The notes beneath the pieces are model-generated. The model searched no databases, was not told the origin of the DNA, and was given only the letters and a program-made list of their open reading frames with translations. Shown piece after piece: positions 1 to 64,000 of a stretch of 64,000 nt of DNA. The translations under genes were made by a program, and so were the position numbers. Location of the stretch: positions 186,001 through 250,000 of the forward strand of contig NZ_JALKBA010000002.1 of the NCBI RefSeq assembly GCF_023015805.1, given 5' to 3'. The stretch's first letter is position 1; each line of letters starts with the position of its first letter. The stretch comes from Cellulophaga sp. F20128 (GTDB lineage Bacteria; Bacteroidota; Bacteroidia; Flavobacteriales; Flavobacteriaceae).

Positions 1-1715
1 TGCACAAAGAGGAGGGATTGAGCTTTAAAAATGTGATTACATTTAACTTGGACGAATATTATCCAATGGAGCCAGACTCTATGCATAGTTATGTGCGCTT
101 TATGAAGGAGCTGCTGATGGATCAAGTAGATATATTGCCAGAGAATTATCACATTCCAGATGGAACCTTACCGAAGAGTAAAATCTCAAAATATTGTAGT
201 GATTATGAAGCCAAAATTGAAGCTGCAGGAGGGTTAGATTTACAAATATTAGGTATTGGTGGTAATGGGCATATTGGATTTAATGAATCCGGTTCCTTAC
301 AAAACTCAAAAACTAGGTTGGTAGCATTAGATCATATTACTAGAGTAGCTGCAAGTAAGGATTTTTCTGGATTAAGCAATACCCCTAGAACTGCAATTAC
401 CCTTGGTGTAAAGAAAATTATGGAAGCCAAGCGTGTTATTTTAATGGCTTGGGGAGAAGGAAAAGCAAATATAATTAATCAGTCTGTAGAAGGGGAGGTT
501 ACTAATAAAGTGCCAGCGTCATTTTTACAAGAACACAATAATGCTGTTTTTGTACTAGACAAAGAGGCGTCTTCAAAACTAACAAGGATTAACACACCTT
601 GGTTGGTAGAGCAAGTAGAATGGACAGATAAACTCATTCGCAAAGCAGTATTAGCATTGGCATTACATTTAAAGAAGCCAGTTTTAATGCTTACGGATGC
701 AGATTATATAGAAAATGGTATGAGTGATTTGTTGGCAGATTCAGGTCCGGCCTATGATATCAATATTAAAATATTTAATAAACTACAAAATACCATTACA
801 GGTTGGCCAGGAGGTAAACCCAATGCAGATGATAGTAATAGACCAGAAAGAGCGGCTCCGGCTAAAAAAAGAATATTATTATTTAGTCCACACCCAGATG
901 ATGATATCATTAGTATGGGAGGTACTTTTATAAGATTACAAGAACAAGGGCATGAAGTGCATGTGGCTTATCAAACATCAGGAAATATAGCGGTTGCAGA
1001 TGATGAAGCATTGCGATTTGCAAGTTTTGTATGCGATTACAATGAGAAATTTGGGATTGAAAGTGGCCAAGCTATAGATATTTATACTAAGGCTGCTAAA
1101 TTTCTTGCAAATAAAAAAGCTAGTGAAATAGATACCCCAGAAGTTAGATATATTAAAGGTTTAATACGAAAAGGGGAAGCGAGAGCAACAAGTCATTATG
1201 TGGGTCTAAAAGATGAACAAATTCATTTTATGAATTTACCGTTTTATGAAACGGGGAAGATTGAGAAAAACCCGGTAGGTGAAGAAGATATAAAACTAAC
1301 TATGGACCTTATAGAAAAGGTAAAGCCTCATCAAATTTACGCTGCTGGTGATTTGGCTGATCCGCACGGAACCCACAAAGTTTGTTTGGATGCAATTTTT
1401 GAATCGGTAACGCGACTAAAACCAGAACCTTTTATGAAAGATTGTTGGGTTTGGTTGTATAGAGGAGCATGGCAAGAATGGGGTATAGATGAAATTGAAA
1501 TGGCAGTACCAATGGGGCCAGACCAAGTTTTGGAGAAAAGACGTGGAATCTTTAAGCATCAATCTCAAAAAGATGGTGTGGTTTTTCAAGGAGCAGATAG
1601 TCGAGAATTTTGGCAACGTGCAGAGGACAGAAACAGAGAAACTGCAGATATATATGACCAATTGGGCATGTCTCGTTACGCCGCAATGGAAGCGTTCGTG
1701 AGATGGCACTTTTAA
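1..1715 (+). CDS. nagB: Glucosamine-6-phosphate deaminase fused to PIG-L/LmbE-type deacetylase (5' partial)
   Basis: The reading frame is already open at base 3 and reads in-frame into typical NagB sequence (FNLDEYYPM), so the true start lies left of the window and the TTG at 18 is internal. The first ~250 visible residues are the deaminase/isomerase fold, with GIGGNGHIGFNE and the WGEGKA segment; this enzyme converts glucosamine-6-P to fructose-6-P and ammonia. After a linker, the C-terminal ~280 residues carry a PIG-L/LmbE zinc-hydrolase motif (SPHPDDD) and a later DPHGTH. This two-domain form is known in Bacteroidota. The substrate of the second domain is not evident; an N-acetyl amino sugar is plausible. 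A hairpin terminator follows. Confidence 0.9.
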   Translation, partial: HKEEGLSFKNVITFNLDEYYPMEPDSMHSYVRFMKELLMDQVDILPENYHIPDGTLPKSKISKYCSDYEAKIEAAGGLDLQILGIGGNGHIGFNESGSLQNSKTRLVALDHITRVAASKDFSGLSNTPRTAITLGVKKIMEAKRVILMAWGEGKANIINQSVEGEVTNKVPASFLQEHNNAVFVLDKEASSKLTRINTPWLVEQVEWTDKLIRKAVLALALHLKKPVLMLTDADYIENGMSDLLADSGPAYDINIKIFNKLQNTITGWPGGKPNADDSNRPERAAPAKKRILLFSPHPDDDIISMGGTFIRLQEQGHEVHVAYQTSGNIAVADDEALRFASFVCDYNEKFGIESGQAIDIYTKAAKFLANKKASEIDTPEVRYIKGLIRKGEARATSHYVGLKDEQIHFMNLPFYETGKIEKNPVGEEDIKLTMDLIEKVKPHQIYAAGDLADPHGTHKVCLDAIFESVTRLKPEPFMKDCWVWLYRGAWQEWGIDEIEMAVPMGPDQVLEKRRGIFKHQSQKDGVVFQGADSREFWQRAEDRNRETADIYDQLGMSRYAAMEAFVRWHF

Positions 1716-1735
1716 TAGTAAAGACAAGTAAAAAA

Positions 1736-1767
1736 AGCGAAGGATTTTAATTCTTCGCTTTTTTTTA
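1736..1767. terminator. Bidirectional intrinsic terminator between nagB and usp
   Basis: A 7-bp perfect stem (AGCGAAG / CTTCGCT) is flanked by an A-run on the left and a T-run on the right, so it can serve both convergent genes. Confidence 0.8.
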
Positions 1768-1775
1768 TCGTTAAA

Positions 1776-2618
1776 TTAACAAGGCAATACTAATAAAGGG
1801 ATTTTAGTGTGGTAGGCCATATTCTTCTTTATGGGTTCTTGTAATAAGTCCTCTAAGTAACTCCGGTTATTGTATATTAACAGAAGCATATCAATAGTGT
1901 GATCCTTTATAAAACTACTTATAATTTCCGATTTGTTGGAGTAAGAGGGTAGAAAATGAAGCTTTAATGTTGCTGATTCCAAGCAATGCTGTAGAATTTT
2001 TATATTCGATTGTTGGAATTCGTCTAAAACCTCACTCGTTTTTAAATGAAGAATATGTAGTGTGCAGTTGTAGGCGTTTGTAATGGCCAACAATGCTTTT
2101 AAAGCTTCTATACTTAAACTTCTTTTTAAATCCGTAGCTAATACAAGTTGTTTTGGTTTGTAAAAAGAAGAATTATTAGGGATGGCCAAAACTGGACATT
2201 CTTTTATAGCATTGATTATGTGCATGGTATTGGCGCCAATAAAAACGCGTTCAAAATTTGTGATTCCTTTTGTGCCGGAAACTACAAAATCTATGTTTTC
2301 TGTTTTGACAAGATCTACAACCATATGTGTTAATAAATCAAATGATGAAATAGTCGTAAAGGTGTGGTTGGGATTGTTGTGGTGTAGTTCAATAAAGCGT
2401 AACGTATCTTTTAAGCCTTTTTTAGAGGTTGTTTGAGCACATTTTTCAACGACTTCTGTTTTAGACGGAGTTGCCATAAACCGACTGTTTTGTATCGCAG
2501 GAATGTAAGTGTTTAGAATGTGAAACTTGGTTTTTTCATTTTTAAACAACTCAAGTGCATAAGAAATTGCATTGTTTGCATTTTCTGAAAAATCAGTAGG
2601 CAAAAGAATATTTTTCAT
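1776..2618 (-). CDS. Universal stress protein, tandem UspA domains
   Basis: A 280-residue cytoplasmic protein with two UspA-like halves. The first begins MKNILLPTDFSENA, typical for the family. The second starts near residue 155 (KQLVLATDLK). No membrane segment or signal peptide is seen. Tandem Usp proteins are often induced under low oxygen or slow growth. Here a Crp/Fnr-like palindrome at 2676-2687 lies upstream, with a -7-like TAATTTTA 31 nt from it, so control by the adjacent regulator is likely. Molecular function unknown. Confidence 0.88.
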   Translation of the reverse strand: MKNILLPTDFSENANNAISYALELFKNEKTKFHILNTYIPAIQNSRFMATPSKTEVVEKCAQTTSKKGLKDTLRFIELHHNNPNHTFTTISSFDLLTHMVVDLVKTENIDFVVSGTKGITNFERVFIGANTMHIINAIKECPVLAIPNNSSFYKPKQLVLATDLKRSLSIEALKALLAITNAYNCTLHILHLKTSEVLDEFQQSNIKILQHCLESATLKLHFLPSYSNKSEIISSFIKDHTIDMLLLIYNNRSYLEDLLQEPIKKNMAYHTKIPLLVLPC

Positions 2619-2675
2619 TAAACTGCTCTTAAAAGATAGTATTGTAAAATTAGCAGTAGTAAAGTCTTTAAACTA

Positions 2676-2687
2676 TGATAAATATCA
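2676..2687. promoter_or_regulatory. Crp/Fnr-type box upstream of usp
   Basis: TGATA-AA-TATCA has perfect inverted half-sites. On the minus strand a -7-like TAATTTTA (complement of 2645-2652) lies exactly 31 nt from the box, matching the spacing at three other boxes in this window. No such element exists at that distance on the opposite side, which has no gene start. Confidence 0.7.
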
Positions 2688-2712
2688 GTTTAAAAAAAAA
2701 TAGATGGTAATG

Positions 2713-3399
2713 TCACAAACCGCTAATAACGGTTTCTAATTTAGGCTGACTTACAATACGTATTTTTTTACCGGAAGTTTCTATCATTCCTTTCTTTTTA
2801 AATTCAGAAATAATTCTAATGGTAGATTCTGTTGCAGTACCTACAACATTGCTCATATCTTCTCTGCTTAAACTTAAAGTTAGGTACCCTTCTTTGTCTT
2901 CGCCAAAGGTATCTCTTAGGTAAATAAAAGCTTCTGCAATGCGTTGTTTTACTGTTTTTTGAGAAAAATTTACAATGACATCATCTGCTTCTCTTAAATC
3001 ATTCGCCATATGACGTAATACTTCTACCGCAAAACTTGGGTTGGTGTTTAAGGTGTGTAAAATGCTTTCCTTGGGGATAAAACAAAGGTCCATATCTTTA
3101 ATGGCAATGGCACTTAAATTAGCAGATTCTTCTGCAATCACAGAGCGTTGGCCTAATATCTCTCCTTTGGTTGCTAATTTTATTATTTGGTCTTTTCCGT
3201 TAGCACTTAGTTTGGATAATTTAGAAACACCGTCTTTTACACAGTATACACCATCTAACCTGTCGCCTTCTTCAAAAATTGCTTCCCCTTTTTTAAAAGT
3301 TTTAGAAATTTTTGAATCGGATACTTTTTTTAACTCATCTTTGCTCATTGCTCGCAAAGAGTTAAATTGACGAATAATACAATTTTCACACCTACCCAT
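2713..3399 (-). CDS. Crp/Fnr family transcriptional regulator (FNR-like, incomplete cysteine set)
   Basis: A 228-residue one-component regulator: cyclic-nucleotide-binding-like beta roll (about 25-120), dimer helix, and C-terminal winged helix (about 147-215). Cys4 and Cys7 (CENC), 99 residues before Cys106, match the spacing of E. coli FNR C20/C23/C122. The position of FNR Cys29 is Asn13 here; Cys53 is an extra cysteine. The recognition helix has E191 and R195, placed like CRP E181/R185. It is divergent from ccoI and shares box 3453-3464; a perfect TAGCTTTG -7 element on its own side suggests autoregulation. Likely master regulator of the neighbouring cbb3/nirK genes. The ligand (O2, NO or other) cannot be read from sequence. 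Confidence 0.88.
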   Translation of the reverse strand: MGRCENCIIRQFNSLRAMSKDELKKVSDSKISKTFKKGEAIFEEGDRLDGVYCVKDGVSKLSKLSANGKDQIIKLATKGEILGQRSVIAEESANLSAIAIKDMDLCFIPKESILHTLNTNPSFAVEVLRHMANDLREADDVIVNFSQKTVKQRIAEAFIYLRDTFGEDKEGYLTLSLSREDMSNVVGTATESTIRIISEFKKKGMIETSGKKIRIVSQPKLETVISGL

Positions 3400-3452
3400 A
3401 GTTTTGTTTTACCTGACATAGCAAAGCTACGGCTTCTATGTTGACCGAAAGC

Positions 3453-3464
3453 TGATATTTGTCA
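3453..3464. promoter_or_regulatory. Shared Crp/Fnr-type box between crp/fnr gene and ccoI
   Basis: TGATA-TT-TGTCA. Exactly 31 nt away on each side stands a -7-like element: TAGCTTTG on the minus strand (complement of 3422-3429, a full TAnnTTTG match) and GATCTTTG on the plus strand (3488-3495). This points to one site serving both divergent promoters. Confidence 0.72.
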
Positions 3465-3518
3465 TATAATTAAAAGATTCAATAAGAGATCTTTGTTTTT
3501 TGCTTAAGATACTTAAAA

Positions 3519-5894
3519 ATGGATAAAGAATTATGTTTTCATTGTGGAGATGCTTGTGATACGGTGCCAATTGTGTTTGATGAAAAACATTTTTGCTGTA
3601 ACGGATGTAAGACGGTCTATGAAATTTTTGAGTCTAACGACTTGTCCAATTATTACGATTTACAAGCTGCGGCAGGAGCAACGCCAAATGAGGTGGAAGG
3701 CAAGTACAACTTTTTAGATACCCCAGAAATCTTAGATAAACTGATAGAGTTTAATGACCAAAAGCATCAAATAGTTAACCTATACATACCGCATATACAT
3801 TGTAGTTCATGTATCTGGATTTTAGAAAATTTAAATAAATTGCAGAAAGCAATTAGTAGTTCTCAGGTAGATTTTCCTAAAAAAATGGTTCGTATAGGCT
3901 ACGATCCAGAAGAACTAAGCTTAAAGGAATTGGTGCTCTTACTCGTTAAAATTGGGTATGAGCCTTATATTTCCTTGGATGATTATGATAAAGGGAAAAA
4001 GAGGGTAGACCGCAGTCTTACTTATAAATTAGGGGTGGCCGGTTTTGCCTTTGGCAATGTTATGTTTTTGTCCTTTCCAGAGTATTTTGAGGTACAAGAA
4101 TTTTGGTTAGACCAGTATAAGAATTTGTTTAGATGGTTAATGTTCGCTTTTTCCTTACCCGTAGTTTTTTATTCGGCGCAAGATTATTTAAAATCGGCCT
4201 ATAAAAGCATTTCTTCTAAAATGTTAAATATTGATGTGCCAATAGCCTTGGGTGTTTTGGTACTTTTTATACGCAGTACTTTGGAGATTAGTTTTGATTG
4301 GGGTACGGGTTTTTTTGATAGTCTTACCGGCCTAATATTCTTTTTATTGTTGGGGAAATTTTTTCAACAAAAAACATATTCATTTTTATCTTTTGAGCGC
4401 GATTATAAATCGTATTTTCCAATTGCTGTAACCCGAATTTTGACTGGAGGTAAAGAAGAAACAGTGCAAGTTTATAGCATTAGAAAAGGAGACCGACTTT
4501 TAATTAGAAATGAAGAGTTAATTCCGGTTGATGGAATTGTTTTAAAGGGGAATGCAAGAATTGATTACAGTTTTGTTACTGGTGAGTCTGAGCCCGTAAA
4601 AAAAGTGTCTGGAGATAAGATACTGGCAGGGGGAAAACAATTGCAAGGAGCAATAGAAATGGAAGCGGTAAAGTCTGTTTCCCAAAGTTACTTAACTCAG
4701 CTTTGGGGGAATTCCGTTTTTTCTGTAGACAAAACCAGTAAATTTCAAACAATTACAGATAAAATTAGTCAACGTTTTACAATAGCTGTTTTAACGATTG
4801 CTTTTGTTGCTACCTTTATTTGGATGTTTGTAGATAGCAGCAAAGCCATAAACGTATTTACTGCGGTATTAATAATTGCTTGTCCCTGTGCAATTGCCTT
4901 GGCAGCTCCATTTACCTTAGGTAATATGTTGCGTGTTTTTGGTCGTAAAAAATTCTATTTAAAAAACACTCAAACTATAGAGCAATTGGCTCAACTAACT
5001 ACTGCAATTTTTGATAAAACAGGTACCCTAACTACCGCACAAAAAAGTACAGCGAGTTATGAGGGAATGCCCTTAAGTGAAGACGAAGAATCACTTTTAA
5101 AAAACACCTTAAGAGGATCTAACCACCCATTAAGTAGAACACTATATAATCTGTTGGCTGAGCATGATATTCTAACCTTAGATGATTATCAAGAACATTT
5201 AGGGAAGGGTATTATTGGGGTTTTAGAAGATAAAACGGTTAAAATAGGTTCCGCTCATTTTGTGGGTAATACAGCTGCAGTGAGCCAGGAAAATACAGCT
5301 GTTTATGTAAGTAGTAACAATGCATATAAAGGCCGCTTTGTTTTTTCTAATCAGTATAGAGGGGGTGTTTCTAAACTGTTCCGAGAAATGAAAAAATCCT
5401 TGGATTTGGGTGTTCTGTCGGGGGACAATGAAGGTGAAAAAGAGCGTTTAGAAGCCTTATTACCACAATTTACCCCTTTGTATTTTAATCAGAAACCAGA
5501 AGATAAACTAGATTTTATAAAGAGGTTACAAGACCAAGGGAAAACTGTCATGATGGTTGGCGATGGATTAAATGATGCAGGCGCTTTAGCACAAAGCGAT
5601 GTGGGTATTGTGGTATCTGAAAATGTGAATGTGTTTTCACCAGCCTGTGATGGTATCCTAGACGCCTCAAAATTTAAACAGTTGCATCAATATATAAAAG
5701 CGTCAAAAAGTGCAATGAAGATTATCAAACTCAGTTTTGTATTTTCGTTAATGTATAATGTAATAGGGTTGTATTTTGCAACAACCGGACAATTGATGCC
5801 TGTTATTGCGGCTATTTTAATGCCATTAAGTTCCATAAGTATTGTGCTATTTACTACGGTAGCGACCAATCTAGTTGGTAAAAAGTTAACGTAA
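3519..5894 (+). CDS. ccoI: Cbb3 oxidase-associated Cu+ P1B-type ATPase CcoI/FixI
   Basis: A 791-residue copper-exporting ATPase needed to supply copper for cbb3 oxidase assembly. The N-terminus has a cysteine-rich segment (CFHCGDAC, then CCNGC) typical of the CcoI type, then an HMA-like domain with HCSSC. It has multiple membrane helices, the TGES actuator, the ion-channel CPC (IIACPCAIALA), the DKTGTLTT phosphorylation loop and GDGLNDAGAL hinge. It is transcribed from the shared crp box, about 5 kb from the oxidase operon, and ends at a strong hairpin. Distinct from the copper-resistance ATPase at 37.3 kb by its N-terminus and context. Confidence 0.95.
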   Translation: MDKELCFHCGDACDTVPIVFDEKHFCCNGCKTVYEIFESNDLSNYYDLQAAAGATPNEVEGKYNFLDTPEILDKLIEFNDQKHQIVNLYIPHIHCSSCIWILENLNKLQKAISSSQVDFPKKMVRIGYDPEELSLKELVLLLVKIGYEPYISLDDYDKGKKRVDRSLTYKLGVAGFAFGNVMFLSFPEYFEVQEFWLDQYKNLFRWLMFAFSLPVVFYSAQDYLKSAYKSISSKMLNIDVPIALGVLVLFIRSTLEISFDWGTGFFDSLTGLIFFLLLGKFFQQKTYSFLSFERDYKSYFPIAVTRILTGGKEETVQVYSIRKGDRLLIRNEELIPVDGIVLKGNARIDYSFVTGESEPVKKVSGDKILAGGKQLQGAIEMEAVKSVSQSYLTQLWGNSVFSVDKTSKFQTITDKISQRFTIAVLTIAFVATFIWMFVDSSKAINVFTAVLIIACPCAIALAAPFTLGNMLRVFGRKKFYLKNTQTIEQLAQLTTAIFDKTGTLTTAQKSTASYEGMPLSEDEESLLKNTLRGSNHPLSRTLYNLLAEHDILTLDDYQEHLGKGIIGVLEDKTVKIGSAHFVGNTAAVSQENTAVYVSSNNAYKGRFVFSNQYRGGVSKLFREMKKSLDLGVLSGDNEGEKERLEALLPQFTPLYFNQKPEDKLDFIKRLQDQGKTVMMVGDGLNDAGALAQSDVGIVVSENVNVFSPACDGILDASKFKQLHQYIKASKSAMKIIKLSFVFSLMYNVIGLYFATTGQLMPVIAAILMPLSSISIVLFTTVATNLVGKKLT

Positions 5895-5930
5895 AAAGAG
5901 CAAGGTTAGAATAAGAATTGCTCTTTTTAC
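5891..5930. terminator. Bidirectional terminator between ccoI and the porin gene
   Basis: A 13-bp perfect inverted repeat (GTAAAAAGAGCAA / TTGCTCTTTTTAC) with an internal A/T run sits between converging stops at 5894 and 5946. The left arm overlaps the ccoI stop. Confidence 0.8.
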
Positions 5931-5945
5931 GATGTAAAAAAATGG

Positions 5946-7205
5946 TTAGTCTTTAGTATAACTTAAAAATTGAGGGCTAAAGGTAATCATTGCCCAAGCC
6001 CAGTTATTGGTCTTAGAAGCATCTCCACCTTTAATAATTTCCATAGTGTCAGAAGCAAACATTTGTGAATACCCAGCGTTAAATGTGATGTTGTTAGATA
6101 CTTTGTACCCTAGGGTAAGGTCAATTTCTGTGCCCAAATAAGAGTCTTGCTCAAGGTTGTTAGTAGCGACCACTGTAGCTGCAGAACTAAAAAAGTGAGG
6201 TGCTAAAATAGCAGAGAATTTATTTTTAGTGTAATTTAGGTTTGCATGTATATCTACTAAACCAACAGAGTTACTATGATTGCCAACATAAAAATAATCC
6301 ATTAACCCATTAAATTTGTGGTTGGTTCCAAACAATGGCGTAAAGGAATGTAATTTGCCATCGGTCTCATTCATAGCTGTGCCCGATAGATATTCTGCTC
6401 CGAGGCCTACTAAAAATTTAGGATTAAGGCTATAGCTTACTTGAGCACTTGCATTTAATGCTGCTACCTGTGTATTTTCTATTTTACCTGTTTGCGCATA
6501 TAGAGACGCATCGGCATTCCATTTGTTTTTATGTATATCACCCGTTATTCCAAAGGTTTGGTTGTATGCTACTTTTTGCTGGTTTGGATCTGTATAGGCA
6601 AAACCTGTATTTAAAAATAAAAGACTTATGTTAATTTGTTTCAAATGCGTGCTGTACCACAGGTACTGAAAATTTTTATAATTGTTTACCGTGTATTCTT
6701 GTTCAAAAACTGATTCGGAATTTTCATTTAGGGCAAAACCAATATCTAGTCTGCTTTTTGGAGTTGCCAAATATTTTATAAGTAAAGCATCATGGCTACG
6801 TGCCTGTTGTGCCCAGCCAACATTGCCAAAAATCCGATGGTTGTCATAAACAATTTCTTGGCGCCCTAACTTAAAACGCCACTGCCCTAAAATGGCTTCA
6901 GCCCATGCTTGGTGTAAAGCAGATCCATTACTGTCTGAGGGTGATAAGGTAGAAATATCTCCCCATGTTCTTACGTTTTGTAGTGAAATGTAGGTATGTA
7001 GGTCGGCATTTTTATACCCAAAATTTAGGCGTGTTCTTTGAGATACAAATGTAGCAGGATCAAAGGTTTCAGCGGTTAAGGTATTGAATCCATTTCTGTA
7101 TTCAAATCGTGGTCTTAATTCTGCATCTAGGTTAAATTCTTGTGCGTTAGATAGCGATAGGATGAAAACCATTCCTATGAAAATATAATTTTTATGAAAG
7201 TTCAT
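5946..7205 (-). CDS. Outer-membrane beta-barrel porin, alginate-export-like family
   Basis: A 419-residue protein with a cleavable signal peptide (about 1-21, ending SNA) followed by the LRPRFEYRNGF start typical of alginate_exp-type barrels. The remainder is alternating polar/aromatic strands (LGRQEIVYDN, LGYKVSNNITFNAGYSQMF), as in 16- to 18-strand porins. It is the last gene of the nirK operon, 1 nt from the Ric stop codon, suggesting a channel used in nitrite respiration rather than alginate export. Substrate is inferred from context only. Confidence 0.82.
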   Translation of the reverse strand: MNFHKNYIFIGMVFILSLSNAQEFNLDAELRPRFEYRNGFNTLTAETFDPATFVSQRTRLNFGYKNADLHTYISLQNVRTWGDISTLSPSDSNGSALHQAWAEAILGQWRFKLGRQEIVYDNHRIFGNVGWAQQARSHDALLIKYLATPKSRLDIGFALNENSESVFEQEYTVNNYKNFQYLWYSTHLKQINISLLFLNTGFAYTDPNQQKVAYNQTFGITGDIHKNKWNADASLYAQTGKIENTQVAALNASAQVSYSLNPKFLVGLGAEYLSGTAMNETDGKLHSFTPLFGTNHKFNGLMDYFYVGNHSNSVGLVDIHANLNYTKNKFSAILAPHFFSSAATVVATNNLEQDSYLGTEIDLTLGYKVSNNITFNAGYSQMFASDTMEIIKGGDASKTNNWAWAMITFSPQFLSYTKD

Positions 7206-7206
7206 T

Positions 7207-7935
7207 TTAGGTTGTTTTGGATAATTCTTTCTCTAATTGAATTGCTTTGGGAAAAAGAATATTGTTTTCTAAATGTACGTGTTGATGTAAGTCATCTTCA
7301 AATTCTTGTAGCTTGTTATACAGTGCTTTAAAGGTGTTGCAAGCCCCTTCAGGAGGAGTGTGGTTGTTGCTTAATACCGAAATTTCTTTTAAGATATCTC
7401 CTGCAACTTCATGTTCTTCTTCCATCATTTTGATGGGATCTTCAACATTTTCAAAGGGCGGTATGCTAACGTAAGTTGCACCATTTTGCTCTGCTATCAT
7501 CCGTTTTATAAAAGGAAATAGAATGAGCTCCTCTTTTTTCATATGTGCAGTTAATTCTTCTGCTATCGTATGAACGAGTTTATTGATAGCGATAACTTCG
7601 GTGTAATGGTGTCCGTGTACCTTGGCAACCCTGTCTGAATATTGAATAAGTAATGGGATGGCTTCCGTGACATAGGTATGATGGGTATTTACAATATAAT
7701 CCGCCAAGTAGTCTAAGGCCCAGGTCTTGTAGTTTTGGGTAATTAAAATTTTGGAATCTATGGCCAATAACTCTTTGGCTAATGTATTGAAATCTATTTT
7801 TTCTTTGGCGCAAGCTTTTTCCACAGAGATTCCCCCACCACAACAAAAGTCTATGCCGTATTTTTTAAATACATCCGCAGTTTTAATATTATCGGTTACC
7901 AAATCTGCCACTGTTTTGTTTTTAATTGTATCCAT
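7207..7935 (-). CDS. ric: Iron-sulfur cluster repair di-iron protein Ric (YtfE/ScdA family)
   Basis: A 242-residue cytoplasmic protein. The N-terminal DUF542 domain holds FCCGGG with two cysteines (about residues 31-32). The hemerythrin-like part carries the His/Glu set (HHTYVTEA, HGHHYTE, AHMKKEE, EEEHE, HQHVHLENN). The family repairs Fe-S clusters damaged by NO or oxidants. Position in the nirK operon fits defence against NO made by the nitrite reductase. Start ATG is 8 nt downstream of the SCO stop. Confidence 0.93.
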   Translation of the reverse strand: MDTIKNKTVADLVTDNIKTADVFKKYGIDFCCGGGISVEKACAKEKIDFNTLAKELLAIDSKILITQNYKTWALDYLADYIVNTHHTYVTEAIPLLIQYSDRVAKVHGHHYTEVIAINKLVHTIAEELTAHMKKEELILFPFIKRMIAEQNGATYVSIPPFENVEDPIKMMEEEHEVAGDILKEISVLSNNHTPPEGACNTFKALYNKLQEFEDDLHQHVHLENNILFPKAIQLEKELSKTT

Positions 7936-7943
7936 AGTGTTTT

Positions 7944-8654
7944 TTATTTTGATTCTTTAATTATTTGCGCCACAGTATCTGCATTGTTAACTCCTAATCC
8001 TTCTTGTTGGTGCACCATAACACCTTCTGTATTAAAAACACTGATGATGTTAGAATGTGAAAAATCAATTGGAGAAATCTGTTTGTAGCTCACGGCTAAG
8101 GCAGCGGCAAATTCTCTTGTGTCTTCAATTGATCCGGTTAAGAAAACAAATTGGTCATTGTCCATTTGATTTTCTTTCGCAAATTCTTTTAGTCGCGTAG
8201 GTGTGTCCGTAAGGGGATCTATACTAACAAATACTAACTTTACCTTGTTTTTTTGTTTGTCAGGGATTTGTTTTTCTATACTTCTCATATCAGAAACTAA
8301 TCTGGGACAAGCAGAAGTACATGAAGTATAAATCATAACCATAACAAGTACGTCACCTTTGAGGTCCATTAAGGAGATGGTATCATTGTTTTGGTTTTTC
8401 CATTTTGAGGGTAAATTAAAAATGGACATTTCCGGAATTTCCCCTTCATTTCTTAGGCTGTTGCTCGCCAAGGTCAAATCCATATGGCAAACTGGACATT
8501 GCTGTTGTTTTGCATAGGTTTTATCCCCTTCACAAAGCATAGGGCACTGGTATAGACCAGTGTCTTTTTGAGAAGTTTCTTTACAGGAAAAGGATACTAC
8601 TGTAATTAAAATAAGTAGAGCAATATTAATTTTTTTCAAATTATAGTTCTTCAT
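7944..8654 (-). CDS. SCO1/SenC-family copper chaperone lipoprotein with heavy-metal-binding (YHS-like) N-terminus
   Basis: A 236-residue protein with lipobox (VSFSC). Residues about 36-65 form a CPMLCEGD...CPVCHMDL metal-binding module like those in CopA and CusB of this window. The SCO thioredoxin fold follows, with the copper-binding CTSAC P (CxxxCP) motif and a downstream His (FSHSN). SCO proteins deliver Cu to oxidases; in this operon delivery to NirK, a copper enzyme, is the simplest reading. It overlaps the upstream SUMF1-like gene by 14 nt. Confidence 0.9.
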   Translation of the reverse strand: MKNYNLKKINIALLILITVVSFSCKETSQKDTGLYQCPMLCEGDKTYAKQQQCPVCHMDLTLASNSLRNEGEIPEMSIFNLPSKWKNQNNDTISLMDLKGDVLVMVMIYTSCTSACPRLVSDMRSIEKQIPDKQKNKVKLVFVSIDPLTDTPTRLKEFAKENQMDNDQFVFLTGSIEDTREFAAALAVSYKQISPIDFSHSNIISVFNTEGVMVHQQEGLGVNNADTVAQIIKESK

Positions 8655-9420
8655 TTGGTATCTCTTTTACACATCTAAATCCTAAGTTTCTCATGGCGTA
8701 ATTTGCTTTTATACTCCCCCTAAAGGCGTAGCGCATAAAGGCTGCGTAGTTCATTAAATCTGTAGCGCCGATAGCGGCGGTTCCACAGAATAAATTACTA
8801 TCCTTGTCTACATCTTTTCTGGATTCACCTGAGATTAAGACCGAGTTAAAATCTCCAGTCCATTCCCAAACGAGTCCGTGTAAATCATAAACACCCCAAT
8901 AATTTTTAAAAGTACTACCTATCTTGTTTGTGTTTGTTTTTGGGGTTTCATACCAACTTAAAATGTACTGGTTGTAGGTTTCTTTTTGCCGCGCATCTGC
9001 TAGTTGTTCATCGGCCATTGCAGCATACTCCCATTCATCAATGGTAGGTAACCTTTTGTTTTGGCATTCACAGTAATTTTTAGCAGCAAACCATGATACA
9101 TTTGTAATAGGTGCATCTTTGTCAAAATTTTGCCCAAAGATGGTATCATTTTTCCAGGTGGAAAGGTAGTTTTTATCCGCAAACAGACCTTTTACATTAG
9201 AGCGTTTCCATCGAGGATATTCCTTGACGAAATCTAAAAACTGCTGATTCGTAACCGGATAGACATCCATTTTAAGCGTACTTACTTTTACCTGGCTAGA
9301 ATCACTGCCATAAAGAGGGATGTAAGAGCCTCCTTTAATGGTAACCATTGGGCTAACTTGTGCTTCTGCCATAGAGAATGACAGGAATAAGATGGCTAAA
9401 GTAAGTCCAATGGTTTTCAT
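8641..9420 (-). CDS. SUMF1/FGE-sulfatase-fold protein of the nirK cluster
   Basis: A 259-residue exported protein (signal peptide about 1-20). The SUMF1 fold is shown by TNQQFLDFVKEYPRWK, PITNVSWFAAKNYCEC, RLPTIDEWEYAA, WEWTGDF and the terminal NLGFRC. The active-site cysteine segment of true formylglycine-generating enzymes (YRCAAR region) is replaced by MRYAFRGS, so sulfatase activation is unlikely. It lies 35 nt after nirK and overlaps the SCO gene. A role in maturation or stability of NirK is an inference from position. Confidence 0.85.
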   Translation of the reverse strand: MKTIGLTLAILFLSFSMAEAQVSPMVTIKGGSYIPLYGSDSSQVKVSTLKMDVYPVTNQQFLDFVKEYPRWKRSNVKGLFADKNYLSTWKNDTIFGQNFDKDAPITNVSWFAAKNYCECQNKRLPTIDEWEYAAMADEQLADARQKETYNQYILSWYETPKTNTNKIGSTFKNYWGVYDLHGLVWEWTGDFNSVLISGESRKDVDKDSNLFCGTAAIGATDLMNYAAFMRYAFRGSIKANYAMRNLGFRCVKEIPNEEL

Positions 9421-9455
9421 AATTTTTAGTTTTGGTAACTGTTGTCAATGTTGTT

Positions 9456-10922
9456 TTAATGCTTGTTTTTTACCGTGTTAACCATTTTTGTGGTAACAAC
9501 GGTTTTGTTGTTGCCCCAACTGTGATATACGTAAGTTAATACATCTGCAATTTCTTCAGATGAAATTACCTGTCGGGTCATTACACTATTGTATTTCTGT
9601 CCGTTTACAGTTATTTCACCAGATTTTCCATTCAATACAATATCTATAGCTCTAGTTATATCAGCATTTAAATAATCGGACTTAGCTAAAGGAGGAAAAG
9701 CGTTTGGTATACCTTGACCTTCTGCTTGGTGACATGCAAAACAGGTTTGAGAATAAATTTGTTTGCCCGCCGTCATTTGCTCTTCTAGAGATTTAACAGT
9801 TTCTACTGCAACCACTTCTTTTTTGCCATTAGGCATTTCTTGTATACCGCTTCCTTCAGGGTGATAAATACCTTCTTGAATAGTACCAGAGTAAATGTCC
9901 TTCTTTTCTTCCCCAGTAACATTTAGCATACCTAATGCACCTTTGTTAAATGCTCTAAAAATTGAATGGTCTACCAGTATAAAAGTACCAGGAACATCTA
10001 CCTTAAATTCAACAATTGCAGCTCCACCAGCTGGAATAAGTGTGGTTTGTACGTTTTCATTAACTAAAGAACCTCCTTCGACATGTACTTTGTCAAAAAT
10101 TTCGCCAATTACATGAAAAGAGGATACAAGATTGGGTCCGCCGTTACCTACGTAAAGTCGAACTGTTTCGCCAACCTCTGCAACAATAGCATTGTCACCT
10201 GTAAGTGCATCTACACTACCGTTGAAAACTACATAATCTGCATTTTCATCTACGGCTTTTTGCATATCAAAAGATTGTAGACCAGGCTCACCATTTTTAC
10301 CTTTTGTGTAAAAGTCACCTTGCATTATATAGTATTCACGATCCACTGGAGGTAAGCCACCTTTTGGTTCTACTAAGATTAAACCATACATACCGTTTGC
10401 GATATGCATTCCTACTGGTGCTGTTGCACAGTGATACACATATAACCCAGGATTTAATGTTTTAAAGGAAAAAGTAATTTCGTGTCCAGGCGCCACAAAT
10501 GAAGAAGTAGCTCCTCCACCAGGACCAGTTACTGCGTGTAAATCTATGTTGTGTGGTAGTTTATTGTCTGGATGGTTTTTTAAGGTGAATTCTACTTCAT
10601 CGCCAATACGCGTTCTTATGAAACTACCTGGAACACTACCACCAAAGGTCCAATAGTTATAGGTGACACCATTGGTCATTGTTCCCTCTTTTTCGAGAAC
10701 TTCCATATTTACTAGTAATTTTTTTGCGGCGCGTTTGCCAACAGATCGGGGAACATTAGGCGGAGAAGTTAATGTAGCCACTAATTCTCCGTGGGTTTTT
10801 ATAGTTTCTGAATTTTCAGCTACGCTTTCTGCTTTTTTACAGCTAGAGAATAACAGTAAAATAACAATAAGGGAGTAGATAACTTTATGGGTATGCGAGT
10901 AACAGCTCAATTGATTTTTCAT
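9456..10922 (-). CDS. nirK: Copper-containing nitrite reductase NirK fused to a C-terminal cytochrome c domain
   Basis: A 488-residue lipoprotein (lipobox FSSC28) that reduces nitrite to NO in the periplasm. Two cupredoxin domains carry type-1 ligands H124, C165, H173 and M178, type-2 ligands H129, H164 and H319, and catalytic D127/H270 ([39 protein letters not shown]). A mono-haem cytochrome c domain follows (CFACH at 394-398, candidate axial M448), presumably an internal electron donor. First gene of a five-gene operon; Crp/Fnr box at 10991-11002 with a -7-like GAACTTTG at the fixed 31-nt spacing. Confidence 0.96.
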
Positions 10923-10990
10923 AATAATTAGTTTTTAGCTAGAAGGTTTTTAATGGGATCAAAGTTCCATTCAAATATTTATTTAAAGTA

Positions 10991-11002
10991 TGATATATAT
11001 CA
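10991..11002. promoter_or_regulatory. Perfect palindromic Crp/Fnr-type box shared by nirK and the cco operon
   Basis: TGATATATATCA is a perfect palindrome. The -7-like TATTTTTG (11026-11033) lies 31 nt to the right, before ccoS. On the other strand GAACTTTG (complement of 10960-10967) lies 31 nt away, before nirK. If transcription starts about 6 nt past the -7 element, the box is centred near -42, the classic class II activator position. Confidence 0.78.
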
Positions 11003-11053
11003 TATATTGTAAAAATTAACAATATTATTTTTGTCGTAGAAATACAGGTAGGT

Positions 11054-11245
11054 ATGAGTGTAATTTATGTGTTACTAGCAATAAGTATAGTAGTAGCGGT
11101 CTTTTTCTTTATATTATTTATAGTCTCGGTGAAAAGCGGTCAATATGATGATGCTTATACACCGTCTGTACGTATGCTTTTTGAAGATGAACTAGTAAAA
11201 GAGGACTCAAAAACTCAGAAAAGTAAAAAAAATCAAACAAACTAA
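11054..11245 (+). CDS. ccoS: Cbb3-type cytochrome oxidase assembly protein CcoS
   Basis: A 63-residue protein with one N-terminal membrane helix (VIYVLLAISIVVAVFFFILF) followed by the DDAYTPSVRMLFEDE segment characteristic of CcoS. CcoS is needed for cofactor insertion into cbb3 oxidase. First gene of the cco operon, 20 nt after the -7 element and 13 nt before ccoNO. Confidence 0.9.
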   Translation: MSVIYVLLAISIVVAVFFFILFIVSVKSGQYDDAYTPSVRMLFEDELVKEDSKTQKSKKNQTN

Positions 11246-11258
11246 GATTAATTAAATT

Positions 11259-13442
11259 ATGGAAGTACAACAGTTTTATTACGATAACAAGATCGTAAAG
11301 AAATTTATCTATGCTACAATGTTTTGGGGTATTGTAGGGATGTCAGTAGGTCTACTATTAGCCTTTATGTTTCTTTTTCCAAATGTAACCGATGGTATTT
11401 CATGGTTGAGTTTTGGAAGGCTAAGACCATTACATACCAATGCAGTAATTTTTGCCTTTGTTGGTAATGCAATTTTTGCGGGAGTGTATTATTCTACACA
11501 GCGATTGTTAAAAGCCAGAATGTTTAGTGATGGCCTTAGTAAATTTAACTTTTGGGGATGGCAAGCGATAATTGTTGCTGCAGCCATTACCTTACCGCTT
11601 GGGTATAGTACTTCTAAAGAATACGCAGAATTAGAATGGCCTATAGATATTGCTATTGCCGTAGTTTGGGTAGCTTTTGGTTGGAACCTAATTGGTACTA
11701 TGTTGCGCAGAAGACAGCGACATTTATATGTAGCTATCTGGTTTTATTTGGCAACATTTGTAACCGTAGCTGTACTTCATATTTTTAATAGTTTAGAGTT
11801 GCCTGTTAGTGCTTTAAAAAGTTATTCAGTTTATGCTGGTGTACAAGATGCCTTGGTGCAATGGTGGTACGGACACAATGCGGTTGCCTTTTTCTTGACC
11901 ACACCATTTTTAGGTTTAATGTATTACTTTGTGCCAAAAGCGGCAAATAGACCAGTGTACTCATACCGTTTGTCTATAGTGCATTTTTGGTCTTTAATAT
12001 TTATTTATATCTGGGCAGGACCACACCATTTATTGTATACAGCATTACCAGAATGGGCTCAGAATTTAGGTGTGGCATTTTCTATTATGTTATTGGCTCC
12101 ATCTTGGGGAGGTATGATCAACGGATTGTTAACCTTGCGTGGTGCTTGGGATAAGGTGCGTACAGATCCTACCCTTAAATTTATGGTAGTGGCCATTACA
12201 GGATACGGGATGGCAACATTTGAAGGTCCTTTACTTTCTTTAAAAAATGTAAATGCTATAGCCCACTTTAGTGACTGGATTATTGCCCATGTTCACGTTG
12301 GGGCGTTAGCTTGGAATGGATTTTTAACTTTTGGTATGATCTATTGGATGGTACCTAAAATGTTTAAAACAAAATTGCATTCTATAGGTTTAGCAAATGC
12401 TCACTTTTGGATTGGAACATTGGGAATAATACTTTATACCTTACCAATGTACGTTGCTGGGTTTACACAAGCCTTAATGTGGGAAGAATTTAACCCAGAT
12501 GGAACCTTAGTTTACGGTAACTTTTTAGAAACTGTAAAAGAAATTATTCCAATGTATTGGATGCGTGCCATAGGTGGTAGTATGTATATTGTGGGTGCGT
12601 TTATAATGTTATATAACATAGTTAAAACAATACGTTCAGGAGAAAAAGTAGAAGACGAATTAGCGGAAGCAGCTGCACTTACTAGAGTTTCCAAAAGGAG
12701 AACAAAAGGGGAAACATACCACACTTGGTTAGAGCGTAAACCAGTACAGTTAACAATTTTAGCTACCGTAGCAATCTTAATTGGAGGTATAGTTCAAATT
12801 GTACCAACCATTTTGGTAAAATCCAACATACCCACGATAACGAGTGTAAAACCTTATACTCCCTTAGAATTGGAGGGAAGGGATTTATACATCAGAGAAG
12901 GTTGCGTGGGTTGTCATTCACAGATGGTACGCCCATTTAGGGGAGAGGTAGAGCGTTACGGAGAGTATGCGAAAGCAGGAGAGTTTGTTTATGATCATCC
13001 GTTTTTATGGGGAAGTAAGCGTACTGGGCCCGATTTGTTACGAATAGGGGGTAAATACTCAGATAGCTGGCATTTAAATCATATGTATGATCCTCAAAGT
13101 ACGTCTTCTGGTTCAATAATGCCGGCCTACCAGTGGTTGGTGCATGATGAACATGACAGAAGCAATATAAAAACTAAAATGGAAGCTATGGTAACATTAG
13201 GTGTGCCATATACAGAAGAAGATATTGCCAATGCCGTTCAAACGATGGATGAGCAAGCAACAAAAATTGAAAAAAATCTGTATTCAGATCCAGATTTCGC
13301 TAAAAGTTATGAGGCAGATAAACAAAATGCCAAAGAAAACGGACTTCCTTTTATAGAAATGAAGGATAGAGAAATTGTATCTTTAATTGCGTATTTACAG
13401 CGTTTGGGTACAGACATTAAGATAAAAGACAGCGAAGAATAA
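11259..13442 (+). CDS. ccoNO: Fused cbb3 cytochrome c oxidase subunits I and II (CcoN-CcoO)
   Basis: A 727-residue fusion. The CcoN part (about 1-475) has ~12 helices with low-spin haem His (RPLHTNAV), CuB/haem ligands GHNAVAFF, AGPHHLLY and AHVHVGA. A further helix near residue 500 leads into the CcoO part with one haem-binding GCVGCH (about residue 547) and the MVRPFRGE motif. The enzyme reduces O2 with high affinity at the inner membrane. The fused form is common in Bacteroidota. No separate ccoO is present. Confidence 0.97.
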   Translation: MEVQQFYYDNKIVKKFIYATMFWGIVGMSVGLLLAFMFLFPNVTDGISWLSFGRLRPLHTNAVIFAFVGNAIFAGVYYSTQRLLKARMFSDGLSKFNFWGWQAIIVAAAITLPLGYSTSKEYAELEWPIDIAIAVVWVAFGWNLIGTMLRRRQRHLYVAIWFYLATFVTVAVLHIFNSLELPVSALKSYSVYAGVQDALVQWWYGHNAVAFFLTTPFLGLMYYFVPKAANRPVYSYRLSIVHFWSLIFIYIWAGPHHLLYTALPEWAQNLGVAFSIMLLAPSWGGMINGLLTLRGAWDKVRTDPTLKFMVVAITGYGMATFEGPLLSLKNVNAIAHFSDWIIAHVHVGALAWNGFLTFGMIYWMVPKMFKTKLHSIGLANAHFWIGTLGIILYTLPMYVAGFTQALMWEEFNPDGTLVYGNFLETVKEIIPMYWMRAIGGSMYIVGAFIMLYNIVKTIRSGEKVEDELAEAAALTRVSKRRTKGETYHTWLERKPVQLTILATVAILIGGIVQIVPTILVKSNIPTITSVKPYTPLELEGRDLYIREGCVGCHSQMVRPFRGEVERYGEYAKAGEFVYDHPFLWGSKRTGPDLLRIGGKYSDSWHLNHMYDPQSTSSGSIMPAYQWLVHDEHDRSNIKTKMEAMVTLGVPYTEEDIANAVQTMDEQATKIEKNLYSDPDFAKSYEADKQNAKENGLPFIEMKDREIVSLIAYLQRLGTDIKIKDSEE

Positions 13443-13460
13443 CCCCTAAAAAGTAACAAT

Positions 13461-13655
13461 ATGTTAAAGTTTATAAAAGGCCATATGGAAAGCATAGAAG
13501 GTATAGCAACCTATCCTATGATATCTCTACTTATATTTTTTGTGTTCTTCACAATCTTATTTTGGTGGGTTTTTACCGCATCAAAAGAACATATAAAAGA
13601 GGTGAGCGAAATTCCGCTAGAAGATGATACAACAACCAACCTAACAAAAGAATAG
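13461..13655 (+). CDS. ccoQ: Cbb3 oxidase subunit CcoQ-like
   Basis: A 64-residue small membrane protein with one helix (MISLLIFFVFFTILFWWVF) and a charged C-terminal tail. Size, topology and position between ccoNO and ccoP identify it. CcoQ proteins stabilise the complex; sequence conservation is low, so the call rests on context. Confidence 0.8.
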   Translation: MLKFIKGHMESIEGIATYPMISLLIFFVFFTILFWWVFTASKEHIKEVSEIPLEDDTTTNLTKE

Positions 13656-13659
13656 TACT

Positions 13660-14535
13660 ATGAAAAATATGACACCATGGTGGATAAGGATTCCCGTAAT
13701 TTTCTTCATCATTTTTGGATTGATGGAGTATTTTATAGACTCTGGTGGTACACCTGCTTTTATTGCGTATCCTATTGTTTTAGGTTTTTTAGTATTGATA
13801 CTTTTGCTATTAATAGCAACAGAGCTTATTGTAAAGTCTATTGAAAATGTAATGTTTCAGACCTTGCCGGAAGAAGCAAAACAAAAATATTTAGCCCAAG
13901 AGCCCAAGAAATTTGAATGGAAATGGGGTAAAAGGATTTATGCTAAGTTGCTGGGCTCTAAAAATATGGAGGAAGAGCATGAAATTATTTTAGATCACAA
14001 TTATGATGGTATTCAAGAATTGGATAATGATTTACCGCCTTGGTGGGTCTATCTTTTCTATGCAGGAATCGTCTTTGCCGTTGTGTATCTGGTAAGATTT
14101 CATGTCTTTAATGATTACAATCAAATTACCGAATACGAACAGGAGGTAGCAGCGGCCAAAATAGAAATAGAAGCCTATAAAAAAACGGCAAAAGGCCTTG
14201 TAGATGCTACTACAGTAGAGCTTTTAACAGATGCAGCAGACATCTCAGCGGGTAAAAAAATATATGGCACTAGTTGTGTTGCTTGTCATTTGGCAGACGG
14301 TGGAGGTAGTATTGGTCCTAATTTGACAGATGAACACTGGATTCTAGGAGGAGGAATTAAAAACGTGTTCAATACCATATCTGAAGGAGGTAGAAATGGA
14401 AAAGGAATGGTAGCGTGGAAACAAATTTTAAAACCTTTAGAGCGTGCACAAGTAGCAAGTTATGTGCTCTCAATGCAAGGAACAACGCCAGCAAATCCAA
14501 AAGCTGCCGAAGGAGAAATTTGGGTAGAGGAATAA
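13660..14535 (+). CDS. ccoP: Cbb3 oxidase subunit CcoP with a single cytochrome c domain
   Basis: A 291-residue protein with two N-terminal helices (about 8-55), a cytoplasmic stretch, then the CcoP anchor helix (DNDLPPWWVYLFYAGIVFAV, about 125-150), and one cytochrome c domain with CVACH. Proteobacterial CcoP usually has two haem c sites; only one CxxCH is visible here. It transfers electrons into CcoNO. It starts 4 nt after ccoQ. Confidence 0.95.
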   Translation: MKNMTPWWIRIPVIFFIIFGLMEYFIDSGGTPAFIAYPIVLGFLVLILLLLIATELIVKSIENVMFQTLPEEAKQKYLAQEPKKFEWKWGKRIYAKLLGSKNMEEEHEIILDHNYDGIQELDNDLPPWWVYLFYAGIVFAVVYLVRFHVFNDYNQITEYEQEVAAAKIEIEAYKKTAKGLVDATTVELLTDAADISAGKKIYGTSCVACHLADGGGSIGPNLTDEHWILGGGIKNVFNTISEGGRNGKGMVAWKQILKPLERAQVASYVLSMQGTTPANPKAAEGEIWVEE

Positions 14536-14580
14536 GAATATTAAACATTGGGATCTAATCCGTAATTAATAGCTTAACTA

Positions 14581-15996
14581 ATGGCCGAAGAAGATAATTT
14601 TAGAGATTCAATTGGCACAGTAGATGCAGAGGGTAAAAGGGCTTGGGTTTATCCCAAAAAGCCTAGCGGTAAATTTTACAAATATCGCAAATGGGTTAGC
14701 TATACGCTATTGTTTTTTTTACTTGTATCCCCATTTCTGAAAATAAATGGAAATCAGTTTTTGATGTTTAATGTGTTGGAACGCCGTTTTAACATTTTTG
14801 GATTTCCGTTTTGGCCTCAAGATTTTCATCTATTTGTAATTTCTATGATTATTGGGGTGGTCTTCATTGCCTTGTTTACCGTAGCATTTGGTCGTATTTT
14901 TTGTGGGTGGATGTGTCCGCAAACCATATTCTTAGAAATGGTTTTTCGTAGAATAGAGTATTGGATAGAGGGAGATCGTGGAGCGCAAATCCGATTGGAT
15001 AAACAACCGTGGAATGCCGTTAAAATAAGAAAAAAGGTAATCAAATGGATCCTCTTTTTTATCATTTCATTTATTATTGCCAATGTGTTTTTAGCGTATT
15101 TAATTAGTAGCGATAAATTAATTGGCTACATCACAGACGGGCCATTGGCACATACAAGTACTATTATCTCGCTATTAATTTTTACGGCTGTTTTTTACTT
15201 TGTTTTTGCATGGTTTCGGGAGCAAGTATGTATTATAGCATGTCCTTATGGGCGAATGCAAGGTGTGCTTTTGGATAATAAATCTATTGTAGTAGCCTAT
15301 GATCATAAAAGAGGAGAAGGAGAAAATGGAAGGAAAAAGTACCGGAAAAATGAAGATCGAACAGATTTAGGTCATGGAGATTGTATTGATTGTTTTCAGT
15401 GTGTAAATGTTTGTCCAACAGGTATAGATATTAGAAATGGAACACAATTGGAGTGTGTTAACTGTACCGCTTGTATCGATGAGTGCGATACCATTATGGA
15501 AAAAGTAAATTATCCAAAAGGGCTCATTAGATTTGCTAGTGAAGATAATATAGAGAAAAAAGCAAAATTTACATTTACGCCAAGGCTAAAGGGGTACGCT
15601 TCCATTTTAATTATTTTAACAGGATTGTTAATCGGAATGCTATTCTTAAGGAATGATTTAGAAGCTAATATATTAAGACTTCCAGGGCAGTTGTATGAAC
15701 ATAAAGAAGGTAATATTATTAGCAATGTATACACCTTTAAATTGGTAAATAAAACCAGTGAAGATATAGATGATGTTAGTTTTAAATTGCTATCCCACAA
15801 AGGAACAATTAAGTTAGTAACACGTCAAAATTTTAATGTGCTGGCCCAGGAATTAGCGGAAGGCACCTTGTTTATAGAAATAAATAATGCGGTCTTAAAT
15901 GGCGATAAAGACAAACTAAAAATTGGTGTGTTTAGTAAGGGAGAATTGGTAGAAACAACCACGGCACGTTTCTTGGCGCCAAGAAGTTATAAATAA
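14581..15996 (+). CDS. ccoG: Cytochrome c oxidase accessory protein CcoG (FixG/RdxA)
   Basis: A 471-residue inner-membrane ferredoxin-like protein with about five helices. Iron-sulfur ligands are seen in CGWMCPQT, CIIACPYGRMQG, and the double cluster CIDCFQCVNVCP...CVNCTACIDECD. The periplasmic C-terminal Ig-like FixG domain spans about 350-471. CcoG is involved in copper reduction during cbb3 assembly. The gene starts 45 nt after ccoP in the same operon. Confidence 0.95.
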   Translation: MAEEDNFRDSIGTVDAEGKRAWVYPKKPSGKFYKYRKWVSYTLLFFLLVSPFLKINGNQFLMFNVLERRFNIFGFPFWPQDFHLFVISMIIGVVFIALFTVAFGRIFCGWMCPQTIFLEMVFRRIEYWIEGDRGAQIRLDKQPWNAVKIRKKVIKWILFFIISFIIANVFLAYLISSDKLIGYITDGPLAHTSTIISLLIFTAVFYFVFAWFREQVCIIACPYGRMQGVLLDNKSIVVAYDHKRGEGENGRKKYRKNEDRTDLGHGDCIDCFQCVNVCPTGIDIRNGTQLECVNCTACIDECDTIMEKVNYPKGLIRFASEDNIEKKAKFTFTPRLKGYASILIILTGLLIGMLFLRNDLEANILRLPGQLYEHKEGNIISNVYTFKLVNKTSEDIDDVSFKLLSHKGTIKLVTRQNFNVLAQELAEGTLFIEINNAVLNGDKDKLKIGVFSKGELVETTTARFLAPRSYK

Positions 15997-16005
15997 ATAA
16001 TTGTT

Positions 16006-16452
16006 ATGAAAATAAATTGGGGAACAGGAATTGTAATAGCATTTATAGCTTTTATTAGCTTTATTCTATATTTTGTTGTTAGAATGAATGCTGAAAATAG
16101 AGCACAACACGATTTGGTTACAGAAGAGTATTATAAGGCCGAGTTGGGGTTTCAAAAAGAAATAAATGATGCAAACATGGCCCTAAAATTAACCAATAAA
16201 CTTACTGTTGAACAAACAAAAGAAGGCCTCGTAATTCATTTTCCAAAAGATCACGATAAAGAAAAAATCACAGGCACAGTGTCCTTTTACAGACCATCTA
16301 ATAAGCAATTGGATTTTAACTTACCCATAAGTTTATCCAATACACATTTGCTCATACCTGACAAACGTTTGTTAGATGGTCGTTGGGACATTAAAATTTA
16401 TTGGGAATACAATAAAGAAACCTATTTGCACAAGCAAAGTATTACCTACTAA
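16006..16452 (+). CDS. ccoH: FixH family protein (CcoH)
   Basis: A 148-residue protein with one N-terminal helix (ITGTVIAFIAF-type segment, residues 4-26) and a periplasmic domain ending in GRWDIKIYWEYNKE, typical for FixH. FixH/CcoH takes part in cbb3 oxidase maturation with CcoI. It is 9 nt after ccoG and 2 nt before the next gene. Confidence 0.9.
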   Translation: MKINWGTGIVIAFIAFISFILYFVVRMNAENRAQHDLVTEEYYKAELGFQKEINDANMALKLTNKLTVEQTKEGLVIHFPKDHDKEKITGTVSFYRPSNKQLDFNLPISLSNTHLLIPDKRLLDGRWDIKIYWEYNKETYLHKQSITY

Positions 16453-16454
16453 AT

Positions 16455-17156
16455 ATGTTAATTTCTGCACTTATTTTAGGATTAATGGGGAGTTTGCACT
16501 GCGTTGGTATGTGTGGTCCCATTGCTTTTATGTTACCAGTAGACAGGGATAGTTCGTTTAAAAAAATGGTTCAAATATTTATTTACCATTTTGGAAGGTT
16601 ATTGGCTTACGGTAGTATAGGTCTTATTTTTGGTTTGTTAGGCAAAGGACTTTATGTTTTTGGATTGCAGCAAAAATTATCAATCTTTATTGGAATAGTG
16701 ATGATTGTTGTTGTGTTAATGCCATCAAAAATTTTTCAGAAATACAATGTATCTATACCGCTCTACAAGCTAATTTCAAAGGTGAAGTCTAGATTGGGCA
16801 AAGAACTAAAAAAAAGAACCCCAGATACCTTTTTAACCATTGGATTTTTAAACGGGTTTTTACCCTGTGGTTTGGTGTATATGGCACTATTTGGAGCCAT
16901 TGCTATGGGGAATGCGGGGCAAGGCGCTTTGTATATGATTCTCTTTGGAGTGGGCACGATACCACTAATGACCGTTGCCGTTTATTTTGGCAGCATGTTA
17001 AAGGGTGTTAATCGGAAAAAAGTACAACAATTAATTCCAGTTTTTGTGGTTGTTATTGGCTTGCTATTTATTCTTAGAGGGCTAGGGCTCGGAATACCAT
17101 ATGTGTCTCCTAAACCCGTAGTTGAAATGGTTTCTACCGCCGTGGAATGTAATTAA
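16455..17156 (+). CDS. TauE/SafE (UreH/DsbD-like) membrane protein of the cbb3 operon
   Basis: A 233-residue protein with about six helices. The family motif is at the N-terminus (SLHCVGMCGPIAFM), with a second half-repeat NGFLPCGLVYMALFGA. Proteins of this fold commonly follow FixH in Bacteroidota oxidase operons; a part in copper or haem handling during assembly is likely, but the cargo is not known from sequence. It starts 2 nt after ccoH. Confidence 0.87.
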   Translation: MLISALILGLMGSLHCVGMCGPIAFMLPVDRDSSFKKMVQIFIYHFGRLLAYGSIGLIFGLLGKGLYVFGLQQKLSIFIGIVMIVVVLMPSKIFQKYNVSIPLYKLISKVKSRLGKELKKRTPDTFLTIGFLNGFLPCGLVYMALFGAIAMGNAGQGALYMILFGVGTIPLMTVAVYFGSMLKGVNRKKVQQLIPVFVVVIGLLFILRGLGLGIPYVSPKPVVEMVSTAVECN

Positions 17157-17174
17157 TATAAAAAAATTAATAGA

Positions 17175-18443
17175 ATGAATATTGTATCTGCGGCGGAAGC
17201 CGTAAAGTTAATAGTATCTGGTAATAGGGTTTTTTTACAAGGTGCGGCCATGACACCAAATGTATTAATAGATGCTTTGTGTGATAGGTATACCGAGTTA
17301 GAAAACGTAGAAATTGTTTCTATTCATACAGAAGGCAAAGCAAAGTATGCACAAGAACCATACAGCCATAGCTTTAAGATGAATAGTTGCTTTGTGGGGG
17401 GTAATGTTCGTCAAGTTGTAAACACCACCCAAGGCGATTATATTCCCATTTTTTTAAGTGAGATTCACTTGTTGTTTAGAAACGATATTTTGCCTTTAGA
17501 CGTAGCTGTTGTACAAGTATCGCCACCAGATAAGCACGGGTATTGTTCTTTGGGAGTATCTGTAGATGTTACCTTACCAGCCATACAAAAAGCAAAAAAA
17601 GTTATCGCACAGATAAACCCGTTGGTGCCTAGAACGCATGGCGATGGTATCATACATAGTAGTAATATAGACTTCGCAATATCCGTTGATACACCGATAC
17701 ACACCCACGGCATTACCCCAATATCTGAAATAGAACAAAAAATAGGCAAGCACGTGGCTGGTTTAATAGAAGATGGTGCTACCTTACAAATGGGTATTGG
17801 GAACATTCCTAATGCAGTACTCACTAATTTAGGCAGTCATAAGCGTTTGGGGATACATACTGAAATGTTTTCTGATGGGGTATTGCCTTTAATTGAAAAA
17901 GGTATAATTACAGGTGAGGATAAAGTGGTAAAGCAAGGAAAAGTGGTAACTTGTTTTGCAGTGGGCTCTCAAAAATTATACGACTTTGTAGATGATAATC
18001 CTTTGGTGCATTTTAAGGAGGCTGCCTATACAAATGACACTGCAATTATTCGTAGAAACCCTAAGGTCACCGCAATAAATAGTGCTATCGAAATTGATTT
18101 AACTGGACAAATTTGTGCAGATACTATTGGTAGTAGGCAATATTCGGGGGTAGGAGGTCAAATGGACTTTATTCGTGGTGCATCATTGTCTCAAGGTGGT
18201 AAGCCTATTTTTGCAATGCCGTCTATAACCGCCAAAGGAATCTCTAAGATCACTCCTTTTTTAAAACAAGGAGCTGGGGTTACTACAACTAGGGCGCATG
18301 TGCATTATGTAGCTACAGAATACGGAGTTGTGAATCTTTTTGGGAAAAACTTACAGGAAAGAGCCAAGGCATTAATTTCTATTGCACATCCTAAATTTAG
18401 AGAAGAATTAGACAAAGAAGCTTATAGGCGCTTTAAAAATTAA
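17175..18443 (+). CDS. Acetyl-CoA hydrolase/CoA-transferase (4-hydroxybutyrate CoA-transferase-like)
   Basis: A 422-residue cytoplasmic family I CoA-transferase. Both halves are seen: N-terminal domain with PPDKHGYCSLG, and C-terminal domain with the MGIGNIPNAV glycine loop, EMFSDG (candidate catalytic Glu) and GGQMDFIRGA. It would move CoA between acetyl-CoA and an organic acid. It follows the cbb3 genes by 18 nt with no terminator, so it looks co-transcribed; why is not evident. Confidence 0.88.
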   Translation: MNIVSAAEAVKLIVSGNRVFLQGAAMTPNVLIDALCDRYTELENVEIVSIHTEGKAKYAQEPYSHSFKMNSCFVGGNVRQVVNTTQGDYIPIFLSEIHLLFRNDILPLDVAVVQVSPPDKHGYCSLGVSVDVTLPAIQKAKKVIAQINPLVPRTHGDGIIHSSNIDFAISVDTPIHTHGITPISEIEQKIGKHVAGLIEDGATLQMGIGNIPNAVLTNLGSHKRLGIHTEMFSDGVLPLIEKGIITGEDKVVKQGKVVTCFAVGSQKLYDFVDDNPLVHFKEAAYTNDTAIIRRNPKVTAINSAIEIDLTGQICADTIGSRQYSGVGGQMDFIRGASLSQGGKPIFAMPSITAKGISKITPFLKQGAGVTTTRAHVHYVATEYGVVNLFGKNLQERAKALISIAHPKFREELDKEAYRRFKN

Positions 18444-18459
18444 TGAATACCTTACGATT

Positions 18460-19362
18460 ATGTCAGACACAACCAATAAGATTAAACAAAAATATGAGCA
18501 ACTGGGAGAAAATCCAGAAACATATCTAGAAGGGCTTTTGCATTCAAAACCCATAAATTATTGGGATTATATAGGGGTAGATACTTTGCTGTCCCTTCAA
18601 AAACCAAAGACAGATTTTAAGGATGAAACTATTTTTATTATGTACCATCAATTAACAGAACTGCTGTTAAAAATGATGCGACATGAGTTGGAGCAGATAG
18701 TAGAGGAAAATGATGCTTCCGAAACGTTTTTAATTGGGAAATTAGGCCGACTTAATCGGTATACGGCTATGCTAATATCGTCTTTTGATATTATGAAAGA
18801 TGGAATGAATTATGATGATTATAATGTGTTTAGAACCGCTTTAACCCCAGCAAGTGGTTTTCAAAGCGCACAATTTAGATATTTGGAGCTGTATTGTACT
18901 CGTATAGAAAATTTAATTAATGAAGCAGGAAAAACAAGACTCTCCAAGACACCAAGTATCGAAGAATTGTTTGAAAATATCTATTGGAAAGATGCTGGAT
19001 TAAATAGGGAGACTGGTAATAAAACAATCACTTTACAAGATTTTGAGGAAAAGTATTTGGATAGCTTTATAACGTTAGCAAAAAAATTGCAGGGAAATAC
19101 TGTGGAAGACAAACTACTTCAAATGAAAAATGTATCCGCTGAATTAAAGGGTAAATTAAAAGAGTTTGATCACCTTTACAATATAGTTTGGCCTATGGTT
19201 CATTTAAAAACGGCAGCTCATTATTTAGATAAAGAAGGCGAAGCCAAAGCAGCTACGGGTGGGTCTAAATGGAAAAAATATTTACACCCTAAATTCCAGC
19301 AGCGTAAATTTTTTCCATCACTTTGGACAAAAGAAGAACAACTGAACTGGGGTAAAGAATAA
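18460..19362 (+). CDS. Tryptophan 2,3-dioxygenase family haem protein
   Basis: A 300-residue all-helical protein with the TDO signatures: DETIFIMYHQLTELLLK (distal His63), FRTALTPASGFQSAQFR (substrate Arg), MVHLKTAAHYL (proximal His248 candidate) and TGGSKWKKYL, ending with FPSLW. Family members oxidise L-tryptophan to N-formylkynurenine using O2. No other kynurenine-pathway gene is nearby. It sits 16 nt after the CoA transferase and 4 nt before a hemerythrin gene, in the cbb3 operon. Confidence 0.88.
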   Translation: MSDTTNKIKQKYEQLGENPETYLEGLLHSKPINYWDYIGVDTLLSLQKPKTDFKDETIFIMYHQLTELLLKMMRHELEQIVEENDASETFLIGKLGRLNRYTAMLISSFDIMKDGMNYDDYNVFRTALTPASGFQSAQFRYLELYCTRIENLINEAGKTRLSKTPSIEELFENIYWKDAGLNRETGNKTITLQDFEEKYLDSFITLAKKLQGNTVEDKLLQMKNVSAELKGKLKEFDHLYNIVWPMVHLKTAAHYLDKEGEAKAATGGSKWKKYLHPKFQQRKFFPSLWTKEEQLNWGKE

Positions 19363-19366
19363 AATA

Positions 19367-19828
19367 ATGAAACAAAAACCCATCAAAAGAGATATAGCAC
19401 TACAAGCAATAAGCCGGGAGCATCATTTTGGGTTATTATTGTGTTGGAAAATAAGAACAGGATTCGCAAAGAAAGTGTCCCCAGATAGAATTAAACAATA
19501 TGTAAATTGGTTTTATAAAAATCATATCATAGACCACTTTAAGGTAGAAGAAGAATATATATTTCCCATTTTAGGGAATGATTCAGATTACATTAAAAGT
19601 GCACTTGCAGATCATAGGAGATTAAAGCGCCTTTTTACAGGAGATAAAGATCTAGAAAAATCCTTGAGTAATTTAGAAGAAGAATTAGAGCAGCACATTC
19701 GGTTTGAAGAACGCGTTGTTTTTAATGAAATTCAAAAAATAGCAACCAAAGAACAGCTGAGTGTTATTCGTAACTTGCACACCGATGAAAAATTTATAGA
19801 TAACACTGCTGATGAGTTTTGGAAATAG
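19367..19828 (+). CDS. Hemerythrin-like domain protein
   Basis: A 153-residue four-helix protein with di-iron ligand pattern: REHHFGLL, HIIDHFKVEEEYIFP, DHRRLKRLF and EQHIRFEERVVF. No signal peptide. Such proteins bind O2 or NO or serve in iron storage; in this operon handling of O2 or NO is plausible. Start ATG follows the dioxygenase stop by 4 nt. Confidence 0.9.
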   Translation: MKQKPIKRDIALQAISREHHFGLLLCWKIRTGFAKKVSPDRIKQYVNWFYKNHIIDHFKVEEEYIFPILGNDSDYIKSALADHRRLKRLFTGDKDLEKSLSNLEEELEQHIRFEERVVFNEIQKIATKEQLSVIRNLHTDEKFIDNTADEFWK

Positions 19829-19858
19829 TAGCGTTTATAGCACGTAAAATTTGATGAC

Positions 19859-20194
19859 ATGCCAAGGATCGATGACCAAGTTTATACTTTTACCTTTTAT
19901 GATGAGGTAGGAGAAAAGTATGAGGCAAGTTTTGTTGTCAATGAATACCATAGTCTTATGGAGTTGCTTTTTGATAAATATGCAGAAGACTGGGGAGATT
20001 GTAGAGGTAGAGCTTGGTGCGGCACCTGCCATATTGAAATTTTAGATGGAATTGTTGAGGAGGCAATGGATGCAGACGAAAGGAATACGTTGTCTAAACT
20101 GACAAATACGGTTAAAACAAGTCGCTTGGCTTGTCAAATTCCTGTAAATTCTAAATTGAACAACCTCGTTTTTAAAATTTTAAAAGACAATTAA
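19859..20194 (+). CDS. [2Fe-2S] ferredoxin-like protein
   Basis: A 111-residue plant-type ferredoxin fold with cluster ligands in CRGRAWCGTC (C-x5-C-x2-C) and a distant fourth Cys in RLACQIP. Likely an electron carrier, perhaps for the dioxygenase or hemerythrin encoded just upstream. Last gene of the plus-strand operon; its stop overlaps the convergent gene's stop by a few bases, with no terminator between them. Confidence 0.88.
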   Translation: MPRIDDQVYTFTFYDEVGEKYEASFVVNEYHSLMELLFDKYAEDWGDCRGRAWCGTCHIEILDGIVEEAMDADERNTLSKLTNTVKTSRLACQIPVNSKLNNLVFKILKDN

Positions 20195-21396
20195 TCTTTA
20201 GCCGTAAGCCATGTTGTAAATAGGTATAAAAGACTAACTACAAGGCATAAACTACCTAACATTAGTAACTTAAAATAAGCTGTTATTAATGGTAAATTTT
20301 GCCATATAATAAATCCTTTGTAGAAAATAAGTCCTTCCGTAAGGGCAAAAGCCAATAGATATAAATAATACCCTTTTTTAGAGAGCTTTATTAACCTGAA
20401 ATAATCTAAAAATAGAAATAAGCTAATAGTTACAACACCTAAAAAAGTCCAATGCAAATAACCAATTGTGAAATCTAAAATGGTGACTGCTAAATTTGCA
20501 AAATAAGGCAACGCAGTAAGCAGTTGTAATATCATTTTAAGGAGAACTAAAACACCTATCGTTTTTAATACTAATAATTGAAACTTATTAAAAATGGCTT
20601 GGGTGTTCTTCCTATGGTTTATAAGAAACTTTAGTAGTTGAGTTAATCCGTAGAGTTGAAGCATTGCGCCTATACCTCCAATAAGATACAAAAAGAATGG
20701 GGGTTCAGTAAACAAGGTAGACAGAGAAAAGGTAGCTACTATGCCAAGATTTATACTGTAAAAAATACGCCTAAAAACGGTTTTAGGTATAATTAACTGT
20801 TGTGTTTCTAAAATATACACCAGTATGCCCAGTAATGCCATCATCATCCAGCCATTGTACTGAAAATGCAAGTAGAAATAGATAGCCATGCGGTACCATA
20901 TAGATGTGGCTCCTAACGTACTCATAATACCTCCCAACATCCAAGGACCTATGCTGGAGATTACCATAAACCAAAGGGCGACAGAAATACACTTGTAGGA
21001 ATTTTTTGTTTTGATTTCCGTAGCCGTATGTTTTTTAAAGAACCAAAAAAACCAATAGGTAGCTATTAAAAATAAAGTTGAAAAGACAATAGAAAACAGG
21101 GCGTATCCTTGAAATGGAAAAGTACCTAACATTCCAATTAAAGTAAGTTGAGTAAACCAAAATAAATAGGTGTACTTTTTTTGAAGCTGGAACTTCTCTA
21201 GGTATATCTTGTAAATAACAGTTGTTAGGGCAATATAGACCCAGCCGAGTAATGCAATATGCGAATGGGTATGAACAAAAAATTTAAACGTTATGGGAAT
21301 TTCAAACACATAAAAAGAACGTAAAATTAAACCTAACAAAGCAGCAATTAAAAAGTATCCCAGCGCTACTTTAGAATGGGTTTTAAGATGGTTCAT
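20191..21396 (-). CDS. Polytopic membrane protein resembling a degenerate haem-copper oxidase subunit I
   Basis: A 401-residue protein with about 12 helices. HTHSHIALLGWVY (residues 42-54) resembles the low-spin haem helix of CcoN (RPLHTNAVIF). LHFQYNGWMMMALL (H177) and IGYLHWTFLG (H315) fall where later ligand helices would be, but the CuB His pair (PHHLLY in CcoN) appears as EPPFFLY. It could bind haem without being an oxidase. Alternatives: an NnrS-like or unrelated membrane protein. It is divergent from the 603-residue gene and shares box 21451-21462. Confidence 0.55.
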   Translation of the reverse strand: MNHLKTHSKVALGYFLIAALLGLILRSFYVFEIPITFKFFVHTHSHIALLGWVYIALTTVIYKIYLEKFQLQKKYTYLFWFTQLTLIGMLGTFPFQGYALFSIVFSTLFLIATYWFFWFFKKHTATEIKTKNSYKCISVALWFMVISSIGPWMLGGIMSTLGATSIWYRMAIYFYLHFQYNGWMMMALLGILVYILETQQLIIPKTVFRRIFYSINLGIVATFSLSTLFTEPPFFLYLIGGIGAMLQLYGLTQLLKFLINHRKNTQAIFNKFQLLVLKTIGVLVLLKMILQLLTALPYFANLAVTILDFTIGYLHWTFLGVVTISLFLFLDYFRLIKLSKKGYYLYLLAFALTEGLIFYKGFIIWQNLPLITAYFKLLMLGSLCLVVSLLYLFTTWLTAKD

Positions 21397-21450
21397 AATT
21401 TAACTGAATAATTAGGGCGTAAAAATCTCGAAATAAAAATAATTAATTGA

Positions 21451-21462
21451 TGACAAATATCA
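21451..21462. promoter_or_regulatory. Crp/Fnr-type box between the oxidase-like membrane gene and the 603-residue gene
   Basis: TGACA-AA-TATCA. To the right, GTCTTTTG (21486-21493) lies at the same 31-nt spacing as in the other promoters. To the left, GATTTTTA (complement of 21420-21427) is a weaker -7-like element at the same distance. Confidence 0.62.
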
Positions 21463-21532
21463 TAGAATAGCGCCATTAATAGTGGGTCTTTTGTGTAATT
21501 AATTAAAATGATTATAAAAGGAACGGTTATTT

Positions 21533-23344
21533 ATGGATACTACAATGACTACAAATAAGTTAAAAGCACATTCTTTTCATATCCCAGTAATGGGCATAGG
21601 GTTTACAATAGATACGCCTTTAAAAGTGGCTCCGTATGGAATAGATTCTGTAATTTCTTTAGTAGACGATATTCTGCTAGAAAAGTTGCGTAAAATGTAC
21701 TGTAATAAATTTAATATACAGTATACAGAGATAACGGATAAAATTGAAGATTTTAGGGCAAAAAGAATTACATCCTATTTAAATATGATGAGTGATTTGT
21801 CTAGTGTAAAGTTCGAAGAGCTAAAAAAAACTACGGTAAAAACGGCAAATAGTATTGTAAGTTTTTTTGATATGCTACCAGATGTATCCTCGGTTAAGCA
21901 AGAGTTTAAACGCTGTACATCTACTATGGACTTAGCTGCTGTAAAAGACTGGGTTAAAGAACATATGGTTATGGGGAGTATAGATGTAAATATCATGACC
22001 AAAGTAGATAAAGAAAACTACATTAAAAAAGAAAAATTGCCAACAGAATACAATGACGCTCATGCAGCTCTTCGTGGATTTGCAAATAGTAGTTTGTCAT
22101 CTTCAGTTGTACTTTCTGCAGGTATGAACCCGAGGCTGTATAGTTATTTGGAAAATTTTGAAGACTTTTACCCCGATGAAAAAGGACATATAAAAAAGAA
22201 AATAGTAATTAAGGTAAGTGATTACCGATCTGCTTTAATTCAAGGAAAGTTCTTGGCAAAAAAAGGCTTGTGGGTTTCAGAATATAGAATAGAATCGGGA
22301 TTAAACTGTGGAGGGCATGCCTTTGCTACAGATGGCTATCTTATGGGGCCTATCTTGGAACAGTTTAAAGAAAACAGGAGTGACTTAATAGAAGCAGTAC
22401 ATGCACTGTTGATTAAAGCCTTAGCGGGGAAAAGCAAAACTATACCAAGCTCTTATTTACCCCTAAAAATTAGCGCTCAAGGTGGTGTAGGAACAGCGGA
22501 AGAACATCAATTTATTCTAGAGCACTACAATGTTGATTCAGTAGGGTGGGGTTCACCGTTTTTACTGGTTCCTGAGGCAACGACCGTAGATAAATCTACC
22601 TTGAGTCAATTGATTGCGGCTAAAGAAGACGATTTGTATTTGAGTAATACGTCTCCCTTGGGGATTCCATTTCACAGTTTAAAGGGGAATACCAAAGATC
22701 AAGAAAAACAACGCCTCATAGCTAAGGGACGGCCGGGAAGTGCATGCCCTAAAAAATTTGTGGCTCTTAATAAGGAGTTTTCAGATAAGGCAATCTGCAC
22801 GGCATCTAGGGAATATCAGCACTTAAAAATAAAAGCACTAGAGAAGGAGGAGTTGTCAGCTTCTGGTTATCAGCGTAGGTATGAAAAGATTATTGAGAAA
22901 TCTTGTACTTGTGTAGGCTTGGGAACTTCTGCTTTATTGGCTTACGGGTTGCAAACTAAAACGGAAGGGGAAGGAGTCTCAGTGTGTCCAGGTCCAAATA
23001 TGGCTTATTTTTCTAGGGAAATGAATTTGGCAGAAATGATAGATCATATTTATGGTAGAACCAATGTAATTACCAGGACAGACAGACCTCATATGTTTGT
23101 TAAAGAATTGGGTATTTATATTAAATATTTAGGTGATAAATGGTTAGAAAGTAATGGCGAATCTACTGAGAAAGAGCGGAAATATTTAAATACTTTTGTA
23201 AGTAACCTAAAGGATGGGGTTGTATATTATCAAAATTTGTTTCGTAAATCGGAGCATGTTTTTCAGCTGGGTAAAAATAAGGTGCAAAACGATTTGAAGG
23301 AGAGTCTAGCGGTTTTAGAACTACTAGAATTAGAACTGCAATAG
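21533..23344 (+). CDS. Conserved protein of unknown function, possible FMN-type TIM barrel
   Basis: A 603-residue soluble protein. Glycine-rich stretches (GLNCGGHAFATDG at 257-269, SAQGGVGTAEEH at 314-325, DSVGWGSPFLLVPEATT at 335-351) resemble phosphate/FMN-binding loops of glutamate-synthase-like barrels. C405, C458/C460 (KSCTCVG) and C485 (SVCPGPN) could bind an Fe-S cluster. The N-terminal ~200 residues are helical with no recognised motif. It is alone in its operon, ends at a strong terminator, and has a Crp/Fnr-type box upstream. A second ATG at 21545 is possible. Enzyme class unproven; I do not recognise a named family. Confidence 0.7.
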   Translation: MDTTMTTNKLKAHSFHIPVMGIGFTIDTPLKVAPYGIDSVISLVDDILLEKLRKMYCNKFNIQYTEITDKIEDFRAKRITSYLNMMSDLSSVKFEELKKTTVKTANSIVSFFDMLPDVSSVKQEFKRCTSTMDLAAVKDWVKEHMVMGSIDVNIMTKVDKENYIKKEKLPTEYNDAHAALRGFANSSLSSSVVLSAGMNPRLYSYLENFEDFYPDEKGHIKKKIVIKVSDYRSALIQGKFLAKKGLWVSEYRIESGLNCGGHAFATDGYLMGPILEQFKENRSDLIEAVHALLIKALAGKSKTIPSSYLPLKISAQGGVGTAEEHQFILEHYNVDSVGWGSPFLLVPEATTVDKSTLSQLIAAKEDDLYLSNTSPLGIPFHSLKGNTKDQEKQRLIAKGRPGSACPKKFVALNKEFSDKAICTASREYQHLKIKALEKEELSASGYQRRYEKIIEKSCTCVGLGTSALLAYGLQTKTEGEGVSVCPGPNMAYFSREMNLAEMIDHIYGRTNVITRTDRPHMFVKELGIYIKYLGDKWLESNGESTEKERKYLNTFVSNLKDGVVYYQNLFRKSEHVFQLGKNKVQNDLKESLAVLELLELELQ

Positions 23345-23380
23345 CGAGATTTTAAATAAAATATAATGGTTAAAAAACAA

Positions 23381-23413
23381 AAAATCCGGCGCTAATTGGC
23401 GCCGAATTTTTTG
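23381..23413. terminator. Intrinsic terminator after the 603-residue gene
   Basis: GC-rich stem CGGCGC / GCGCCG (23387-23392 and 23399-23404), extended by A/T pairs and followed by TTTTTT. It lies between converging genes and may act in both directions. Confidence 0.85.
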
Positions 23414-23516
23414 AAGAAAAAAACAATAGCGAATTAAACTGGTTAAATCGCTATTATTATATGACTTGCTTGCAATGGCAAGCTATAGGTTACAATAACT
23501 TTTACTGCTATTAGAG

Positions 23517-24917
23517 TTAGGAAACAATAGCCAATGGTTTTGTTGTTTTCCATGCTCCTTTAGTAAAGTCGGGGAAGGCTACAGAACTACCGTGTTCAGC
23601 AACTGATGTTTCACTTAATGGTCCTACTGCACTCCAGAAACATCCTTCGTAAACATTTTGATCCATTGGTAAACCTTTGCGTAAACATTCAATAATTCGG
23701 TAAGACATCATATAGTCCATACCGCCATGACCTCCGTTTTTCACAGAAATTTCTCCCAAACGTTTGTATAATGGATGTTCGTATTTTTCAAAAATTTCTT
23801 TTAATTGATCACCTTGTGCCCATTCATGGTGGCTCTTAGTGGCGCCTTCAAATCCACCTTCCAAAGCAATTCTGGTTGGGAATCCGGTTAACGTTCCTTT
23901 TGTACCTTGAATTAGATTATGTCTAGAATATGGGCGGGGGCTTGTTTCATCCCATTGCACCATAATTGTTCTTCCCATAGTGGTCTTAATGATGGAAGTA
24001 TTTATATCACCACCTTTATAGTCCAATTTGTTCCATTTATGGTCTTTCGCAAAATTTTTCTCTGCATATAAGGCTCTTCCTTTTGCTGGAGACGACATAG
24101 AAACAATACGTTCAAAGTTATCTTCCCCACGTGCCAAATTCATATATTGAGCAACTGGTCCTAATCCATGTGTTGGGTAAAGGTTTCCATTTCTATGCGC
24201 ATAATGTGGAGTTCTCCAAGATCCGGTTCCTCTATCTACTGAGTTCATTTGACCTCTTAATTCATGAATGTAAGAAGCTTCTCCGTGCAGCAATTCGCCG
24301 ATAACACCTTTTCTACACATGTTTAAGTATAGCAATTCTTCACGGCCATAATTAACATTTTCCATCATCATACAATGCTTCTGTGTCTTTTCAGAAGTTT
24401 CTACAATTTGCCACATTTCTTCTATGGTAACTGCAATAGGAACTTCAACATAGGCATGCGCTCCTCTCTTCATAGATTCAATCGCCATAGGGGCATGGTC
24501 TTTCCAGGGAGTGCTTATAAAGACAACATCGGGCTTTTCTTTTTTAAGCATTTTTTTCCATTCCTCATCGCCACCAGTATAAATAGCAATGTTTTGATGT
24601 CTTGTGCCTCCTCCTTTTTCAAGACAGTTTTTAGCTGTTCTGTTGGCTAGGTCTTCATATAAATCACTAATAGCTACTACTTCTGTTCCTTCTATGGATG
24701 CTACTCTAGTTGCGTGTCCAGATCCTCTAGCCCCAACACCTATAAAAGCACAACGTACAGTATCTAATTTAGGGGCAACAAAATCACCCATATATTGAGC
24801 TCCAAATGCAGTTGATGAAGTGTTAAAGGTGTTTGCTCCTAAAAAATTAGGCAAAAGAGCCATGCCAGCTCCTGCTATAGATGATTTTTTTAAAAAATCT
24901 CTTCTCTTGAAATCCAT
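23517..24917 (-). CDS. Gfo/Idh/MocA oxidoreductase-fold glycosidase, GH109-like
   Basis: A 466-residue protein with a Tat-type signal (KRRDFLKKSSIAGAG). The Rossmann domain has CAFIGVGARGSG (NAD binding) and PDVVFISTPWKDH. Features shared with GH109 N-acetylgalactosaminidases are YVEVPIAVT in place of the EKP motif, NVNYGREEL, and NLYPTHGLGPVAQY. GH109 enzymes use tightly bound NAD for hydrolysis by an oxidation-elimination route. Role here: probably periplasmic removal of a terminal amino sugar. The only neighbour on the strand is the membrane regulator upstream. Confidence 0.85.
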   Translation of the reverse strand: MDFKRRDFLKKSSIAGAGMALLPNFLGANTFNTSSTAFGAQYMGDFVAPKLDTVRCAFIGVGARGSGHATRVASIEGTEVVAISDLYEDLANRTAKNCLEKGGGTRHQNIAIYTGGDEEWKKMLKKEKPDVVFISTPWKDHAPMAIESMKRGAHAYVEVPIAVTIEEMWQIVETSEKTQKHCMMMENVNYGREELLYLNMCRKGVIGELLHGEASYIHELRGQMNSVDRGTGSWRTPHYAHRNGNLYPTHGLGPVAQYMNLARGEDNFERIVSMSSPAKGRALYAEKNFAKDHKWNKLDYKGGDINTSIIKTTMGRTIMVQWDETSPRPYSRHNLIQGTKGTLTGFPTRIALEGGFEGATKSHHEWAQGDQLKEIFEKYEHPLYKRLGEISVKNGGHGGMDYMMSYRIIECLRKGLPMDQNVYEGCFWSAVGPLSETSVAEHGSSVAFPDFTKGAWKTTKPLAIVS

Positions 24918-25039
24918 ATATTTTTGTATTTAGTTATTTAAAGTAAAAGATAAAGATAGAGGTAGGCGAGTTCTAAACCGGTGAACAATTGGGTGAACAA
25001 TCTAACTTTTATGTTAAATTTAATAAATTTTATAGATTT

Positions 25040-27436
25040 TTACTGTTGTTTTTTTATAAAACTTTGGTAAGTCCTATCAAATGAGTGGGCGTAAAGGGTT
25101 TCGTAATTTTTTGAAAAAGTAGTATAGTAATTCTGTGCCAAACCATGCTTGCCAGATGCTACTAATTCTGTGATTAAAATTTCAAGAGCGTATTCATTAA
25201 GATTGTCAAATAATAGAATTGTTTTTGCTATTTTTAAGTTTAATTCAGGATGTAATTTTTTGTTTTGTGTGTTGTAAATTTGAGATAAGAGATTTTCAAC
25301 CTCATTTGAAATTTTGTTTTTGTAAAAATCTGCCCATTCCGTTTGGGTGTTTTGAAGTATATTTCCTTTTTTTAGAACCTCCAGAAAATCCTCCAAATCG
25401 GCTATAACCAATTTGCCTTCCTTTAAATTGCCTGTAATATTTTCTTTTAATTTTTCATAATTAAAAATATCTATGTCTAGGTTTTTAGTGTTTAAAACAC
25501 TCCATTTTTTGTTTTCAAAAACTACCTCTAAGCCTTCGACTTTAGATAGAGCGATTCGTAACTTTCTAATGTTTCCATTTCTGTTTTCTTTAGCCTTGAT
25601 CTTGGAGACTCCTGGCCAAAATGTTTCTGTAAGCCTATTGGTGTTAATACCTTCCTTTTCATCCATATGCGCTAAAATTAAAAAAGAGAGCAACTGTTTG
25701 TGTAAAGGTGAAAATGAAATTGTAGAATCATCAGATACAAGGCGCATATTGAAATTGCCAAAAAGGGTAAGTGTGTTACGTTCTGGATTTTGATTTGTTT
25801 CTTTTTTTAAAATCGATTGGGGTTTGCTCGTGTGGGGTGCTGCTCCCTTTCTTCTGCGGTACAGGAATCCTACTACTAGTGCTAAGACCAGGAGTACACC
25901 GGTCAATATATAAGCTGTTTTTTGTTTTTTAATAGGGTTTGCATGATATAATTCAGTGATTTCTTTAGAAGAAATTCCTCTGTCCCATATTTTTAGGTCA
26001 TCAATGGAACCATAAAATTGTTCCCCCCAAATGTTATTTCCTATAACTAAAGATTGGTCAGACGTAATAATATCAGCCGTATTTGATTCTCCAATTTTTT
26101 TGCCATCTAGGTAAAATTCTATCGAGTTTTTAGGGTTGTAAATGGTAACTAAATGATGCCATTTTTTAGATTCAAGTGGGTGTTTTATAATATGGTCTTT
26201 TATAGTAGCCATAGTAAAATCAGGGTTTCCTTGTTTTAGTTTAAGAGAAAATGCCATCCCAAACCCAATTATTCCCATAAATTCACGAACGCGATCAGGT
26301 TTTACCCATACAGAGATGCTAATAGGTGTTTCAAAATCCAAAGTGTTTTGTTTGGAGTAATCAATAAAAGAATCCATTGTGTTTAAATGCAAAACACTAC
26401 CTCTTTCTGGGTCGTTTATTAAAGAGATATCCTTAGAAATAACTCTATCCCAGTTGGGTTCCATGTGATTTATAATTTTATGATCAAAAGAGAAATCGTA
26501 AACAAGATTATCCTTTAAAATGACGTCAAAAGCAGTAAAAATTCTAGGAGCATCGGTCTGTCCTTTGTGATGTATAACTTCTGCAGGAGTTATTCTGTAT
26601 CCATTTTTATAGGGAGCACGTACTTGTCTAAGTTGTGTCAAAGGAAATGAAAACCTTGCTGGGGTAATTACTTCTGGTGCATTTCTCCAAAATATTTCAT
26701 TCAATTTTGTGCCATTATAGGTAACAATGCCTCGAAAACGTCTTGTTTTATTTAAGGAATCCGAAATACTTTGTAATCTTGGTATTGGATTTTTTGGAGC
26801 AATAATAAAGTTAGGTGGTTTTCCTGTTAATTCCCATAACTCAAAAATATGGGCTAGAAGTGTACTGTCTTTTTCAGTCGTTGCGTTAAATAAAATTAGT
26901 TTGTCTAATGGATCTGAAGAAAATCGTTTTAAATATTTCTTCTCGTTTCTTAATTGTGCTATTGATGTTGTTGCTACATCCGACTCAAATACAACAAGAA
27001 TTTTAATGCCTTGTTTCTTAAGGTAATTCAGCTTTTGTGAATGCTCCTTGTTATAAAATAAAACTTGGTTTAAAAAATAATTGTTCAGATAATCTTTGAT
27101 ACCCTCTTGCTTAAATTCACCCTGTAATAGAAGAGAAACTATGGCGTCATCATTTTCCTTCAAAAAATTGGAAAGAGTGTCTAGTAAGTGAGAGAGGTGT
27201 TTTTTTGGCGAATAATTTTTAAGGACATATGTCTTTTTTGATTCTTCTAAATCCAATACAAATGCCCGTACTCCATTATCCAGGCTTTTTTCAATGGAAG
27301 TTAAATTTCGCTCACTAACAAAAGAATGGTCATCAATAGTTAAATCATTTTGAGCATTAATGAAATTGCAAAAAAAAAGGACGAATAATAAATAGACTAT
27401 TTTTATTTTATTTTCAACTATTTTATTCCTTCTCAT
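25040..27436 (-). CDS. Membrane-spanning regulator: PLC-like + LamG sensor, TM helix, winged-helix/BTAD-like output
   Basis: A 798-residue protein. Signal peptide about 1-29. Residues ~30-270 resemble a PI-PLC-X/glycerophosphodiesterase-type barrel (SLDNGVRAFVLDLEE) without clear catalytic histidines. A LamG/concanavalin-like domain spans ~315-495 (ISISVWVKPDR, KKWHHLVTIYN, FYGSIDDLKIWDRG). One helix is at 507-525, then RRRK. The cytoplasmic part has an OmpR-type winged helix (~555-655: SPLHKQLLSFLILAH, TFWPG, NIRKLRIALSK) and a helical BTAD-like tail. It would sense an envelope or glycan signal and bind DNA directly. Likely target is the GH109 gene 122 nt downstream. Function inferred. Confidence 0.75.
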   Translation of the reverse strand: MRRNKIVENKIKIVYLLFVLFFCNFINAQNDLTIDDHSFVSERNLTSIEKSLDNGVRAFVLDLEESKKTYVLKNYSPKKHLSHLLDTLSNFLKENDDAIVSLLLQGEFKQEGIKDYLNNYFLNQVLFYNKEHSQKLNYLKKQGIKILVVFESDVATTSIAQLRNEKKYLKRFSSDPLDKLILFNATTEKDSTLLAHIFELWELTGKPPNFIIAPKNPIPRLQSISDSLNKTRRFRGIVTYNGTKLNEIFWRNAPEVITPARFSFPLTQLRQVRAPYKNGYRITPAEVIHHKGQTDAPRIFTAFDVILKDNLVYDFSFDHKIINHMEPNWDRVISKDISLINDPERGSVLHLNTMDSFIDYSKQNTLDFETPISISVWVKPDRVREFMGIIGFGMAFSLKLKQGNPDFTMATIKDHIIKHPLESKKWHHLVTIYNPKNSIEFYLDGKKIGESNTADIITSDQSLVIGNNIWGEQFYGSIDDLKIWDRGISSKEITELYHANPIKKQKTAYILTGVLLVLALVVGFLYRRRKGAAPHTSKPQSILKKETNQNPERNTLTLFGNFNMRLVSDDSTISFSPLHKQLLSFLILAHMDEKEGINTNRLTETFWPGVSKIKAKENRNGNIRKLRIALSKVEGLEVVFENKKWSVLNTKNLDIDIFNYEKLKENITGNLKEGKLVIADLEDFLEVLKKGNILQNTQTEWADFYKNKISNEVENLLSQIYNTQNKKLHPELNLKIAKTILLFDNLNEYALEILITELVASGKHGLAQNYYTTFSKNYETLYAHSFDRTYQSFIKKQQ

Positions 27437-27633
27437 TGTATAACCTTTTATAGTTACTTAAAAATAGTATTGATACCTACATTAACTGGCAATTGTTATT
27501 CCTATTTAAGTGTTGCCAAAAGTATGTAAATATATATGAAAGTGAAAGTATCCTGACAATCTAAAATAGGGCAAGAAGGAGGTTTACAATTGCGTTTTAA
27601 GATAGTTATAACACCCATGTTTCTTTTTTTTAG

Positions 27634-27641
27634 TACTTTTG
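27634..27641 (+). promoter_or_regulatory. Putative Bacteroidota -7 element before the HYC_CC_PP gene
   Basis: TACTTTTG matches TAnnTTTG and lies 8 nt before the ATG at 27650, implying a very short or absent leader. No convincing -33 TTG was found. It supports the internal ATG rather than a start at 27590. Confidence 0.4.
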
Positions 27642-27649
27642 CAATTGTA

Positions 27650-28063
27650 ATGAAAACAATATTTCATAAAATAGCGGCTTTAAGTATGGCCATTGTAGTC
27701 TTATTTTCTACAATGTCCTTTGCTATTGATATGCATTATTGTGGAGATACCCTTGTAGAGACAGCTATATTTCAAAAGGCAGTAGGTTGCGAAATGGATA
27801 TGAATAGTTTGTCAACAAAGGAGTGTTCTGTTACGGAAAAAAATTGTTGTGAAAATGAGCAATTGGTGGTTGACGGACAAGATAACCTACAGTTTTCGGC
27901 GGACAAAGTTTCATTCAACCAACTCTTATTTATTGCTTCCTTTGTATTTACATACAATACTCGTTTTAAAGGTATAGAAGAAAAACCTAGACCTTATGAA
28001 AAATACACTGCACCACTCGTCGTCAAGGAGATTTTTAAGTTAGACGAGACCTATTTAATTTGA
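27650..28063 (+). CDS. HYC_CC_PP-type small exported protein
   Basis: From the ATG at 27650 it is 137 residues, with a signal peptide (FHKIAALSMAIVVLFSTMSFA), then MHYCGD, NCCENE and a proline-containing tail (EKPRPYEKYTAP). This pattern matches the HYC_CC_PP family of Bacteroidota, found beside copper-efflux genes. A start at 27590 would add 20 residues with no better signal and would place the -7-like TACTTTTG inside the gene. Cysteines and His suggest metal binding. Head of the copper island. Confidence 0.8.
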   Translation: MKTIFHKIAALSMAIVVLFSTMSFAIDMHYCGDTLVETAIFQKAVGCEMDMNSLSTKECSVTEKNCCENEQLVVDGQDNLQFSADKVSFNQLLFIASFVFTYNTRFKGIEEKPRPYEKYTAPLVVKEIFKLDETYLI

Positions 28064-28170
28064 TTTTAAACAATAGACTGTATTGTCCTGTAGCATTCTG
28101 CTATGTGGATAAATTTTTGTATTCGGTGTTTTCCGGACACCAATGTCTAATTGTTTAATAATCAATCCTT

Positions 28171-31100
28171 ATGCTAAATAAAAGCATTAAATTTTTAATA
28201 GAAAATAAACTTGTTGCGGTTCTTTTACTCCTCCTATTTATGGGGTGGGGAACGGTGAATGCACCTTTTAATTGGGATACAGGTTTTTTGCCAAGTGATC
28301 CTGTAGCCGTAGACGCCATTCCGGATATTGGTGAAAATCAACAAATTGTCTTTACCAAATGGGATGGAATTTCACCTCAAGATATTGAAGACCAAATTAC
28401 CTATCCACTAACCACATCTTTGCTCGGTATTCCTGGTGTAAAAACCATTCGTAGTTCATCCATGTTTGGCTTTTCAAGCATCTATATTATTTTTGAAGAA
28501 GATATAGAATTCTATTGGAGCCGAAGTCGGATTCTTGAAAAACTCAACTCATTACCAAGCGGATTGTTACCCGAAGGTGTTAATCCGGCTTTGGGTCCAG
28601 ATGCCACAGGATTGGGGCAAATATATTGGTACACATTAGAAGGGCGTGATGCAAACGGAAACGTTACTGGGGGTTGGGATTTACACGAACTCAGAAGCAT
28701 TCAAGATTACTATGTAAAATATGCCTTGTCCGCGGCAAGTGGTGTGTCTGAAGTGGCTTCTATTGGGGGTTATGTTCAGGAGTATCAAATTGATGTGAAT
28801 CCCGAACTCATGCGGCAGTACAATATTGGTTTAAACCAAGTAGTACAGGCTGTGAAGGAAAGTAATAAGGACATTGGTGCACAAACCTTAGAAATTAACA
28901 AAGCGGAGTATTTAGTGCGTGGCTTGGGCTATGTGAAGTCTGTTGCAGACATTGAAAATGCAGTTGTTACATCAGAAGAATTTACGGCCATCAAAATTAA
29001 AGATATCGCTAAAGTAGCCTTGGGACCTTCTGCCCGAAGAGGCATATTAGATAAAGAAGGAGCAGAAGTCGTTGGAGGCGTTGTGGTAGCGCGGTATGGT
29101 GCTAATCCAATGGAGGTGATTAATAACGTTAAAGAAAAAATTAGTGAATTAAGTACAGGCTTGCCTTCTAAGGTTTTGGCAGATGGACGCACTTCACAAG
29201 TGACAATTATTCCTTTTTACGATAGATCAGAATTGATTCAAGAAACTCTAGGCACCCTAAATGAAGCCTTAACCCTAGAAATATTAATTACCATTTTGGT
29301 GATTATCATTATGGTTTATAATCTTAGGGCTTCTATTTTAATATCGGGACTACTCCCTGTTGCCGTATTAATGGTATTTATAGCCATGAAATTTTTTGGT
29401 GTTGATGCCAATATTGTAGCACTTTCTGGTATTGCTATAGCTATAGGTACTATGGTCGATGTGGGGGTCATCCTTTCTGAAAACATTATTCGACATCTGG
29501 ACGAAGACGACGGAAAATTATCGATAAATACAGTGGTCTATAATGCTACAACAGAAGTTTCTGGTGCTATCGTTACGGCAGTAATGACCACCATTATTAG
29601 TTTTATTCCTGTCTTTACAATGATTGGTGCAGAAGGCAAACTGTTTCGGCCCTTGGCCTTTACAAAGACCTTTGCTTTAACCGCATCACTTATCGTGGCT
29701 TTATTTTTAATTCCCCCTTTTGCAGCCTTTTTATTCAGAAGAAAAAGTGTTAAAAAGAGTTTTAGCTATATTTTAAATGCTGTATTGATTTTAGCTGGAC
29801 TAATTTCTGTCTTTTATGGTTATTGGTTAGGTCTTGTTTTGGTTGCATTTGGAGGTACAGGAATTTTAAAACTTCAAGAGAAAATTAATGCAAAGCGAGC
29901 AAATGGCATTAATATTATCATTTCCGTAGCGTCAATAGTATTGCTTTTGGCTGAATATTGGAGGCCTTTAGGAGTTGATAAAAGCATTTTTTTGAACCTT
30001 ATTTTTGTAGGGGTTATTTGCTTTGGGTTATTGGGTGTTTTTACACTATTTATTAAATATTACACCGAAATTTTAAGATGGTGCTTAGACAATAAGTTCC
30101 TGTTCCTTTCTGTTCCAACTGCCATTGTAATTGCTGGGTTTTTTATTATGAAAAACACGGGTAAGGAATTTATGCCATCCCTAAACGAAGGCTCCTTTTT
30201 GTTAATGCCTACCTCAATGCCGCATGCTGGGGTTGAAGAAAATAAACGGGTTTTACAGCAGTTGGATATGGCTGTAGCTAGTATTCCGGAGATTCAAACT
30301 GTAGTAGGGAAAGCAGGGCGAACAGAATCTGCTTTAGATCCGGCCCCCTTATCCATGTATGAAAATATGATTCAGTACAAACCAGAATATATGCAGAACA
30401 ACGCTGGTGAATGGCAACGCTATAAAGTTACTGATCAGGGTTATTTTGAATTGAAAGACGGACGCTTGGCGTATGACGGTAGTGAAAGGTTAAAAGAGTT
30501 GTTGAATCAAGAAGCACAAGGAATGAGTGATACCGATAAAAAATCAACATCACTTAAAGTGAGTACCAATGTTCAAAAATCGCAACTCACTCCAGATCCA
30601 GAAGGTGAATTTTACCGAAACTGGCGGCCAGAAATAAAATCTCCAGATGATATTTGGAACGAGATTGTAAGAGTTACAAAATTACCTGGAGTCACTTCAG
30701 CACCAAAGTTACAACCCATTGAAACCCGATTGGTGATGTTGCAAACAGGAATGCGTGCACCTATGGGAATAAAAGTTAAAGGGCAAGATTTAAAACAAAT
30801 AGAAGCCTTTGGGGTACAATTAGAGACTATCCTAAAACAAGCAGAGGGGGTTAAACAAGAAGCTGTATTTGCAGATCGTATTGTGGGGAAACCGTATTTG
30901 CTCATTGATATCGACAGGGAGAAAATAGCTCGTTATGGTGTGTCTATAGATGATGTGCAAAGTGTGTTAAAGGTAGCTCTGGGCGGTATGACCTTAACAC
31001 AAACTGTAGAAGGACGGGAACGTTATGGAGTAAGAGTGCGCTACCCAAGAGAGTTGCGTTCTAATCCTGATGATATAAAAGATATCTATATTCCGGTAGA

Positions 31101-31938
31101 AAAAGGCAGTCCGGTTCCATTAAGTGAATTGGCAACCATAAGGTATGAGCAAGGGCCACAAGTCATAAAAAGTGAAGATACCTTTTTAGTTGGTTATGTC
31201 TTATTTGATAAATTAGATGGTTTTGCAGAAGTAAATGTGGTTGAAAATGCACAAGCTTTAATTCAGCAAAAAATAGATGCAGGAGACTTAATAGTGCCCA
31301 AAGGTATTAATTACCAATTTACAGGAACCTATGAAAACCAGCTACGAGCAGAGAAAACCTTGTCGGTTGTGGTGCCTTTGGCCTTAGCCATCATCTTTTT
31401 AATTTTATACTTCCAATTCCGTTCGGTAGCAACCTCTTTGATGGTTTTTACGGGGATCGCTGTAGCCTTTGCCGGTGGCTTTATAATGATCTGGCTATAC
31501 GGGCAAGGGTGGTTTTTAAATTTTAATTTTTTTGGTGAAAATCTACGAGATTTATTCCAAATGCATCCCATCAATTTAAGTGTCGCTGTTTGGGTTGGGT
31601 TTATTGCACTTTTCGGAATAGCAACCGATGATGGAGTGGTAATGGCTACTTATTTAACACAGACATTTCGTAGAAATACACCAGAAAACAAGAAAGAAAT
31701 TAGAGCGTCCATAGTTGAAGCTGGTGAAAAAAGGATTCGACCATGTTTAATGACAACAGCTACTACCATTTTGGCCTTGTTGCCAGTTCTAACATCCACA
31801 GGACGAGGAAGTGATATTATGATTCCGATGGCTATACCCAGTTTTGGAGGGATGTTAATTGCATTAATAACCTTATTTGTAGTGCCAGTTTTGTATAGCT
31901 GGAGAGCTGAATTCCAACTTAAAAGAACATCAAAATGA
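28171..31938 (+). CDS. cusA: CusA/CzcA-type heavy-metal RND efflux pump
   Basis: A 1255-residue inner-membrane pump of the HME-RND family. It has 12 helices in two sets with large periplasmic loops. TM4 carries GIAIAIGTMVDVGVILSEN (proton relay Asp) and the second half IATDDGVVMAT. The loop near 850-950 includes TRLVMLQTGMRAPMGIKVKG, with Met residues expected for Cu(I)/Ag(I) specificity. It is longer than usual (about 1040) because of extra helices near residues 535-630. Its ATGA stop/start overlap with the TolC gene shows translational coupling. Confidence 0.95.
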   Translation: MLNKSIKFLIENKLVAVLLLLLFMGWGTVNAPFNWDTGFLPSDPVAVDAIPDIGENQQIVFTKWDGISPQDIEDQITYPLTTSLLGIPGVKTIRSSSMFGFSSIYIIFEEDIEFYWSRSRILEKLNSLPSGLLPEGVNPALGPDATGLGQIYWYTLEGRDANGNVTGGWDLHELRSIQDYYVKYALSAASGVSEVASIGGYVQEYQIDVNPELMRQYNIGLNQVVQAVKESNKDIGAQTLEINKAEYLVRGLGYVKSVADIENAVVTSEEFTAIKIKDIAKVALGPSARRGILDKEGAEVVGGVVVARYGANPMEVINNVKEKISELSTGLPSKVLADGRTSQVTIIPFYDRSELIQETLGTLNEALTLEILITILVIIIMVYNLRASILISGLLPVAVLMVFIAMKFFGVDANIVALSGIAIAIGTMVDVGVILSENIIRHLDEDDGKLSINTVVYNATTEVSGAIVTAVMTTIISFIPVFTMIGAEGKLFRPLAFTKTFALTASLIVALFLIPPFAAFLFRRKSVKKSFSYILNAVLILAGLISVFYGYWLGLVLVAFGGTGILKLQEKINAKRANGINIIISVASIVLLLAEYWRPLGVDKSIFLNLIFVGVICFGLLGVFTLFIKYYTEILRWCLDNKFLFLSVPTAIVIAGFFIMKNTGKEFMPSLNEGSFLLMPTSMPHAGVEENKRVLQQLDMAVASIPEIQTVVGKAGRTESALDPAPLSMYENMIQYKPEYMQNNAGEWQRYKVTDQGYFELKDGRLAYDGSERLKELLNQEAQGMSDTDKKSTSLKVSTNVQKSQLTPDPEGEFYRNWRPEIKSPDDIWNEIVRVTKLPGVTSAPKLQPIETRLVMLQTGMRAPMGIKVKGQDLKQIEAFGVQLETILKQAEGVKQEAVFADRIVGKPYLLIDIDREKIARYGVSIDDVQSVLKVALGGMTLTQTVEGRERYGVRVRYPRELRSNPDDIKDIYIPVEKGSPVPLSELATIRYEQGPQVIKSEDTFLVGYVLFDKLDGFAEVNVVENAQALIQQKIDAGDLIVPKGINYQFTGTYENQLRAEKTLSVVVPLALAIIFLILYFQFRSVATSLMVFTGIAVAFAGGFIMIWLYGQGWFLNFNFFGENLRDLFQMHPINLSVAVWVGFIALFGIATDDGVVMATYLTQTFRRNTPENKKEIRASIVEAGEKRIRPCLMTTATTILALLPVLTSTGRGSDIMIPMAIPSFGGMLIALITLFVVPVLYSWRAEFQLKRTSK

Positions 31939-33167
31939 AAAATTTAAAATCATTCATAAAAGCAATCTTGATTCTTGGTTCTTTTCTCTTGGTTCTTTCT
32001 GCTCAGAGTCAAGAATTGGAAACATTGATCCATGAAGCTTTGGATAATAATCCGGAGATTCAAAAGGTAGATTTACAGTATAAAATTGCTACTGAAAAGG
32101 TGACTGAAGTAAACAGTTTGCCCAATACGGAATTTAATTTAGGGGTTATGGCTATTGCACCTGAAATGGAAATGCCTATGGACCGTTTTAGATTATCTGT
32201 AATGCAAATGTTGCCTTGGTTTGGTACTATAACGGCACGAGAAAATTATGCTACATCAATGGCCGAAGCACAGTACATAGAGGTTGCGATTGCAAAGAGA
32301 AAATTAACACTTTCCGTTTCCCAATTTTATTACCAACTCTTTGAAATTAAGGCGAAGCAGGAAGTGTTAACTAAAAATATTGTACTGCTACAATCTTATG
32401 AAAAGCTTGCACTTACTTCTCTAGAAGTAGGTATGGCTTCGGCGGTAGATGTGTTGCGATTACAGATCAGACAAAACGAACTGCAGCAGGAGAAAGACGT
32501 TTTAACTCAGCAATACATTGGTATACAAGCCGCATTGAATAGTGTTATGAATCGAGAGTATGATAAAGAGGTGACTGTAGTTTCGTTTGTGCAAATTCCA
32601 GAAGACGACCATTTTAATGGTTATGAAACCTTGGTGATAAATCCAGAATTACTTAAATATGATAAGCTGTATCAATCTGTAGAGCTATCGGAGTTGGTAA
32701 ACCAAAAAGAAGGAGGACCAATGATAGGTTTTGGGGTGGAATATATTAATCAAGAAAATAGCCCAATGATAACGAGTGCATATAAAGATATGGTAATGCC
32801 TATGTTGTCTGCCTCTATACCCATTTTTAACAAAAAATACAAATCGCTAACCAAGCAAAATGAATGGAAAAAACAGGAGATATCAGCCCAAAAAGAAGAA
32901 CGCTTAAATCTGCTGAAATCTGAATTATCAAAAGCCATTTCGCAACGTAATCAGTCGCGAATTAAATTCATCACACAAGAGAAAAACTTAAATCAGGCTA
33001 AAAACGCCGAACAAATTCTTGTTCGTAGTTACGAAACAGGAACCATTGATTTTATGGATGTTTTGGATATTCAAGAATTGCAGTTGAAGTTTCAAATGGG
33101 GCAGATTGATGCCGTTAAACTTTATTATGTTCAATCTGCTATTATTAATTATCTAATAAATATATAA
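31935..33167 (+). CDS. TolC-family outer-membrane efflux protein (CusC-like)
   Basis: A 410-residue protein with signal peptide (ILGSFLLVLSAQSQ) and two repeats of long helices (SQFYYQLFEIKAKQEVL, EQILVRSYETGTIDFMDVLD), as in TolC channels. It forms the exit duct for CusA/CusB. It is shorter than E. coli CusC, normal for Bacteroidota metal-efflux OMFs. It overlaps cusA by 4 nt and is 1 nt from the multicopper oxidase gene. Confidence 0.93.
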   Translation: MKNLKSFIKAILILGSFLLVLSAQSQELETLIHEALDNNPEIQKVDLQYKIATEKVTEVNSLPNTEFNLGVMAIAPEMEMPMDRFRLSVMQMLPWFGTITARENYATSMAEAQYIEVAIAKRKLTLSVSQFYYQLFEIKAKQEVLTKNIVLLQSYEKLALTSLEVGMASAVDVLRLQIRQNELQQEKDVLTQQYIGIQAALNSVMNREYDKEVTVVSFVQIPEDDHFNGYETLVINPELLKYDKLYQSVELSELVNQKEGGPMIGFGVEYINQENSPMITSAYKDMVMPMLSASIPIFNKKYKSLTKQNEWKKQEISAQKEERLNLLKSELSKAISQRNQSRIKFITQEKNLNQAKNAEQILVRSYETGTIDFMDVLDIQELQLKFQMGQIDAVKLYYVQSAIINYLINI

Positions 33168-33168
33168 G

Positions 33169-35598
33169 ATGAAAATTAAAATATTATTGATGTTCTTCAT
33201 CGCTTTAACTTCAGTAGTTTTTGCACAGAAAGAACCCATAAAAGAAGGCAATGTAAATAACCTTCCAGTAAGAGAACATACTATAACCCTCCGTGAGGCT
33301 ACCGTAAATAAGGCAGGAAAGGATGTTATGGGAATGACAGTTAACGGAACTATTCCTGGACCTACCTTAGAGTTTACCGAAGGAGAGTACGCGGTTATCT
33401 ACGTGAAAAATGAAATGAGTGTGGAAACGTCTGTGCACTGGCACGGACTTTTACTTCCTAATTTTTATGATGGTGTCCCTTATTTAAATACGCCGCCCAT
33501 TGAACCTGGGCACACGCAGAAATATGAATTCCCTTTAAAGCAGTCTGGAACCTATTGGTACCATTCACATACCATGTTGCAAGAACAAAGCGGTGTGTAT
33601 GGTTCGTTTGTGATAAAACCAAAAGAACAAATAGTAGACTATGGTAAAGAATTAGTGTTGCTATTATCAGACTGGACCAACGAAAAACCAATGAATGTTT
33701 TACGTAATTTAAAACGTGGTAACCAATGGTATAGTATGAAAAAGGGAACCGCAACACCTTTAAATCAAGTTGTCTCAAGAGGTGCATTTGGTGCACAGTT
33801 AAATTTTTGGAGACAACGAATGGAAGGTGCAGATATAGCCGATGTGTATTATCCAGCTTTCTTAATTAATGGGGAAGAACGTATAGAGTATCCAGAGTTT
33901 AAGGCAGGTGATAAAGTAAGACTACGAATCATTGATGGGGCTGCTTCTACTTCCTTTTGGATGACTTTTGGAGGAGAAACGCCAACCTTAATTTCATCAG
34001 ACGGACTCGATGTAGTTCCTGTTGAAAGGAATAAAACATTTATTGGCGTAGCCGAAACATATGACTTCCTAGTAACTGTGCCACAAGAAGGCAAACTAGA
34101 ATTTAGAATCACGGCTCAAGATGGCTCGGGTACTGCATCCGCATTTCTTGGTTCCGGAAAAGTAGTGGCTGCAGAGGAAGTGTCTAGACCAGATAAAATT
34201 GGAATGATGCAAGAAATGGCCAAAATGGATATGAAAATGGGAGCACATGCTTTAAAATTTCAACCAAAAAAAGATGAACGCCATGCCATAAAGGCTGAAT
34301 ACGGAATGCAGATGGAAGGAGAAATGAAAGCTGTGCCAATGGATAAGAAGGAAGGTATGGATGGTTCTTTAATGGTTGATGACTCAAAGATGCCTGGAAT
34401 GAATATGAGTAAACCAAAAGATTCTACCGGAATGGTTAAAATGAAAGAGACGAAAATGGACCATTCTAAAATGGAAGGAATGAAAATGGAAAAGTCCAGT
34501 GATTCCATAACTATGGACCATAGTACAATGGACCACTCCAATAAGGGGGAAATGAAAATGGAAGGAATGGGTATGGAAGGAATGGATATGTTTTCCGAGT
34601 ACAACTACGATTACCTTAAATCGCCAGTGAAAACCAATTACGACACTTCTGTTCCTGTAAACGATATTTTATTAAACCTAACAGGAAATATGAACCGCTA
34701 CATCTGGAGTATGAACGGGGTGCCTCTTTCTGAAACGGATAAAATAAAGATAAAAAGCAATGAAGTAACACGGATTACTTTCAATAACCTAACGATGATG
34801 CATCATCCCATGCATTTACACGGTCACTTTTTTAGAGTACTCAATGAAAATGGGGAATATTCGCCATTAAAACACACAGTAAATGTGCCGCCCATGCAAA
34901 AGCTAACTATTGAGTTTTATGGGGATGAAGTTGGAGATTGGTTTTTTCATTGTCATATACTCTATCATATGATGGGTGGCATGGCTCGCATTATGAGTTA
35001 CGATACGCCAAGAGATCCAAGAATGGAGGAGTTTCCTGTGTCTAAAATTGTAGAAGAAACGAACCAATGGTACACTTGGGGAATGCTAGATGGGGCGTCA
35101 CATATGACCGAATTTAATTATGTAAGCTCAAATATTCGGAATCAATTTAATGTGTTAGCGGAATATGGATATAATGAAAATTTAGAGGCCGAATTTACCT
35201 ATGAGCGCTATTTACATGATTATTTAAGAGTGTTTGCTGGGGTTAATGTTGAAAATGAAATGGAAGGTACCCTTGAGGATATTGAGACTACGGCTGTATT
35301 AGGAATCCGGTATTTAACACCCTATTTATTCAATCTAGACCTACGTATGGATAGTAAGTTACGACCACAAATAAGCTTAAGCAGAGAAATTATGATTTTT
35401 CCAAGAACAGCCATTTTTGGAAATTACGAGTACCAAGCAGATTTTGGGATGGTAAACGACCTACCATTTGAAGATAACTTTAGTAAGGAGGTTACTTGGA
35501 GTGTAGGTTTGGAATATTTTTTATCAAAAAACTTTTCATTAATGGGAAGTTATGATAACCGTTTTGGAACTGGCGGAGGTTTATCAGTTCGATTTTAA
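33169..35598 (+). CDS. Multicopper oxidase (CopA-type) fused to a CopB-like outer-membrane barrel
   Basis: An 809-residue exported protein (signal 1-20). Copper motifs: HWHGLLLPNF (90-99), YWYHSHT (129-135), HHPMHLHGHFF (545-555) and WFFHCHILYHMMGGM (591-605), covering type 1, 2 and 3 sites. A Met/His-rich linker spans ~345-475 with many MDHSKMEGMKM-like repeats. After the oxidase domain, ~620-809 continues into amphipathic strands ending in SVRF, like the barrel of CopB (usually a separate protein). It would oxidise Cu(I) and anchor in the outer membrane. No frameshift or stop separates the parts. Confidence 0.9.
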   Translation: MKIKILLMFFIALTSVVFAQKEPIKEGNVNNLPVREHTITLREATVNKAGKDVMGMTVNGTIPGPTLEFTEGEYAVIYVKNEMSVETSVHWHGLLLPNFYDGVPYLNTPPIEPGHTQKYEFPLKQSGTYWYHSHTMLQEQSGVYGSFVIKPKEQIVDYGKELVLLLSDWTNEKPMNVLRNLKRGNQWYSMKKGTATPLNQVVSRGAFGAQLNFWRQRMEGADIADVYYPAFLINGEERIEYPEFKAGDKVRLRIIDGAASTSFWMTFGGETPTLISSDGLDVVPVERNKTFIGVAETYDFLVTVPQEGKLEFRITAQDGSGTASAFLGSGKVVAAEEVSRPDKIGMMQEMAKMDMKMGAHALKFQPKKDERHAIKAEYGMQMEGEMKAVPMDKKEGMDGSLMVDDSKMPGMNMSKPKDSTGMVKMKETKMDHSKMEGMKMEKSSDSITMDHSTMDHSNKGEMKMEGMGMEGMDMFSEYNYDYLKSPVKTNYDTSVPVNDILLNLTGNMNRYIWSMNGVPLSETDKIKIKSNEVTRITFNNLTMMHHPMHLHGHFFRVLNENGEYSPLKHTVNVPPMQKLTIEFYGDEVGDWFFHCHILYHMMGGMARIMSYDTPRDPRMEEFPVSKIVEETNQWYTWGMLDGASHMTEFNYVSSNIRNQFNVLAEYGYNENLEAEFTYERYLHDYLRVFAGVNVENEMEGTLEDIETTAVLGIRYLTPYLFNLDLRMDSKLRPQISLSREIMIFPRTAIFGNYEYQADFGMVNDLPFEDNFSKEVTWSVGLEYFLSKNFSLMGSYDNRFGTGGGLSVRF

Positions 35599-35626
35599 TC
35601 AAAGACTAATTATAAAACAAATAGCA

Positions 35627-36262
35627 ATGAGAAATTTAAAAGTTACAATAGGAATTTTAGCAATTACATTTCTAGCCCTAACAGCAATGTCATGTAAAGA
35701 AGCTAAGAAAGAACACAATAATGAAGATGGTCATCATACAGAAATGGGTGTTGAAGAAAATCATTCTGAAATGAATCACAATGAAAGTGAAGGGCAGCAT
35801 GCTGGCGAGAAAAATGAAGTAGCAATGAGCGAGGCTCAAGATGGCAACTCGGAACTGGTACTTAAAGACTATTTTAGTTTAAAAGATGCTTTGGTAGCAG
35901 ATGATAATGCACAAGCTAAATCCCTGGCAGAAACATTAGTAAAAAGCTTGAAAGGATTGGATGTTTCAAAATTTACGGAAGCCCAAAAAACAGAATTAAA
36001 AGATATCGTAGAGGATGCGGTAGAGCATGCTGAGCATATTTCGGAAAGTCCAATAGCACATCAAAGAGAACATTTTAAAATTTTAAGTAAAGATGTGACC
36101 GATATGGTAGCTATAACTGGAACGGCAAATACATTGTATGAGCAATTTTGTCCAATGTACGACAAAGGAAGTGCTTGGTTAAGTATGAGTAAAGAAGTGC
36201 GCAACCCGTATTACGGAAGTAGTATGTTGAAATGTGGCAAAGTACAGCAAGAAATTAACTAA
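35627..36262 (+). CDS. DUF3347-domain lipoprotein
   Basis: From ATG 35627 it is 211 residues with lipobox (LTAMSC), a His/Glu-rich linker, and a DUF3347 helical domain (DYFSLKDALVADD to NPYYGSSMLKCGKVQQ) that includes CPMYDKGSAWL. Starting at 35552 would overlap the preceding gene and hide the signal peptide. The same domain recurs at the C-terminus of CusB (40335-42110), so a shared periplasmic copper-binding role is likely. Confidence 0.88.
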   Translation: MRNLKVTIGILAITFLALTAMSCKEAKKEHNNEDGHHTEMGVEENHSEMNHNESEGQHAGEKNEVAMSEAQDGNSELVLKDYFSLKDALVADDNAQAKSLAETLVKSLKGLDVSKFTEAQKTELKDIVEDAVEHAEHISESPIAHQREHFKILSKDVTDMVAITGTANTLYEQFCPMYDKGSAWLSMSKEVRNPYYGSSMLKCGKVQQEIN

Positions 36263-36715
36263 ATGAAAACTTTTAAAATCATAGTGTTGGTTATTTTGGT
36301 AGCGTTTGTGGGCATTCAATTTGTGCCTACAGAACGCAACCAAAGCAATGTTGTTCCAGCAACTGATTTTTTAATAGTTAATGCGGTTTCTACTGCTATT
36401 AAAACCAAATTGCAAGTGTCTTGCTATGATTGCCACAGCAATAACACAAAGTACCCTTGGTATATTAAAGTTCAGCCAACCGCTTGGTTTTTAGAAAATC
36501 ATGTAAATGATGGAAAATCTGAGCTTAATTTTAACGAATGGGATCTGTTATCAAACCGAAGAAAGGCAAGTAAACTTCGGTCCATCATCAAACAAATTGA
36601 AAGTGGTGAAATGCCCTTAGATTCGTATACGCTAATGCATAGTGCAGCTAAATTTTCTAAAAGTGAAAAACAGGATGTGTTACAATTTATGACCCAAGTA
36701 AAGGATAGTCTTTAA
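36263..36715 (+). CDS. Haem-binding domain (cytochrome c-like) protein
   Basis: A 150-residue protein with a signal/anchor (IIVLVILVAFVGIQF) and a single haem c motif CYDCH, followed by SNNTKYPWYIKVQP, the pattern of the haem_bd family in Bacteroidota. Possible Met ligand at GEMPLDSYTLMH. It directly follows the DUF3347 gene and may accept electrons in periplasmic copper oxidation. Confidence 0.88.
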   Translation: MKTFKIIVLVILVAFVGIQFVPTERNQSNVVPATDFLIVNAVSTAIKTKLQVSCYDCHSNNTKYPWYIKVQPTAWFLENHVNDGKSELNFNEWDLLSNRRKASKLRSIIKQIESGEMPLDSYTLMHSAAKFSKSEKQDVLQFMTQVKDSL

Positions 36716-36717
36716 AT

Positions 36718-37275
36718 ATGAAAGAAACAATCTACATAAAAAATATGGTATGCAATCGCTGTATTTCTTCGGTGTTAGCAATTTTCACTACTGAAAATTA
36801 CACGGTAGAATCGGTAGAATTGGGGAAAGTTGTTGCTGTAAAAGGTAAAAAGAGTAATGCTAAAAACCTAAATAAAGCCCTTGAAAACATAGGATTTGAA
36901 CGTATTGAAAATAGAACAGAGACTTTAGTTGAACAAATAAAAGTAAAGCTTATTCATAAGTTAGAAAGGGGAGAAACGGAGGATTTGTTTCAAATTTTAG
37001 GGAAAGAATTTGGTAAAACGGAAACTGCCATAAGTAAGTTGTTTAGTAAACACGAGGGAGTTACCTTAGAGAAATACACCATCAACCTAAAAATTGAAAA
37101 AGTAAAGGAATTGATACAATTGGGGCAATTAAATTTTTCAGAAATAGCCTATACGCTCAATTACAAAACCAGTAGTCATTTGGCGCGGCAATTCAAAGGG
37201 ATTACGGGAATGTCAATGTCCGACTATAAAAGTTTACAGGAATGGGACAGAAAATTTTTAGACCAAATTGTATAA
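36718..37275 (+). CDS. AraC-family regulator with N-terminal HMA-like metal-binding domain
   Basis: A 185-residue cytoplasmic protein. Residues ~1-65 look like a ferredoxin-fold HMA domain with MVCNRC (CxxC at 12-15). Residues ~75-180 form an AraC HTH (VKELIQLGQLNFSEIAYTLNYKTSSHLARQFK). Placed in the middle of the copper operon, it probably senses Cu(I) directly and controls this island. This is unlike CueR or CopY regulators of other phyla. Function inferred from domains and position. Confidence 0.85.
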   Translation: MKETIYIKNMVCNRCISSVLAIFTTENYTVESVELGKVVAVKGKKSNAKNLNKALENIGFERIENRTETLVEQIKVKLIHKLERGETEDLFQILGKEFGKTETAISKLFSKHEGVTLEKYTINLKIEKVKELIQLGQLNFSEIAYTLNYKTSSHLARQFKGITGMSMSDYKSLQEWDRKFLDQIV

Positions 37276-37344
37276 ATAAGAATCAGAATTGTGAAAATAA
37301 AGTAGGCAGTAGAAGTTTAATTTTGCTGTATAAAATTGGATATT

Positions 37345-39843
37345 ATGAAACACAACTATCACATACACGGAATGACTTGCAACGGATGCCGCAGTCACGT
37401 AGAAGAAATACTGTCTAAAGTTGAAGGTGTTACTGCAGCTACTGTTAATTTAGAAAAGGCAGAAGCAACTATTGAAATGGAAGCACATATTCCACTGAAA
37501 AATTTTGAACAGGCGCTACAAAATGATGGGGGTCGATACGGCATACATAATGTAGGGGAGCAACCCCATCAGGAAGAAAAAAAGCAAGAAAAACCGCAAG
37601 GGAAGGGTACAGGAACCTTTTATTGCCCTATGCATTGCGAAGGTGATAAAACCTATGACAAAGCGGGGGATTGTCCTGTCTGTGGTATGGATTTGGTAGA
37701 AGAACAAAACCTTTCAACAGGTACATCGGAACAATGGACATGTCCAATGCACCCCGAAGTAGTAAAGGATGAAGCTGGAGATTGCCCTATTTGCGGTATG
37801 GATTTGGTACCTATGGAGGCTGATATATCTGCAGAAGAGAAATCCTATAAAAAATTGGCTAAAAAGTTTTGGATTGCAGTTGCATTTACCTTGCCCATTT
37901 TCTTAATTGCTATGAGCGAAATGGTAACTAATAACCCATTGTACGATATAATGGAGCAAAAAAACTGGAATTGGATTCAGTTTGGATTGTCTATACCAGT
38001 GGTCTTTTATGCCACTTGGATGTTTTTTGAGCGGGCGTACAGAAGCATTAAGACATGGAATCTCAATATGTTCACTCTTATAGGTATTGGTGCTGGGGTT
38101 GCCTGGCTGTTTAGTGTGTTTGGTATGTTTTTTCCAGATTTTTTTCCGGCAGAATTTAAAACAGAAAGTGGAGCAGTACATGTGTATTTTGAGGCGGCAA
38201 CAGTAATTTTAACCTTAGTGTTAATGGGACAATTATTAGAAGCCCGTGCCCACAGTAAAACCAATTCGGCGGTAAAAGAATTGTTAAAGTTGGCACCCAA
38301 CAAAGCTATAAAAGTAGTGGATGGGGAAGAAATAGAAGTGTCTATTGATAAAATTGTATTAAACGACATTTTAAAAGTAAAACCGGGTGAGAAAATTCCG
38401 GTTGATGGTTCCCTTACCGAAGGAGAAACTAATATAGATGAATCTATGATTACCGGGGAGCCTATTCCGGTAAGTAAGACTGTAGGTGATAAGGTAAGTA
38501 GTGGTACCATTAATGGCAATCAGTCCTTTTTAATGAAGGCCGAAAAAGTAGGGAGCGATACTTTGCTGTCTCAAATTATTCACTTGGTGAATGACGCAAG
38601 TAGGAGTCGTGCCCCCATTCAAAATCTAGCCGATAAAGTATCGGGTTATTTTGTACCTGTAGTCGTTTTAATTGCTGCAATTACATTTGCAGTTTGGGTC
38701 TTTTGGGGACCAGAACCGGCTTATGTGTACGCCTTGGTCAATGCCATTGCCGTATTAATCATCGCTTGTCCTTGCGCCTTGGGCTTAGCCACTCCAATGT
38801 CTGTAATGGTTGGTGTAGGGAAAGGAGCTCAGAATGGAGTACTCATCAAAAATGCAGAAGCACTTGAAAAACTAGATAAGGTAGATACGCTAATAATTGA
38901 TAAAACAGGAACTATTACTGAAGGGAAGCCAACAGTAGAAACGGTGGGTGCTTTTGGAGATGATTTTACGCAAGAAAAGGTATTACAATATATTGTAGCA
39001 CTCAATACAAATAGTGAACATCCCTTGGCGGCGGCAACAGTTAAATACGGGAAAGAACAAAAATCGAAGCAGATAAAATCTGAGGGATTTAGCGCAGTTA
39101 CTGGTAAAGGTGTTGAAGGGAATGTAGATGGGACGAAGGTGGCATTAGGCAATCCAGAAATGATGGCATATGCAGAAGCCATTATCACTTCTGAAATGGA
39201 AGAAAGCGCCCTAGCCTTTCAAAAACAAGGCAAAACGGTCTCCTATTTAGCGGTAGCTAAAGAGGTCGTAGGCTATGTGGTTATTGGCGATAAAATTAAA
39301 GCAACTACAGCAAATGCAATTAAAGAACTGCAAGACAAGGGTATTTCCGTTATCATGTTAACAGGGGATAATCACGCTACGGCACAAGCAGTTGCTTCTG
39401 AATTGAAACTCACTGATTTTAAAGCCAGCATGCTGCCCGAAGATAAATTAAAAGTGGTTGAAAAATTACAAAATGAGGGTAAGGTTGTGGCTATGGCTGG
39501 CGATGGTATAAACGATGCTCCAGCATTGGCAAAAAGTGATGTGGGAATTGCCATGGGAACAGGGACCGATGTGGCAATTGAAAGCGCTATGATAACGTTG
39601 GTGAAAGGCGATTTACAAGGAATAGTAAAAGCCCAACATTTAAGTCACGCTGTAATGAAAAACATCAAACAGAACCTGTTTTTTGCACTTGTCTATAACA
39701 CCTTAGGAGTGCCAGTTGCTGCGGGTGTATTATTTCCGTTTTTTGGAATTTTATTGTCTCCGATGATCGCAGCCCTGGCGATGAGCTTTAGTTCTGTATC
39801 GGTAATAGCAAATGCCTTGCGATTAAGGAATATTAAGATTTAA
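37345..39843 (+). CDS. copA: Copper-exporting P1B-type ATPase CopA
   Basis: About 832 residues from ATG 37345 (37336 is an alternative). N-terminal HMA domain with HGMTCNGCR, two consecutive YHS-like heavy-metal modules (CPMHCEGDKTY...CPVCGMDL and CPMHPEVV...CPICGMDL), eight helices, TGEP actuator, CPC channel motif (IIACPCALGLATP), DKTGTITEG and GDGINDAPAL. Exports Cu(I) from the cytoplasm. It is a second P1B ATPase beside ccoI; the CPMH modules tie it to the SCO and CusB proteins here. Confidence 0.96.
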   Translation: MKHNYHIHGMTCNGCRSHVEEILSKVEGVTAATVNLEKAEATIEMEAHIPLKNFEQALQNDGGRYGIHNVGEQPHQEEKKQEKPQGKGTGTFYCPMHCEGDKTYDKAGDCPVCGMDLVEEQNLSTGTSEQWTCPMHPEVVKDEAGDCPICGMDLVPMEADISAEEKSYKKLAKKFWIAVAFTLPIFLIAMSEMVTNNPLYDIMEQKNWNWIQFGLSIPVVFYATWMFFERAYRSIKTWNLNMFTLIGIGAGVAWLFSVFGMFFPDFFPAEFKTESGAVHVYFEAATVILTLVLMGQLLEARAHSKTNSAVKELLKLAPNKAIKVVDGEEIEVSIDKIVLNDILKVKPGEKIPVDGSLTEGETNIDESMITGEPIPVSKTVGDKVSSGTINGNQSFLMKAEKVGSDTLLSQIIHLVNDASRSRAPIQNLADKVSGYFVPVVVLIAAITFAVWVFWGPEPAYVYALVNAIAVLIIACPCALGLATPMSVMVGVGKGAQNGVLIKNAEALEKLDKVDTLIIDKTGTITEGKPTVETVGAFGDDFTQEKVLQYIVALNTNSEHPLAAATVKYGKEQKSKQIKSEGFSAVTGKGVEGNVDGTKVALGNPEMMAYAEAIITSEMEESALAFQKQGKTVSYLAVAKEVVGYVVIGDKIKATTANAIKELQDKGISVIMLTGDNHATAQAVASELKLTDFKASMLPEDKLKVVEKLQNEGKVVAMAGDGINDAPALAKSDVGIAMGTGTDVAIESAMITLVKGDLQGIVKAQHLSHAVMKNIKQNLFFALVYNTLGVPVAAGVLFPFFGILLSPMIAALAMSFSSVSVIANALRLRNIKI

Positions 39844-39862
39844 CTAAAAAAATAAATGGAGT

Positions 39863-40345
39863 ATGGAACAATCAAAGAAACACCGAAGTAAAGGGAGTTA
39901 CAATACATTTTTTTTAATGCTTGGCCTGTCATTTATAGCCATGTACATCACTATGTATTTAAATACCTATGCTATAGATCACTTGTACTTTAGTCTAACC
40001 CGATTTTATATGGTCTGTTTAGGCATTTCTACAATGGCAGTTATAATGTTACTCTTTATGTTAAAAATGTATCAAAATAAAAAGAAAAACATTGCTATTC
40101 TTATGGGTAGTTTGGTGCTTTTTATTGGGGCCTTAGGACTGGTTAGAGCGCAAGCGCCAATTGTTGGTGATCTGCTTTGGTTAAAAGGGATGATTCCGCA
40201 CCATTCTATTGCCATTTTAACGAGTGAAAGGGCGGACATTCAAGACCCGGAGGTTAAAAAACTGGCAGATGCAATTATTAAGGCACAGCAAAAGGAAATT
40301 GAAGAAATGAAAGCAATGATAAAACGATTGGAAAATGAAAAATAA
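39863..40345 (+). CDS. DUF305-domain membrane protein
   Basis: A 160-residue protein with three helices (about 14-32, 44-66, 74-92) and a C-terminal helical DUF305 segment with GMIPHHSIAIL and QQKEIEEMKAMIKRLE. DUF305 proteins are often linked with copper and His/Met metal sites. It overlaps cusB by 11 nt. Biochemical role unknown. Confidence 0.88.
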   Translation: MEQSKKHRSKGSYNTFFLMLGLSFIAMYITMYLNTYAIDHLYFSLTRFYMVCLGISTMAVIMLLFMLKMYQNKKKNIAILMGSLVLFIGALGLVRAQAPIVGDLLWLKGMIPHHSIAILTSERADIQDPEVKKLADAIIKAQQKEIEEMKAMIKRLENEK

Positions 40346-42110
40346 TAAAATAATAATTTATGTAGGGCTACTACTTCTAGGTGTTCTTTTAGGGTGGTTG
40401 TTTTTTGGGGGATCATCTGCCAAAGAAACGCAACACAATCATACGGCTGCCACAGAAGCCAATCAAATGTGGACTTGCTCTATGCACCCACAGATTATGC
40501 AGCCAGAAGCGGGCGATTGTCCTATTTGTGGTATGGATTTAATTCCGGCAGAAACCAGTGCCGATGGGTTATTGGCAGATCAATTTAAACTGACAGAAAA
40601 TGCTATGGCTTTGGCCAATGTAGAAACAACCGTTGTTGGAGAAAGTTTTGCGGATAGTGAAAATGAACCAACCTTATCAGGCAAAATAACGGTTAACGAG
40701 GACGAGACAGCAATTCAGCCGGCTCATTTTAATGGTAGAATAGAAAAACTGTTTGTGACCTCATTAGGGGAGAAGGTAGCTAAAGGTCAGGCTGTGGCTA
40801 AAATATATTCTCCAGAGTTAATTGCAGCACAACAAGAATTAATTACCACTTATAAATTACGAGAATCGCAACCTTTGTTATACAAAGCTGTGCTAGCAAA
40901 GTTTAAAAATTGGAAAGTTCATGGCCCACAATTAGACGAGGTTGTTAAAACTGGTAATGTAAAAACAAGTTTTATTATTTACGCTCATGTATCTGGGGTA
41001 GTTACAGAAATAGCAGTAAGTGATGGGGCTCACATAATGGATGGGAAGCCTATTTTTAAAGTGTCAAACTTAAATACGGTTTGGGCAAATTTTGATGTGT
41101 ACGAAAATCAGATTTCATTATTTAAAAAAGGGCAAGAGGTTAAAGTTGTTACAAGCGCTTATCCAGATAAGGTTTTTACTGCAAAAGTATCCTTTATAGA
41201 TCCAATTTTAAATCCACAAACAAGGACAGTAAACCTAAGGGTAGTTCTAAATAACAAGGATCAAATATTTAAACCGGGAATGTTCGTTGAAGGAAAAATA
41301 AAAATTAGTAATGCTCAAAAAGTACAGATGGTTTATGTGCCAGCTTCAGCTGTTTTATGGACAGGAAAACGTTCTGTTGTCTACTTACAGCCAGACCCAA
41401 TGGTAGCTGTTTTTGAGATGCGCCAGATTAGCTTAGGAAATAAAGTTGGCGGTAAATATCAAGTTTTAGAGGGGTTAAATGATGGTGATCAAATTGTGAC
41501 TAACGGTACGTTTACCGTAGATGCTGCGGCTCAATTGCAAGGTAAAAAATCGATGATGAATTCCACTGGTGGAAAATCAATGACAGGGCATGAAGGGCAT
41601 CTAGGTTTGCAAGGAATCAATTCGAAAGTAGATAATACCGTGGTTATTGAGCGAGTAATAGTTGCCAAGGCATTTCAGAATCAATTAAATGCGGTTTATA
41701 CGGATTACCTTAATGTGAAAGATGAATTGGTGAAAGACGATTTCAAGAAGGTCGTTGCTAAAGCTAAGAGTCTATTGGCAAATTTGGCTAAGGTAGATAT
41801 GAAATTATTGACAGATGAAGCGGCACATACCCAATGGATGACCTTGGAAAAAGAAATAAAATCGGCAGGGGCTTCAATAGCTACAGCAAATGAAATAAAT
41901 GTACAGCGGAACCATTTTAAACAGCTTTCATCAAAACTTACCAATGCAATTGAATTATTTGGTATTAATGAAAAGGTGTACCATCAATTTTGTCCAATGG
42001 CAGACAGCAATAACGGGGCCTATTGGCTGAGTAAAGAAGAAAAAGTAAGTAATCCCTATTTTGGAGAAGCAATGCTAAAATGTGGAGAAGTAAAACAAGT
42101 AATAGAGTAA
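40335..42110 (+). CDS. cusB: CusB-type RND adaptor with YHS-like N-terminus and DUF3347 C-terminus
   Basis: A 591-residue membrane-fusion protein. N-terminal anchor helix, then a heavy-metal module (CSMHPQIM...CPICGMDL), then barrel-sandwich/lipoyl and hairpin parts (GRIEKLFVTSLGEKVAKGQ, KIYSPELIAAQQEL) and the beta-barrel (FKPGMFVEGKI). Residues ~435-591 are a DUF3347 domain ending NPYFGEAMLKCGEVKQ. It bridges CusA and the TolC channel and may pass Cu(I) to the pump. Unusually the three pump genes are split, with cusB about 7 kb after the TolC-family gene. Confidence 0.94.
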   Translation: MKNNKIIIYVGLLLLGVLLGWLFFGGSSAKETQHNHTAATEANQMWTCSMHPQIMQPEAGDCPICGMDLIPAETSADGLLADQFKLTENAMALANVETTVVGESFADSENEPTLSGKITVNEDETAIQPAHFNGRIEKLFVTSLGEKVAKGQAVAKIYSPELIAAQQELITTYKLRESQPLLYKAVLAKFKNWKVHGPQLDEVVKTGNVKTSFIIYAHVSGVVTEIAVSDGAHIMDGKPIFKVSNLNTVWANFDVYENQISLFKKGQEVKVVTSAYPDKVFTAKVSFIDPILNPQTRTVNLRVVLNNKDQIFKPGMFVEGKIKISNAQKVQMVYVPASAVLWTGKRSVVYLQPDPMVAVFEMRQISLGNKVGGKYQVLEGLNDGDQIVTNGTFTVDAAAQLQGKKSMMNSTGGKSMTGHEGHLGLQGINSKVDNTVVIERVIVAKAFQNQLNAVYTDYLNVKDELVKDDFKKVVAKAKSLLANLAKVDMKLLTDEAAHTQWMTLEKEIKSAGASIATANEINVQRNHFKQLSSKLTNAIELFGINEKVYHQFCPMADSNNGAYWLSKEEKVSNPYFGEAMLKCGEVKQVIE

Positions 42111-42131
42111 TAACAATTAAATTTTTAAACA

Positions 42132-42557
42132 ATGAAAAAAGTAATTTTAAGCGTGGCGGTAATTGCAATTTTGGGGTTAACTAGCTGTAAAAATGAAGTC
42201 AAAAAAGAATCAGAGGCTACAAATACTCCTGAAGTTTCAAAAGAAATGGCAATGGCTAACACAACGTTTGGGGTTAGAGGTAATTGTGGGATGTGTAAAG
42301 CAACCATTGAAAAAGCGGTGACTAGTGTAGAAGGGGTAACCAATGCCGACTGGGACAAGGACAAGAAGAAAATTGTTGTATCCTTTGACGATTCTAAGGC
42401 AGATGAAATGGCATTACACACGGCCATTGCTGCTTCAGGTTATGATACTGAAAAAGTAGCCGGCAATGAAGAAGCGTATAATGGGTTGCCTGGTTGTTGC
42501 AAATATGACCATGCAATGAAGATGAATCAGTCTGGTGAAGTAAAGGCAGATCACTAA
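42132..42557 (+). CDS. HMA-domain lipoprotein (periplasmic copper chaperone-like)
   Basis: A 141-residue lipoprotein (lipobox LTSC) with one heavy-metal-associated domain (GNCGMCKATIEKAV, CxxC) and a C-terminal LPGCCKYDH with paired cysteines. It likely binds Cu(I) in the periplasm. Last gene of the island, 21 nt after cusB. Confidence 0.9.
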   Translation: MKKVILSVAVIAILGLTSCKNEVKKESEATNTPEVSKEMAMANTTFGVRGNCGMCKATIEKAVTSVEGVTNADWDKDKKKIVVSFDDSKADEMALHTAIAASGYDTEKVAGNEEAYNGLPGCCKYDHAMKMNQSGEVKADH

Positions 42558-42600
42558 AATAGTACTAGAATTATAAGGAGAAGAAATAAGTAGCTATAGT

Positions 42601-43266
42601 TTACCCAAGCCTTAATAGTTGTTGTACTGTTAATTTTTTCTTCTCCTTTAATTTGTTTAAAATTTTTAGAAAGGCAATTGCTGTTATGTAGGCATCGCCT
42701 AAAGCTGTGTGCCGGTCTTTTTTAGAAATATTGAATTTATCAGTTAATTCATCCAGACTATAATGCTCTTTTCTGTTCAGAAGGTTCGATTTTATGAGGG
42801 TCTTTTTGTACAAGGTGGAAGTATCCAATACTTTGTTTTTTAACTTTGGCAAGTTATTCCTGTGCAATGCTTTATTAAAAATGGTGATGTCAAAATGGGC
42901 ATGATGCGCAATGATGATGCTATTTTCTAAATAAACTAAAAATAATTTTATCGCTTCTAATTCTGTAATCCGTTCTGTTTTTCCGTTTTTTAGAATCCCA
43001 TGAATTTGTGCAGTCTCTCGGTTGTAATGTTCTTGTTTTATAAAAATTTCGAAGGTAGAATCTATTTTTATAACGTTTTTATGCAACTTTAAAGCACCTA
43101 TGCAAAGCATACGGTCTGTATAATAGTCTAGGCCCGTAGTTTCTGTGTCTAGGACAACAAAGGTGATGTCTTCGATATTCTCAATTGCATTTTTACTGAA
43201 AGTGGCTTCGTAATTCTTCCAAAAATCAGGAAGATTTGATTCTTTTTTTTTAAAGAAATCTATCAT
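42601..43266 (-). CDS. 3'-5' exonuclease (DnaQ/PolC-type DEDDh)
   Basis: A 221-residue protein with exonuclease motifs VVLDTETTG (ExoI), HHAHFDITIFNKAL (ExoII) and HTALGDAYITA (ExoIII, DEDDh). Such proteins trim or proofread DNA or degrade RNA. Start overlaps the stop of the upstream cNMP/CBS gene by 4 nt, so the two are translationally coupled. Confidence 0.93.
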   Translation of the reverse strand: MIDFFKKKESNLPDFWKNYEATFSKNAIENIEDITFVVLDTETTGLDYYTDRMLCIGALKLHKNVIKIDSTFEIFIKQEHYNRETAQIHGILKNGKTERITELEAIKLFLVYLENSIIIAHHAHFDITIFNKALHRNNLPKLKNKVLDTSTLYKKTLIKSNLLNRKEHYSLDELTDKFNISKKDRHTALGDAYITAIAFLKILNKLKEKKKLTVQQLLRLG

Positions 43267-45185
43267 CTTAATAAATTTGAGACATTGAACCGAATATAGA
43301 TGAGATCTTGCATTTCTTTAATGGTTTTGAAGGTTCTCTTAAGTTTTATTTTCTCTTCCTTAGATAATTTGTCTAGTGATATATACCTGCCAGAGTCATT
43401 GTGAGCCAAGCCTTGTCTTGTTCTAAACTTTAAAAGTGCTTTATAGGCGTACGAACCCGCCATGAATATTTCCACATTATTCGGTTCTAGTTCTGCTAAT
43501 TTTTCAAAGCGTTCTGTGGTATTGTTGATATACTTTATGGAATGAGATAATATTAATACCCTGGCGGCATCTGTTAATGGCATTAAAGCTCTTCTTTTTA
43601 CATCAAAAAAGTCTTTGTGTGCACCATCTTGTTCTACTAAAAATTGTCTAAAAAAGCTTGTTGGTGATGGGTTCTGTAGGGCACCACTGGCCAAATGTAA
43701 AAAGAAATTAGGGTAGTTTTTTACAGTTTCAAATATATAATCAGATAAATTAGAGGCTAATTCTGGCTTGCCATAGGTAATATTAAAATCAAAAAAGATG
43801 GATGACAACAAGACTTCATCTGGCCCCGGGTTGGTTATCCAATTGTTCACATTTGTTTTCCATTCACTTAAGCTTAAACACCAACTGGGGTTAGAAGCCA
43901 TCATTTCTGCAGGACAAAATTCATATCCTATGACATTGAGTCGTTTTGTTACTTGGCTGGCTAATTTTAAAAAATAGTTACGGGTTTCATCCAGTTTGGA
44001 GTCTGCTACATCTTCAAATATGAGGGCATTATCTTGGTCTGTTTGTAATAATTGCTCGCTTCTTCCTTGGCTACCTAATGAAAGCCAAGTAAAATTCACC
44101 GGGGGTGGTGTTTCAATTTTAGACAATGAAATCTTTATTACTTGTTTTATGCAAGTATCGTTTAACTCAGAAATTATTTTAGAAATTAGGGTCATTGGAA
44201 TGTTTTGTTCTAAATATCCTGTGAGTAACATTGTTATCCCTTTTCTAATTTGTTTTATTTCCTTCGTCCTTTTTGCTCTTTTTATGGCTTTGATTAAAAC
44301 AGTGGGGTTATTGCCTACAGCCACCATAACATCATGTTTAGATAAGATCCCTATGGCCTTAGAGTTTGGCGTACCGTCCTTGGTAATACACAAATGACTA
44401 ATACTGCTTTTTATCATGGCCATTTGTGCCTGTGTAATTGTTAATTTTTTGGGATAAGTAATAACGGGAGTAGTCATTATTTGATGGGCAGGAGCTGTTA
44501 TGGGTAGTTTGCCAGAAACAATTTTATTTCGTAAATCCTTATCTGTTATAATTCCAATAGGAAGTTTGTTTTCTACAACCAAAATGGCACCCACATTTTT
44601 AAGCGTCATGGTAGCCGCAACTTGTTTTGCTTGGGTGTTTGGAGAGCAACTAATAATGTTTTTGGTGTATTTTACAGGTTGCAAGTCCAATAATTCTGCA
44701 CTTGGATTAAAAGGTTCTGTGCCTCCTGATTCGCCATAAAGAGTTCCTCTATGACTTTTAGAATAGGGGTTTCTGGTATTGGATGCAAAACTTTCAATTA
44801 AAAAATTCCCTACTTCCCTGTTGTTTTTTGCGTAAGGTTTAAAGATATCAATGGGTATAGCGTATAGTATGCTTTCTTCATGTGCTACAGCATCCATTTT
44901 GTAGTTTTCATTAGCAATTAAGGGGCGCAAACCAAAAATATCACCTTCATCACAGATGTCTACAATATTGTTTTTAGGTTTTTTTCGAAGTGAAATTGCG
45001 CCCTTATGTATAATGTAAAAATGAGGATGTTGTGGATCGTTCTCACTGAATATTTTTGCATCTTTTTCTTTATAGATAATAGATATTTGGGTTGATAAGT
45101 CTTGTAACTCATCTATAGTCAATTCATTAAAAGGAGGGTAGTTTTTGAGAAAGTCTGCTACTCTAAAAGAAATAGTGTTTTTCAT
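43263..45185 (-). CDS. cNMP-binding / CBS / DUF294 nucleotidyltransferase-like protein
   Basis: A 640-residue cytoplasmic protein: cyclic-nucleotide-binding domain (~10-130: FSENDPQHPHFYIIHKGAISL), two CBS domains (~170-300: GIITDKDLRN), a DUF294 nucleotidyltransferase-like domain with GSQGRSEQLLQTDQDNALIF (~370-395), and a C-terminal helical domain. The family is linked with signal transduction or regulation of acetate/nucleotide metabolism. Paired with the exonuclease in a two-gene operon. Substrate unknown. Confidence 0.92.
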   Translation of the reverse strand: MKNTISFRVADFLKNYPPFNELTIDELQDLSTQISIIYKEKDAKIFSENDPQHPHFYIIHKGAISLRKKPKNNIVDICDEGDIFGLRPLIANENYKMDAVAHEESILYAIPIDIFKPYAKNNREVGNFLIESFASNTRNPYSKSHRGTLYGESGGTEPFNPSAELLDLQPVKYTKNIISCSPNTQAKQVAATMTLKNVGAILVVENKLPIGIITDKDLRNKIVSGKLPITAPAHQIMTTPVITYPKKLTITQAQMAMIKSSISHLCITKDGTPNSKAIGILSKHDVMVAVGNNPTVLIKAIKRAKRTKEIKQIRKGITMLLTGYLEQNIPMTLISKIISELNDTCIKQVIKISLSKIETPPPVNFTWLSLGSQGRSEQLLQTDQDNALIFEDVADSKLDETRNYFLKLASQVTKRLNVIGYEFCPAEMMASNPSWCLSLSEWKTNVNNWITNPGPDEVLLSSIFFDFNITYGKPELASNLSDYIFETVKNYPNFFLHLASGALQNPSPTSFFRQFLVEQDGAHKDFFDVKRRALMPLTDAARVLILSHSIKYINNTTERFEKLAELEPNNVEIFMAGSYAYKALLKFRTRQGLAHNDSGRYISLDKLSKEEKIKLKRTFKTIKEMQDLIYIRFNVSNLLR

Positions 45186-45194
45186 ATGGTTAAC

Positions 45195-46208
45195 CTAAAA
45201 TTGTATCATTAATTTCATAATCTCACCCGGGTTTTTAGACCAATACTCCAGCGCTTCATGAGCCTCTTCAGGGGTAATTATTTTAGTAATTAGTTTTTCT
45301 GTTCCTTTATTGTTTTGCATATACCCTATTACCGCTTCAAAGTCGGCCATTGTTGCATTTCTAGAACCGCGTATATCTATTTCTTTTTGAACAAATAGTT
45401 TTGTTGGCAAGGAGATGTCCTCACCAGCGTAGCCTATGCAAACAACCCTTCCTGTAAAGGCGACTTCTTTGATTGCTGTTTGATAAGTATTTGTATTTCC
45501 GGCAGCTTCAATAACAACATCTGGGCCTAAATTATGAGTTAATTCTTCTAGTTTTTCACTAAATTTTGGATCTAATGCGTTAAGAGTGTGTGTGGCTCCT
45601 AAAGATTTGGCAGTTTTTAATTTTCGGTCGTCTATATCAACTGCAATAACCTTAGCACCACGGAGGGCACTTCGTATGATGGCACCAGCGCCTATCATTC
45701 CACAACCTAATACCATAACGCTGTCAGAGTCGGTAACATTTCCTCTTTCAATGGCGTGAAAACCAACAGTTAATGGTTCTACTAACGCGAGTTCCATGTC
45801 GGTTAACCCATCTGCAAATAGAATTTTTTGATACGGAACATTGAAAAATTCACACATAGCCCCATCCCTTTGAATGCCAAGCGTCTCATTGTATTTACAA
45901 GCGTTTGTTCTTCCTCTTTTGCAGGAAGCACAGCTGCCACAGCTTGTATACGGAATTACAGTAACTTTTTTACCCAATTCATAGGCTTCGGGAACATTAT
46001 CCCCTACAGCTGAGATTTCAGCACTTATTTCATGTCCGGGTACTCTAGGGTAAGCAATTAATGGATTTTTACCCATATAAGTACTTAGGTCTGAGCCGCA
46101 AATGCCGATGTAGTTTAACTTTAAAGTTACTTCAGAACCCTTGGGAGCTGTTATTTCTCTTGTGGTGACGGCTACAATTCTTGGGCTTTTTATGGAGATA
46201 GTTTTCAT
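45195..46208 (-). CDS. Zinc-dependent alcohol/polyol dehydrogenase (MDR family)
   Basis: A 337-residue MDR enzyme. Catalytic zinc ligands in GICGSDLS and PGHEISAE; structural zinc cysteines in CGSCASCKRGRTNAC; NAD-binding VLGCGMIGAGA followed by VDIDD. Similar to galactitol-phosphate, sorbitol or L-idonate dehydrogenases; the substrate cannot be fixed. It is 9 nt from the DUF294 gene and divergent from a sulfatase, which hints at sugar catabolism. Confidence 0.9.
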   Translation of the reverse strand: MKTISIKSPRIVAVTTREITAPKGSEVTLKLNYIGICGSDLSTYMGKNPLIAYPRVPGHEISAEISAVGDNVPEAYELGKKVTVIPYTSCGSCASCKRGRTNACKYNETLGIQRDGAMCEFFNVPYQKILFADGLTDMELALVEPLTVGFHAIERGNVTDSDSVMVLGCGMIGAGAIIRSALRGAKVIAVDIDDRKLKTAKSLGATHTLNALDPKFSEKLEELTHNLGPDVVIEAAGNTNTYQTAIKEVAFTGRVVCIGYAGEDISLPTKLFVQKEIDIRGSRNATMADFEAVIGYMQNNKGTEKLITKIITPEEAHEALEYWSKNPGEIMKLMIQF

Positions 46209-46386
46209 GTGTTATTCTTGAATTAGGAAATATTGAAATGGAAAATAATCTTTTCAATTTAATATTGCTAATGTATGTGAGAGAATTAATTTTCTTGCTA
46301 AGGTTTGTTATTTATTTATATAAAGTTTATAAAAATATTGACTTCATACTTTTATAGTTCTATTTTCATGGCTTAATAGAATAGAT

Positions 46387-47844
46387 ATGAAATTGAAGTT
46401 TTTTTTAGGAATATTATTAGCCACAGTTAGCCTTAGTTCTTGTAAGTTCGATAAAAAGAATGAGGATGCTGAAAATGCAACGTCATCAGAAAATAGGGGT
46501 ACTACTCAACCTAATATTATTTATATCCTTGCTGATGATTTAGGGTATGGAGACTTAAGTAGCTATGGGCAACAGAAATTTACTACACCAAATATAGACG
46601 CTCTGGCTACTAAAGGAATGTTGTTTACACAACACTATTCTGGAAGTACGGTTTGTGCTCCCTCTCGGTCGGTCTTAATGACTGGTTTACATACAGGACA
46701 CACCTATATAAGAGGAAATAAAGAAATAAAACCAGAAGGGCAACAACCAATTCCTGATGAAACATTTACATTGGCAGAATCGTTAAAAAATGCAGGGTAT
46801 ACCACGGGGGCTTTTGGGAAATGGGGTCTTGGTTTTCCGGGTTCAGAAGGCGATCCAATAAATCAAGGCTTCGATGTTTTTTATGGATACAACTGTCAAA
46901 GGTTGGGGCATAATTATTATCCTAGACATTTATGGTCTAATAACGATTCTATTGTGATTCCTGAAAATGCCGGTCAGAAAAAAGGAGCTTATGCTCCAAT
47001 TTTGATTCATCAACAGACCTTAAAATTTATTGAAGACAATAAGGATAAACCCTTTTTTGCGTATGTGCCTTCCATAATTCCACATGCAGAATTGGTTGTT
47101 CCCGAAGCATATCACAACAAATACAAGGGCAAGTTACTCCCCGAAAAAAATTACAAGGGTGTAGATGATGGTCCAAATTATAGAAATGGCCCTTATGAGT
47201 CTCAGTCAGAATCCCATGCAGCCTTTGCAGGAATGATTAATTTGTTAGATGATCAGGTTGGGGAAATTGTAGCTAAACTTGAAGAATTGGGCTTAACGGA
47301 CAATACTATCATTGTCTTTACATCAGACAATGGACCGCATAAAGAAGGTGGTGCAGACCCTGATTATTTTGAGAGTAATGGGCCTTTAAGAGGGTATAAA
47401 CGCGATTTGTATGAGGGTGGAATTCGGGTACCTATGATTGTGAAGTGGCCTGGCCAAATTGCGGCTAATACAAGAACAGACCACATCTCTGCTTTTTGGG
47501 ATGTTTTTCCAACTTTTTCAGATATTGCTGGGATAGAAATACCAAAGGATTTAGACGGAATTTCATTTTTACCAACTTTAATTAAAACAGATGCTGTTCA
47601 AATTAATCATGATTATTTGTATTGGGAATTTTATGAAGGGGGAGGCCGAAGAGCTGTTCGAAAAGGAGATTGGAAAGCAGTAAAGTACAATCTAAAGAAA
47701 AACCCAAATGCTCCAATACAGTTGTACAATTTAAATGAAGACCTAGGAGAGACAACTGATGTTGCCGGGCAACATCCGGATATTATTGCAGAAATGGAGA
47801 CTATTTTTCAGGAAGCTAGTGTGCCTTCCGAAATAAATTGGTAG
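46387..47844 (+). CDS. Sulfatase (S1 arylsulfatase family) lipoprotein
   Basis: A 485-residue lipoprotein (lipobox LSSC). Metal-binding ADDLGYGD (D50, D51), formylglycine site C90 within CAPSRSVLMTG, and later TSDNGPHKEGG and GLGFPGSEGDP. It removes sulfate esters, likely from algal polysaccharide in a marine setting. It needs a formylglycine-generating enzyme; the SUMF1-like proteins in this window lack the catalytic cysteine, so that enzyme must be elsewhere. Monocistronic by position. Confidence 0.92.
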   Translation: MKLKFFLGILLATVSLSSCKFDKKNEDAENATSSENRGTTQPNIIYILADDLGYGDLSSYGQQKFTTPNIDALATKGMLFTQHYSGSTVCAPSRSVLMTGLHTGHTYIRGNKEIKPEGQQPIPDETFTLAESLKNAGYTTGAFGKWGLGFPGSEGDPINQGFDVFYGYNCQRLGHNYYPRHLWSNNDSIVIPENAGQKKGAYAPILIHQQTLKFIEDNKDKPFFAYVPSIIPHAELVVPEAYHNKYKGKLLPEKNYKGVDDGPNYRNGPYESQSESHAAFAGMINLLDDQVGEIVAKLEELGLTDNTIIVFTSDNGPHKEGGADPDYFESNGPLRGYKRDLYEGGIRVPMIVKWPGQIAANTRTDHISAFWDVFPTFSDIAGIEIPKDLDGISFLPTLIKTDAVQINHDYLYWEFYEGGGRRAVRKGDWKAVKYNLKKNPNAPIQLYNLNEDLGETTDVAGQHPDIIAEMETIFQEASVPSEINW

Positions 47845-48315
47845 TCATTTAAGATATATAATCCACATTGATAGGAATGAGAACTAGTCACAAAAGCTAA
47901 TAATTAAAGGGGTTAAAGACAGGATAAAAAAATATTTTATCAAAGGGTTTTATTTTTTTTCTTTGATTATTAGTTTTTTCGTTTTTTTTGTTTTCATTTG
48001 TCTTGTCAAACTTCAAAAGATAAGTTTGGTAAATTAGCGTATCGCTGAGCATAAATGTATACTGTTTTTATATTCGGGTTTTTGGGAATTGGGAAGTCGT
48101 ACCCTGAAACAACTTATAAGATAAGCAACCGAATTTTAAAGTTAACTTCCGGTAACTCTCCTATAGTCAGCAGTCAGCATGACTATTTCTTCGTGCCAAC
48201 CACGGAGCGTCAAATAATTGTGTAATAGTTAAATTTAATTTCGTAAAGGATACGTTGTAAAAAACACTATATTATGGTGGTGTTTAAAATTTAATTAAAA
48301 CAGAACTAAAATTTA
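47845..48315. other. Long intergenic region before speA
   Basis: About 470 bp. It holds a 56-codon reading frame (48055-48225) beginning MYTVFIFGFLGIGKS, and inside it a hairpin ATAGTCA/TGACTAT (48163-48169, 48180-48186) whose left part contains AGTCAGC twice in tandem. The stretch 48060-48225 is richer in G+C than the AT-rich flanks. No RNA family was recognised. Possible leader RNA of speA or a decayed gene. Confidence 0.4.
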
Positions 48316-49716
48316 ATGAATAATAAATATATTAATCTAATTGATCAGACTTACGATTTTCCGCAAGAAGAATTTAAGTTAGATGGAGAAAACCTATTGT
48401 TTCATGATATACCGCTTAAAAAGCTTATTGATGATTATGGTAGTCCATTGAAATTTACCTATTTACCTAAGATATCTGAAAATATTAAAAGGGCCAAGGA
48501 TTGGTTTGAAGAGGCAATAAAGAATCATAACTATAAGGGAAAGTATCATTATTGCTATTGTACAAAAAGCTCTCATTTTGAGCATGTGTTGCATGAAGCT
48601 TTAAAAAATAATATTCATATTGAAACGTCATCTGCCTTTGATATAAACATCATTGAAAAACTAAAAATAGATGGCAAAATTAAAGACGATACCTATATAA
48701 TTTGTAATGGATTTAAAAGGGAGCAATACATAACAAATATTGCTAGGTTAATTAATGAAGGCCATCGTAATTGTATTCCAATTATAGATAATTATGAAGA
48801 AATAGATTTGTTGTCGGAAAAAATAACAGATGATTATAAAGTAGGCATCCGTATTGCTTCGGAGGAAGAACCTAAATTTGAGTTTTATACGTCTCGATTG
48901 GGTATTGGTTACAAAAATATTGTCCCTTTTTACGAAAATCAGATAAAAGATAATGACAAGGTGCAGTTAAAAATGTTGCATTTTTTCATTAATACCGGAA
49001 TAAAAGACAATGCGTATTACTGGAATGAACTTTTGAAATGCTTAAGGGTTTATGTGAAACTAAAGAAAATATGTCCTTCTTTAGATAGTTTAAATATTGG
49101 AGGTGGCTTTCCTATAAAAAACTCCTTGGCATTTGATTATGATTATCAGTATATTATAGATGAGATAATTAATCAAATTAATTTAACCTGTCAAGAGGCA
49201 GATGTTGATGTGCCACATATATTTACAGAATTTGGTAGTTTTACAGTAGGTGAAAGTGGCGGTGCTATTTATGAGATATTATATCAGAAACAGCAAAACG
49301 ATAGGGAAAAGTGGAATATGATAGATTCCTCTTTTATAACAACTTTACCAGATACTTGGGCCATCAATAAAAGATTTATTATGTTGCCTATAAATAGATG
49401 GGAAGATGAATATGAAAGGGTTTTATTAGGCGGATTAACTTGTGATAGTGATGATTATTACAATAGCGAACAAAATACGAATGCTATTTACCTGCCAAAG
49501 TATAAAAAAGATAAACCCTTGTATATTGGATTTTTTAATACAGGGGCATATCAAGAAAGTATAGGTGGTTTTGGAGGACTGCAGCACTGTTTAATTCCCC
49601 ATCCAAAGCATGTGTTAATAGACAAAGATTCAGAAGGAAATATAACAACCAAATTATTTAGTGAACAACAAAAGGCAGAAGATCTGCTTAAAATTTTAGG
49701 ATATGAGCACAACTAA
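48316..49716 (+). CDS. speA: Arginine decarboxylase (biosynthetic, fold-type III)
   Basis: A 466-residue PLP enzyme of the alanine-racemase-fold decarboxylase class. PLP lysine region YHYCYCTKSSHF; NIGGGFP glycine loop; GEFG-like TEFGSFTVGESG and C-terminal TGAYQES. It makes agmatine from arginine, which fits agmatinase encoded next. It is shorter than E. coli SpeA (~660), usual for Bacteroidota. It overlaps speB by 14 nt. Confidence 0.88.
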   Translation: MNNKYINLIDQTYDFPQEEFKLDGENLLFHDIPLKKLIDDYGSPLKFTYLPKISENIKRAKDWFEEAIKNHNYKGKYHYCYCTKSSHFEHVLHEALKNNIHIETSSAFDINIIEKLKIDGKIKDDTYIICNGFKREQYITNIARLINEGHRNCIPIIDNYEEIDLLSEKITDDYKVGIRIASEEEPKFEFYTSRLGIGYKNIVPFYENQIKDNDKVQLKMLHFFINTGIKDNAYYWNELLKCLRVYVKLKKICPSLDSLNIGGGFPIKNSLAFDYDYQYIIDEIINQINLTCQEADVDVPHIFTEFGSFTVGESGGAIYEILYQKQQNDREKWNMIDSSFITTLPDTWAINKRFIMLPINRWEDEYERVLLGGLTCDSDDYYNSEQNTNAIYLPKYKKDKPLYIGFFNTGAYQESIGGFGGLQHCLIPHPKHVLIDKDSEGNITTKLFSEQQKAEDLLKILGYEHN

Positions 49717-50647
49717 TAATTACGCAGGCATTCCAGACCAGTTTGCGCAATTGGAAACAGCAAAAGTAATTTTAATCCCTGTTCCTTATGACGGAACAAG
49801 CACATGGGGAAAAGGAGCAGATAAAGGTCCAGAAGCTTTTTTAAAGGCTTCGGAAAATATGGAGTTGTACGATATTGAAACAGCAACAGAACCATATCAA
49901 CAAGGGATATATCTTGCAGACGCAATAACAGAAGACAGTTCACCCGAAGCTATGGTGAATGAAGTTCATAAAACTACAAAACAGTATATCAAGCGAAATA
50001 AGTTTGTGACGTTGTTTGGAGGTGAACATTCTGTTTCCATAGGGACTATAAGAGCCTTTAATGAGTGTTTTTCTAATCTAACGGTATTGCATATCGATGC
50101 ACATGCAGATTTAAGAGAATCCTACGATGGCACAAAATTCAATCACGCTTGTGCCGTGCATGAGGCTAGTCAGCATACCAATTTAATACAAGTGGGTATC
50201 CGCAGTATGGATGTGATTGAGAAAACCTATATGGATGAAGAAAAAACTTTCTTTGCGCATGATATGTCTACGGATGAATATTGGGTGGATAAAGTGGTTG
50301 ATCTAATGACCGAAAATGTATTTATTACCTTCGATTTGGATGCTTTAGATCCGTCTATTATGCCTTCTACAGGAACGCCAGAGCCAGGAGGCTTGTTTTG
50401 GTACGAGACACTAGAATTTTTAAAACAAGTGTTTGAAGAAAAAAATGTGGTAGGTTTTGATATTGTTGAGTTGTGTCCTAATGCCGTGGATAAATCATCA
50501 GATTTTTTAGCAGCCAAGTTGTATTATAAAATGTTGAGCTACAAGTTTATGGGGCAAAGTATAGATGAAACATACGACAATACCTATGATGTAGATCTTA
50601 AATCAGGAAATTCTAACATTTCAAAATTTGAAGAAGATGAAGACTAA
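49703..50647 (+). CDS. speB: Agmatinase
   Basis: A 314-residue arginase/agmatinase family protein with manganese motifs GGEHSVS, DAHADLRE and TFDLDALDPSIMPSTGTPEPGG. It converts agmatine to putrescine and urea. Operon partner of speA; an acidic tail (KFEEDED) overlaps the start of the next gene. Confidence 0.95.
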   Translation: MSTTNNYAGIPDQFAQLETAKVILIPVPYDGTSTWGKGADKGPEAFLKASENMELYDIETATEPYQQGIYLADAITEDSSPEAMVNEVHKTTKQYIKRNKFVTLFGGEHSVSIGTIRAFNECFSNLTVLHIDAHADLRESYDGTKFNHACAVHEASQHTNLIQVGIRSMDVIEKTYMDEEKTFFAHDMSTDEYWVDKVVDLMTENVFITFDLDALDPSIMPSTGTPEPGGLFWYETLEFLKQVFEEKNVVGFDIVELCPNAVDKSSDFLAAKLYYKMLSYKFMGQSIDETYDNTYDVDLKSGNSNISKFEEDED

Positions 50648-51611
50648 AGGAGCTATATCTAATTTTATAGAAAAATATTATTTGCATTTTAATTCGGCAG
50701 CCTTAGTAGATGCCGCAAAAGGATACGAAGAGCAGCTAAATAAAGGTTCTAAAATGTTAGTTTCTTTGGCAGGTGCAATGAGTACCGCTGAGATTGGTAA
50801 GATTTTTGCTGAAATGATTCGCCAAGATAAAGTTCAAATAATATCGTGTACTGGGGCAAACTTAGAAGAGGATATTATGAATCTTGTTGCGCATTCGCAC
50901 TACAAGCGTGTGCCTAATTATAGAGATCTTACTGCACAAGACGAATGGGATTTGTTAGAAAAAGGACTAAACAGGGTTACTGATACTTGCATTCCTGAAG
51001 AAGAGGCATTTAGAAGATTACAAAAGCATATTTACAAAATTTGGAAAGATGCAGATGATGCAGGGGAACGTTATCTACCGCATGAATATATGTACAAAAT
51101 GTTATTGTCAGGAGTGTTAGAAGAATATTATGAAATAGACTTAAAAGACTCTTGGATGTATGCTGCGGCAGAGAAAAATTTACCAATTATTTGCCCGGGT
51201 TGGGAAGATAGTACAATGGGGAATATTTTTGCATCCTATGTGCTAAAAGGACAGTTAAAAGCTACGACCATGAAATCGGGAATAGAATACATGACATTCT
51301 TGGCCGATTGGTATACCGACAATTCAAAAAATGGAATTGGATTTTTTCAAATAGGTGGTGGTATTGCCGGAGATTTTCCAATTTGCGTGGTGCCTATGCT
51401 ATATCAAGATATGGAACGGCCAGAAACTCCATTCTGGAGTTATTTTTGTCAAATTAGTGATTCAACAACGAGTTATGGGTCTTATTCTGGTGCCGTACCT
51501 AATGAAAAAATTACCTGGGGTAAATTGGATATCGATACGCCTAAATTTATAATAGAGAGTGATGCAACCATTGTTGCCCCGCTTATTTTTGCCTACCTTT
51601 TAGATATGTAA
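50637..51611 (+). CDS. Deoxyhypusine-synthase-like protein
   Basis: A 324-residue protein from ATG 50637 (an upstream TTG at 50628 is possible). It keeps the DHS fold: SLAGAMSTAEIG, SCTGANLEEDIMN, FQIGGGIAGDF, and ITWGKLDID with the lysine matching DHS catalytic Lys. The motif GGGVVKHH of eukaryotic DHS is GGGIAGDF here. As bacteria lack eIF5A, it probably makes an alternative polyamine such as homospermidine from putrescine; this is an inference. It overlaps speB by 11 nt. Confidence 0.88.
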   Translation: MKTKGAISNFIEKYYLHFNSAALVDAAKGYEEQLNKGSKMLVSLAGAMSTAEIGKIFAEMIRQDKVQIISCTGANLEEDIMNLVAHSHYKRVPNYRDLTAQDEWDLLEKGLNRVTDTCIPEEEAFRRLQKHIYKIWKDADDAGERYLPHEYMYKMLLSGVLEEYYEIDLKDSWMYAAAEKNLPIICPGWEDSTMGNIFASYVLKGQLKATTMKSGIEYMTFLADWYTDNSKNGIGFFQIGGGIAGDFPICVVPMLYQDMERPETPFWSYFCQISDSTTSYGSYSGAVPNEKITWGKLDIDTPKFIIESDATIVAPLIFAYLLDM

Positions 51612-51613
51612 CC

Positions 51614-51919
51614 ATGGATAATTTAAAGAGAGTAATAGTAGATTTTAAAAAACTAACACCTGAAGTTTTACGGCTGTTGGTAGAGCGATATCCTGATGGT
51701 TATGACGATTTAAACATTATCAGTTTTTATAACGCCAAAGGTGAACGTATAGAAGCCGTTGAGGTCTTGACTGACGATACCAAGTATTTGGTGAAGATTA
51801 GTGCAAAGTTAGAAGTAACTATGGCTAATTATGACGAGGATGATTATGAAGATTTTGATGATGACGATCCGGATGCTATCCCCGATGTAGATGTAGAGGC
51901 AGAAGAAGATGAAGATTAG
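51614..51919 (+). CDS. Small acidic protein of unknown function
   Basis: A 101-residue protein: an N-terminal alpha/beta part (about 1-70) and a C-terminal run dominated by Asp and Glu (YDEDDYEDFDDDDPDA). It starts 2 nt after the DHS-like gene, so it is part of the polyamine operon. The acidic tail could bind polyamines or metal; not tested. A hairpin terminator follows at 52034. Confidence 0.8.
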   Translation: MDNLKRVIVDFKKLTPEVLRLLVERYPDGYDDLNIISFYNAKGERIEAVEVLTDDTKYLVKISAKLEVTMANYDEDDYEDFDDDDPDAIPDVDVEAEEDED

Positions 51920-52033
51920 TGATCACATACCTATAGCAAATGGAATATTGGGTGTTTTAGGTGTTTATCACAAGTAGATTTTTCTAATTGTCATGGACAA
52001 TTTGGGTAAACGTATTCTAAATAATAAGTAACA

Positions 52034-52065
52034 AACCTCTCTTATCAAAAGAGAGGTTTTTTTAT
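52034..52065. terminator. Bidirectional terminator between the polyamine operon and murF
   Basis: A 10-bp perfect stem AACCTCTCTT / AAGAGAGGTT with a 5-nt loop and a T-run. The T-run overlaps the murF stop region. Confidence 0.85.
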
Positions 52066-53339
52066 ACCAATTCTAATATACGTTCCAAAGACATTCCTCT
52101 GGAGCCTTTTATTAGTAGTGTACTTAAAGGTTGTATAGGGTGTTCTTTTAGATAAAACTTAAGGTCATTCAAGGTAGTTAGTTTTAGGGCTGTTGTTTTT
52201 GTTTTGGAAAAGTTTTCACCTATTAAAAAGGTGGCTGAAAAATTCATTTTGGCAGCGAGCTCTGCAATATTTTGGTGTTCTTCAACTGCAGAATTCCCCA
52301 ATTCAAACATATCTCCTAAAAACACAATTTTATGCTTGTCTTTCATCGCCTTAAAATTATCTAGGGCAGCAGCCATACTAGTGGGGTTAGCATTATAGGC
52401 GTCTAGGATAATTTTATAGCCTTTGTGTTCTAGTAATTGGGATCTGTTGTTTTGTGGCGTGTAACCTTCTATGGCTTCTTTAATTTTTGGCAATTCAATA
52501 TTAAAATAGATACCCATTACAATGGCTGCGCAACAATTGGTAAAGTTATAGGAACCAATTAAATTAGAAGTTATTCGAGTACCTCTTAGATTCAAGGTAA
52601 CGAAAGGGTCCGCACCTACGAACTCTATTTTGAAATCGTGTTCATTGCTTGTGCTAAACCCTGTTTTTTTTATATAATTACCAAGCTTGTTTTCTTGAAT
52701 TGGGTCGTCTGCATTTAAGAAAATATGCTTGTTGTTTGCTATAAGGTAATTGTATAATTCACTTTTGCCTTGAATAACACCTTCGGTGCTGCCAAAACCT
52801 TCTAAATGTGCTTTTCCAAAATTGGTAATGTAGCCATAATCAGGTTGGGCTAAATTGCATAAAAATTCAATTTCTTCTAGGTGGTTGGCACCCATTTCTA
52901 CAATGGCAATTTCTGTATCTTCTTGTATAGATAATAAGGTTAATGGAACACCAATATGGTTGTTGAGGTTGCCAATAGTGGCAATGGTATTGTATTTCTT
53001 TTGAATAACAGCCTTAAGCAGTTCTTTAGTAGTTGTCTTGCCGTTACTACCGGTTAATCCAATGACCCTTGCAGAACAATGATGTCTGTGAAGCTTACCT
53101 ACTTGTTGTAGGGTATGTAATACATCCTTAACTACAATAAACTTATTTGAAGTAGCAAATTTTTCGTCATCTATAATGGCATAAGCAGCTCCTTTTTTTA
53201 TGGCGTCTTCTGCATAACTATTGCCATTAAAATTATCGCCTTTAAGGGCAAAAAATATACAGTTCTTTGTAATTTTTCGCGTATCCGTACATACAGTAGG
53301 ATATTTTAAAAATAATTGATGAATTTGAGCTATTGTCAT
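52062..53339 (-). CDS. murF: UDP-N-acetylmuramoyl-tripeptide--D-alanyl-D-alanine ligase
   Basis: A 425-residue cytoplasmic Mur ligase with the ATP loop GLTGSNGKTTTKE, EMGANHLEEIE and NANPTSMAAAL in order. It adds D-Ala-D-Ala to the peptidoglycan precursor. A terminator separates it from gldJ upstream on the same strand; the murF-gldJ-porV arrangement is common in Flavobacteriaceae. Confidence 0.96.
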   Translation of the reverse strand: MTIAQIHQLFLKYPTVCTDTRKITKNCIFFALKGDNFNGNSYAEDAIKKGAAYAIIDDEKFATSNKFIVVKDVLHTLQQVGKLHRHHCSARVIGLTGSNGKTTTKELLKAVIQKKYNTIATIGNLNNHIGVPLTLLSIQEDTEIAIVEMGANHLEEIEFLCNLAQPDYGYITNFGKAHLEGFGSTEGVIQGKSELYNYLIANNKHIFLNADDPIQENKLGNYIKKTGFSTSNEHDFKIEFVGADPFVTLNLRGTRITSNLIGSYNFTNCCAAIVMGIYFNIELPKIKEAIEGYTPQNNRSQLLEHKGYKIILDAYNANPTSMAAALDNFKAMKDKHKIVFLGDMFELGNSAVEEHQNIAELAAKMNFSATFLIGENFSKTKTTALKLTTLNDLKFYLKEHPIQPLSTLLIKGSRGMSLERILELV

Positions 53340-53349
53340 AAAGCGAATA

Positions 53350-53383
53350 TAAAAAAAAAGACTGCTCTTTTGAGCAGTCTTTT
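53350..53383 (-). terminator. Terminator after gldJ
   Basis: A 12-bp stem AAAAGACTGCTC / GAGCAGTCTTTT with a 4-nt loop. On the minus strand it is followed by a U-run, so it ends gldJ transcription before murF. Confidence 0.8.
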
Positions 53384-53403
53384 AAAAATATAATTCGATT
53401 TGT

Positions 53404-55068
53404 TTATTTTACTTTTTTACCTCTAGCCGTTTTGTTTTTACTTTTAGATTTAGAACCAACTCTAGACATAGCACATCTAAATCCGATGTCATCTGTAGCC
53501 ATATATTGTGGTTGGTATCTACGTTGTGCAGGGTCTAGCCAGTATGCGCGATCTCTCCAAGAACCACCTTTGTATACTCTTACCTCATTGTTAATTAACG
53601 AAGTTCTAAAGTTAGATTTATCATAATTTCTAACAAATTTTCCAACACTATCTCTTTCTATTTTGTTGTTCGGAGAGTTGTACATTGATTTTTTGTTTTG
53701 TTCGTCCCCATCGGCCTCATTAAATTTATCATAAAATCGTGTAGATCCTGGTTCACCATCTCTGTAGCCTCTATTGTCACTTGAAGAGAAATTGGTTCTT
53801 AGGTATGTTTCTTTTTCATCTACAGCAACCATTTTAATTTCCCCTGGTAAGTTAACAGCAACTATTTTACCGTTAGGTAGCGTGTCGTAAACAACAGAAT
53901 CTCTAAGGATATTAACTTTTCCATCTTCGCCAATGGCAGGTTTCATATAAATGTTACCTCTGTAATAGTTGAAATCACTTATTTCATCATCTACAATGGG
54001 TCTGTAAACATCAGCAACCCATTCTGATACGTTACCAGCCATATCATAAAGACCTAGGTCATTTGGTTTGTATGACATCACTGCATTGGTGATATCTGCT
54101 CCATCATCAGACCAGCCAGCTATTCCGCCATAATCACCCTTGCCTTGTTTAAAGTTTGCTAATTGATCACCTCTACCAACACGTTGTCCGTTTCGAGTGT
54201 AATCGCCTTCCCAAGGATATTTTTTTCTTCCTCTATAGTTATTGTATTCTCTAGTACCAGCATTTGCTTGTGCTGCATACTCCCATTCTGTCTCCGTAGG
54301 TAACCTGTATTCCGGTAAAATAACCCCACTACTTCGCTTTGCGAAAACAGAAATAGAATCTTTTTGCATTTTTCCTTGTAAAGAATCAATTTGTCCACCA
54401 TAAACAGATTCTGGTCTGTTTAAGTAGGCTTCCGTACTAAAGGTACCTTCTGTTTCTCCACTTAAGGCTTTGTATTTTGCTTCCGAATCTAAATAGCCTT
54501 CTTTTTCTAACATTAATTCATTTACACGATCTGTACGCCATTCAGCAAATTGCGTGGCTTGCACCCAATTTACACCAACTACTGGGTATTCAGCGTATCC
54601 AGGATGTCTTAAATAGTTATTGGTCATAGTTTCGTTAAAACCAAGTCTATTTCTCCATACTAGCGTATCCGGTAAAGCACCTACATAAATGTTGGCATAT
54701 TTTGGATTTTCTGGAGGGTAAACAGATTTTAAGTAATCTAAAAATTGTAAATACATTTTGTTTGTAACCTCGGTTTCATCCATATAGAACGACTGAACAT
54801 GTTGTTGGGTAGGTGTATTGTTCCAATCATGCATTACATCATCCTGTACCTTACCTTTTGTAAATGTACCTCCTTCTATAAACACAAGACCAGGAGCAGT
54901 TACTTGTTCCTTAAAATCTGAGTTGTGTTGAAAACCACCTTCCTTGGCATTAATTTTCCAACCCGTAGCACGAGATACATCTTTAGATGAAGATGATTTT
55001 TTACAACTGGTAATGCTACTTACAACAACAGCACACGAGAGTACAACTTTAATGAATTGTTTTTTCAT
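53404..55068 (-). CDS. gldJ: Gliding motility lipoprotein GldJ
   Basis: A 554-residue lipoprotein (ITSC lipobox) with a SUMF1-type fold: FIEGGTFTKGKVQDD, YMDETEVTNKMYLQFLDYL, RLPTETEWEYAAQANAG, MAGNVSEWVADVYRP and KGGSWRDRAYWLDPAQRR, ending GFRCAMSR. GldJ is a core part of the Bacteroidota gliding/T9SS apparatus. Size matches known GldJ (about 560). It lies divergent from porV. Confidence 0.95.
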   Translation of the reverse strand: MKKQFIKVVLSCAVVVSSITSCKKSSSSKDVSRATGWKINAKEGGFQHNSDFKEQVTAPGLVFIEGGTFTKGKVQDDVMHDWNNTPTQQHVQSFYMDETEVTNKMYLQFLDYLKSVYPPENPKYANIYVGALPDTLVWRNRLGFNETMTNNYLRHPGYAEYPVVGVNWVQATQFAEWRTDRVNELMLEKEGYLDSEAKYKALSGETEGTFSTEAYLNRPESVYGGQIDSLQGKMQKDSISVFAKRSSGVILPEYRLPTETEWEYAAQANAGTREYNNYRGRKKYPWEGDYTRNGQRVGRGDQLANFKQGKGDYGGIAGWSDDGADITNAVMSYKPNDLGLYDMAGNVSEWVADVYRPIVDDEISDFNYYRGNIYMKPAIGEDGKVNILRDSVVYDTLPNGKIVAVNLPGEIKMVAVDEKETYLRTNFSSSDNRGYRDGEPGSTRFYDKFNEADGDEQNKKSMYNSPNNKIERDSVGKFVRNYDKSNFRTSLINNEVRVYKGGSWRDRAYWLDPAQRRYQPQYMATDDIGFRCAMSRVGSKSKSKNKTARGKKVK

Positions 55069-55464
55069 AATTAAGACTTGAGTTCTATATTTTACTGCTA
55101 TTCTACAGCAATAATATTTTTTTTCATTTTAAACTTTACTTACTATCGGCTATTAAAACGATATTTTTTAAAGATTATTTTGTTTCTGTTAAAAAAAACC
55201 GAAATACCCATAATGCAGAGCTTAACAAATCTATAACGCCACAAATAATAGAATAGTATCAATGGGTTAAATTCTTTTAATTAAATTTTATTGGTACTTC
55301 CAAAATAGCTGTGCAGGAGTTTAATTGATTAGGTGAAATAAGTATACTTGCACATTTAATTTAAAAATAAACTTCCTTATATATAAGATATTATAAAAAA
55401 GTACGTTAATTTAAATGTTATGATATTTGTACGCGAAAGCTTATAAAGAACTGAACCTTATAAA
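55069..55464. other. Divergent intergenic region between gldJ and porV
   Basis: About 396 bp, very AT-rich, with no reading frame I would defend. A near-consensus -7 (GATATTTG, 55422-55429) lies 35 nt before the porV start; no paired -33 element was seen. No comparable element was found for gldJ. Confidence 0.4.
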
Positions 55465-56616
55465 ATGATGATGAAAAAAACACTAGTATTACTACTTCTT
55501 GTATCAGTTTACAGCGCTACAGCTCAGGAGAATAGATCCATTACAACAGCCGTTCCTTTTTTAAATATAGCAGCAGACGCAAGATCGGCGGGTATGGGGG
55601 ATATGGGGGTTGCCACCTCTGCAGATGCCTATTCCTTACAATGGAATGCGGCGAAGTACGCATTTGCTGAACGGAAAATGGGATTTGGAATTAGTTACAC
55701 TCCTTATCTTGAAAATATTGTAACAGATGTAGCTTTGCTGAATGCGAATTACTTTAATAAGCTAAATGATAGAAGCGCCTTTGCTTTTGGGCTGCGATAT
55801 TTTGGCCTAGGAGAAGTAGAGTTACGACAAACAATAGATGAAGAAGGTACTACGGTAAAACCAAATGAATTTGTATTAGAAGGTGCTTATTCATTAAAAC
55901 TGTCCAGACAGTTTTCTATGGCAGTAAGTGGTAGATTCATAAGTTCTAATCTTAAATTCCCTTTAGACCCTAGTGTAGACTCTAAGGCTGCTACGGCATT
56001 TGCTGTTGATGTTTCTGGTTTTTATTATTCGCCCGAAATAGCATATAACAATTATGATGGTAGGTGGCGTGCAGGTTTTAATATTTCTAATTTAGGAAGT
56101 AAAATTGCATATGATCAAGGGGGGCAAGAAAATTTTTTACCGGCAAACTTAAAATTGGGAGTTGGTTTTGATTTTATTTTAGATCAGGATAATGTGCTTT
56201 CATTGACAACAGAATTTAATAAACTGTTAGTGCCAACACCACAAGACTTTAATGAGGACGGTCAGATCGATAGCCAAGATAACGAACGTTACCAGCAAAT
56301 AAGCTTTTTGGAAGGGGTATTTGATTCTTTTAATGATGCTCCAGACGGATTTGGGGAAGAGTTAAAAGAAGTAACTTGGGCATTGGGAGCGGAATATTCG
56401 TATCAAAATGCGTTTATGATGCGTGCAGGATATTTTAATGAAAATGAATTAAAGGGAGCCCGTAAATTCTTTTCGTTAGGAGCAGGTTTTAAATTTAAAG
56501 CTACGCAAGTAGACTTGTCTTATTTATTCTCAACCTCTAAAATTAAAAATCCATTAGAAAATACATTGCGTTTTTCACTTACATTTAATTTAGGTGAAGA
56601 ATTCTTTAACGATTAG
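55465..56616 (+). CDS. porV: Type IX secretion outer-membrane protein PorV
   Basis: A 383-residue beta-barrel of the FadL-like type with signal peptide (KKTLVLLLLVSVYSATAQ), the PorV opening VPFLNIAADARSAGMGDMGV, and a terminal strand RFSLTFNLGEEF. PorV shuttles cargo in T9SS. Three ATGs in a row (55465, 55468, 55471) make the exact start uncertain by two residues. The next gene begins immediately after its stop. Confidence 0.95.
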   Translation: MMMKKTLVLLLLVSVYSATAQENRSITTAVPFLNIAADARSAGMGDMGVATSADAYSLQWNAAKYAFAERKMGFGISYTPYLENIVTDVALLNANYFNKLNDRSAFAFGLRYFGLGEVELRQTIDEEGTTVKPNEFVLEGAYSLKLSRQFSMAVSGRFISSNLKFPLDPSVDSKAATAFAVDVSGFYYSPEIAYNNYDGRWRAGFNISNLGSKIAYDQGGQENFLPANLKLGVGFDFILDQDNVLSLTTEFNKLLVPTPQDFNEDGQIDSQDNERYQQISFLEGVFDSFNDAPDGFGEELKEVTWALGAEYSYQNAFMMRAGYFNENELKGARKFFSLGAGFKFKATQVDLSYLFSTSKIKNPLENTLRFSLTFNLGEEFFND

Positions 56617-57102
56617 ATGAAGAAAAAAAAACTAGCTATTGAAGTATCTGTTTATGACTCAATAACGGAGCTATCTCAAACAGATAAAACACTTATGTTA
56701 AAAGCTGTTGAGGCTCGTAAAAATGCATATGCACCTTATTCTAATTTTTCAGTCGGGGCAGCAGTCCTTTTAGCCAATGGTAAAACTGTTTTAGGGAACA
56801 ATCAAGAAAACGCATCTTTTCCTGCAGGCTTATGTGCAGAAAGAGTTGCTATTTTTCAAGCGGGTGCCATTTACCCAAATGTAAAAATTGTATCCGTGGC
56901 CATTTCGGCAACTTCCAAAAACTATCAAGTATCAAATCCGGCAGCACCCTGTGGTAGTTGTAGGCAGGCAATGATAGAATACGAGCAAAAACAAAAGCAA
57001 TCTGTAACCTTATTGTTGATGGGGGAGCTGGGGGCCGTTTATAAATGCGATTCTATTGCCGATATTTTACCGTTAGCATTTAGCAATTCTTTCTTAGAGT
57101 AA
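56617..57102 (+). CDS. cdd: Cytidine deaminase
   Basis: A 161-residue zinc deaminase: AYAPYSNFSVGAAVLL, NASFPAGLCAERVA (catalytic CAE), and PCGSCRQAM (zinc cysteines). Converts cytidine to uridine in salvage. It starts directly at the base after the porV stop, so co-transcription is expected. Confidence 0.95.
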   Translation: MKKKKLAIEVSVYDSITELSQTDKTLMLKAVEARKNAYAPYSNFSVGAAVLLANGKTVLGNNQENASFPAGLCAERVAIFQAGAIYPNVKIVSVAISATSKNYQVSNPAAPCGSCRQAMIEYEQKQKQSVTLLLMGELGAVYKCDSIADILPLAFSNSFLE

Positions 57103-57223
57103 CTTTTGTTGCGAATTATATTTTTTTTATTCCTTTTTTTTGCCTTAAATTCAATTTGAAAAAACAAAATGGATATGGGCTGTGCTTTTTTGTCATTTTT
57201 TTTTTGGTAGTGAATTTAATGTG

Positions 57224-57231
57224 TATTTTTG
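57224..57231 (+). promoter_or_regulatory. Putative promoter of pdhA (-7 element)
   Basis: TATTTTTG fits TAnnTTTG. A TTTG at 57203-57206 lies 17 nt upstream as a possible -33 element. The pdhA ATG is 39 nt downstream. Confidence 0.55.
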
Positions 57232-57270
57232 TTTCGCTGTAAAATCAGCCTTTTTTTAAAATAGTTTTAA

Positions 57271-58269
57271 ATGAAAAAAATAACCAAAGAAGTTTACCTT
57301 AATTGGTATAAGGATATGTTATTCTGGAGAAAGTTTGAGGATAAGCTTGCTGCTGTTTACATTCAACAAAAAGTTAGGGGATTCCTACACTTGTATAATG
57401 GTCAAGAAGCTGTTTTAGCAGGTTCATTACATGCAATGGATCTTACCAAGGATAAAATGATAACTGCATATCGAAATCACGTACAACCCATTGGAATGGG
57501 TGTAGATCCAAAAAGGGTAATGGCCGAACTTTATGGTAAGGTAACAGGTACTTCTAAGGGAATGGGAGGTTCTATGCATATTTTTTCTAAGGAGCATCGT
57601 TTTTATGGTGGTCACGGCATTGTAGGAGGGCAAATACCTTTAGGGGCTGGTTTGGCATTTGGAGATAAATACGCTGGTAGTAATGCAGTAACTTTATGTT
57701 ATATGGGTGATGGAGCTGTAAGGCAAGGTTCTTTACACGAAACGTTTAACTTGGCTATGCTTTGGAAATTACCTGTGGTATTTATTTGTGAAAACAATGG
57801 ATATGCAATGGGAACATCAGTAGCTAGAACATCACATTCTACAGAAATATGGAAATTAGGTTTAGGATATGAAATGCCTTGTGGTCCTGTTGATGGAATG
57901 GATCCGGTTACCGTTGCTAAAGAAGTGAGTAAGGCTGTGGAAAGAGCAAGAGCTGGAGACGGACCAACATTTTTAGAAATGAAAACATATCGTTATAGAG
58001 GACATTCTATGTCTGATGCTCAGCATTATAGAACTAAGGATGAGGTTGAAGAATATAAGAAAATTGATCCTATTTCTCAAGTGTTAGCTATTATCAAGGA
58101 AAATAAATATGCTACAGATGATCAAATCGCAGAAGTAGGAAAAGAAGTAAAACGCAAGGTTAATGAATGTGAGAAGTTTGCTGACGAATCAGATTACCCA
58201 CCAGCAAGCCAATTATACGATATGGTATATGAGCAAAAAGATTTTCCATTTGTACAACATAAATTATAG
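57271..58269 (+). CDS. pdhA: Pyruvate dehydrogenase E1 component alpha subunit
   Basis: A 332-residue thiamine-diphosphate enzyme subunit: GHGIVGGQIPLGAGLAF, and the GDGAVRQGSLHE...CENNGYAMGTS TPP-binding motif, then phosphorylation-loop-like RYRGHSMSDAQHYR. It decarboxylates pyruvate with an E1 beta subunit not seen here. It begins an operon with the E2 gene, 3 nt away. Confidence 0.96.
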   Translation: MKKITKEVYLNWYKDMLFWRKFEDKLAAVYIQQKVRGFLHLYNGQEAVLAGSLHAMDLTKDKMITAYRNHVQPIGMGVDPKRVMAELYGKVTGTSKGMGGSMHIFSKEHRFYGGHGIVGGQIPLGAGLAFGDKYAGSNAVTLCYMGDGAVRQGSLHETFNLAMLWKLPVVFICENNGYAMGTSVARTSHSTEIWKLGLGYEMPCGPVDGMDPVTVAKEVSKAVERARAGDGPTFLEMKTYRYRGHSMSDAQHYRTKDEVEEYKKIDPISQVLAIIKENKYATDDQIAEVGKEVKRKVNECEKFADESDYPPASQLYDMVYEQKDFPFVQHKL

Positions 58270-58272
58270 AAT

Positions 58273-59895
58273 ATGGCAGAGATAATAAACATGCCGAGGT
58301 TAAGCGATACCATGGAAGAAGGTACCGTTGCCAAATGGCTTAAAAATGTTGGGGATAAAATTGAAGAAGGTGATATTCTTGCAGAAATAGAAACGGACAA
58401 GGCTACTATGGAGTTTGAGTCCTTTAATGAAGGTGTATTGTTGCATATCGGGATTGAAGAAGGAGGTACTGCACCTGTTGATACTTTATTAGCCATTATT
58501 GGAGAAGAAGGGGAAGATATTTCTGCCCATTTATCTGGTGGTAATAAAGCGGCTGCAGTAGAAGAGAAAAACGAGGATGTTGAAAAAAAGACAGCGCCAG
58601 AGGCCGAAGTTGCTACTGGAGGATCGATACCAGAAGGTGTAGAGGTAATTAAAATGCCACGCCTTAGTGACACTATGGAAGAAGGTACTGTTGCTACTTG
58701 GTTAAAAAATGTTGGTGATACTGTTGAAGAAGGAGATATTCTTGCTGAAATAGAAACCGATAAAGCAACCATGGAATTTGAGTCTTTTTATTCTGGTACT
58801 TTGTTGTATGTAGGTTTAAAAGAAGGAGAATCTTCTCCGGTGGATGAAGTTTTGGCAATTATAGGCCCAGCAGGAACAGATGTAAATGCTGTGCTAAATG
58901 CAGGGAGTTCTACTCCAGCAGCTCAAGCTACAACAGAAGCTCCAAAACAAGAAGCAAAGAAAGAGGAAAAAGTGACTGCTGAAACAGCGTCAATAGCTAC
59001 TGATGGTAAACGTATATTGGCTTCGCCTTTGGCTAAGAAAATTGCATCAGATAAAGGAATCAATTTATCTAATGTTACTGGTTCTGGAGATAACGGAAGA
59101 ATTGTAAAGAAAGATGTTGAAGGTTATACGCCCTCTGCAACTACCGCGGCGCCAGAAAAGGCTAATGAGGAAGCAGCTACCACTAAACCAGTTATAACTG
59201 CTCCTGTTGGTGAAGAAGGTTATGAAGACGTTAAAAACTCTTCAATGCGTAAAGTAATTGCTAAGGTTTTAGGGAAATCTAAATTTACTGCTCCCCATTT
59301 TTACCTAACAATAGAAGTGGATATGGACAACGCAAAAGCGTCCAGAGTACAAATAAATAACTTGCCAGACACTAAGGTGTCCTTTAATGATATGGTATTA
59401 AAAGCTTGTGCAATGGCCCTTAGAAAGCACCCACAAGTAAATACAACTTGGCAAGATGATGTTACGCGATACAACCAACACATTCATATTGGTGTTGCGG
59501 TATCTGTAGACGAAGGGCTAGTAGTTCCTGTCGTTAAATTTGCAGACCAAATGAGTTTAACTTCCATAGGGGCAACGGTAAAAGACTTAGCAGGTAAGGC
59601 TAGATCTAAAAAAATTGCACCAGCAGAAATGGAAGGTAGTACCTTTACGGTGTCAAATTTAGGGATGTTCGGTATTCAAGAATTTACCTCTATCATAAAT
59701 CAACCAAATTCGGCCATACTATCTGTAGGTGCGATTGTAGAAAAGCCGGTTGTTAAAAATGGAGAAATTGTGGTAGGTAATACTATGAAACTTACCTTGG
59801 CTTGTGACCATAGAACTGTAGATGGTGCTGTTGGAGCTCAGTTTTTACAGACCTTGAGAAACTTTATAGAAAATCCTGTTACCATGCTTGCATAA
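58273..59895 (+). CDS. pdhC: Dihydrolipoyllysine acetyltransferase, E2 of pyruvate dehydrogenase
   Basis: A 540-residue E2 with two lipoyl domains (~1-80 with K43, ~124-205 with K164, both in ETDKATMEFES), a peripheral-subunit-binding domain (~247-285: ASPLAKKIASDKGINL), and the acetyltransferase core ending with catalytic DHRTVDG (H513, D517). It passes acetyl groups to CoA. E3 and E1 beta are elsewhere. The duplicated lipoyl modules are nearly identical over the core. Confidence 0.96.
   Translation: MAEIINMPRLSDTMEEGTVAKWLKNVGDKIEEGDILAEIETDKATMEFESFNEGVLLHIGIEEGGTAPVDTLLAIIGEEGEDISAHLSGGNKAAAVEEKNEDVEKKTAPEAEVATGGSIPEGVEVIKMPRLSDTMEEGTVATWLKNVGDTVEEGDILAEIETDKATMEFESFYSGTLLYVGLKEGESSPVDEVLAIIGPAGTDVNAVLNAGSSTPAAQATTEAPKQEAKKEEKVTAETASIATDGKRILASPLAKKIASDKGINLSNVTGSGDNGRIVKKDVEGYTPSATTAAPEKANEEAATTKPVITAPVGEEGYEDVKNSSMRKVIAKVLGKSKFTAPHFYLTIEVDMDNAKASRVQINNLPDTKVSFNDMVLKACAMALRKHPQVNTTWQDDVTRYNQHIHIGVAVSVDEGLVVPVVKFADQMSLTSIGATVKDLAGKARSKKIAPAEMEGSTFTVSNLGMFGIQEFTSIINQPNSAILSVGAIVEKPVVKNGEIVVGNTMKLTLACDHRTVDGAVGAQFLQTLRNFIENPVTMLA
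58285..58500 (+). repeat. Lipoyl-domain repeat, copy 1 (copy 2 at about 58651-58866)
   Basis: The first and second lipoyl segments of pdhC share long identical protein stretches (MPRLSDTMEEGTVA, EEGDILAEIETDKATMEFE), and the DNA is clearly similar but carries synonymous changes, so the duplication is not recent. Confidence 0.8.
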
Positions 59896-59922
59896 TAGCA
59901 GCAAAGTATAGTTATAAATTAG

Positions 59923-59955
59923 AAAGCATCTCAAATAAATGAGATGCTTTTTTTA
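59923..59955 (+). terminator. Intrinsic terminator after pdhC
   Basis: An 11-bp perfect stem AAAGCATCTCA / TGAGATGCTTT with a 6-nt loop and T-run. Confidence 0.88.
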
Positions 59956-59976
59956 TATTTACCAAAAGATTAAACA

Positions 59977-60969
59977 ATGAAAAAAATTCTCTTATTCGTA
60001 TTAATTGCCGTGGTTCAGAGTTGTGGCGTTAAAGTAAAAGGACCAGATGGTATAGCTAGAAATTCTAATATAAAAGCCAAGGAAATTAGTAAAGATATTG
60101 CCACGCCAGCCGGAGTGAATGAAATCGTTAGTTACTTAGCTTCAGATGAATTGCAAGGACGTGCTTCTGGCAGTGAGGGTATTAATGAGGCGGCGACCTA
60201 TATAGCCAATGCGTTTAAAGCAAATGGTGTAAGCCCATACTTTGGCGCCTATAGAGATACCTTAACTAATTTTAAAAAAGACTTAGGAGTTGCTTATAAT
60301 GTTGTTGGTTTTGTTGAGGGAAATGATCCGGAACTAAAAAAAGAATTCCTAATTATAGGAGCGCATTATGACCATATCGGAAAAGCCAAAGCTAATGGGG
60401 ATGATAACATTGCTAATGGGGCTAATGATAATGCTTCTGGTACGGCAACTGTTATGGAATTGGCGCGTTATTTTGGTACAGCAAAAACAAACAAAAGAAG
60501 TATTATTTTTGCTTTGTTTTCAGCAGAAGAAATGGGACTATTAGGATCTAAACATTTGGCAGAAAAGTTGAAATCCAGCAACTTAAACCTATATGCAATG
60601 CTTAATTTTGAAATGGTAGGGCTGCCCATGCTAGATAAAGAGTACCTGACTTATGTAACCGGGTATGATCTTTCTAACCTGGCAGCTATAAGTAATACTT
60701 ATGCCGGTGAAAAAATTGCGGGATTTTTACCGAAAGCTGGTGAGTTTAGACTTTTTATGAGGTCAGACAACCATCCTTTTCACCAGGTGTTTAATGTGCC
60801 TTCTCAGACCTATTCTACCTTTGATTTTACAAATTTTGAACATTACCACAAAGTAGGAGATGAAGCACAACTTATGAATTATGAGCATATGGCTAGCCTA
60901 ATCAATAAGTTTGTACCAGTTATAGAAGGGATAGCTAATGCAGCAACCAAGGAAATAAAATATAACTAA
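59977..60969 (+). CDS. M28 family metallopeptidase lipoprotein
   Basis: A 330-residue lipoprotein (VVQSC) with an M28 catalytic domain: IGAHYDHIG, GANDNASGTATVMELAR (zinc Asp), and ALFSAEEMGLLGS (catalytic and zinc Glu), and late HPFHQV and FEHYHKVGD. Aminopeptidase activity is expected in the periplasm or on the surface. Its stop codon overlaps the next gene's start by one base. Confidence 0.93.
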   Translation: MKKILLFVLIAVVQSCGVKVKGPDGIARNSNIKAKEISKDIATPAGVNEIVSYLASDELQGRASGSEGINEAATYIANAFKANGVSPYFGAYRDTLTNFKKDLGVAYNVVGFVEGNDPELKKEFLIIGAHYDHIGKAKANGDDNIANGANDNASGTATVMELARYFGTAKTNKRSIIFALFSAEEMGLLGSKHLAEKLKSSNLNLYAMLNFEMVGLPMLDKEYLTYVTGYDLSNLAAISNTYAGEKIAGFLPKAGEFRLFMRSDNHPFHQVFNVPSQTYSTFDFTNFEHYHKVGDEAQLMNYEHMASLINKFVPVIEGIANAATKEIKYN

Positions 60970-61649
60970 TGGCAAATATAATTGTAACCGGTTGTAGTAG
61001 GGGTATAGGGTATGAGTTGATACAACTATTTGCCAATCAAGGGCATCAGGTGTTGGCTTTATCTAGAAAAACAGCGCCAATATCCGAATTGCAAAATCCG
61101 AATATTTTCACCTTGTCTTGCGATATTTCAAAAGCATCCGATTTAAAAAAGGTGGGTGAATTTATAATTGAAAATTGGCAGCAGGTAGATGTGTTAATTA
61201 ACAATGCCGGAAAATTAGCCAATAAGCCTTTTTTGGAAACGTCTACAGAAGATTTTGAAGAAGTTTATAAGGTTAATGTTTTTGGTGTGGCTAGTATTAC
61301 CAAACTTGTAGTACCTAAAATGCTTAAAAACGGTCATGTTGTAACTATTAGTTCTATGGGTGGTGTTCAAGGCAGTGTTAAGTTTCCAGGTTTGTCGGCT
61401 TACAGCTCTAGTAAGGGTGCCGTAATAACGTTAACCGAATTATGGGCAGAAGAATTTAAAGAGACAGGGCCGTCTTTTAACGCGCTCGCCTTGGGTGCCG
61501 TACAAACCGAAATGTTAGAAGAAGCTTTTCCAGGTTATATAGCTCCAACAACAGCCTTGGAAATGGCAACCTATATTCAGAATTTTGCATTGACTGGGCA
61601 TAAAATGTACAATGGAAAGTTACTGCAAGTAAGTAATAGCACACCTTAA
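60969..61649 (+). CDS. Short-chain dehydrogenase/reductase
   Basis: A 226-residue SDR: VTGCSRGIGYELIQLF cofactor loop, LINNAGK, and catalytic S...YSSSK (SAYSSSKGA). Substrate not evident. Start overlaps the end of the M28 gene by one base, so the two are co-transcribed. Confidence 0.92.
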   Translation: MANIIVTGCSRGIGYELIQLFANQGHQVLALSRKTAPISELQNPNIFTLSCDISKASDLKKVGEFIIENWQQVDVLINNAGKLANKPFLETSTEDFEEVYKVNVFGVASITKLVVPKMLKNGHVVTISSMGGVQGSVKFPGLSAYSSSKGAVITLTELWAEEFKETGPSFNALALGAVQTEMLEEAFPGYIAPTTALEMATYIQNFALTGHKMYNGKLLQVSNSTP

Positions 61650-61763
61650 TTAATTTTTTATAGGATAGCTGTTGTAGTAGTGCTATTGTTGTAATTTTTT
61701 TAGCACAAACAATTTATGGTTCTTCTATTAGCTGTAGACTATAGAATCTACTATTTTTGCGAT

Positions 61764-62363
61764 ATGGAGCAAACCCTTCAAAAATACCTTCCAGAAAGAG
61801 CTGTTCAGCCATGTTTTTCTTTAATAAAGGAGCATGCCGTTCATCTTAAAATTGTAGGGCAGCGGGTAACAAGACACGGAGATTATAGAAGATTGCCTGA
61901 CGGACTACATCAAATAACCGTAAACGCTTCCCTCAATAAATACAGGTTTTTAATTACTTTGGTACATGAGGTTGCTCATTTGGTTGCTTTTGAAAAATAT
62001 GGGAGGGGAATAAAACCACATGGATTGGAATGGAAAAAAACTTTTCAATTGCTAATGTTACCTTTTATTCGTCCAGAAATATTTCCATCCAAGGTGCTTC
62101 CTGTAATTGCAAATCACTTTAAAAACCCAAAAGCAAGTAGTGATACAGATGCTAAATTATCCTTAGCTTTGAAACAGTTTGATGCGGGTACTAATAAAAG
62201 TTATGTTTTTGAATTACCATTGGGAAGCATTTTTAGAATATACAATGGTAAATTATTTAAAAAAGGGAATAGAAGGGTAAAAAGGTATGAGTGTATAGAG
62301 CTCTCAACCGGGAAAATTTATATTTTTCAGCCCAATGCAGAAGTAGAATTAATTTCAGATTAA
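61764..62363 (+). CDS. SprT-like zinc metalloprotease-fold protein
   Basis: From ATG 61764 it is 199 residues, beginning MEQTLQKYLPE; the upstream ATG at 61716 would add 16 residues of poor quality. It carries the zinc motif HEVAHLVAF (HExxH) followed by KPHGLEWKKTF, as in SprT proteins. No signal peptide. A TATTTTTG element at 61752 just before this ATG could be a -7 element. Function in DNA-protein crosslink repair is known only for distant relatives. Confidence 0.87.
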   Translation: MEQTLQKYLPERAVQPCFSLIKEHAVHLKIVGQRVTRHGDYRRLPDGLHQITVNASLNKYRFLITLVHEVAHLVAFEKYGRGIKPHGLEWKKTFQLLMLPFIRPEIFPSKVLPVIANHFKNPKASSDTDAKLSLALKQFDAGTNKSYVFELPLGSIFRIYNGKLFKKGNRRVKRYECIELSTGKIYIFQPNAEVELISD

Positions 62364-62367
62364 TGTA

Positions 62368-63441
62368 ATGAAGAACAAGAATTATTACGCTTTTTTAATG
62401 GCAGGTGGTATTGGCTCAAGATTTTGGCCGGTAAGTACAGCTGAATACCCCAAACAATTTCATGATATGTTGGGCGCGGGAGCTACCTTAATTCAGAAAA
62501 CATTTCAGCGTTTAAATACGTTTGTGCCAACAGAAAATATTTTAATCTTAACCAATGAGCGTTATAACGAATTGGTCCTAGAACAGTTGCCTATGGTAAC
62601 ACAAGAGCAAGTTGTTCTTGAGCCAGCTATGCGAAATACTGCACCTGGTATTTTGTATGCAGCCTTAAAAATTCAAAAACAGAATCCAAATGCGGTGATG
62701 ATTGTGGCACCCAGTGATCATTGGATAGAAGATGAAAAAGCCTTTGCTGAAGATGTAAAACTTTGTTTTGATAAATGTGAAAAGGAAGAGGTGCTTTGTA
62801 CCTTAGGTATAAAACCTACTTTTCCAAATACTGGATTTGGGTATATAGAGTATGAAAATGGAAATGAGAACAGGCTTAAGAAAGTGACTCAGTTTAGAGA
62901 AAAACCAAGTTATGAAACGGCAAAGGGGTTTATAGAACAAGGGAATTTTTTATGGAATGCCGGTATTTTTATGTGGAGTGTAAAAGCAATAGTACAGGCT
63001 TTTAAAGTATATCAACCGGAACAGTATAGATTGTTTGAAGCCGGAATGGGATTCTATAATACGACTCAAGAAGCGAGATTTATAGCTAAAAATTATGGTT
63101 TAGCTGAAAATATATCCATTGATTATGCTATTTTAGAACAGTCTAAGGACCTATTTGTTTTGCCGGCAACTTTTGATTGGAATGACCTGGGTACTTGGGG
63201 ATCCTTGTACGATAAGGTTAAAAAAACTGAAGATGAAAATGCCGTTGTAGGAGCTAGATTGCTCAGCAGGGAAGCTTCTGGTAATATGGTCCGGACGGCA
63301 AAAGGTAAAATTGTAGTTATAGATGGATTAAAAGATTATATTGTTATAGATAAAGAGGATGTGTTGTTAATTTGTCCAAAGGCAAAGGAACAAGATATAA
63401 AGGTAATTTTGAATGAAGTGAAAGATAAATTTGGTAAGTAA
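62368..63441 (+). CDS. manC: Mannose-1-phosphate guanylyltransferase
   Basis: A 357-residue nucleotidyltransferase: GGIGSRFWPVS (signature), EPAMRNTAPG, VAPSDHWI, FREKPSYETAKGF and NAGIFMW. It makes GDP-mannose for polysaccharide or glycan synthesis. It lacks the C-terminal isomerase domain of long ManC. It starts 4 nt after the SprT-like gene. Confidence 0.94.
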   Translation: MKNKNYYAFLMAGGIGSRFWPVSTAEYPKQFHDMLGAGATLIQKTFQRLNTFVPTENILILTNERYNELVLEQLPMVTQEQVVLEPAMRNTAPGILYAALKIQKQNPNAVMIVAPSDHWIEDEKAFAEDVKLCFDKCEKEEVLCTLGIKPTFPNTGFGYIEYENGNENRLKKVTQFREKPSYETAKGFIEQGNFLWNAGIFMWSVKAIVQAFKVYQPEQYRLFEAGMGFYNTTQEARFIAKNYGLAENISIDYAILEQSKDLFVLPATFDWNDLGTWGSLYDKVKKTEDENAVVGARLLSREASGNMVRTAKGKIVVIDGLKDYIVIDKEDVLLICPKAKEQDIKVILNEVKDKFGK

Positions 63442-63453
63442 AAGCAGCGGTCT

Positions 63454-64000
63454 ATGAGTAACAACCCGGAACAAAAAAACAACTTGGCAGAGAACGATAC
63501 AATTGAGTCCACTGAAAATGTTAAAAGAGATTTTCAGGGACTTATGGGCAGTGTTAAAAAGTTTTTGACAGAGCTTTTAGATATTCGAAATAATACAGAT
63601 CAGGAGGCAACAAAGGCGTCCATTATTGCAGATATTCCTTTTAAAGGGCATACCTCTTGGATTTTAATTTGCTCTATATTTATTGCATCCGTGGGTTTAA
63701 ATGCAAACTCAACAGCGGTTGTAATTGGCGCCATGTTAATTTCGCCCTTAATGGGTCCTATCTTAGGAATTGGACTTTCCTTGGCAATAAATGATATAGA
63801 TACATTGCGTCGTTCGTTAAAGAATTTTGCGGTAATGGTTGTCTTAAGTGTTTTAACGGCTTGGTTGTTTTTCTCCTTCTTTCCGTTAAAAACAGATTCC
63901 TCAGAATTGCTAGCTCGGACAGCTCCAGACATACGAGATGTGTTGATCGCATTTTTTGGGGGTCTGGCCTTAGTTATAGCTCGGGCAAAAAAAGGAACCA
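63454..64000 (+). CDS. DUF389 membrane protein (3' partial)
   Basis: 182 residues are visible from ATG 63454, 12 nt after manC, open to the right edge. A soluble start is followed by hydrophobic helices with VVIGAMLISPLMGPILGIGL, the hallmark of DUF389/TIGR00341 proteins. Function unknown. Confidence 0.88.
   Translation, partial: MSNNPEQKNNLAENDTIESTENVKRDFQGLMGSVKKFLTELLDIRNNTDQEATKASIIADIPFKGHTSWILICSIFIASVGLNANSTAVVIGAMLISPLMGPILGIGLSLAINDIDTLRRSLKNFAVMVVLSVLTAWLFFSFFPLKTDSSELLARTAPDIRDVLIAFFGGLALVIARAKKGT

Follow-up and report, generated by a model that had tools for sequence, protein, structure and literature searches.

Genes and operators in the window

The window, a 64,000-nt stretch of the marine flavobacterium Cellulophaga sp. 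F20128 (contig NZ_JALKBA010000002.1, positions 186,001-250,000), contains four copies of the strict box TGAYA-N2-TRTCA. A regular expression scan of its whole length returned exactly the positions named in the original prediction and no fifth: 2676..2687 (TGATAAATATCA), 3453..3464 (TGATATTTGTCA), 10991..11002 (TGATATATATCA) and 21451..21462 (TGACAAATATCA). The first of these Crp/Fnr-type operators has its promoter side toward usp, on the minus strand; the others are common to crp and ccoI, to nirK and ccoS, and to the genes of a 401-aa and a 603-aa protein, respectively.

The usp gene (1776..2618, minus strand) encodes a universal stress protein (PF00582), and crp (2713..3399, minus strand) an FNR-like Crp/Fnr regulator with cysteines at positions 4, 7, 53 and 106. 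Its matches to PF00027 (67.9 bits) and PF13545 (53.5 bits) correspond to the cNMP-binding-like and Crp-type HTH domains of the FNR subfamily. The product of ccoI (3519..5894, plus strand) is a heavy-metal P-type ATPase matching TIGR01525 just above the cut-off, PF12156 and PF00122; the name was given by context, as neighbour of crp and the cbb3 genes. nirK (9456..10922, minus strand) encodes a copper nitrite reductase with a cytochrome c domain (TIGR02376 above the cut-off, PF00034), and its operon probably includes the gene for a RIC-type iron-sulfur repair protein. On the plus strand follow ccoS (11054..11245; TIGR00847/PF03597) and a ccoNO fusion encoding cbb3 oxidase subunits I and II (11259..13442). 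The 401-aa protein (20191..21396, minus strand) is apparently membrane-bound and gave no match in a family search; the 603-aa protein (21533..23344, plus strand) has no credible Pfam or NCBIfam family and no PDB sequence match. The predicted targets behind boxes include ccoI, ccoS-ccoNO, nirK, hemN and usp genes, as in an FNR low-oxygen respiration regulon, and their core of cbb3 oxidase with its assembly, nirK and hemN is FNR-like.

All seven sides of the boxes that face a gene start carry an octamer with TTT at positions 5-7 at an identical offset. These -7 elements are TAATTTTA for usp (2645..2652, minus strand, 23 nt off the box), TAGCTTTG for crp (3422..3429, minus), GATCTTTG for ccoI (3488..3495, plus), GAACTTTG for nirK (10960..10967, minus), TATTTTTG for ccoS-ccoNO (11026..11033, plus), GATTTTTA for the 401-aa membrane protein gene (21420..21427, minus) and GTCTTTTG for the 603-aa gene (21486..21493, plus), the last with T instead of A in TAnnTTTG. 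Five end in TTTG, as had been noted, and two in TTTA. The eighth side, the plus side of the 2676 box, points toward the 3' end of crp; it reads TGTCACAA and lacks TTT at the offset, in agreement with the claim that the gene-less side of the usp box has no octamer. The original prediction gave the spacing as 31 nt. Its constancy held on all seven sides and its length was corrected: 31 nt, counted from the end of the box, is where the octamer's final base lies, the gap to the octamer start being 23 nt and that to TTT 27 nt.

Across window positions TTT occurs at a rate of 0.048 and TTTG at 0.009, as against 7/7 and 5/7 at the boxes. The looser box TGAYN4RTCA was found 7 times versus 3.57 expected, and 9 of 100 shuffles were equally high; the box alone is thus not strongly enriched, and the evidence lies in a spacing that recurs at independent promoters. 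This slight enrichment and the commonness of TTT count in favour of a coincidence of A+T-rich intergenic DNA, an explanation of the spacing to which we give practically no credence in view of the controls outside the window.

The box-octamer spacing is conserved outside the window

Genome-wide, 24 strict boxes were found versus 14 for the reversed pattern, 12 of them intergenic and 12 inside reading frames. When sides with a start at most 100 nt from the box were counted as gene-start sides, TTT stood at offset 27 on 13 of 15 such sides, on none of nine other intergenic sides and on 3 of 24 in-frame sides. One in-frame side (L025) has a gene start 184 nt away; the gene calls behind this count are crude, and a 43-aa gene (L114) missed by the caller was entered by hand. 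One intergenic side (L118), with a start 224 nt away and TTTG 1 nt further, was counted as having no start; counting it as a start side gives 13/16. Outside the window alone, the signal was present on 6/8 gene-start sides versus 3/32 other sides (P=0.0005), and one of the two failing sides was off by 1 nt.

A search of related genomes for the box and its spacing, proposed along with the original prediction, bore it out. Among 303 box sides from 79 related loci and the window, TTT occurred at the offset on 155 of 216 gene-start sides (start within 300 nt; TTTG on 108, no TTT on 61) and on 2 of 67 sides toward a gene's 3' end, the remaining sides being classed as far (10), without a gene (2) or in a reading frame (8). 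Removal of look-alikes left 65/104 and 0/48, respectively. By gene, TTT stood at the offset in 20/20 strict-box usp promoters, counting that of the window, on 41/44 sides toward ccoNO and on 9/9 toward ccoS.

Gap profiles, in which some boxes count twice where two TTTG fall in range, led to the same distance. Among the matches listed for 14 family genomes taken without selection, 138 box-TTTG pairs included 53 with a gap of 27, and the other 20 gaps between 17 and 37 had a mean of 4 and a maximum of 11 (12 entries from the own genome are left out, and one from G002 is absent). Across 60 family genomes, the strict box followed after 23 nt by NAnnTTTR gave 377 matches versus 9 for the reversed pattern. 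Class-wide (read as GTDB Bacteroidia), the looser box had 82 of 150 at one gap among the matches listed, which come from 35 genomes including the own and are part of 231 in 60 (one G207 entry is absent), versus 2/48 for a rearranged control palindrome. Collectively, the out-of-window test, the 3'-end control and the gap profiles with their control palindrome ruled out chance as the cause of the spacing.

In a phylum sweep, the strict-box pattern matched in 23 of 148 genomes, 13/15 of the own family and 10/133 others, with no match for the control. At 28 class-wide regulator loci, TTTG stood at 27 on 2/12 sides of strict boxes and on 0/10 sides of the E. coli-like box TTGA-N6-TCAA.

Promoter geometry and proposed activation

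TAnnTTTG occupies -12 to -5 in the sigma-A promoters (SM1-3) of the published start-site map of Flavobacterium psychrophilum (PMC9723704). Combined with the 23-nt gap, this position places the box centre at -41.5, the position of a class II activator, which supports the class II reading first given with a centre near -42. Transcription should start 5 nt past the octamers, a refinement of the earlier figure of about 6 nt. With the start taken from these mapped promoters, the operator core covers -47 to -36 and its symmetric A/T flanks reach about -53 to -50 on one side and -33 to -30 on the other, adjoining or overlapping the -35/-33 region.

The -7 element itself was that of Bacteroidota housekeeping-sigma promoters. 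In 72 de-replicated promoters picked for TTT, T had a frequency of 0.61 at -12, A of 0.94 at -11, and G and A of 0.75 and 0.24 at -5; the TA came unprompted, A at offset 24 having a frequency of 0.97 among 155 promoters picked solely for TTT. Among ccoI promoters, window included, TTTG stood at offset 26-28 in 63 of 64 and mean spacer identity was 0.34. The spacing is thus kept and the spacer sequence is not, which fits the class II reading. The T-tract directly after the box was rejected as a separate -33 element, since it was about equally present toward 3' ends: T at offsets 2-5 had frequencies of 0.67, 0.87, 0.75 and 0.60 on 3'-end sides versus 0.76, 0.83, 0.76 and 0.69 on gene-start sides. 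It therefore belongs to the operator, and because it occupies the -33 region the promoters look weak unaided.

An FNR-like protein is expected to be DNA-bound at low oxygen. Operator and flanks together span about -52 to -30, so a protein on the box could mask the -33 region and repress from -41.5 until it leaves, but this region is the operator's own T-tract, found on promoter-less sides as well, and one fixed distance would be a demand of polymerase contact where a blocker would allow many. Repression is also at odds with the induction of cbb3 oxidase and haem synthesis enzymes by oxygen limitation reported for F. psychrophilum (PMC9723704), and we consider it improbable. In our judgement it is instead likely that an FNR-type Crp/Fnr activator, with the 2713-3399 protein as the foremost candidate, uses the four boxes as operators and acts from -41.5 at housekeeping-sigma promoters. 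A dimer bound there, upstream of TAnnTTTG at -12 to -5, would adjoin and overlie the -33 region and recruit RNA polymerase as class II activators do, probably under low oxygen. Three of the four palindromes would drive divergent genes, with one promoter on each side.

E. coli class II CRP/FNR promoters have a TGA-N6-TCA palindrome centred at -41.5, and the FNR targets serve low-oxygen respiration; the E. coli FNR half site is TTGAT. The Cellulophaga promoters share the palindrome and its position, a regulator of the Crp/Fnr superfamily and low-oxygen respiration genes. They differ in the Bacteroidota -33/-7 arrangement (TAnnTTTG) in place of -35/-10, in the half site A-TGAYA and in the symmetric A and T tracts of the operator. 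To our knowledge, activator-promoter geometry is little described for Bacteroidota, whose promoters depart from the textbook. BT4338 of Bacteroides thetaiotaomicron, which we take to be a Crp/Fnr-family member, offers a comparison. As described for fusA2, it is likewise an activator from the Bacteroidota whose palindrome lies upstream of a putative -7 sequence, but its operator, wwwTATGTTnTAnAACATAwww, and its signal, carbon limitation, are different, and the passages on it give no spacing (PMC6989115). That operator pattern matched in 3/148 genomes of the phylum, too few for a gap profile. In the passages on CRP/FNR homologues of PMC8510549, MalR is described as a BT4338-related homologue of the Crp/Fnr family, and homologues in Flavobacteriales bins are predicted to be MalR-like carbon sensors; these are Crp/Fnr proteins of the same order with a computationally predicted regulon, but of a different subgroup and with a motif from Bacteroides, and those passages name no FNR-type protein or spacing rule. 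The main text of PMC9723704, whose SM1-3 promoters share TAnnTTTG at -12 to -5, has no occurrence of "fnr" or "crp" and thus links no activator site of this kind to those promoters. No title or abstract opening that came up in searches of a library of open-licence papers states the geometry, which is weak evidence of novelty.

The candidate regulator and its own promoter

Cysteines 4, 7, 53 and 106 of the regulator were invariant in 78/78 aligned orthologues, one of the 79 loci (L108) having yielded none of full length. In E. coli FNR numbering, used here for the alignment, the four cysteines are 20, 23, 29 and 122; the solved FNR (PDB 5e44 and 5cvr among the structures) is that of Aliivibrio fischeri. 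The regulator shares the domain families of the solved protein and has cysteines aligned with C20, C23 and C122. It departs from it in the C29 position, which is N, S or T in 78/78 orthologues and never Cys, and in the invariant C53, which aligns with Ala. Three of the four E. coli positions are thus present, with C53 instead of the fourth, and the NCBIfam Fnr model scored 91.7 bits, below its cut-off of 228. The protein may sense oxygen through an Fe-S cluster.

The binder of the boxes is most likely this FNR-like protein. Counting the window, 65 loci have a strict box directed toward the regulator gene, and among family genomes the 36 that have a close orthologue (E <= 1e-50) showed a median of 7 promoters with strict box and spacing versus 2.5 in the 20 that do not (P=0.0006, our Fisher and rank tests taking related genomes as independent; the own genome and three with weak matches are left out). 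Four of the 36 had fewer than three such promoters. Of the 20 lacking a close orthologue, 10 still had at least three, so the box may serve a different Crp/Fnr protein. Further HTH_Crp_2 matches occur in the own genome, three above the cut-off at C48:276-285 kb and one below it on C59, and nirK with its probable operon partner, the RIC-type repair protein, suggests nitrosative signals. It is nevertheless unlikely that a different Crp/Fnr protein, such as a sensor of nitric oxide or nitrite, is the main binder of the boxes, or that several share them with the 2713-3399 protein as one user among them: beside the two results above, the aligned paralogues (L124, L125 and L127; L126 yielded the L124 paralogue again, and a 210-aa paralogue was left out) lack the four cysteines and have a different recognition helix.

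The promoter of the regulator gene behaved differently among relatives. Of the 65 crp promoters that have a strict box, 18 carry TAnnTTTR at the 23-nt gap and 27 have it 12-14 nt closer to the box; TTT at the offset is absent in 40. Activation of crp as a conserved target was rejected on these counts, and the closer geometry suggests repression. The 18 loci belong to Cellulophaga, Arenibacter and Croceivirga; the 27 include Maribacter, Flavobacterium, Lacinutrix and Aureivirga. We tentatively propose, as a possibility somewhat short of even, one FNR-type spacing code for Bacteroidia: an octamer at 23 nt (centre -41.5) would activate and one at 9-11 nt (-27.5 to -29.5) repress, so that in 27/65 loci a single palindrome would turn ccoI on and the fnr-like gene off, with positive feedback in 18/65. 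The sensor would be a separate FNR lineage holding its cluster on CX2C-X45-C-X52-C.

If this code is true, the spacing in Cellulophaga, Arenibacter and Croceivirga turns negative into positive feedback on the fnr-like gene, and if the regulator has been read correctly, its unusual cysteine set is a testable new way of holding an oxygen-sensing cluster. One exact distance between box and start signal at low-oxygen genes, kept in many relatives, suggests how what looks like an oxygen-responsive switch protein would activate them. If true, start sites, the direction of regulation and low-oxygen regulons would be readable from sequence in very many Bacteroidota genomes.

Boxes and octamers at a single offset in the genome

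The window, on contig C37 of a 4.17 Mb genome, contained four strict boxes (TGAYA-N2-TRTCA; 2676-2687, 3453-3464, 10991-11002 and 21451-21462) and the seven octamers listed in the original prediction. A window scan placed all seven octamers (TTT at positions 5-7, ending in TTTG or TTTA) at one offset, and three of the four boxes had an octamer on both sides. The predicted spacing of 31 nt was right in its constancy but not as a count to the octamer: the octamer lay 23 nt from the box, its TTT 27 nt and its last base 31 nt. This pattern is real, beyond chance.

Across the genome, the strict box occurred 24 times, 12 times between genes and 12 times in reading frames. Box sides were classed by the presence of a gene start no more than 100 nt beyond them. 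TTT was found at offset 27 on 13/15 gene-start sides (7/7 in the window, 6/8 elsewhere), 0/9 of the remaining intergenic sides and 3/24 in-frame sides; setting the window aside, gene-start sides (6/8) differed from all others (3/32; Fisher P = 0.0005). The two failing gene-start sides were at locus L118, where TAATTTAG was displaced by one nt, and at L119, whose box had CC at its middle. Among the box-associated genes outside the window were hemN, a gene for a TrxB-like reductase with a 2Fe-2S ferredoxin gene behind it, one for a metallo-beta-lactamase/rhodanese protein and two further usp-like genes (one by a PF00582 test, the other by eye). Another box, with TATCTTTA placed at exactly this spacing, preceded a gene for a 43-aa one-helix peptide (L114:3267-3398, minus strand). 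Looser boxes (TGAYN4RTCA) at L007 and L019 also had the exact spacing, with start codons 54 and 56 nt further on. Four more loose-box matches, examined alongside these two, appear to be due to chance.

In the window, one FNR-type operator was common to the genes at 21533-23344 (603 aa) and 20191-21396 (401 aa), which therefore look like members of a low-oxygen regulon; neither protein had a credible match in Pfam or NCBIfam. The same-strand genes downstream of nirK encoded a RIC iron-sulfur repair protein, an alginate-export-type porin and, labelled by eye, formylglycine-generating-like and SCO-like proteins. They probably form one operon with nirK (5946-10922), read from the box at 10991.

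Recurrence of the spacing in the family and class

The original prediction had proposed a search of related genomes, and the spacing recurred there. In the window and at 79 loci, from named genomes, that carry related regulators (303 usable box sides), TTT was present on 155/216 gene-start sides (TTTG on 108/216), compared with 2/67 sides facing the 3' end of a gene, 3/8 in reading frames, 0/10 far sides and 2/2 with no gene called. After look-alikes were dropped, the counts were 65/104 gene-start sides versus 0/48 facing a 3' end. The 79 loci held 295 sides of the strict box versus 12 of a reversed pattern. At ccoI promoters, TTTG stood at offset 26-28 in 63/64, although mean spacer identity had drifted to 0.34. 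Alignment of 72 promoters selected for TTT gave the consensus AAAA-NA-TGAYAWWTRTCA-TA-TTTT-N17-TAnnTTTG, with A at -11 in 94% of this selected set.

Where a box had a gene start on one side and a 3' end on the other, TTT at 27 was confined to a single side in 59/65 cases, present on both in 2 and on neither in 4. For boxes flanked by two gene starts, it was found on both sides in 27/69, on one in 30 and on neither in 12; on such divergent boxes, two polymerases at one dimer may be mutually exclusive.

Among the box-TTTG pairs listed for 14 unselected Flavobacteriaceae genomes, 53/138 had a gap of 27, the next most frequent gap accounting for 11 pairs. The box followed by 23 nt and NAnnTTTR occurred 377 times in 60 family genomes, versus 9 with the reversed pattern. 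In a phylum sweep, the strict box at this spacing was rare beyond the family (10/133 genomes versus 13/15 within it). The looser box keeps the spacing rule outside the family. Near related regulators at 28 loci of the class (taken to be Bacteroidia), TTTG followed it at 27 on 16/76 sides and at 26 or 28 on none, with a mean of 0.9 sides at other offsets; 12/28 loci contributed to offset 27. Searching 60 class genomes for the looser box with TANNTTTG required gave, among the matches listed, 82/150 at a single gap, 17 and 25 at gaps one nt to either side and 2-7 at each remaining gap, with at least one match at that gap in 28 of the 35 genomes listed. A control palindrome with exchanged half sites gave 48 matches in the same 60 genomes, 2 of them at that gap.

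Promoter position and the regulator's own gene

Class II activators in E. coli are centred at -41.5. Mapped F. psychrophilum starts have TAnnTTTG at -12 to -5 (PMC9723704), and the box centre therefore falls at -41.5. This matches the E. coli position and supports the original class II interpretation; the original distance from octamer to transcription start, about 6 nt, needs correction (5 nt). The box-associated functions include those induced by oxygen limitation in F. psychrophilum, where the same study reports the cbb3 oxidase as strongly up and haem biosynthesis enzymes as up (PMC9723704). We infer that the box-bound regulator would activate these genes.

The crp promoter varied in its spacing across relatives. 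A strict box was present in 65 crp promoters, including that of the window gene (2713-3399, minus strand). In these, TAnnTTTR started at offset 23 in 18, at 9-11 in 27, at 19-21 in 6, at 34 in 6 and at none of these in 8; none of the 64 ccoI promoters had it at 9-11. An octamer at 9-11 would give a box centre of -27.5 to -29.5, above the spacer just behind -33, and a protein bound there should obstruct polymerase. Within the 65, the 23-nt state was confined to Cellulophaga, Arenibacter and Croceivirga; on a quickly built protein tree, many of whose branches had weak support, it required 3 changes. In five regulators from other families of the class (L137, L140, L145, L148, L152), the box of the regulator's own gene likewise had TTTG at 27, and either state may be the older. 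Locus L131 carried a cluster of additional Crp/Fnr genes (4467-5964 and 12218-12916), with usp-like and sulfate-transporter-like genes nearby (labels by eye); one of them (5284-5964) had a TGATTTAAATCA box 47 nt upstream and no clear octamer at 23 nt.

An FNR-like regulator with a non-canonical cysteine set

The window regulator (228 aa, cNMP-binding and Crp-type HTH domains) had its closest orthologues in Cellulophaga (87-89% identity) and could be aligned to FNR of known structure. Its Cys 4, 7 and 106 aligned with FNR positions 20, 23 and 122 (E. coli numbering), and FNR position 29 was occupied by N, S or T in the regulator and aligned orthologues. The canonical FNR cysteine set, strictly defined, is absent, and the protein is therefore termed FNR-like. 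C53 was invariant in 78/78 aligned orthologues and would be the fourth cluster ligand, substituting for the third N-terminal FNR cysteine. All four cysteines were present in 27 of the 30 best-scoring class relatives (including the own genome and one family member), the other three lacking C4, C53 or all four. For the 28 class-wide relatives at L134-L161 the count was 25, and L159, one of the exceptions, has Met in place of C53.

The median number of box promoters was 7 in family genomes carrying a close orthologue (n = 36) versus 2.5 in those lacking one (n = 20), the own genome and three weak-match genomes being excluded. At least three box promoters were present in 10/20 genomes without a close orthologue and fewer than three occurred in 4/36 with one, which weakens the assignment of the boxes to this regulator.

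Searches of open-licence literature yielded no description of such a mechanism on this promoter type. The proposed mechanism itself is already known; what is new is how far it extends across the class, the different spacing seen at the gene of the regulator itself and the regulator's set of cysteines.
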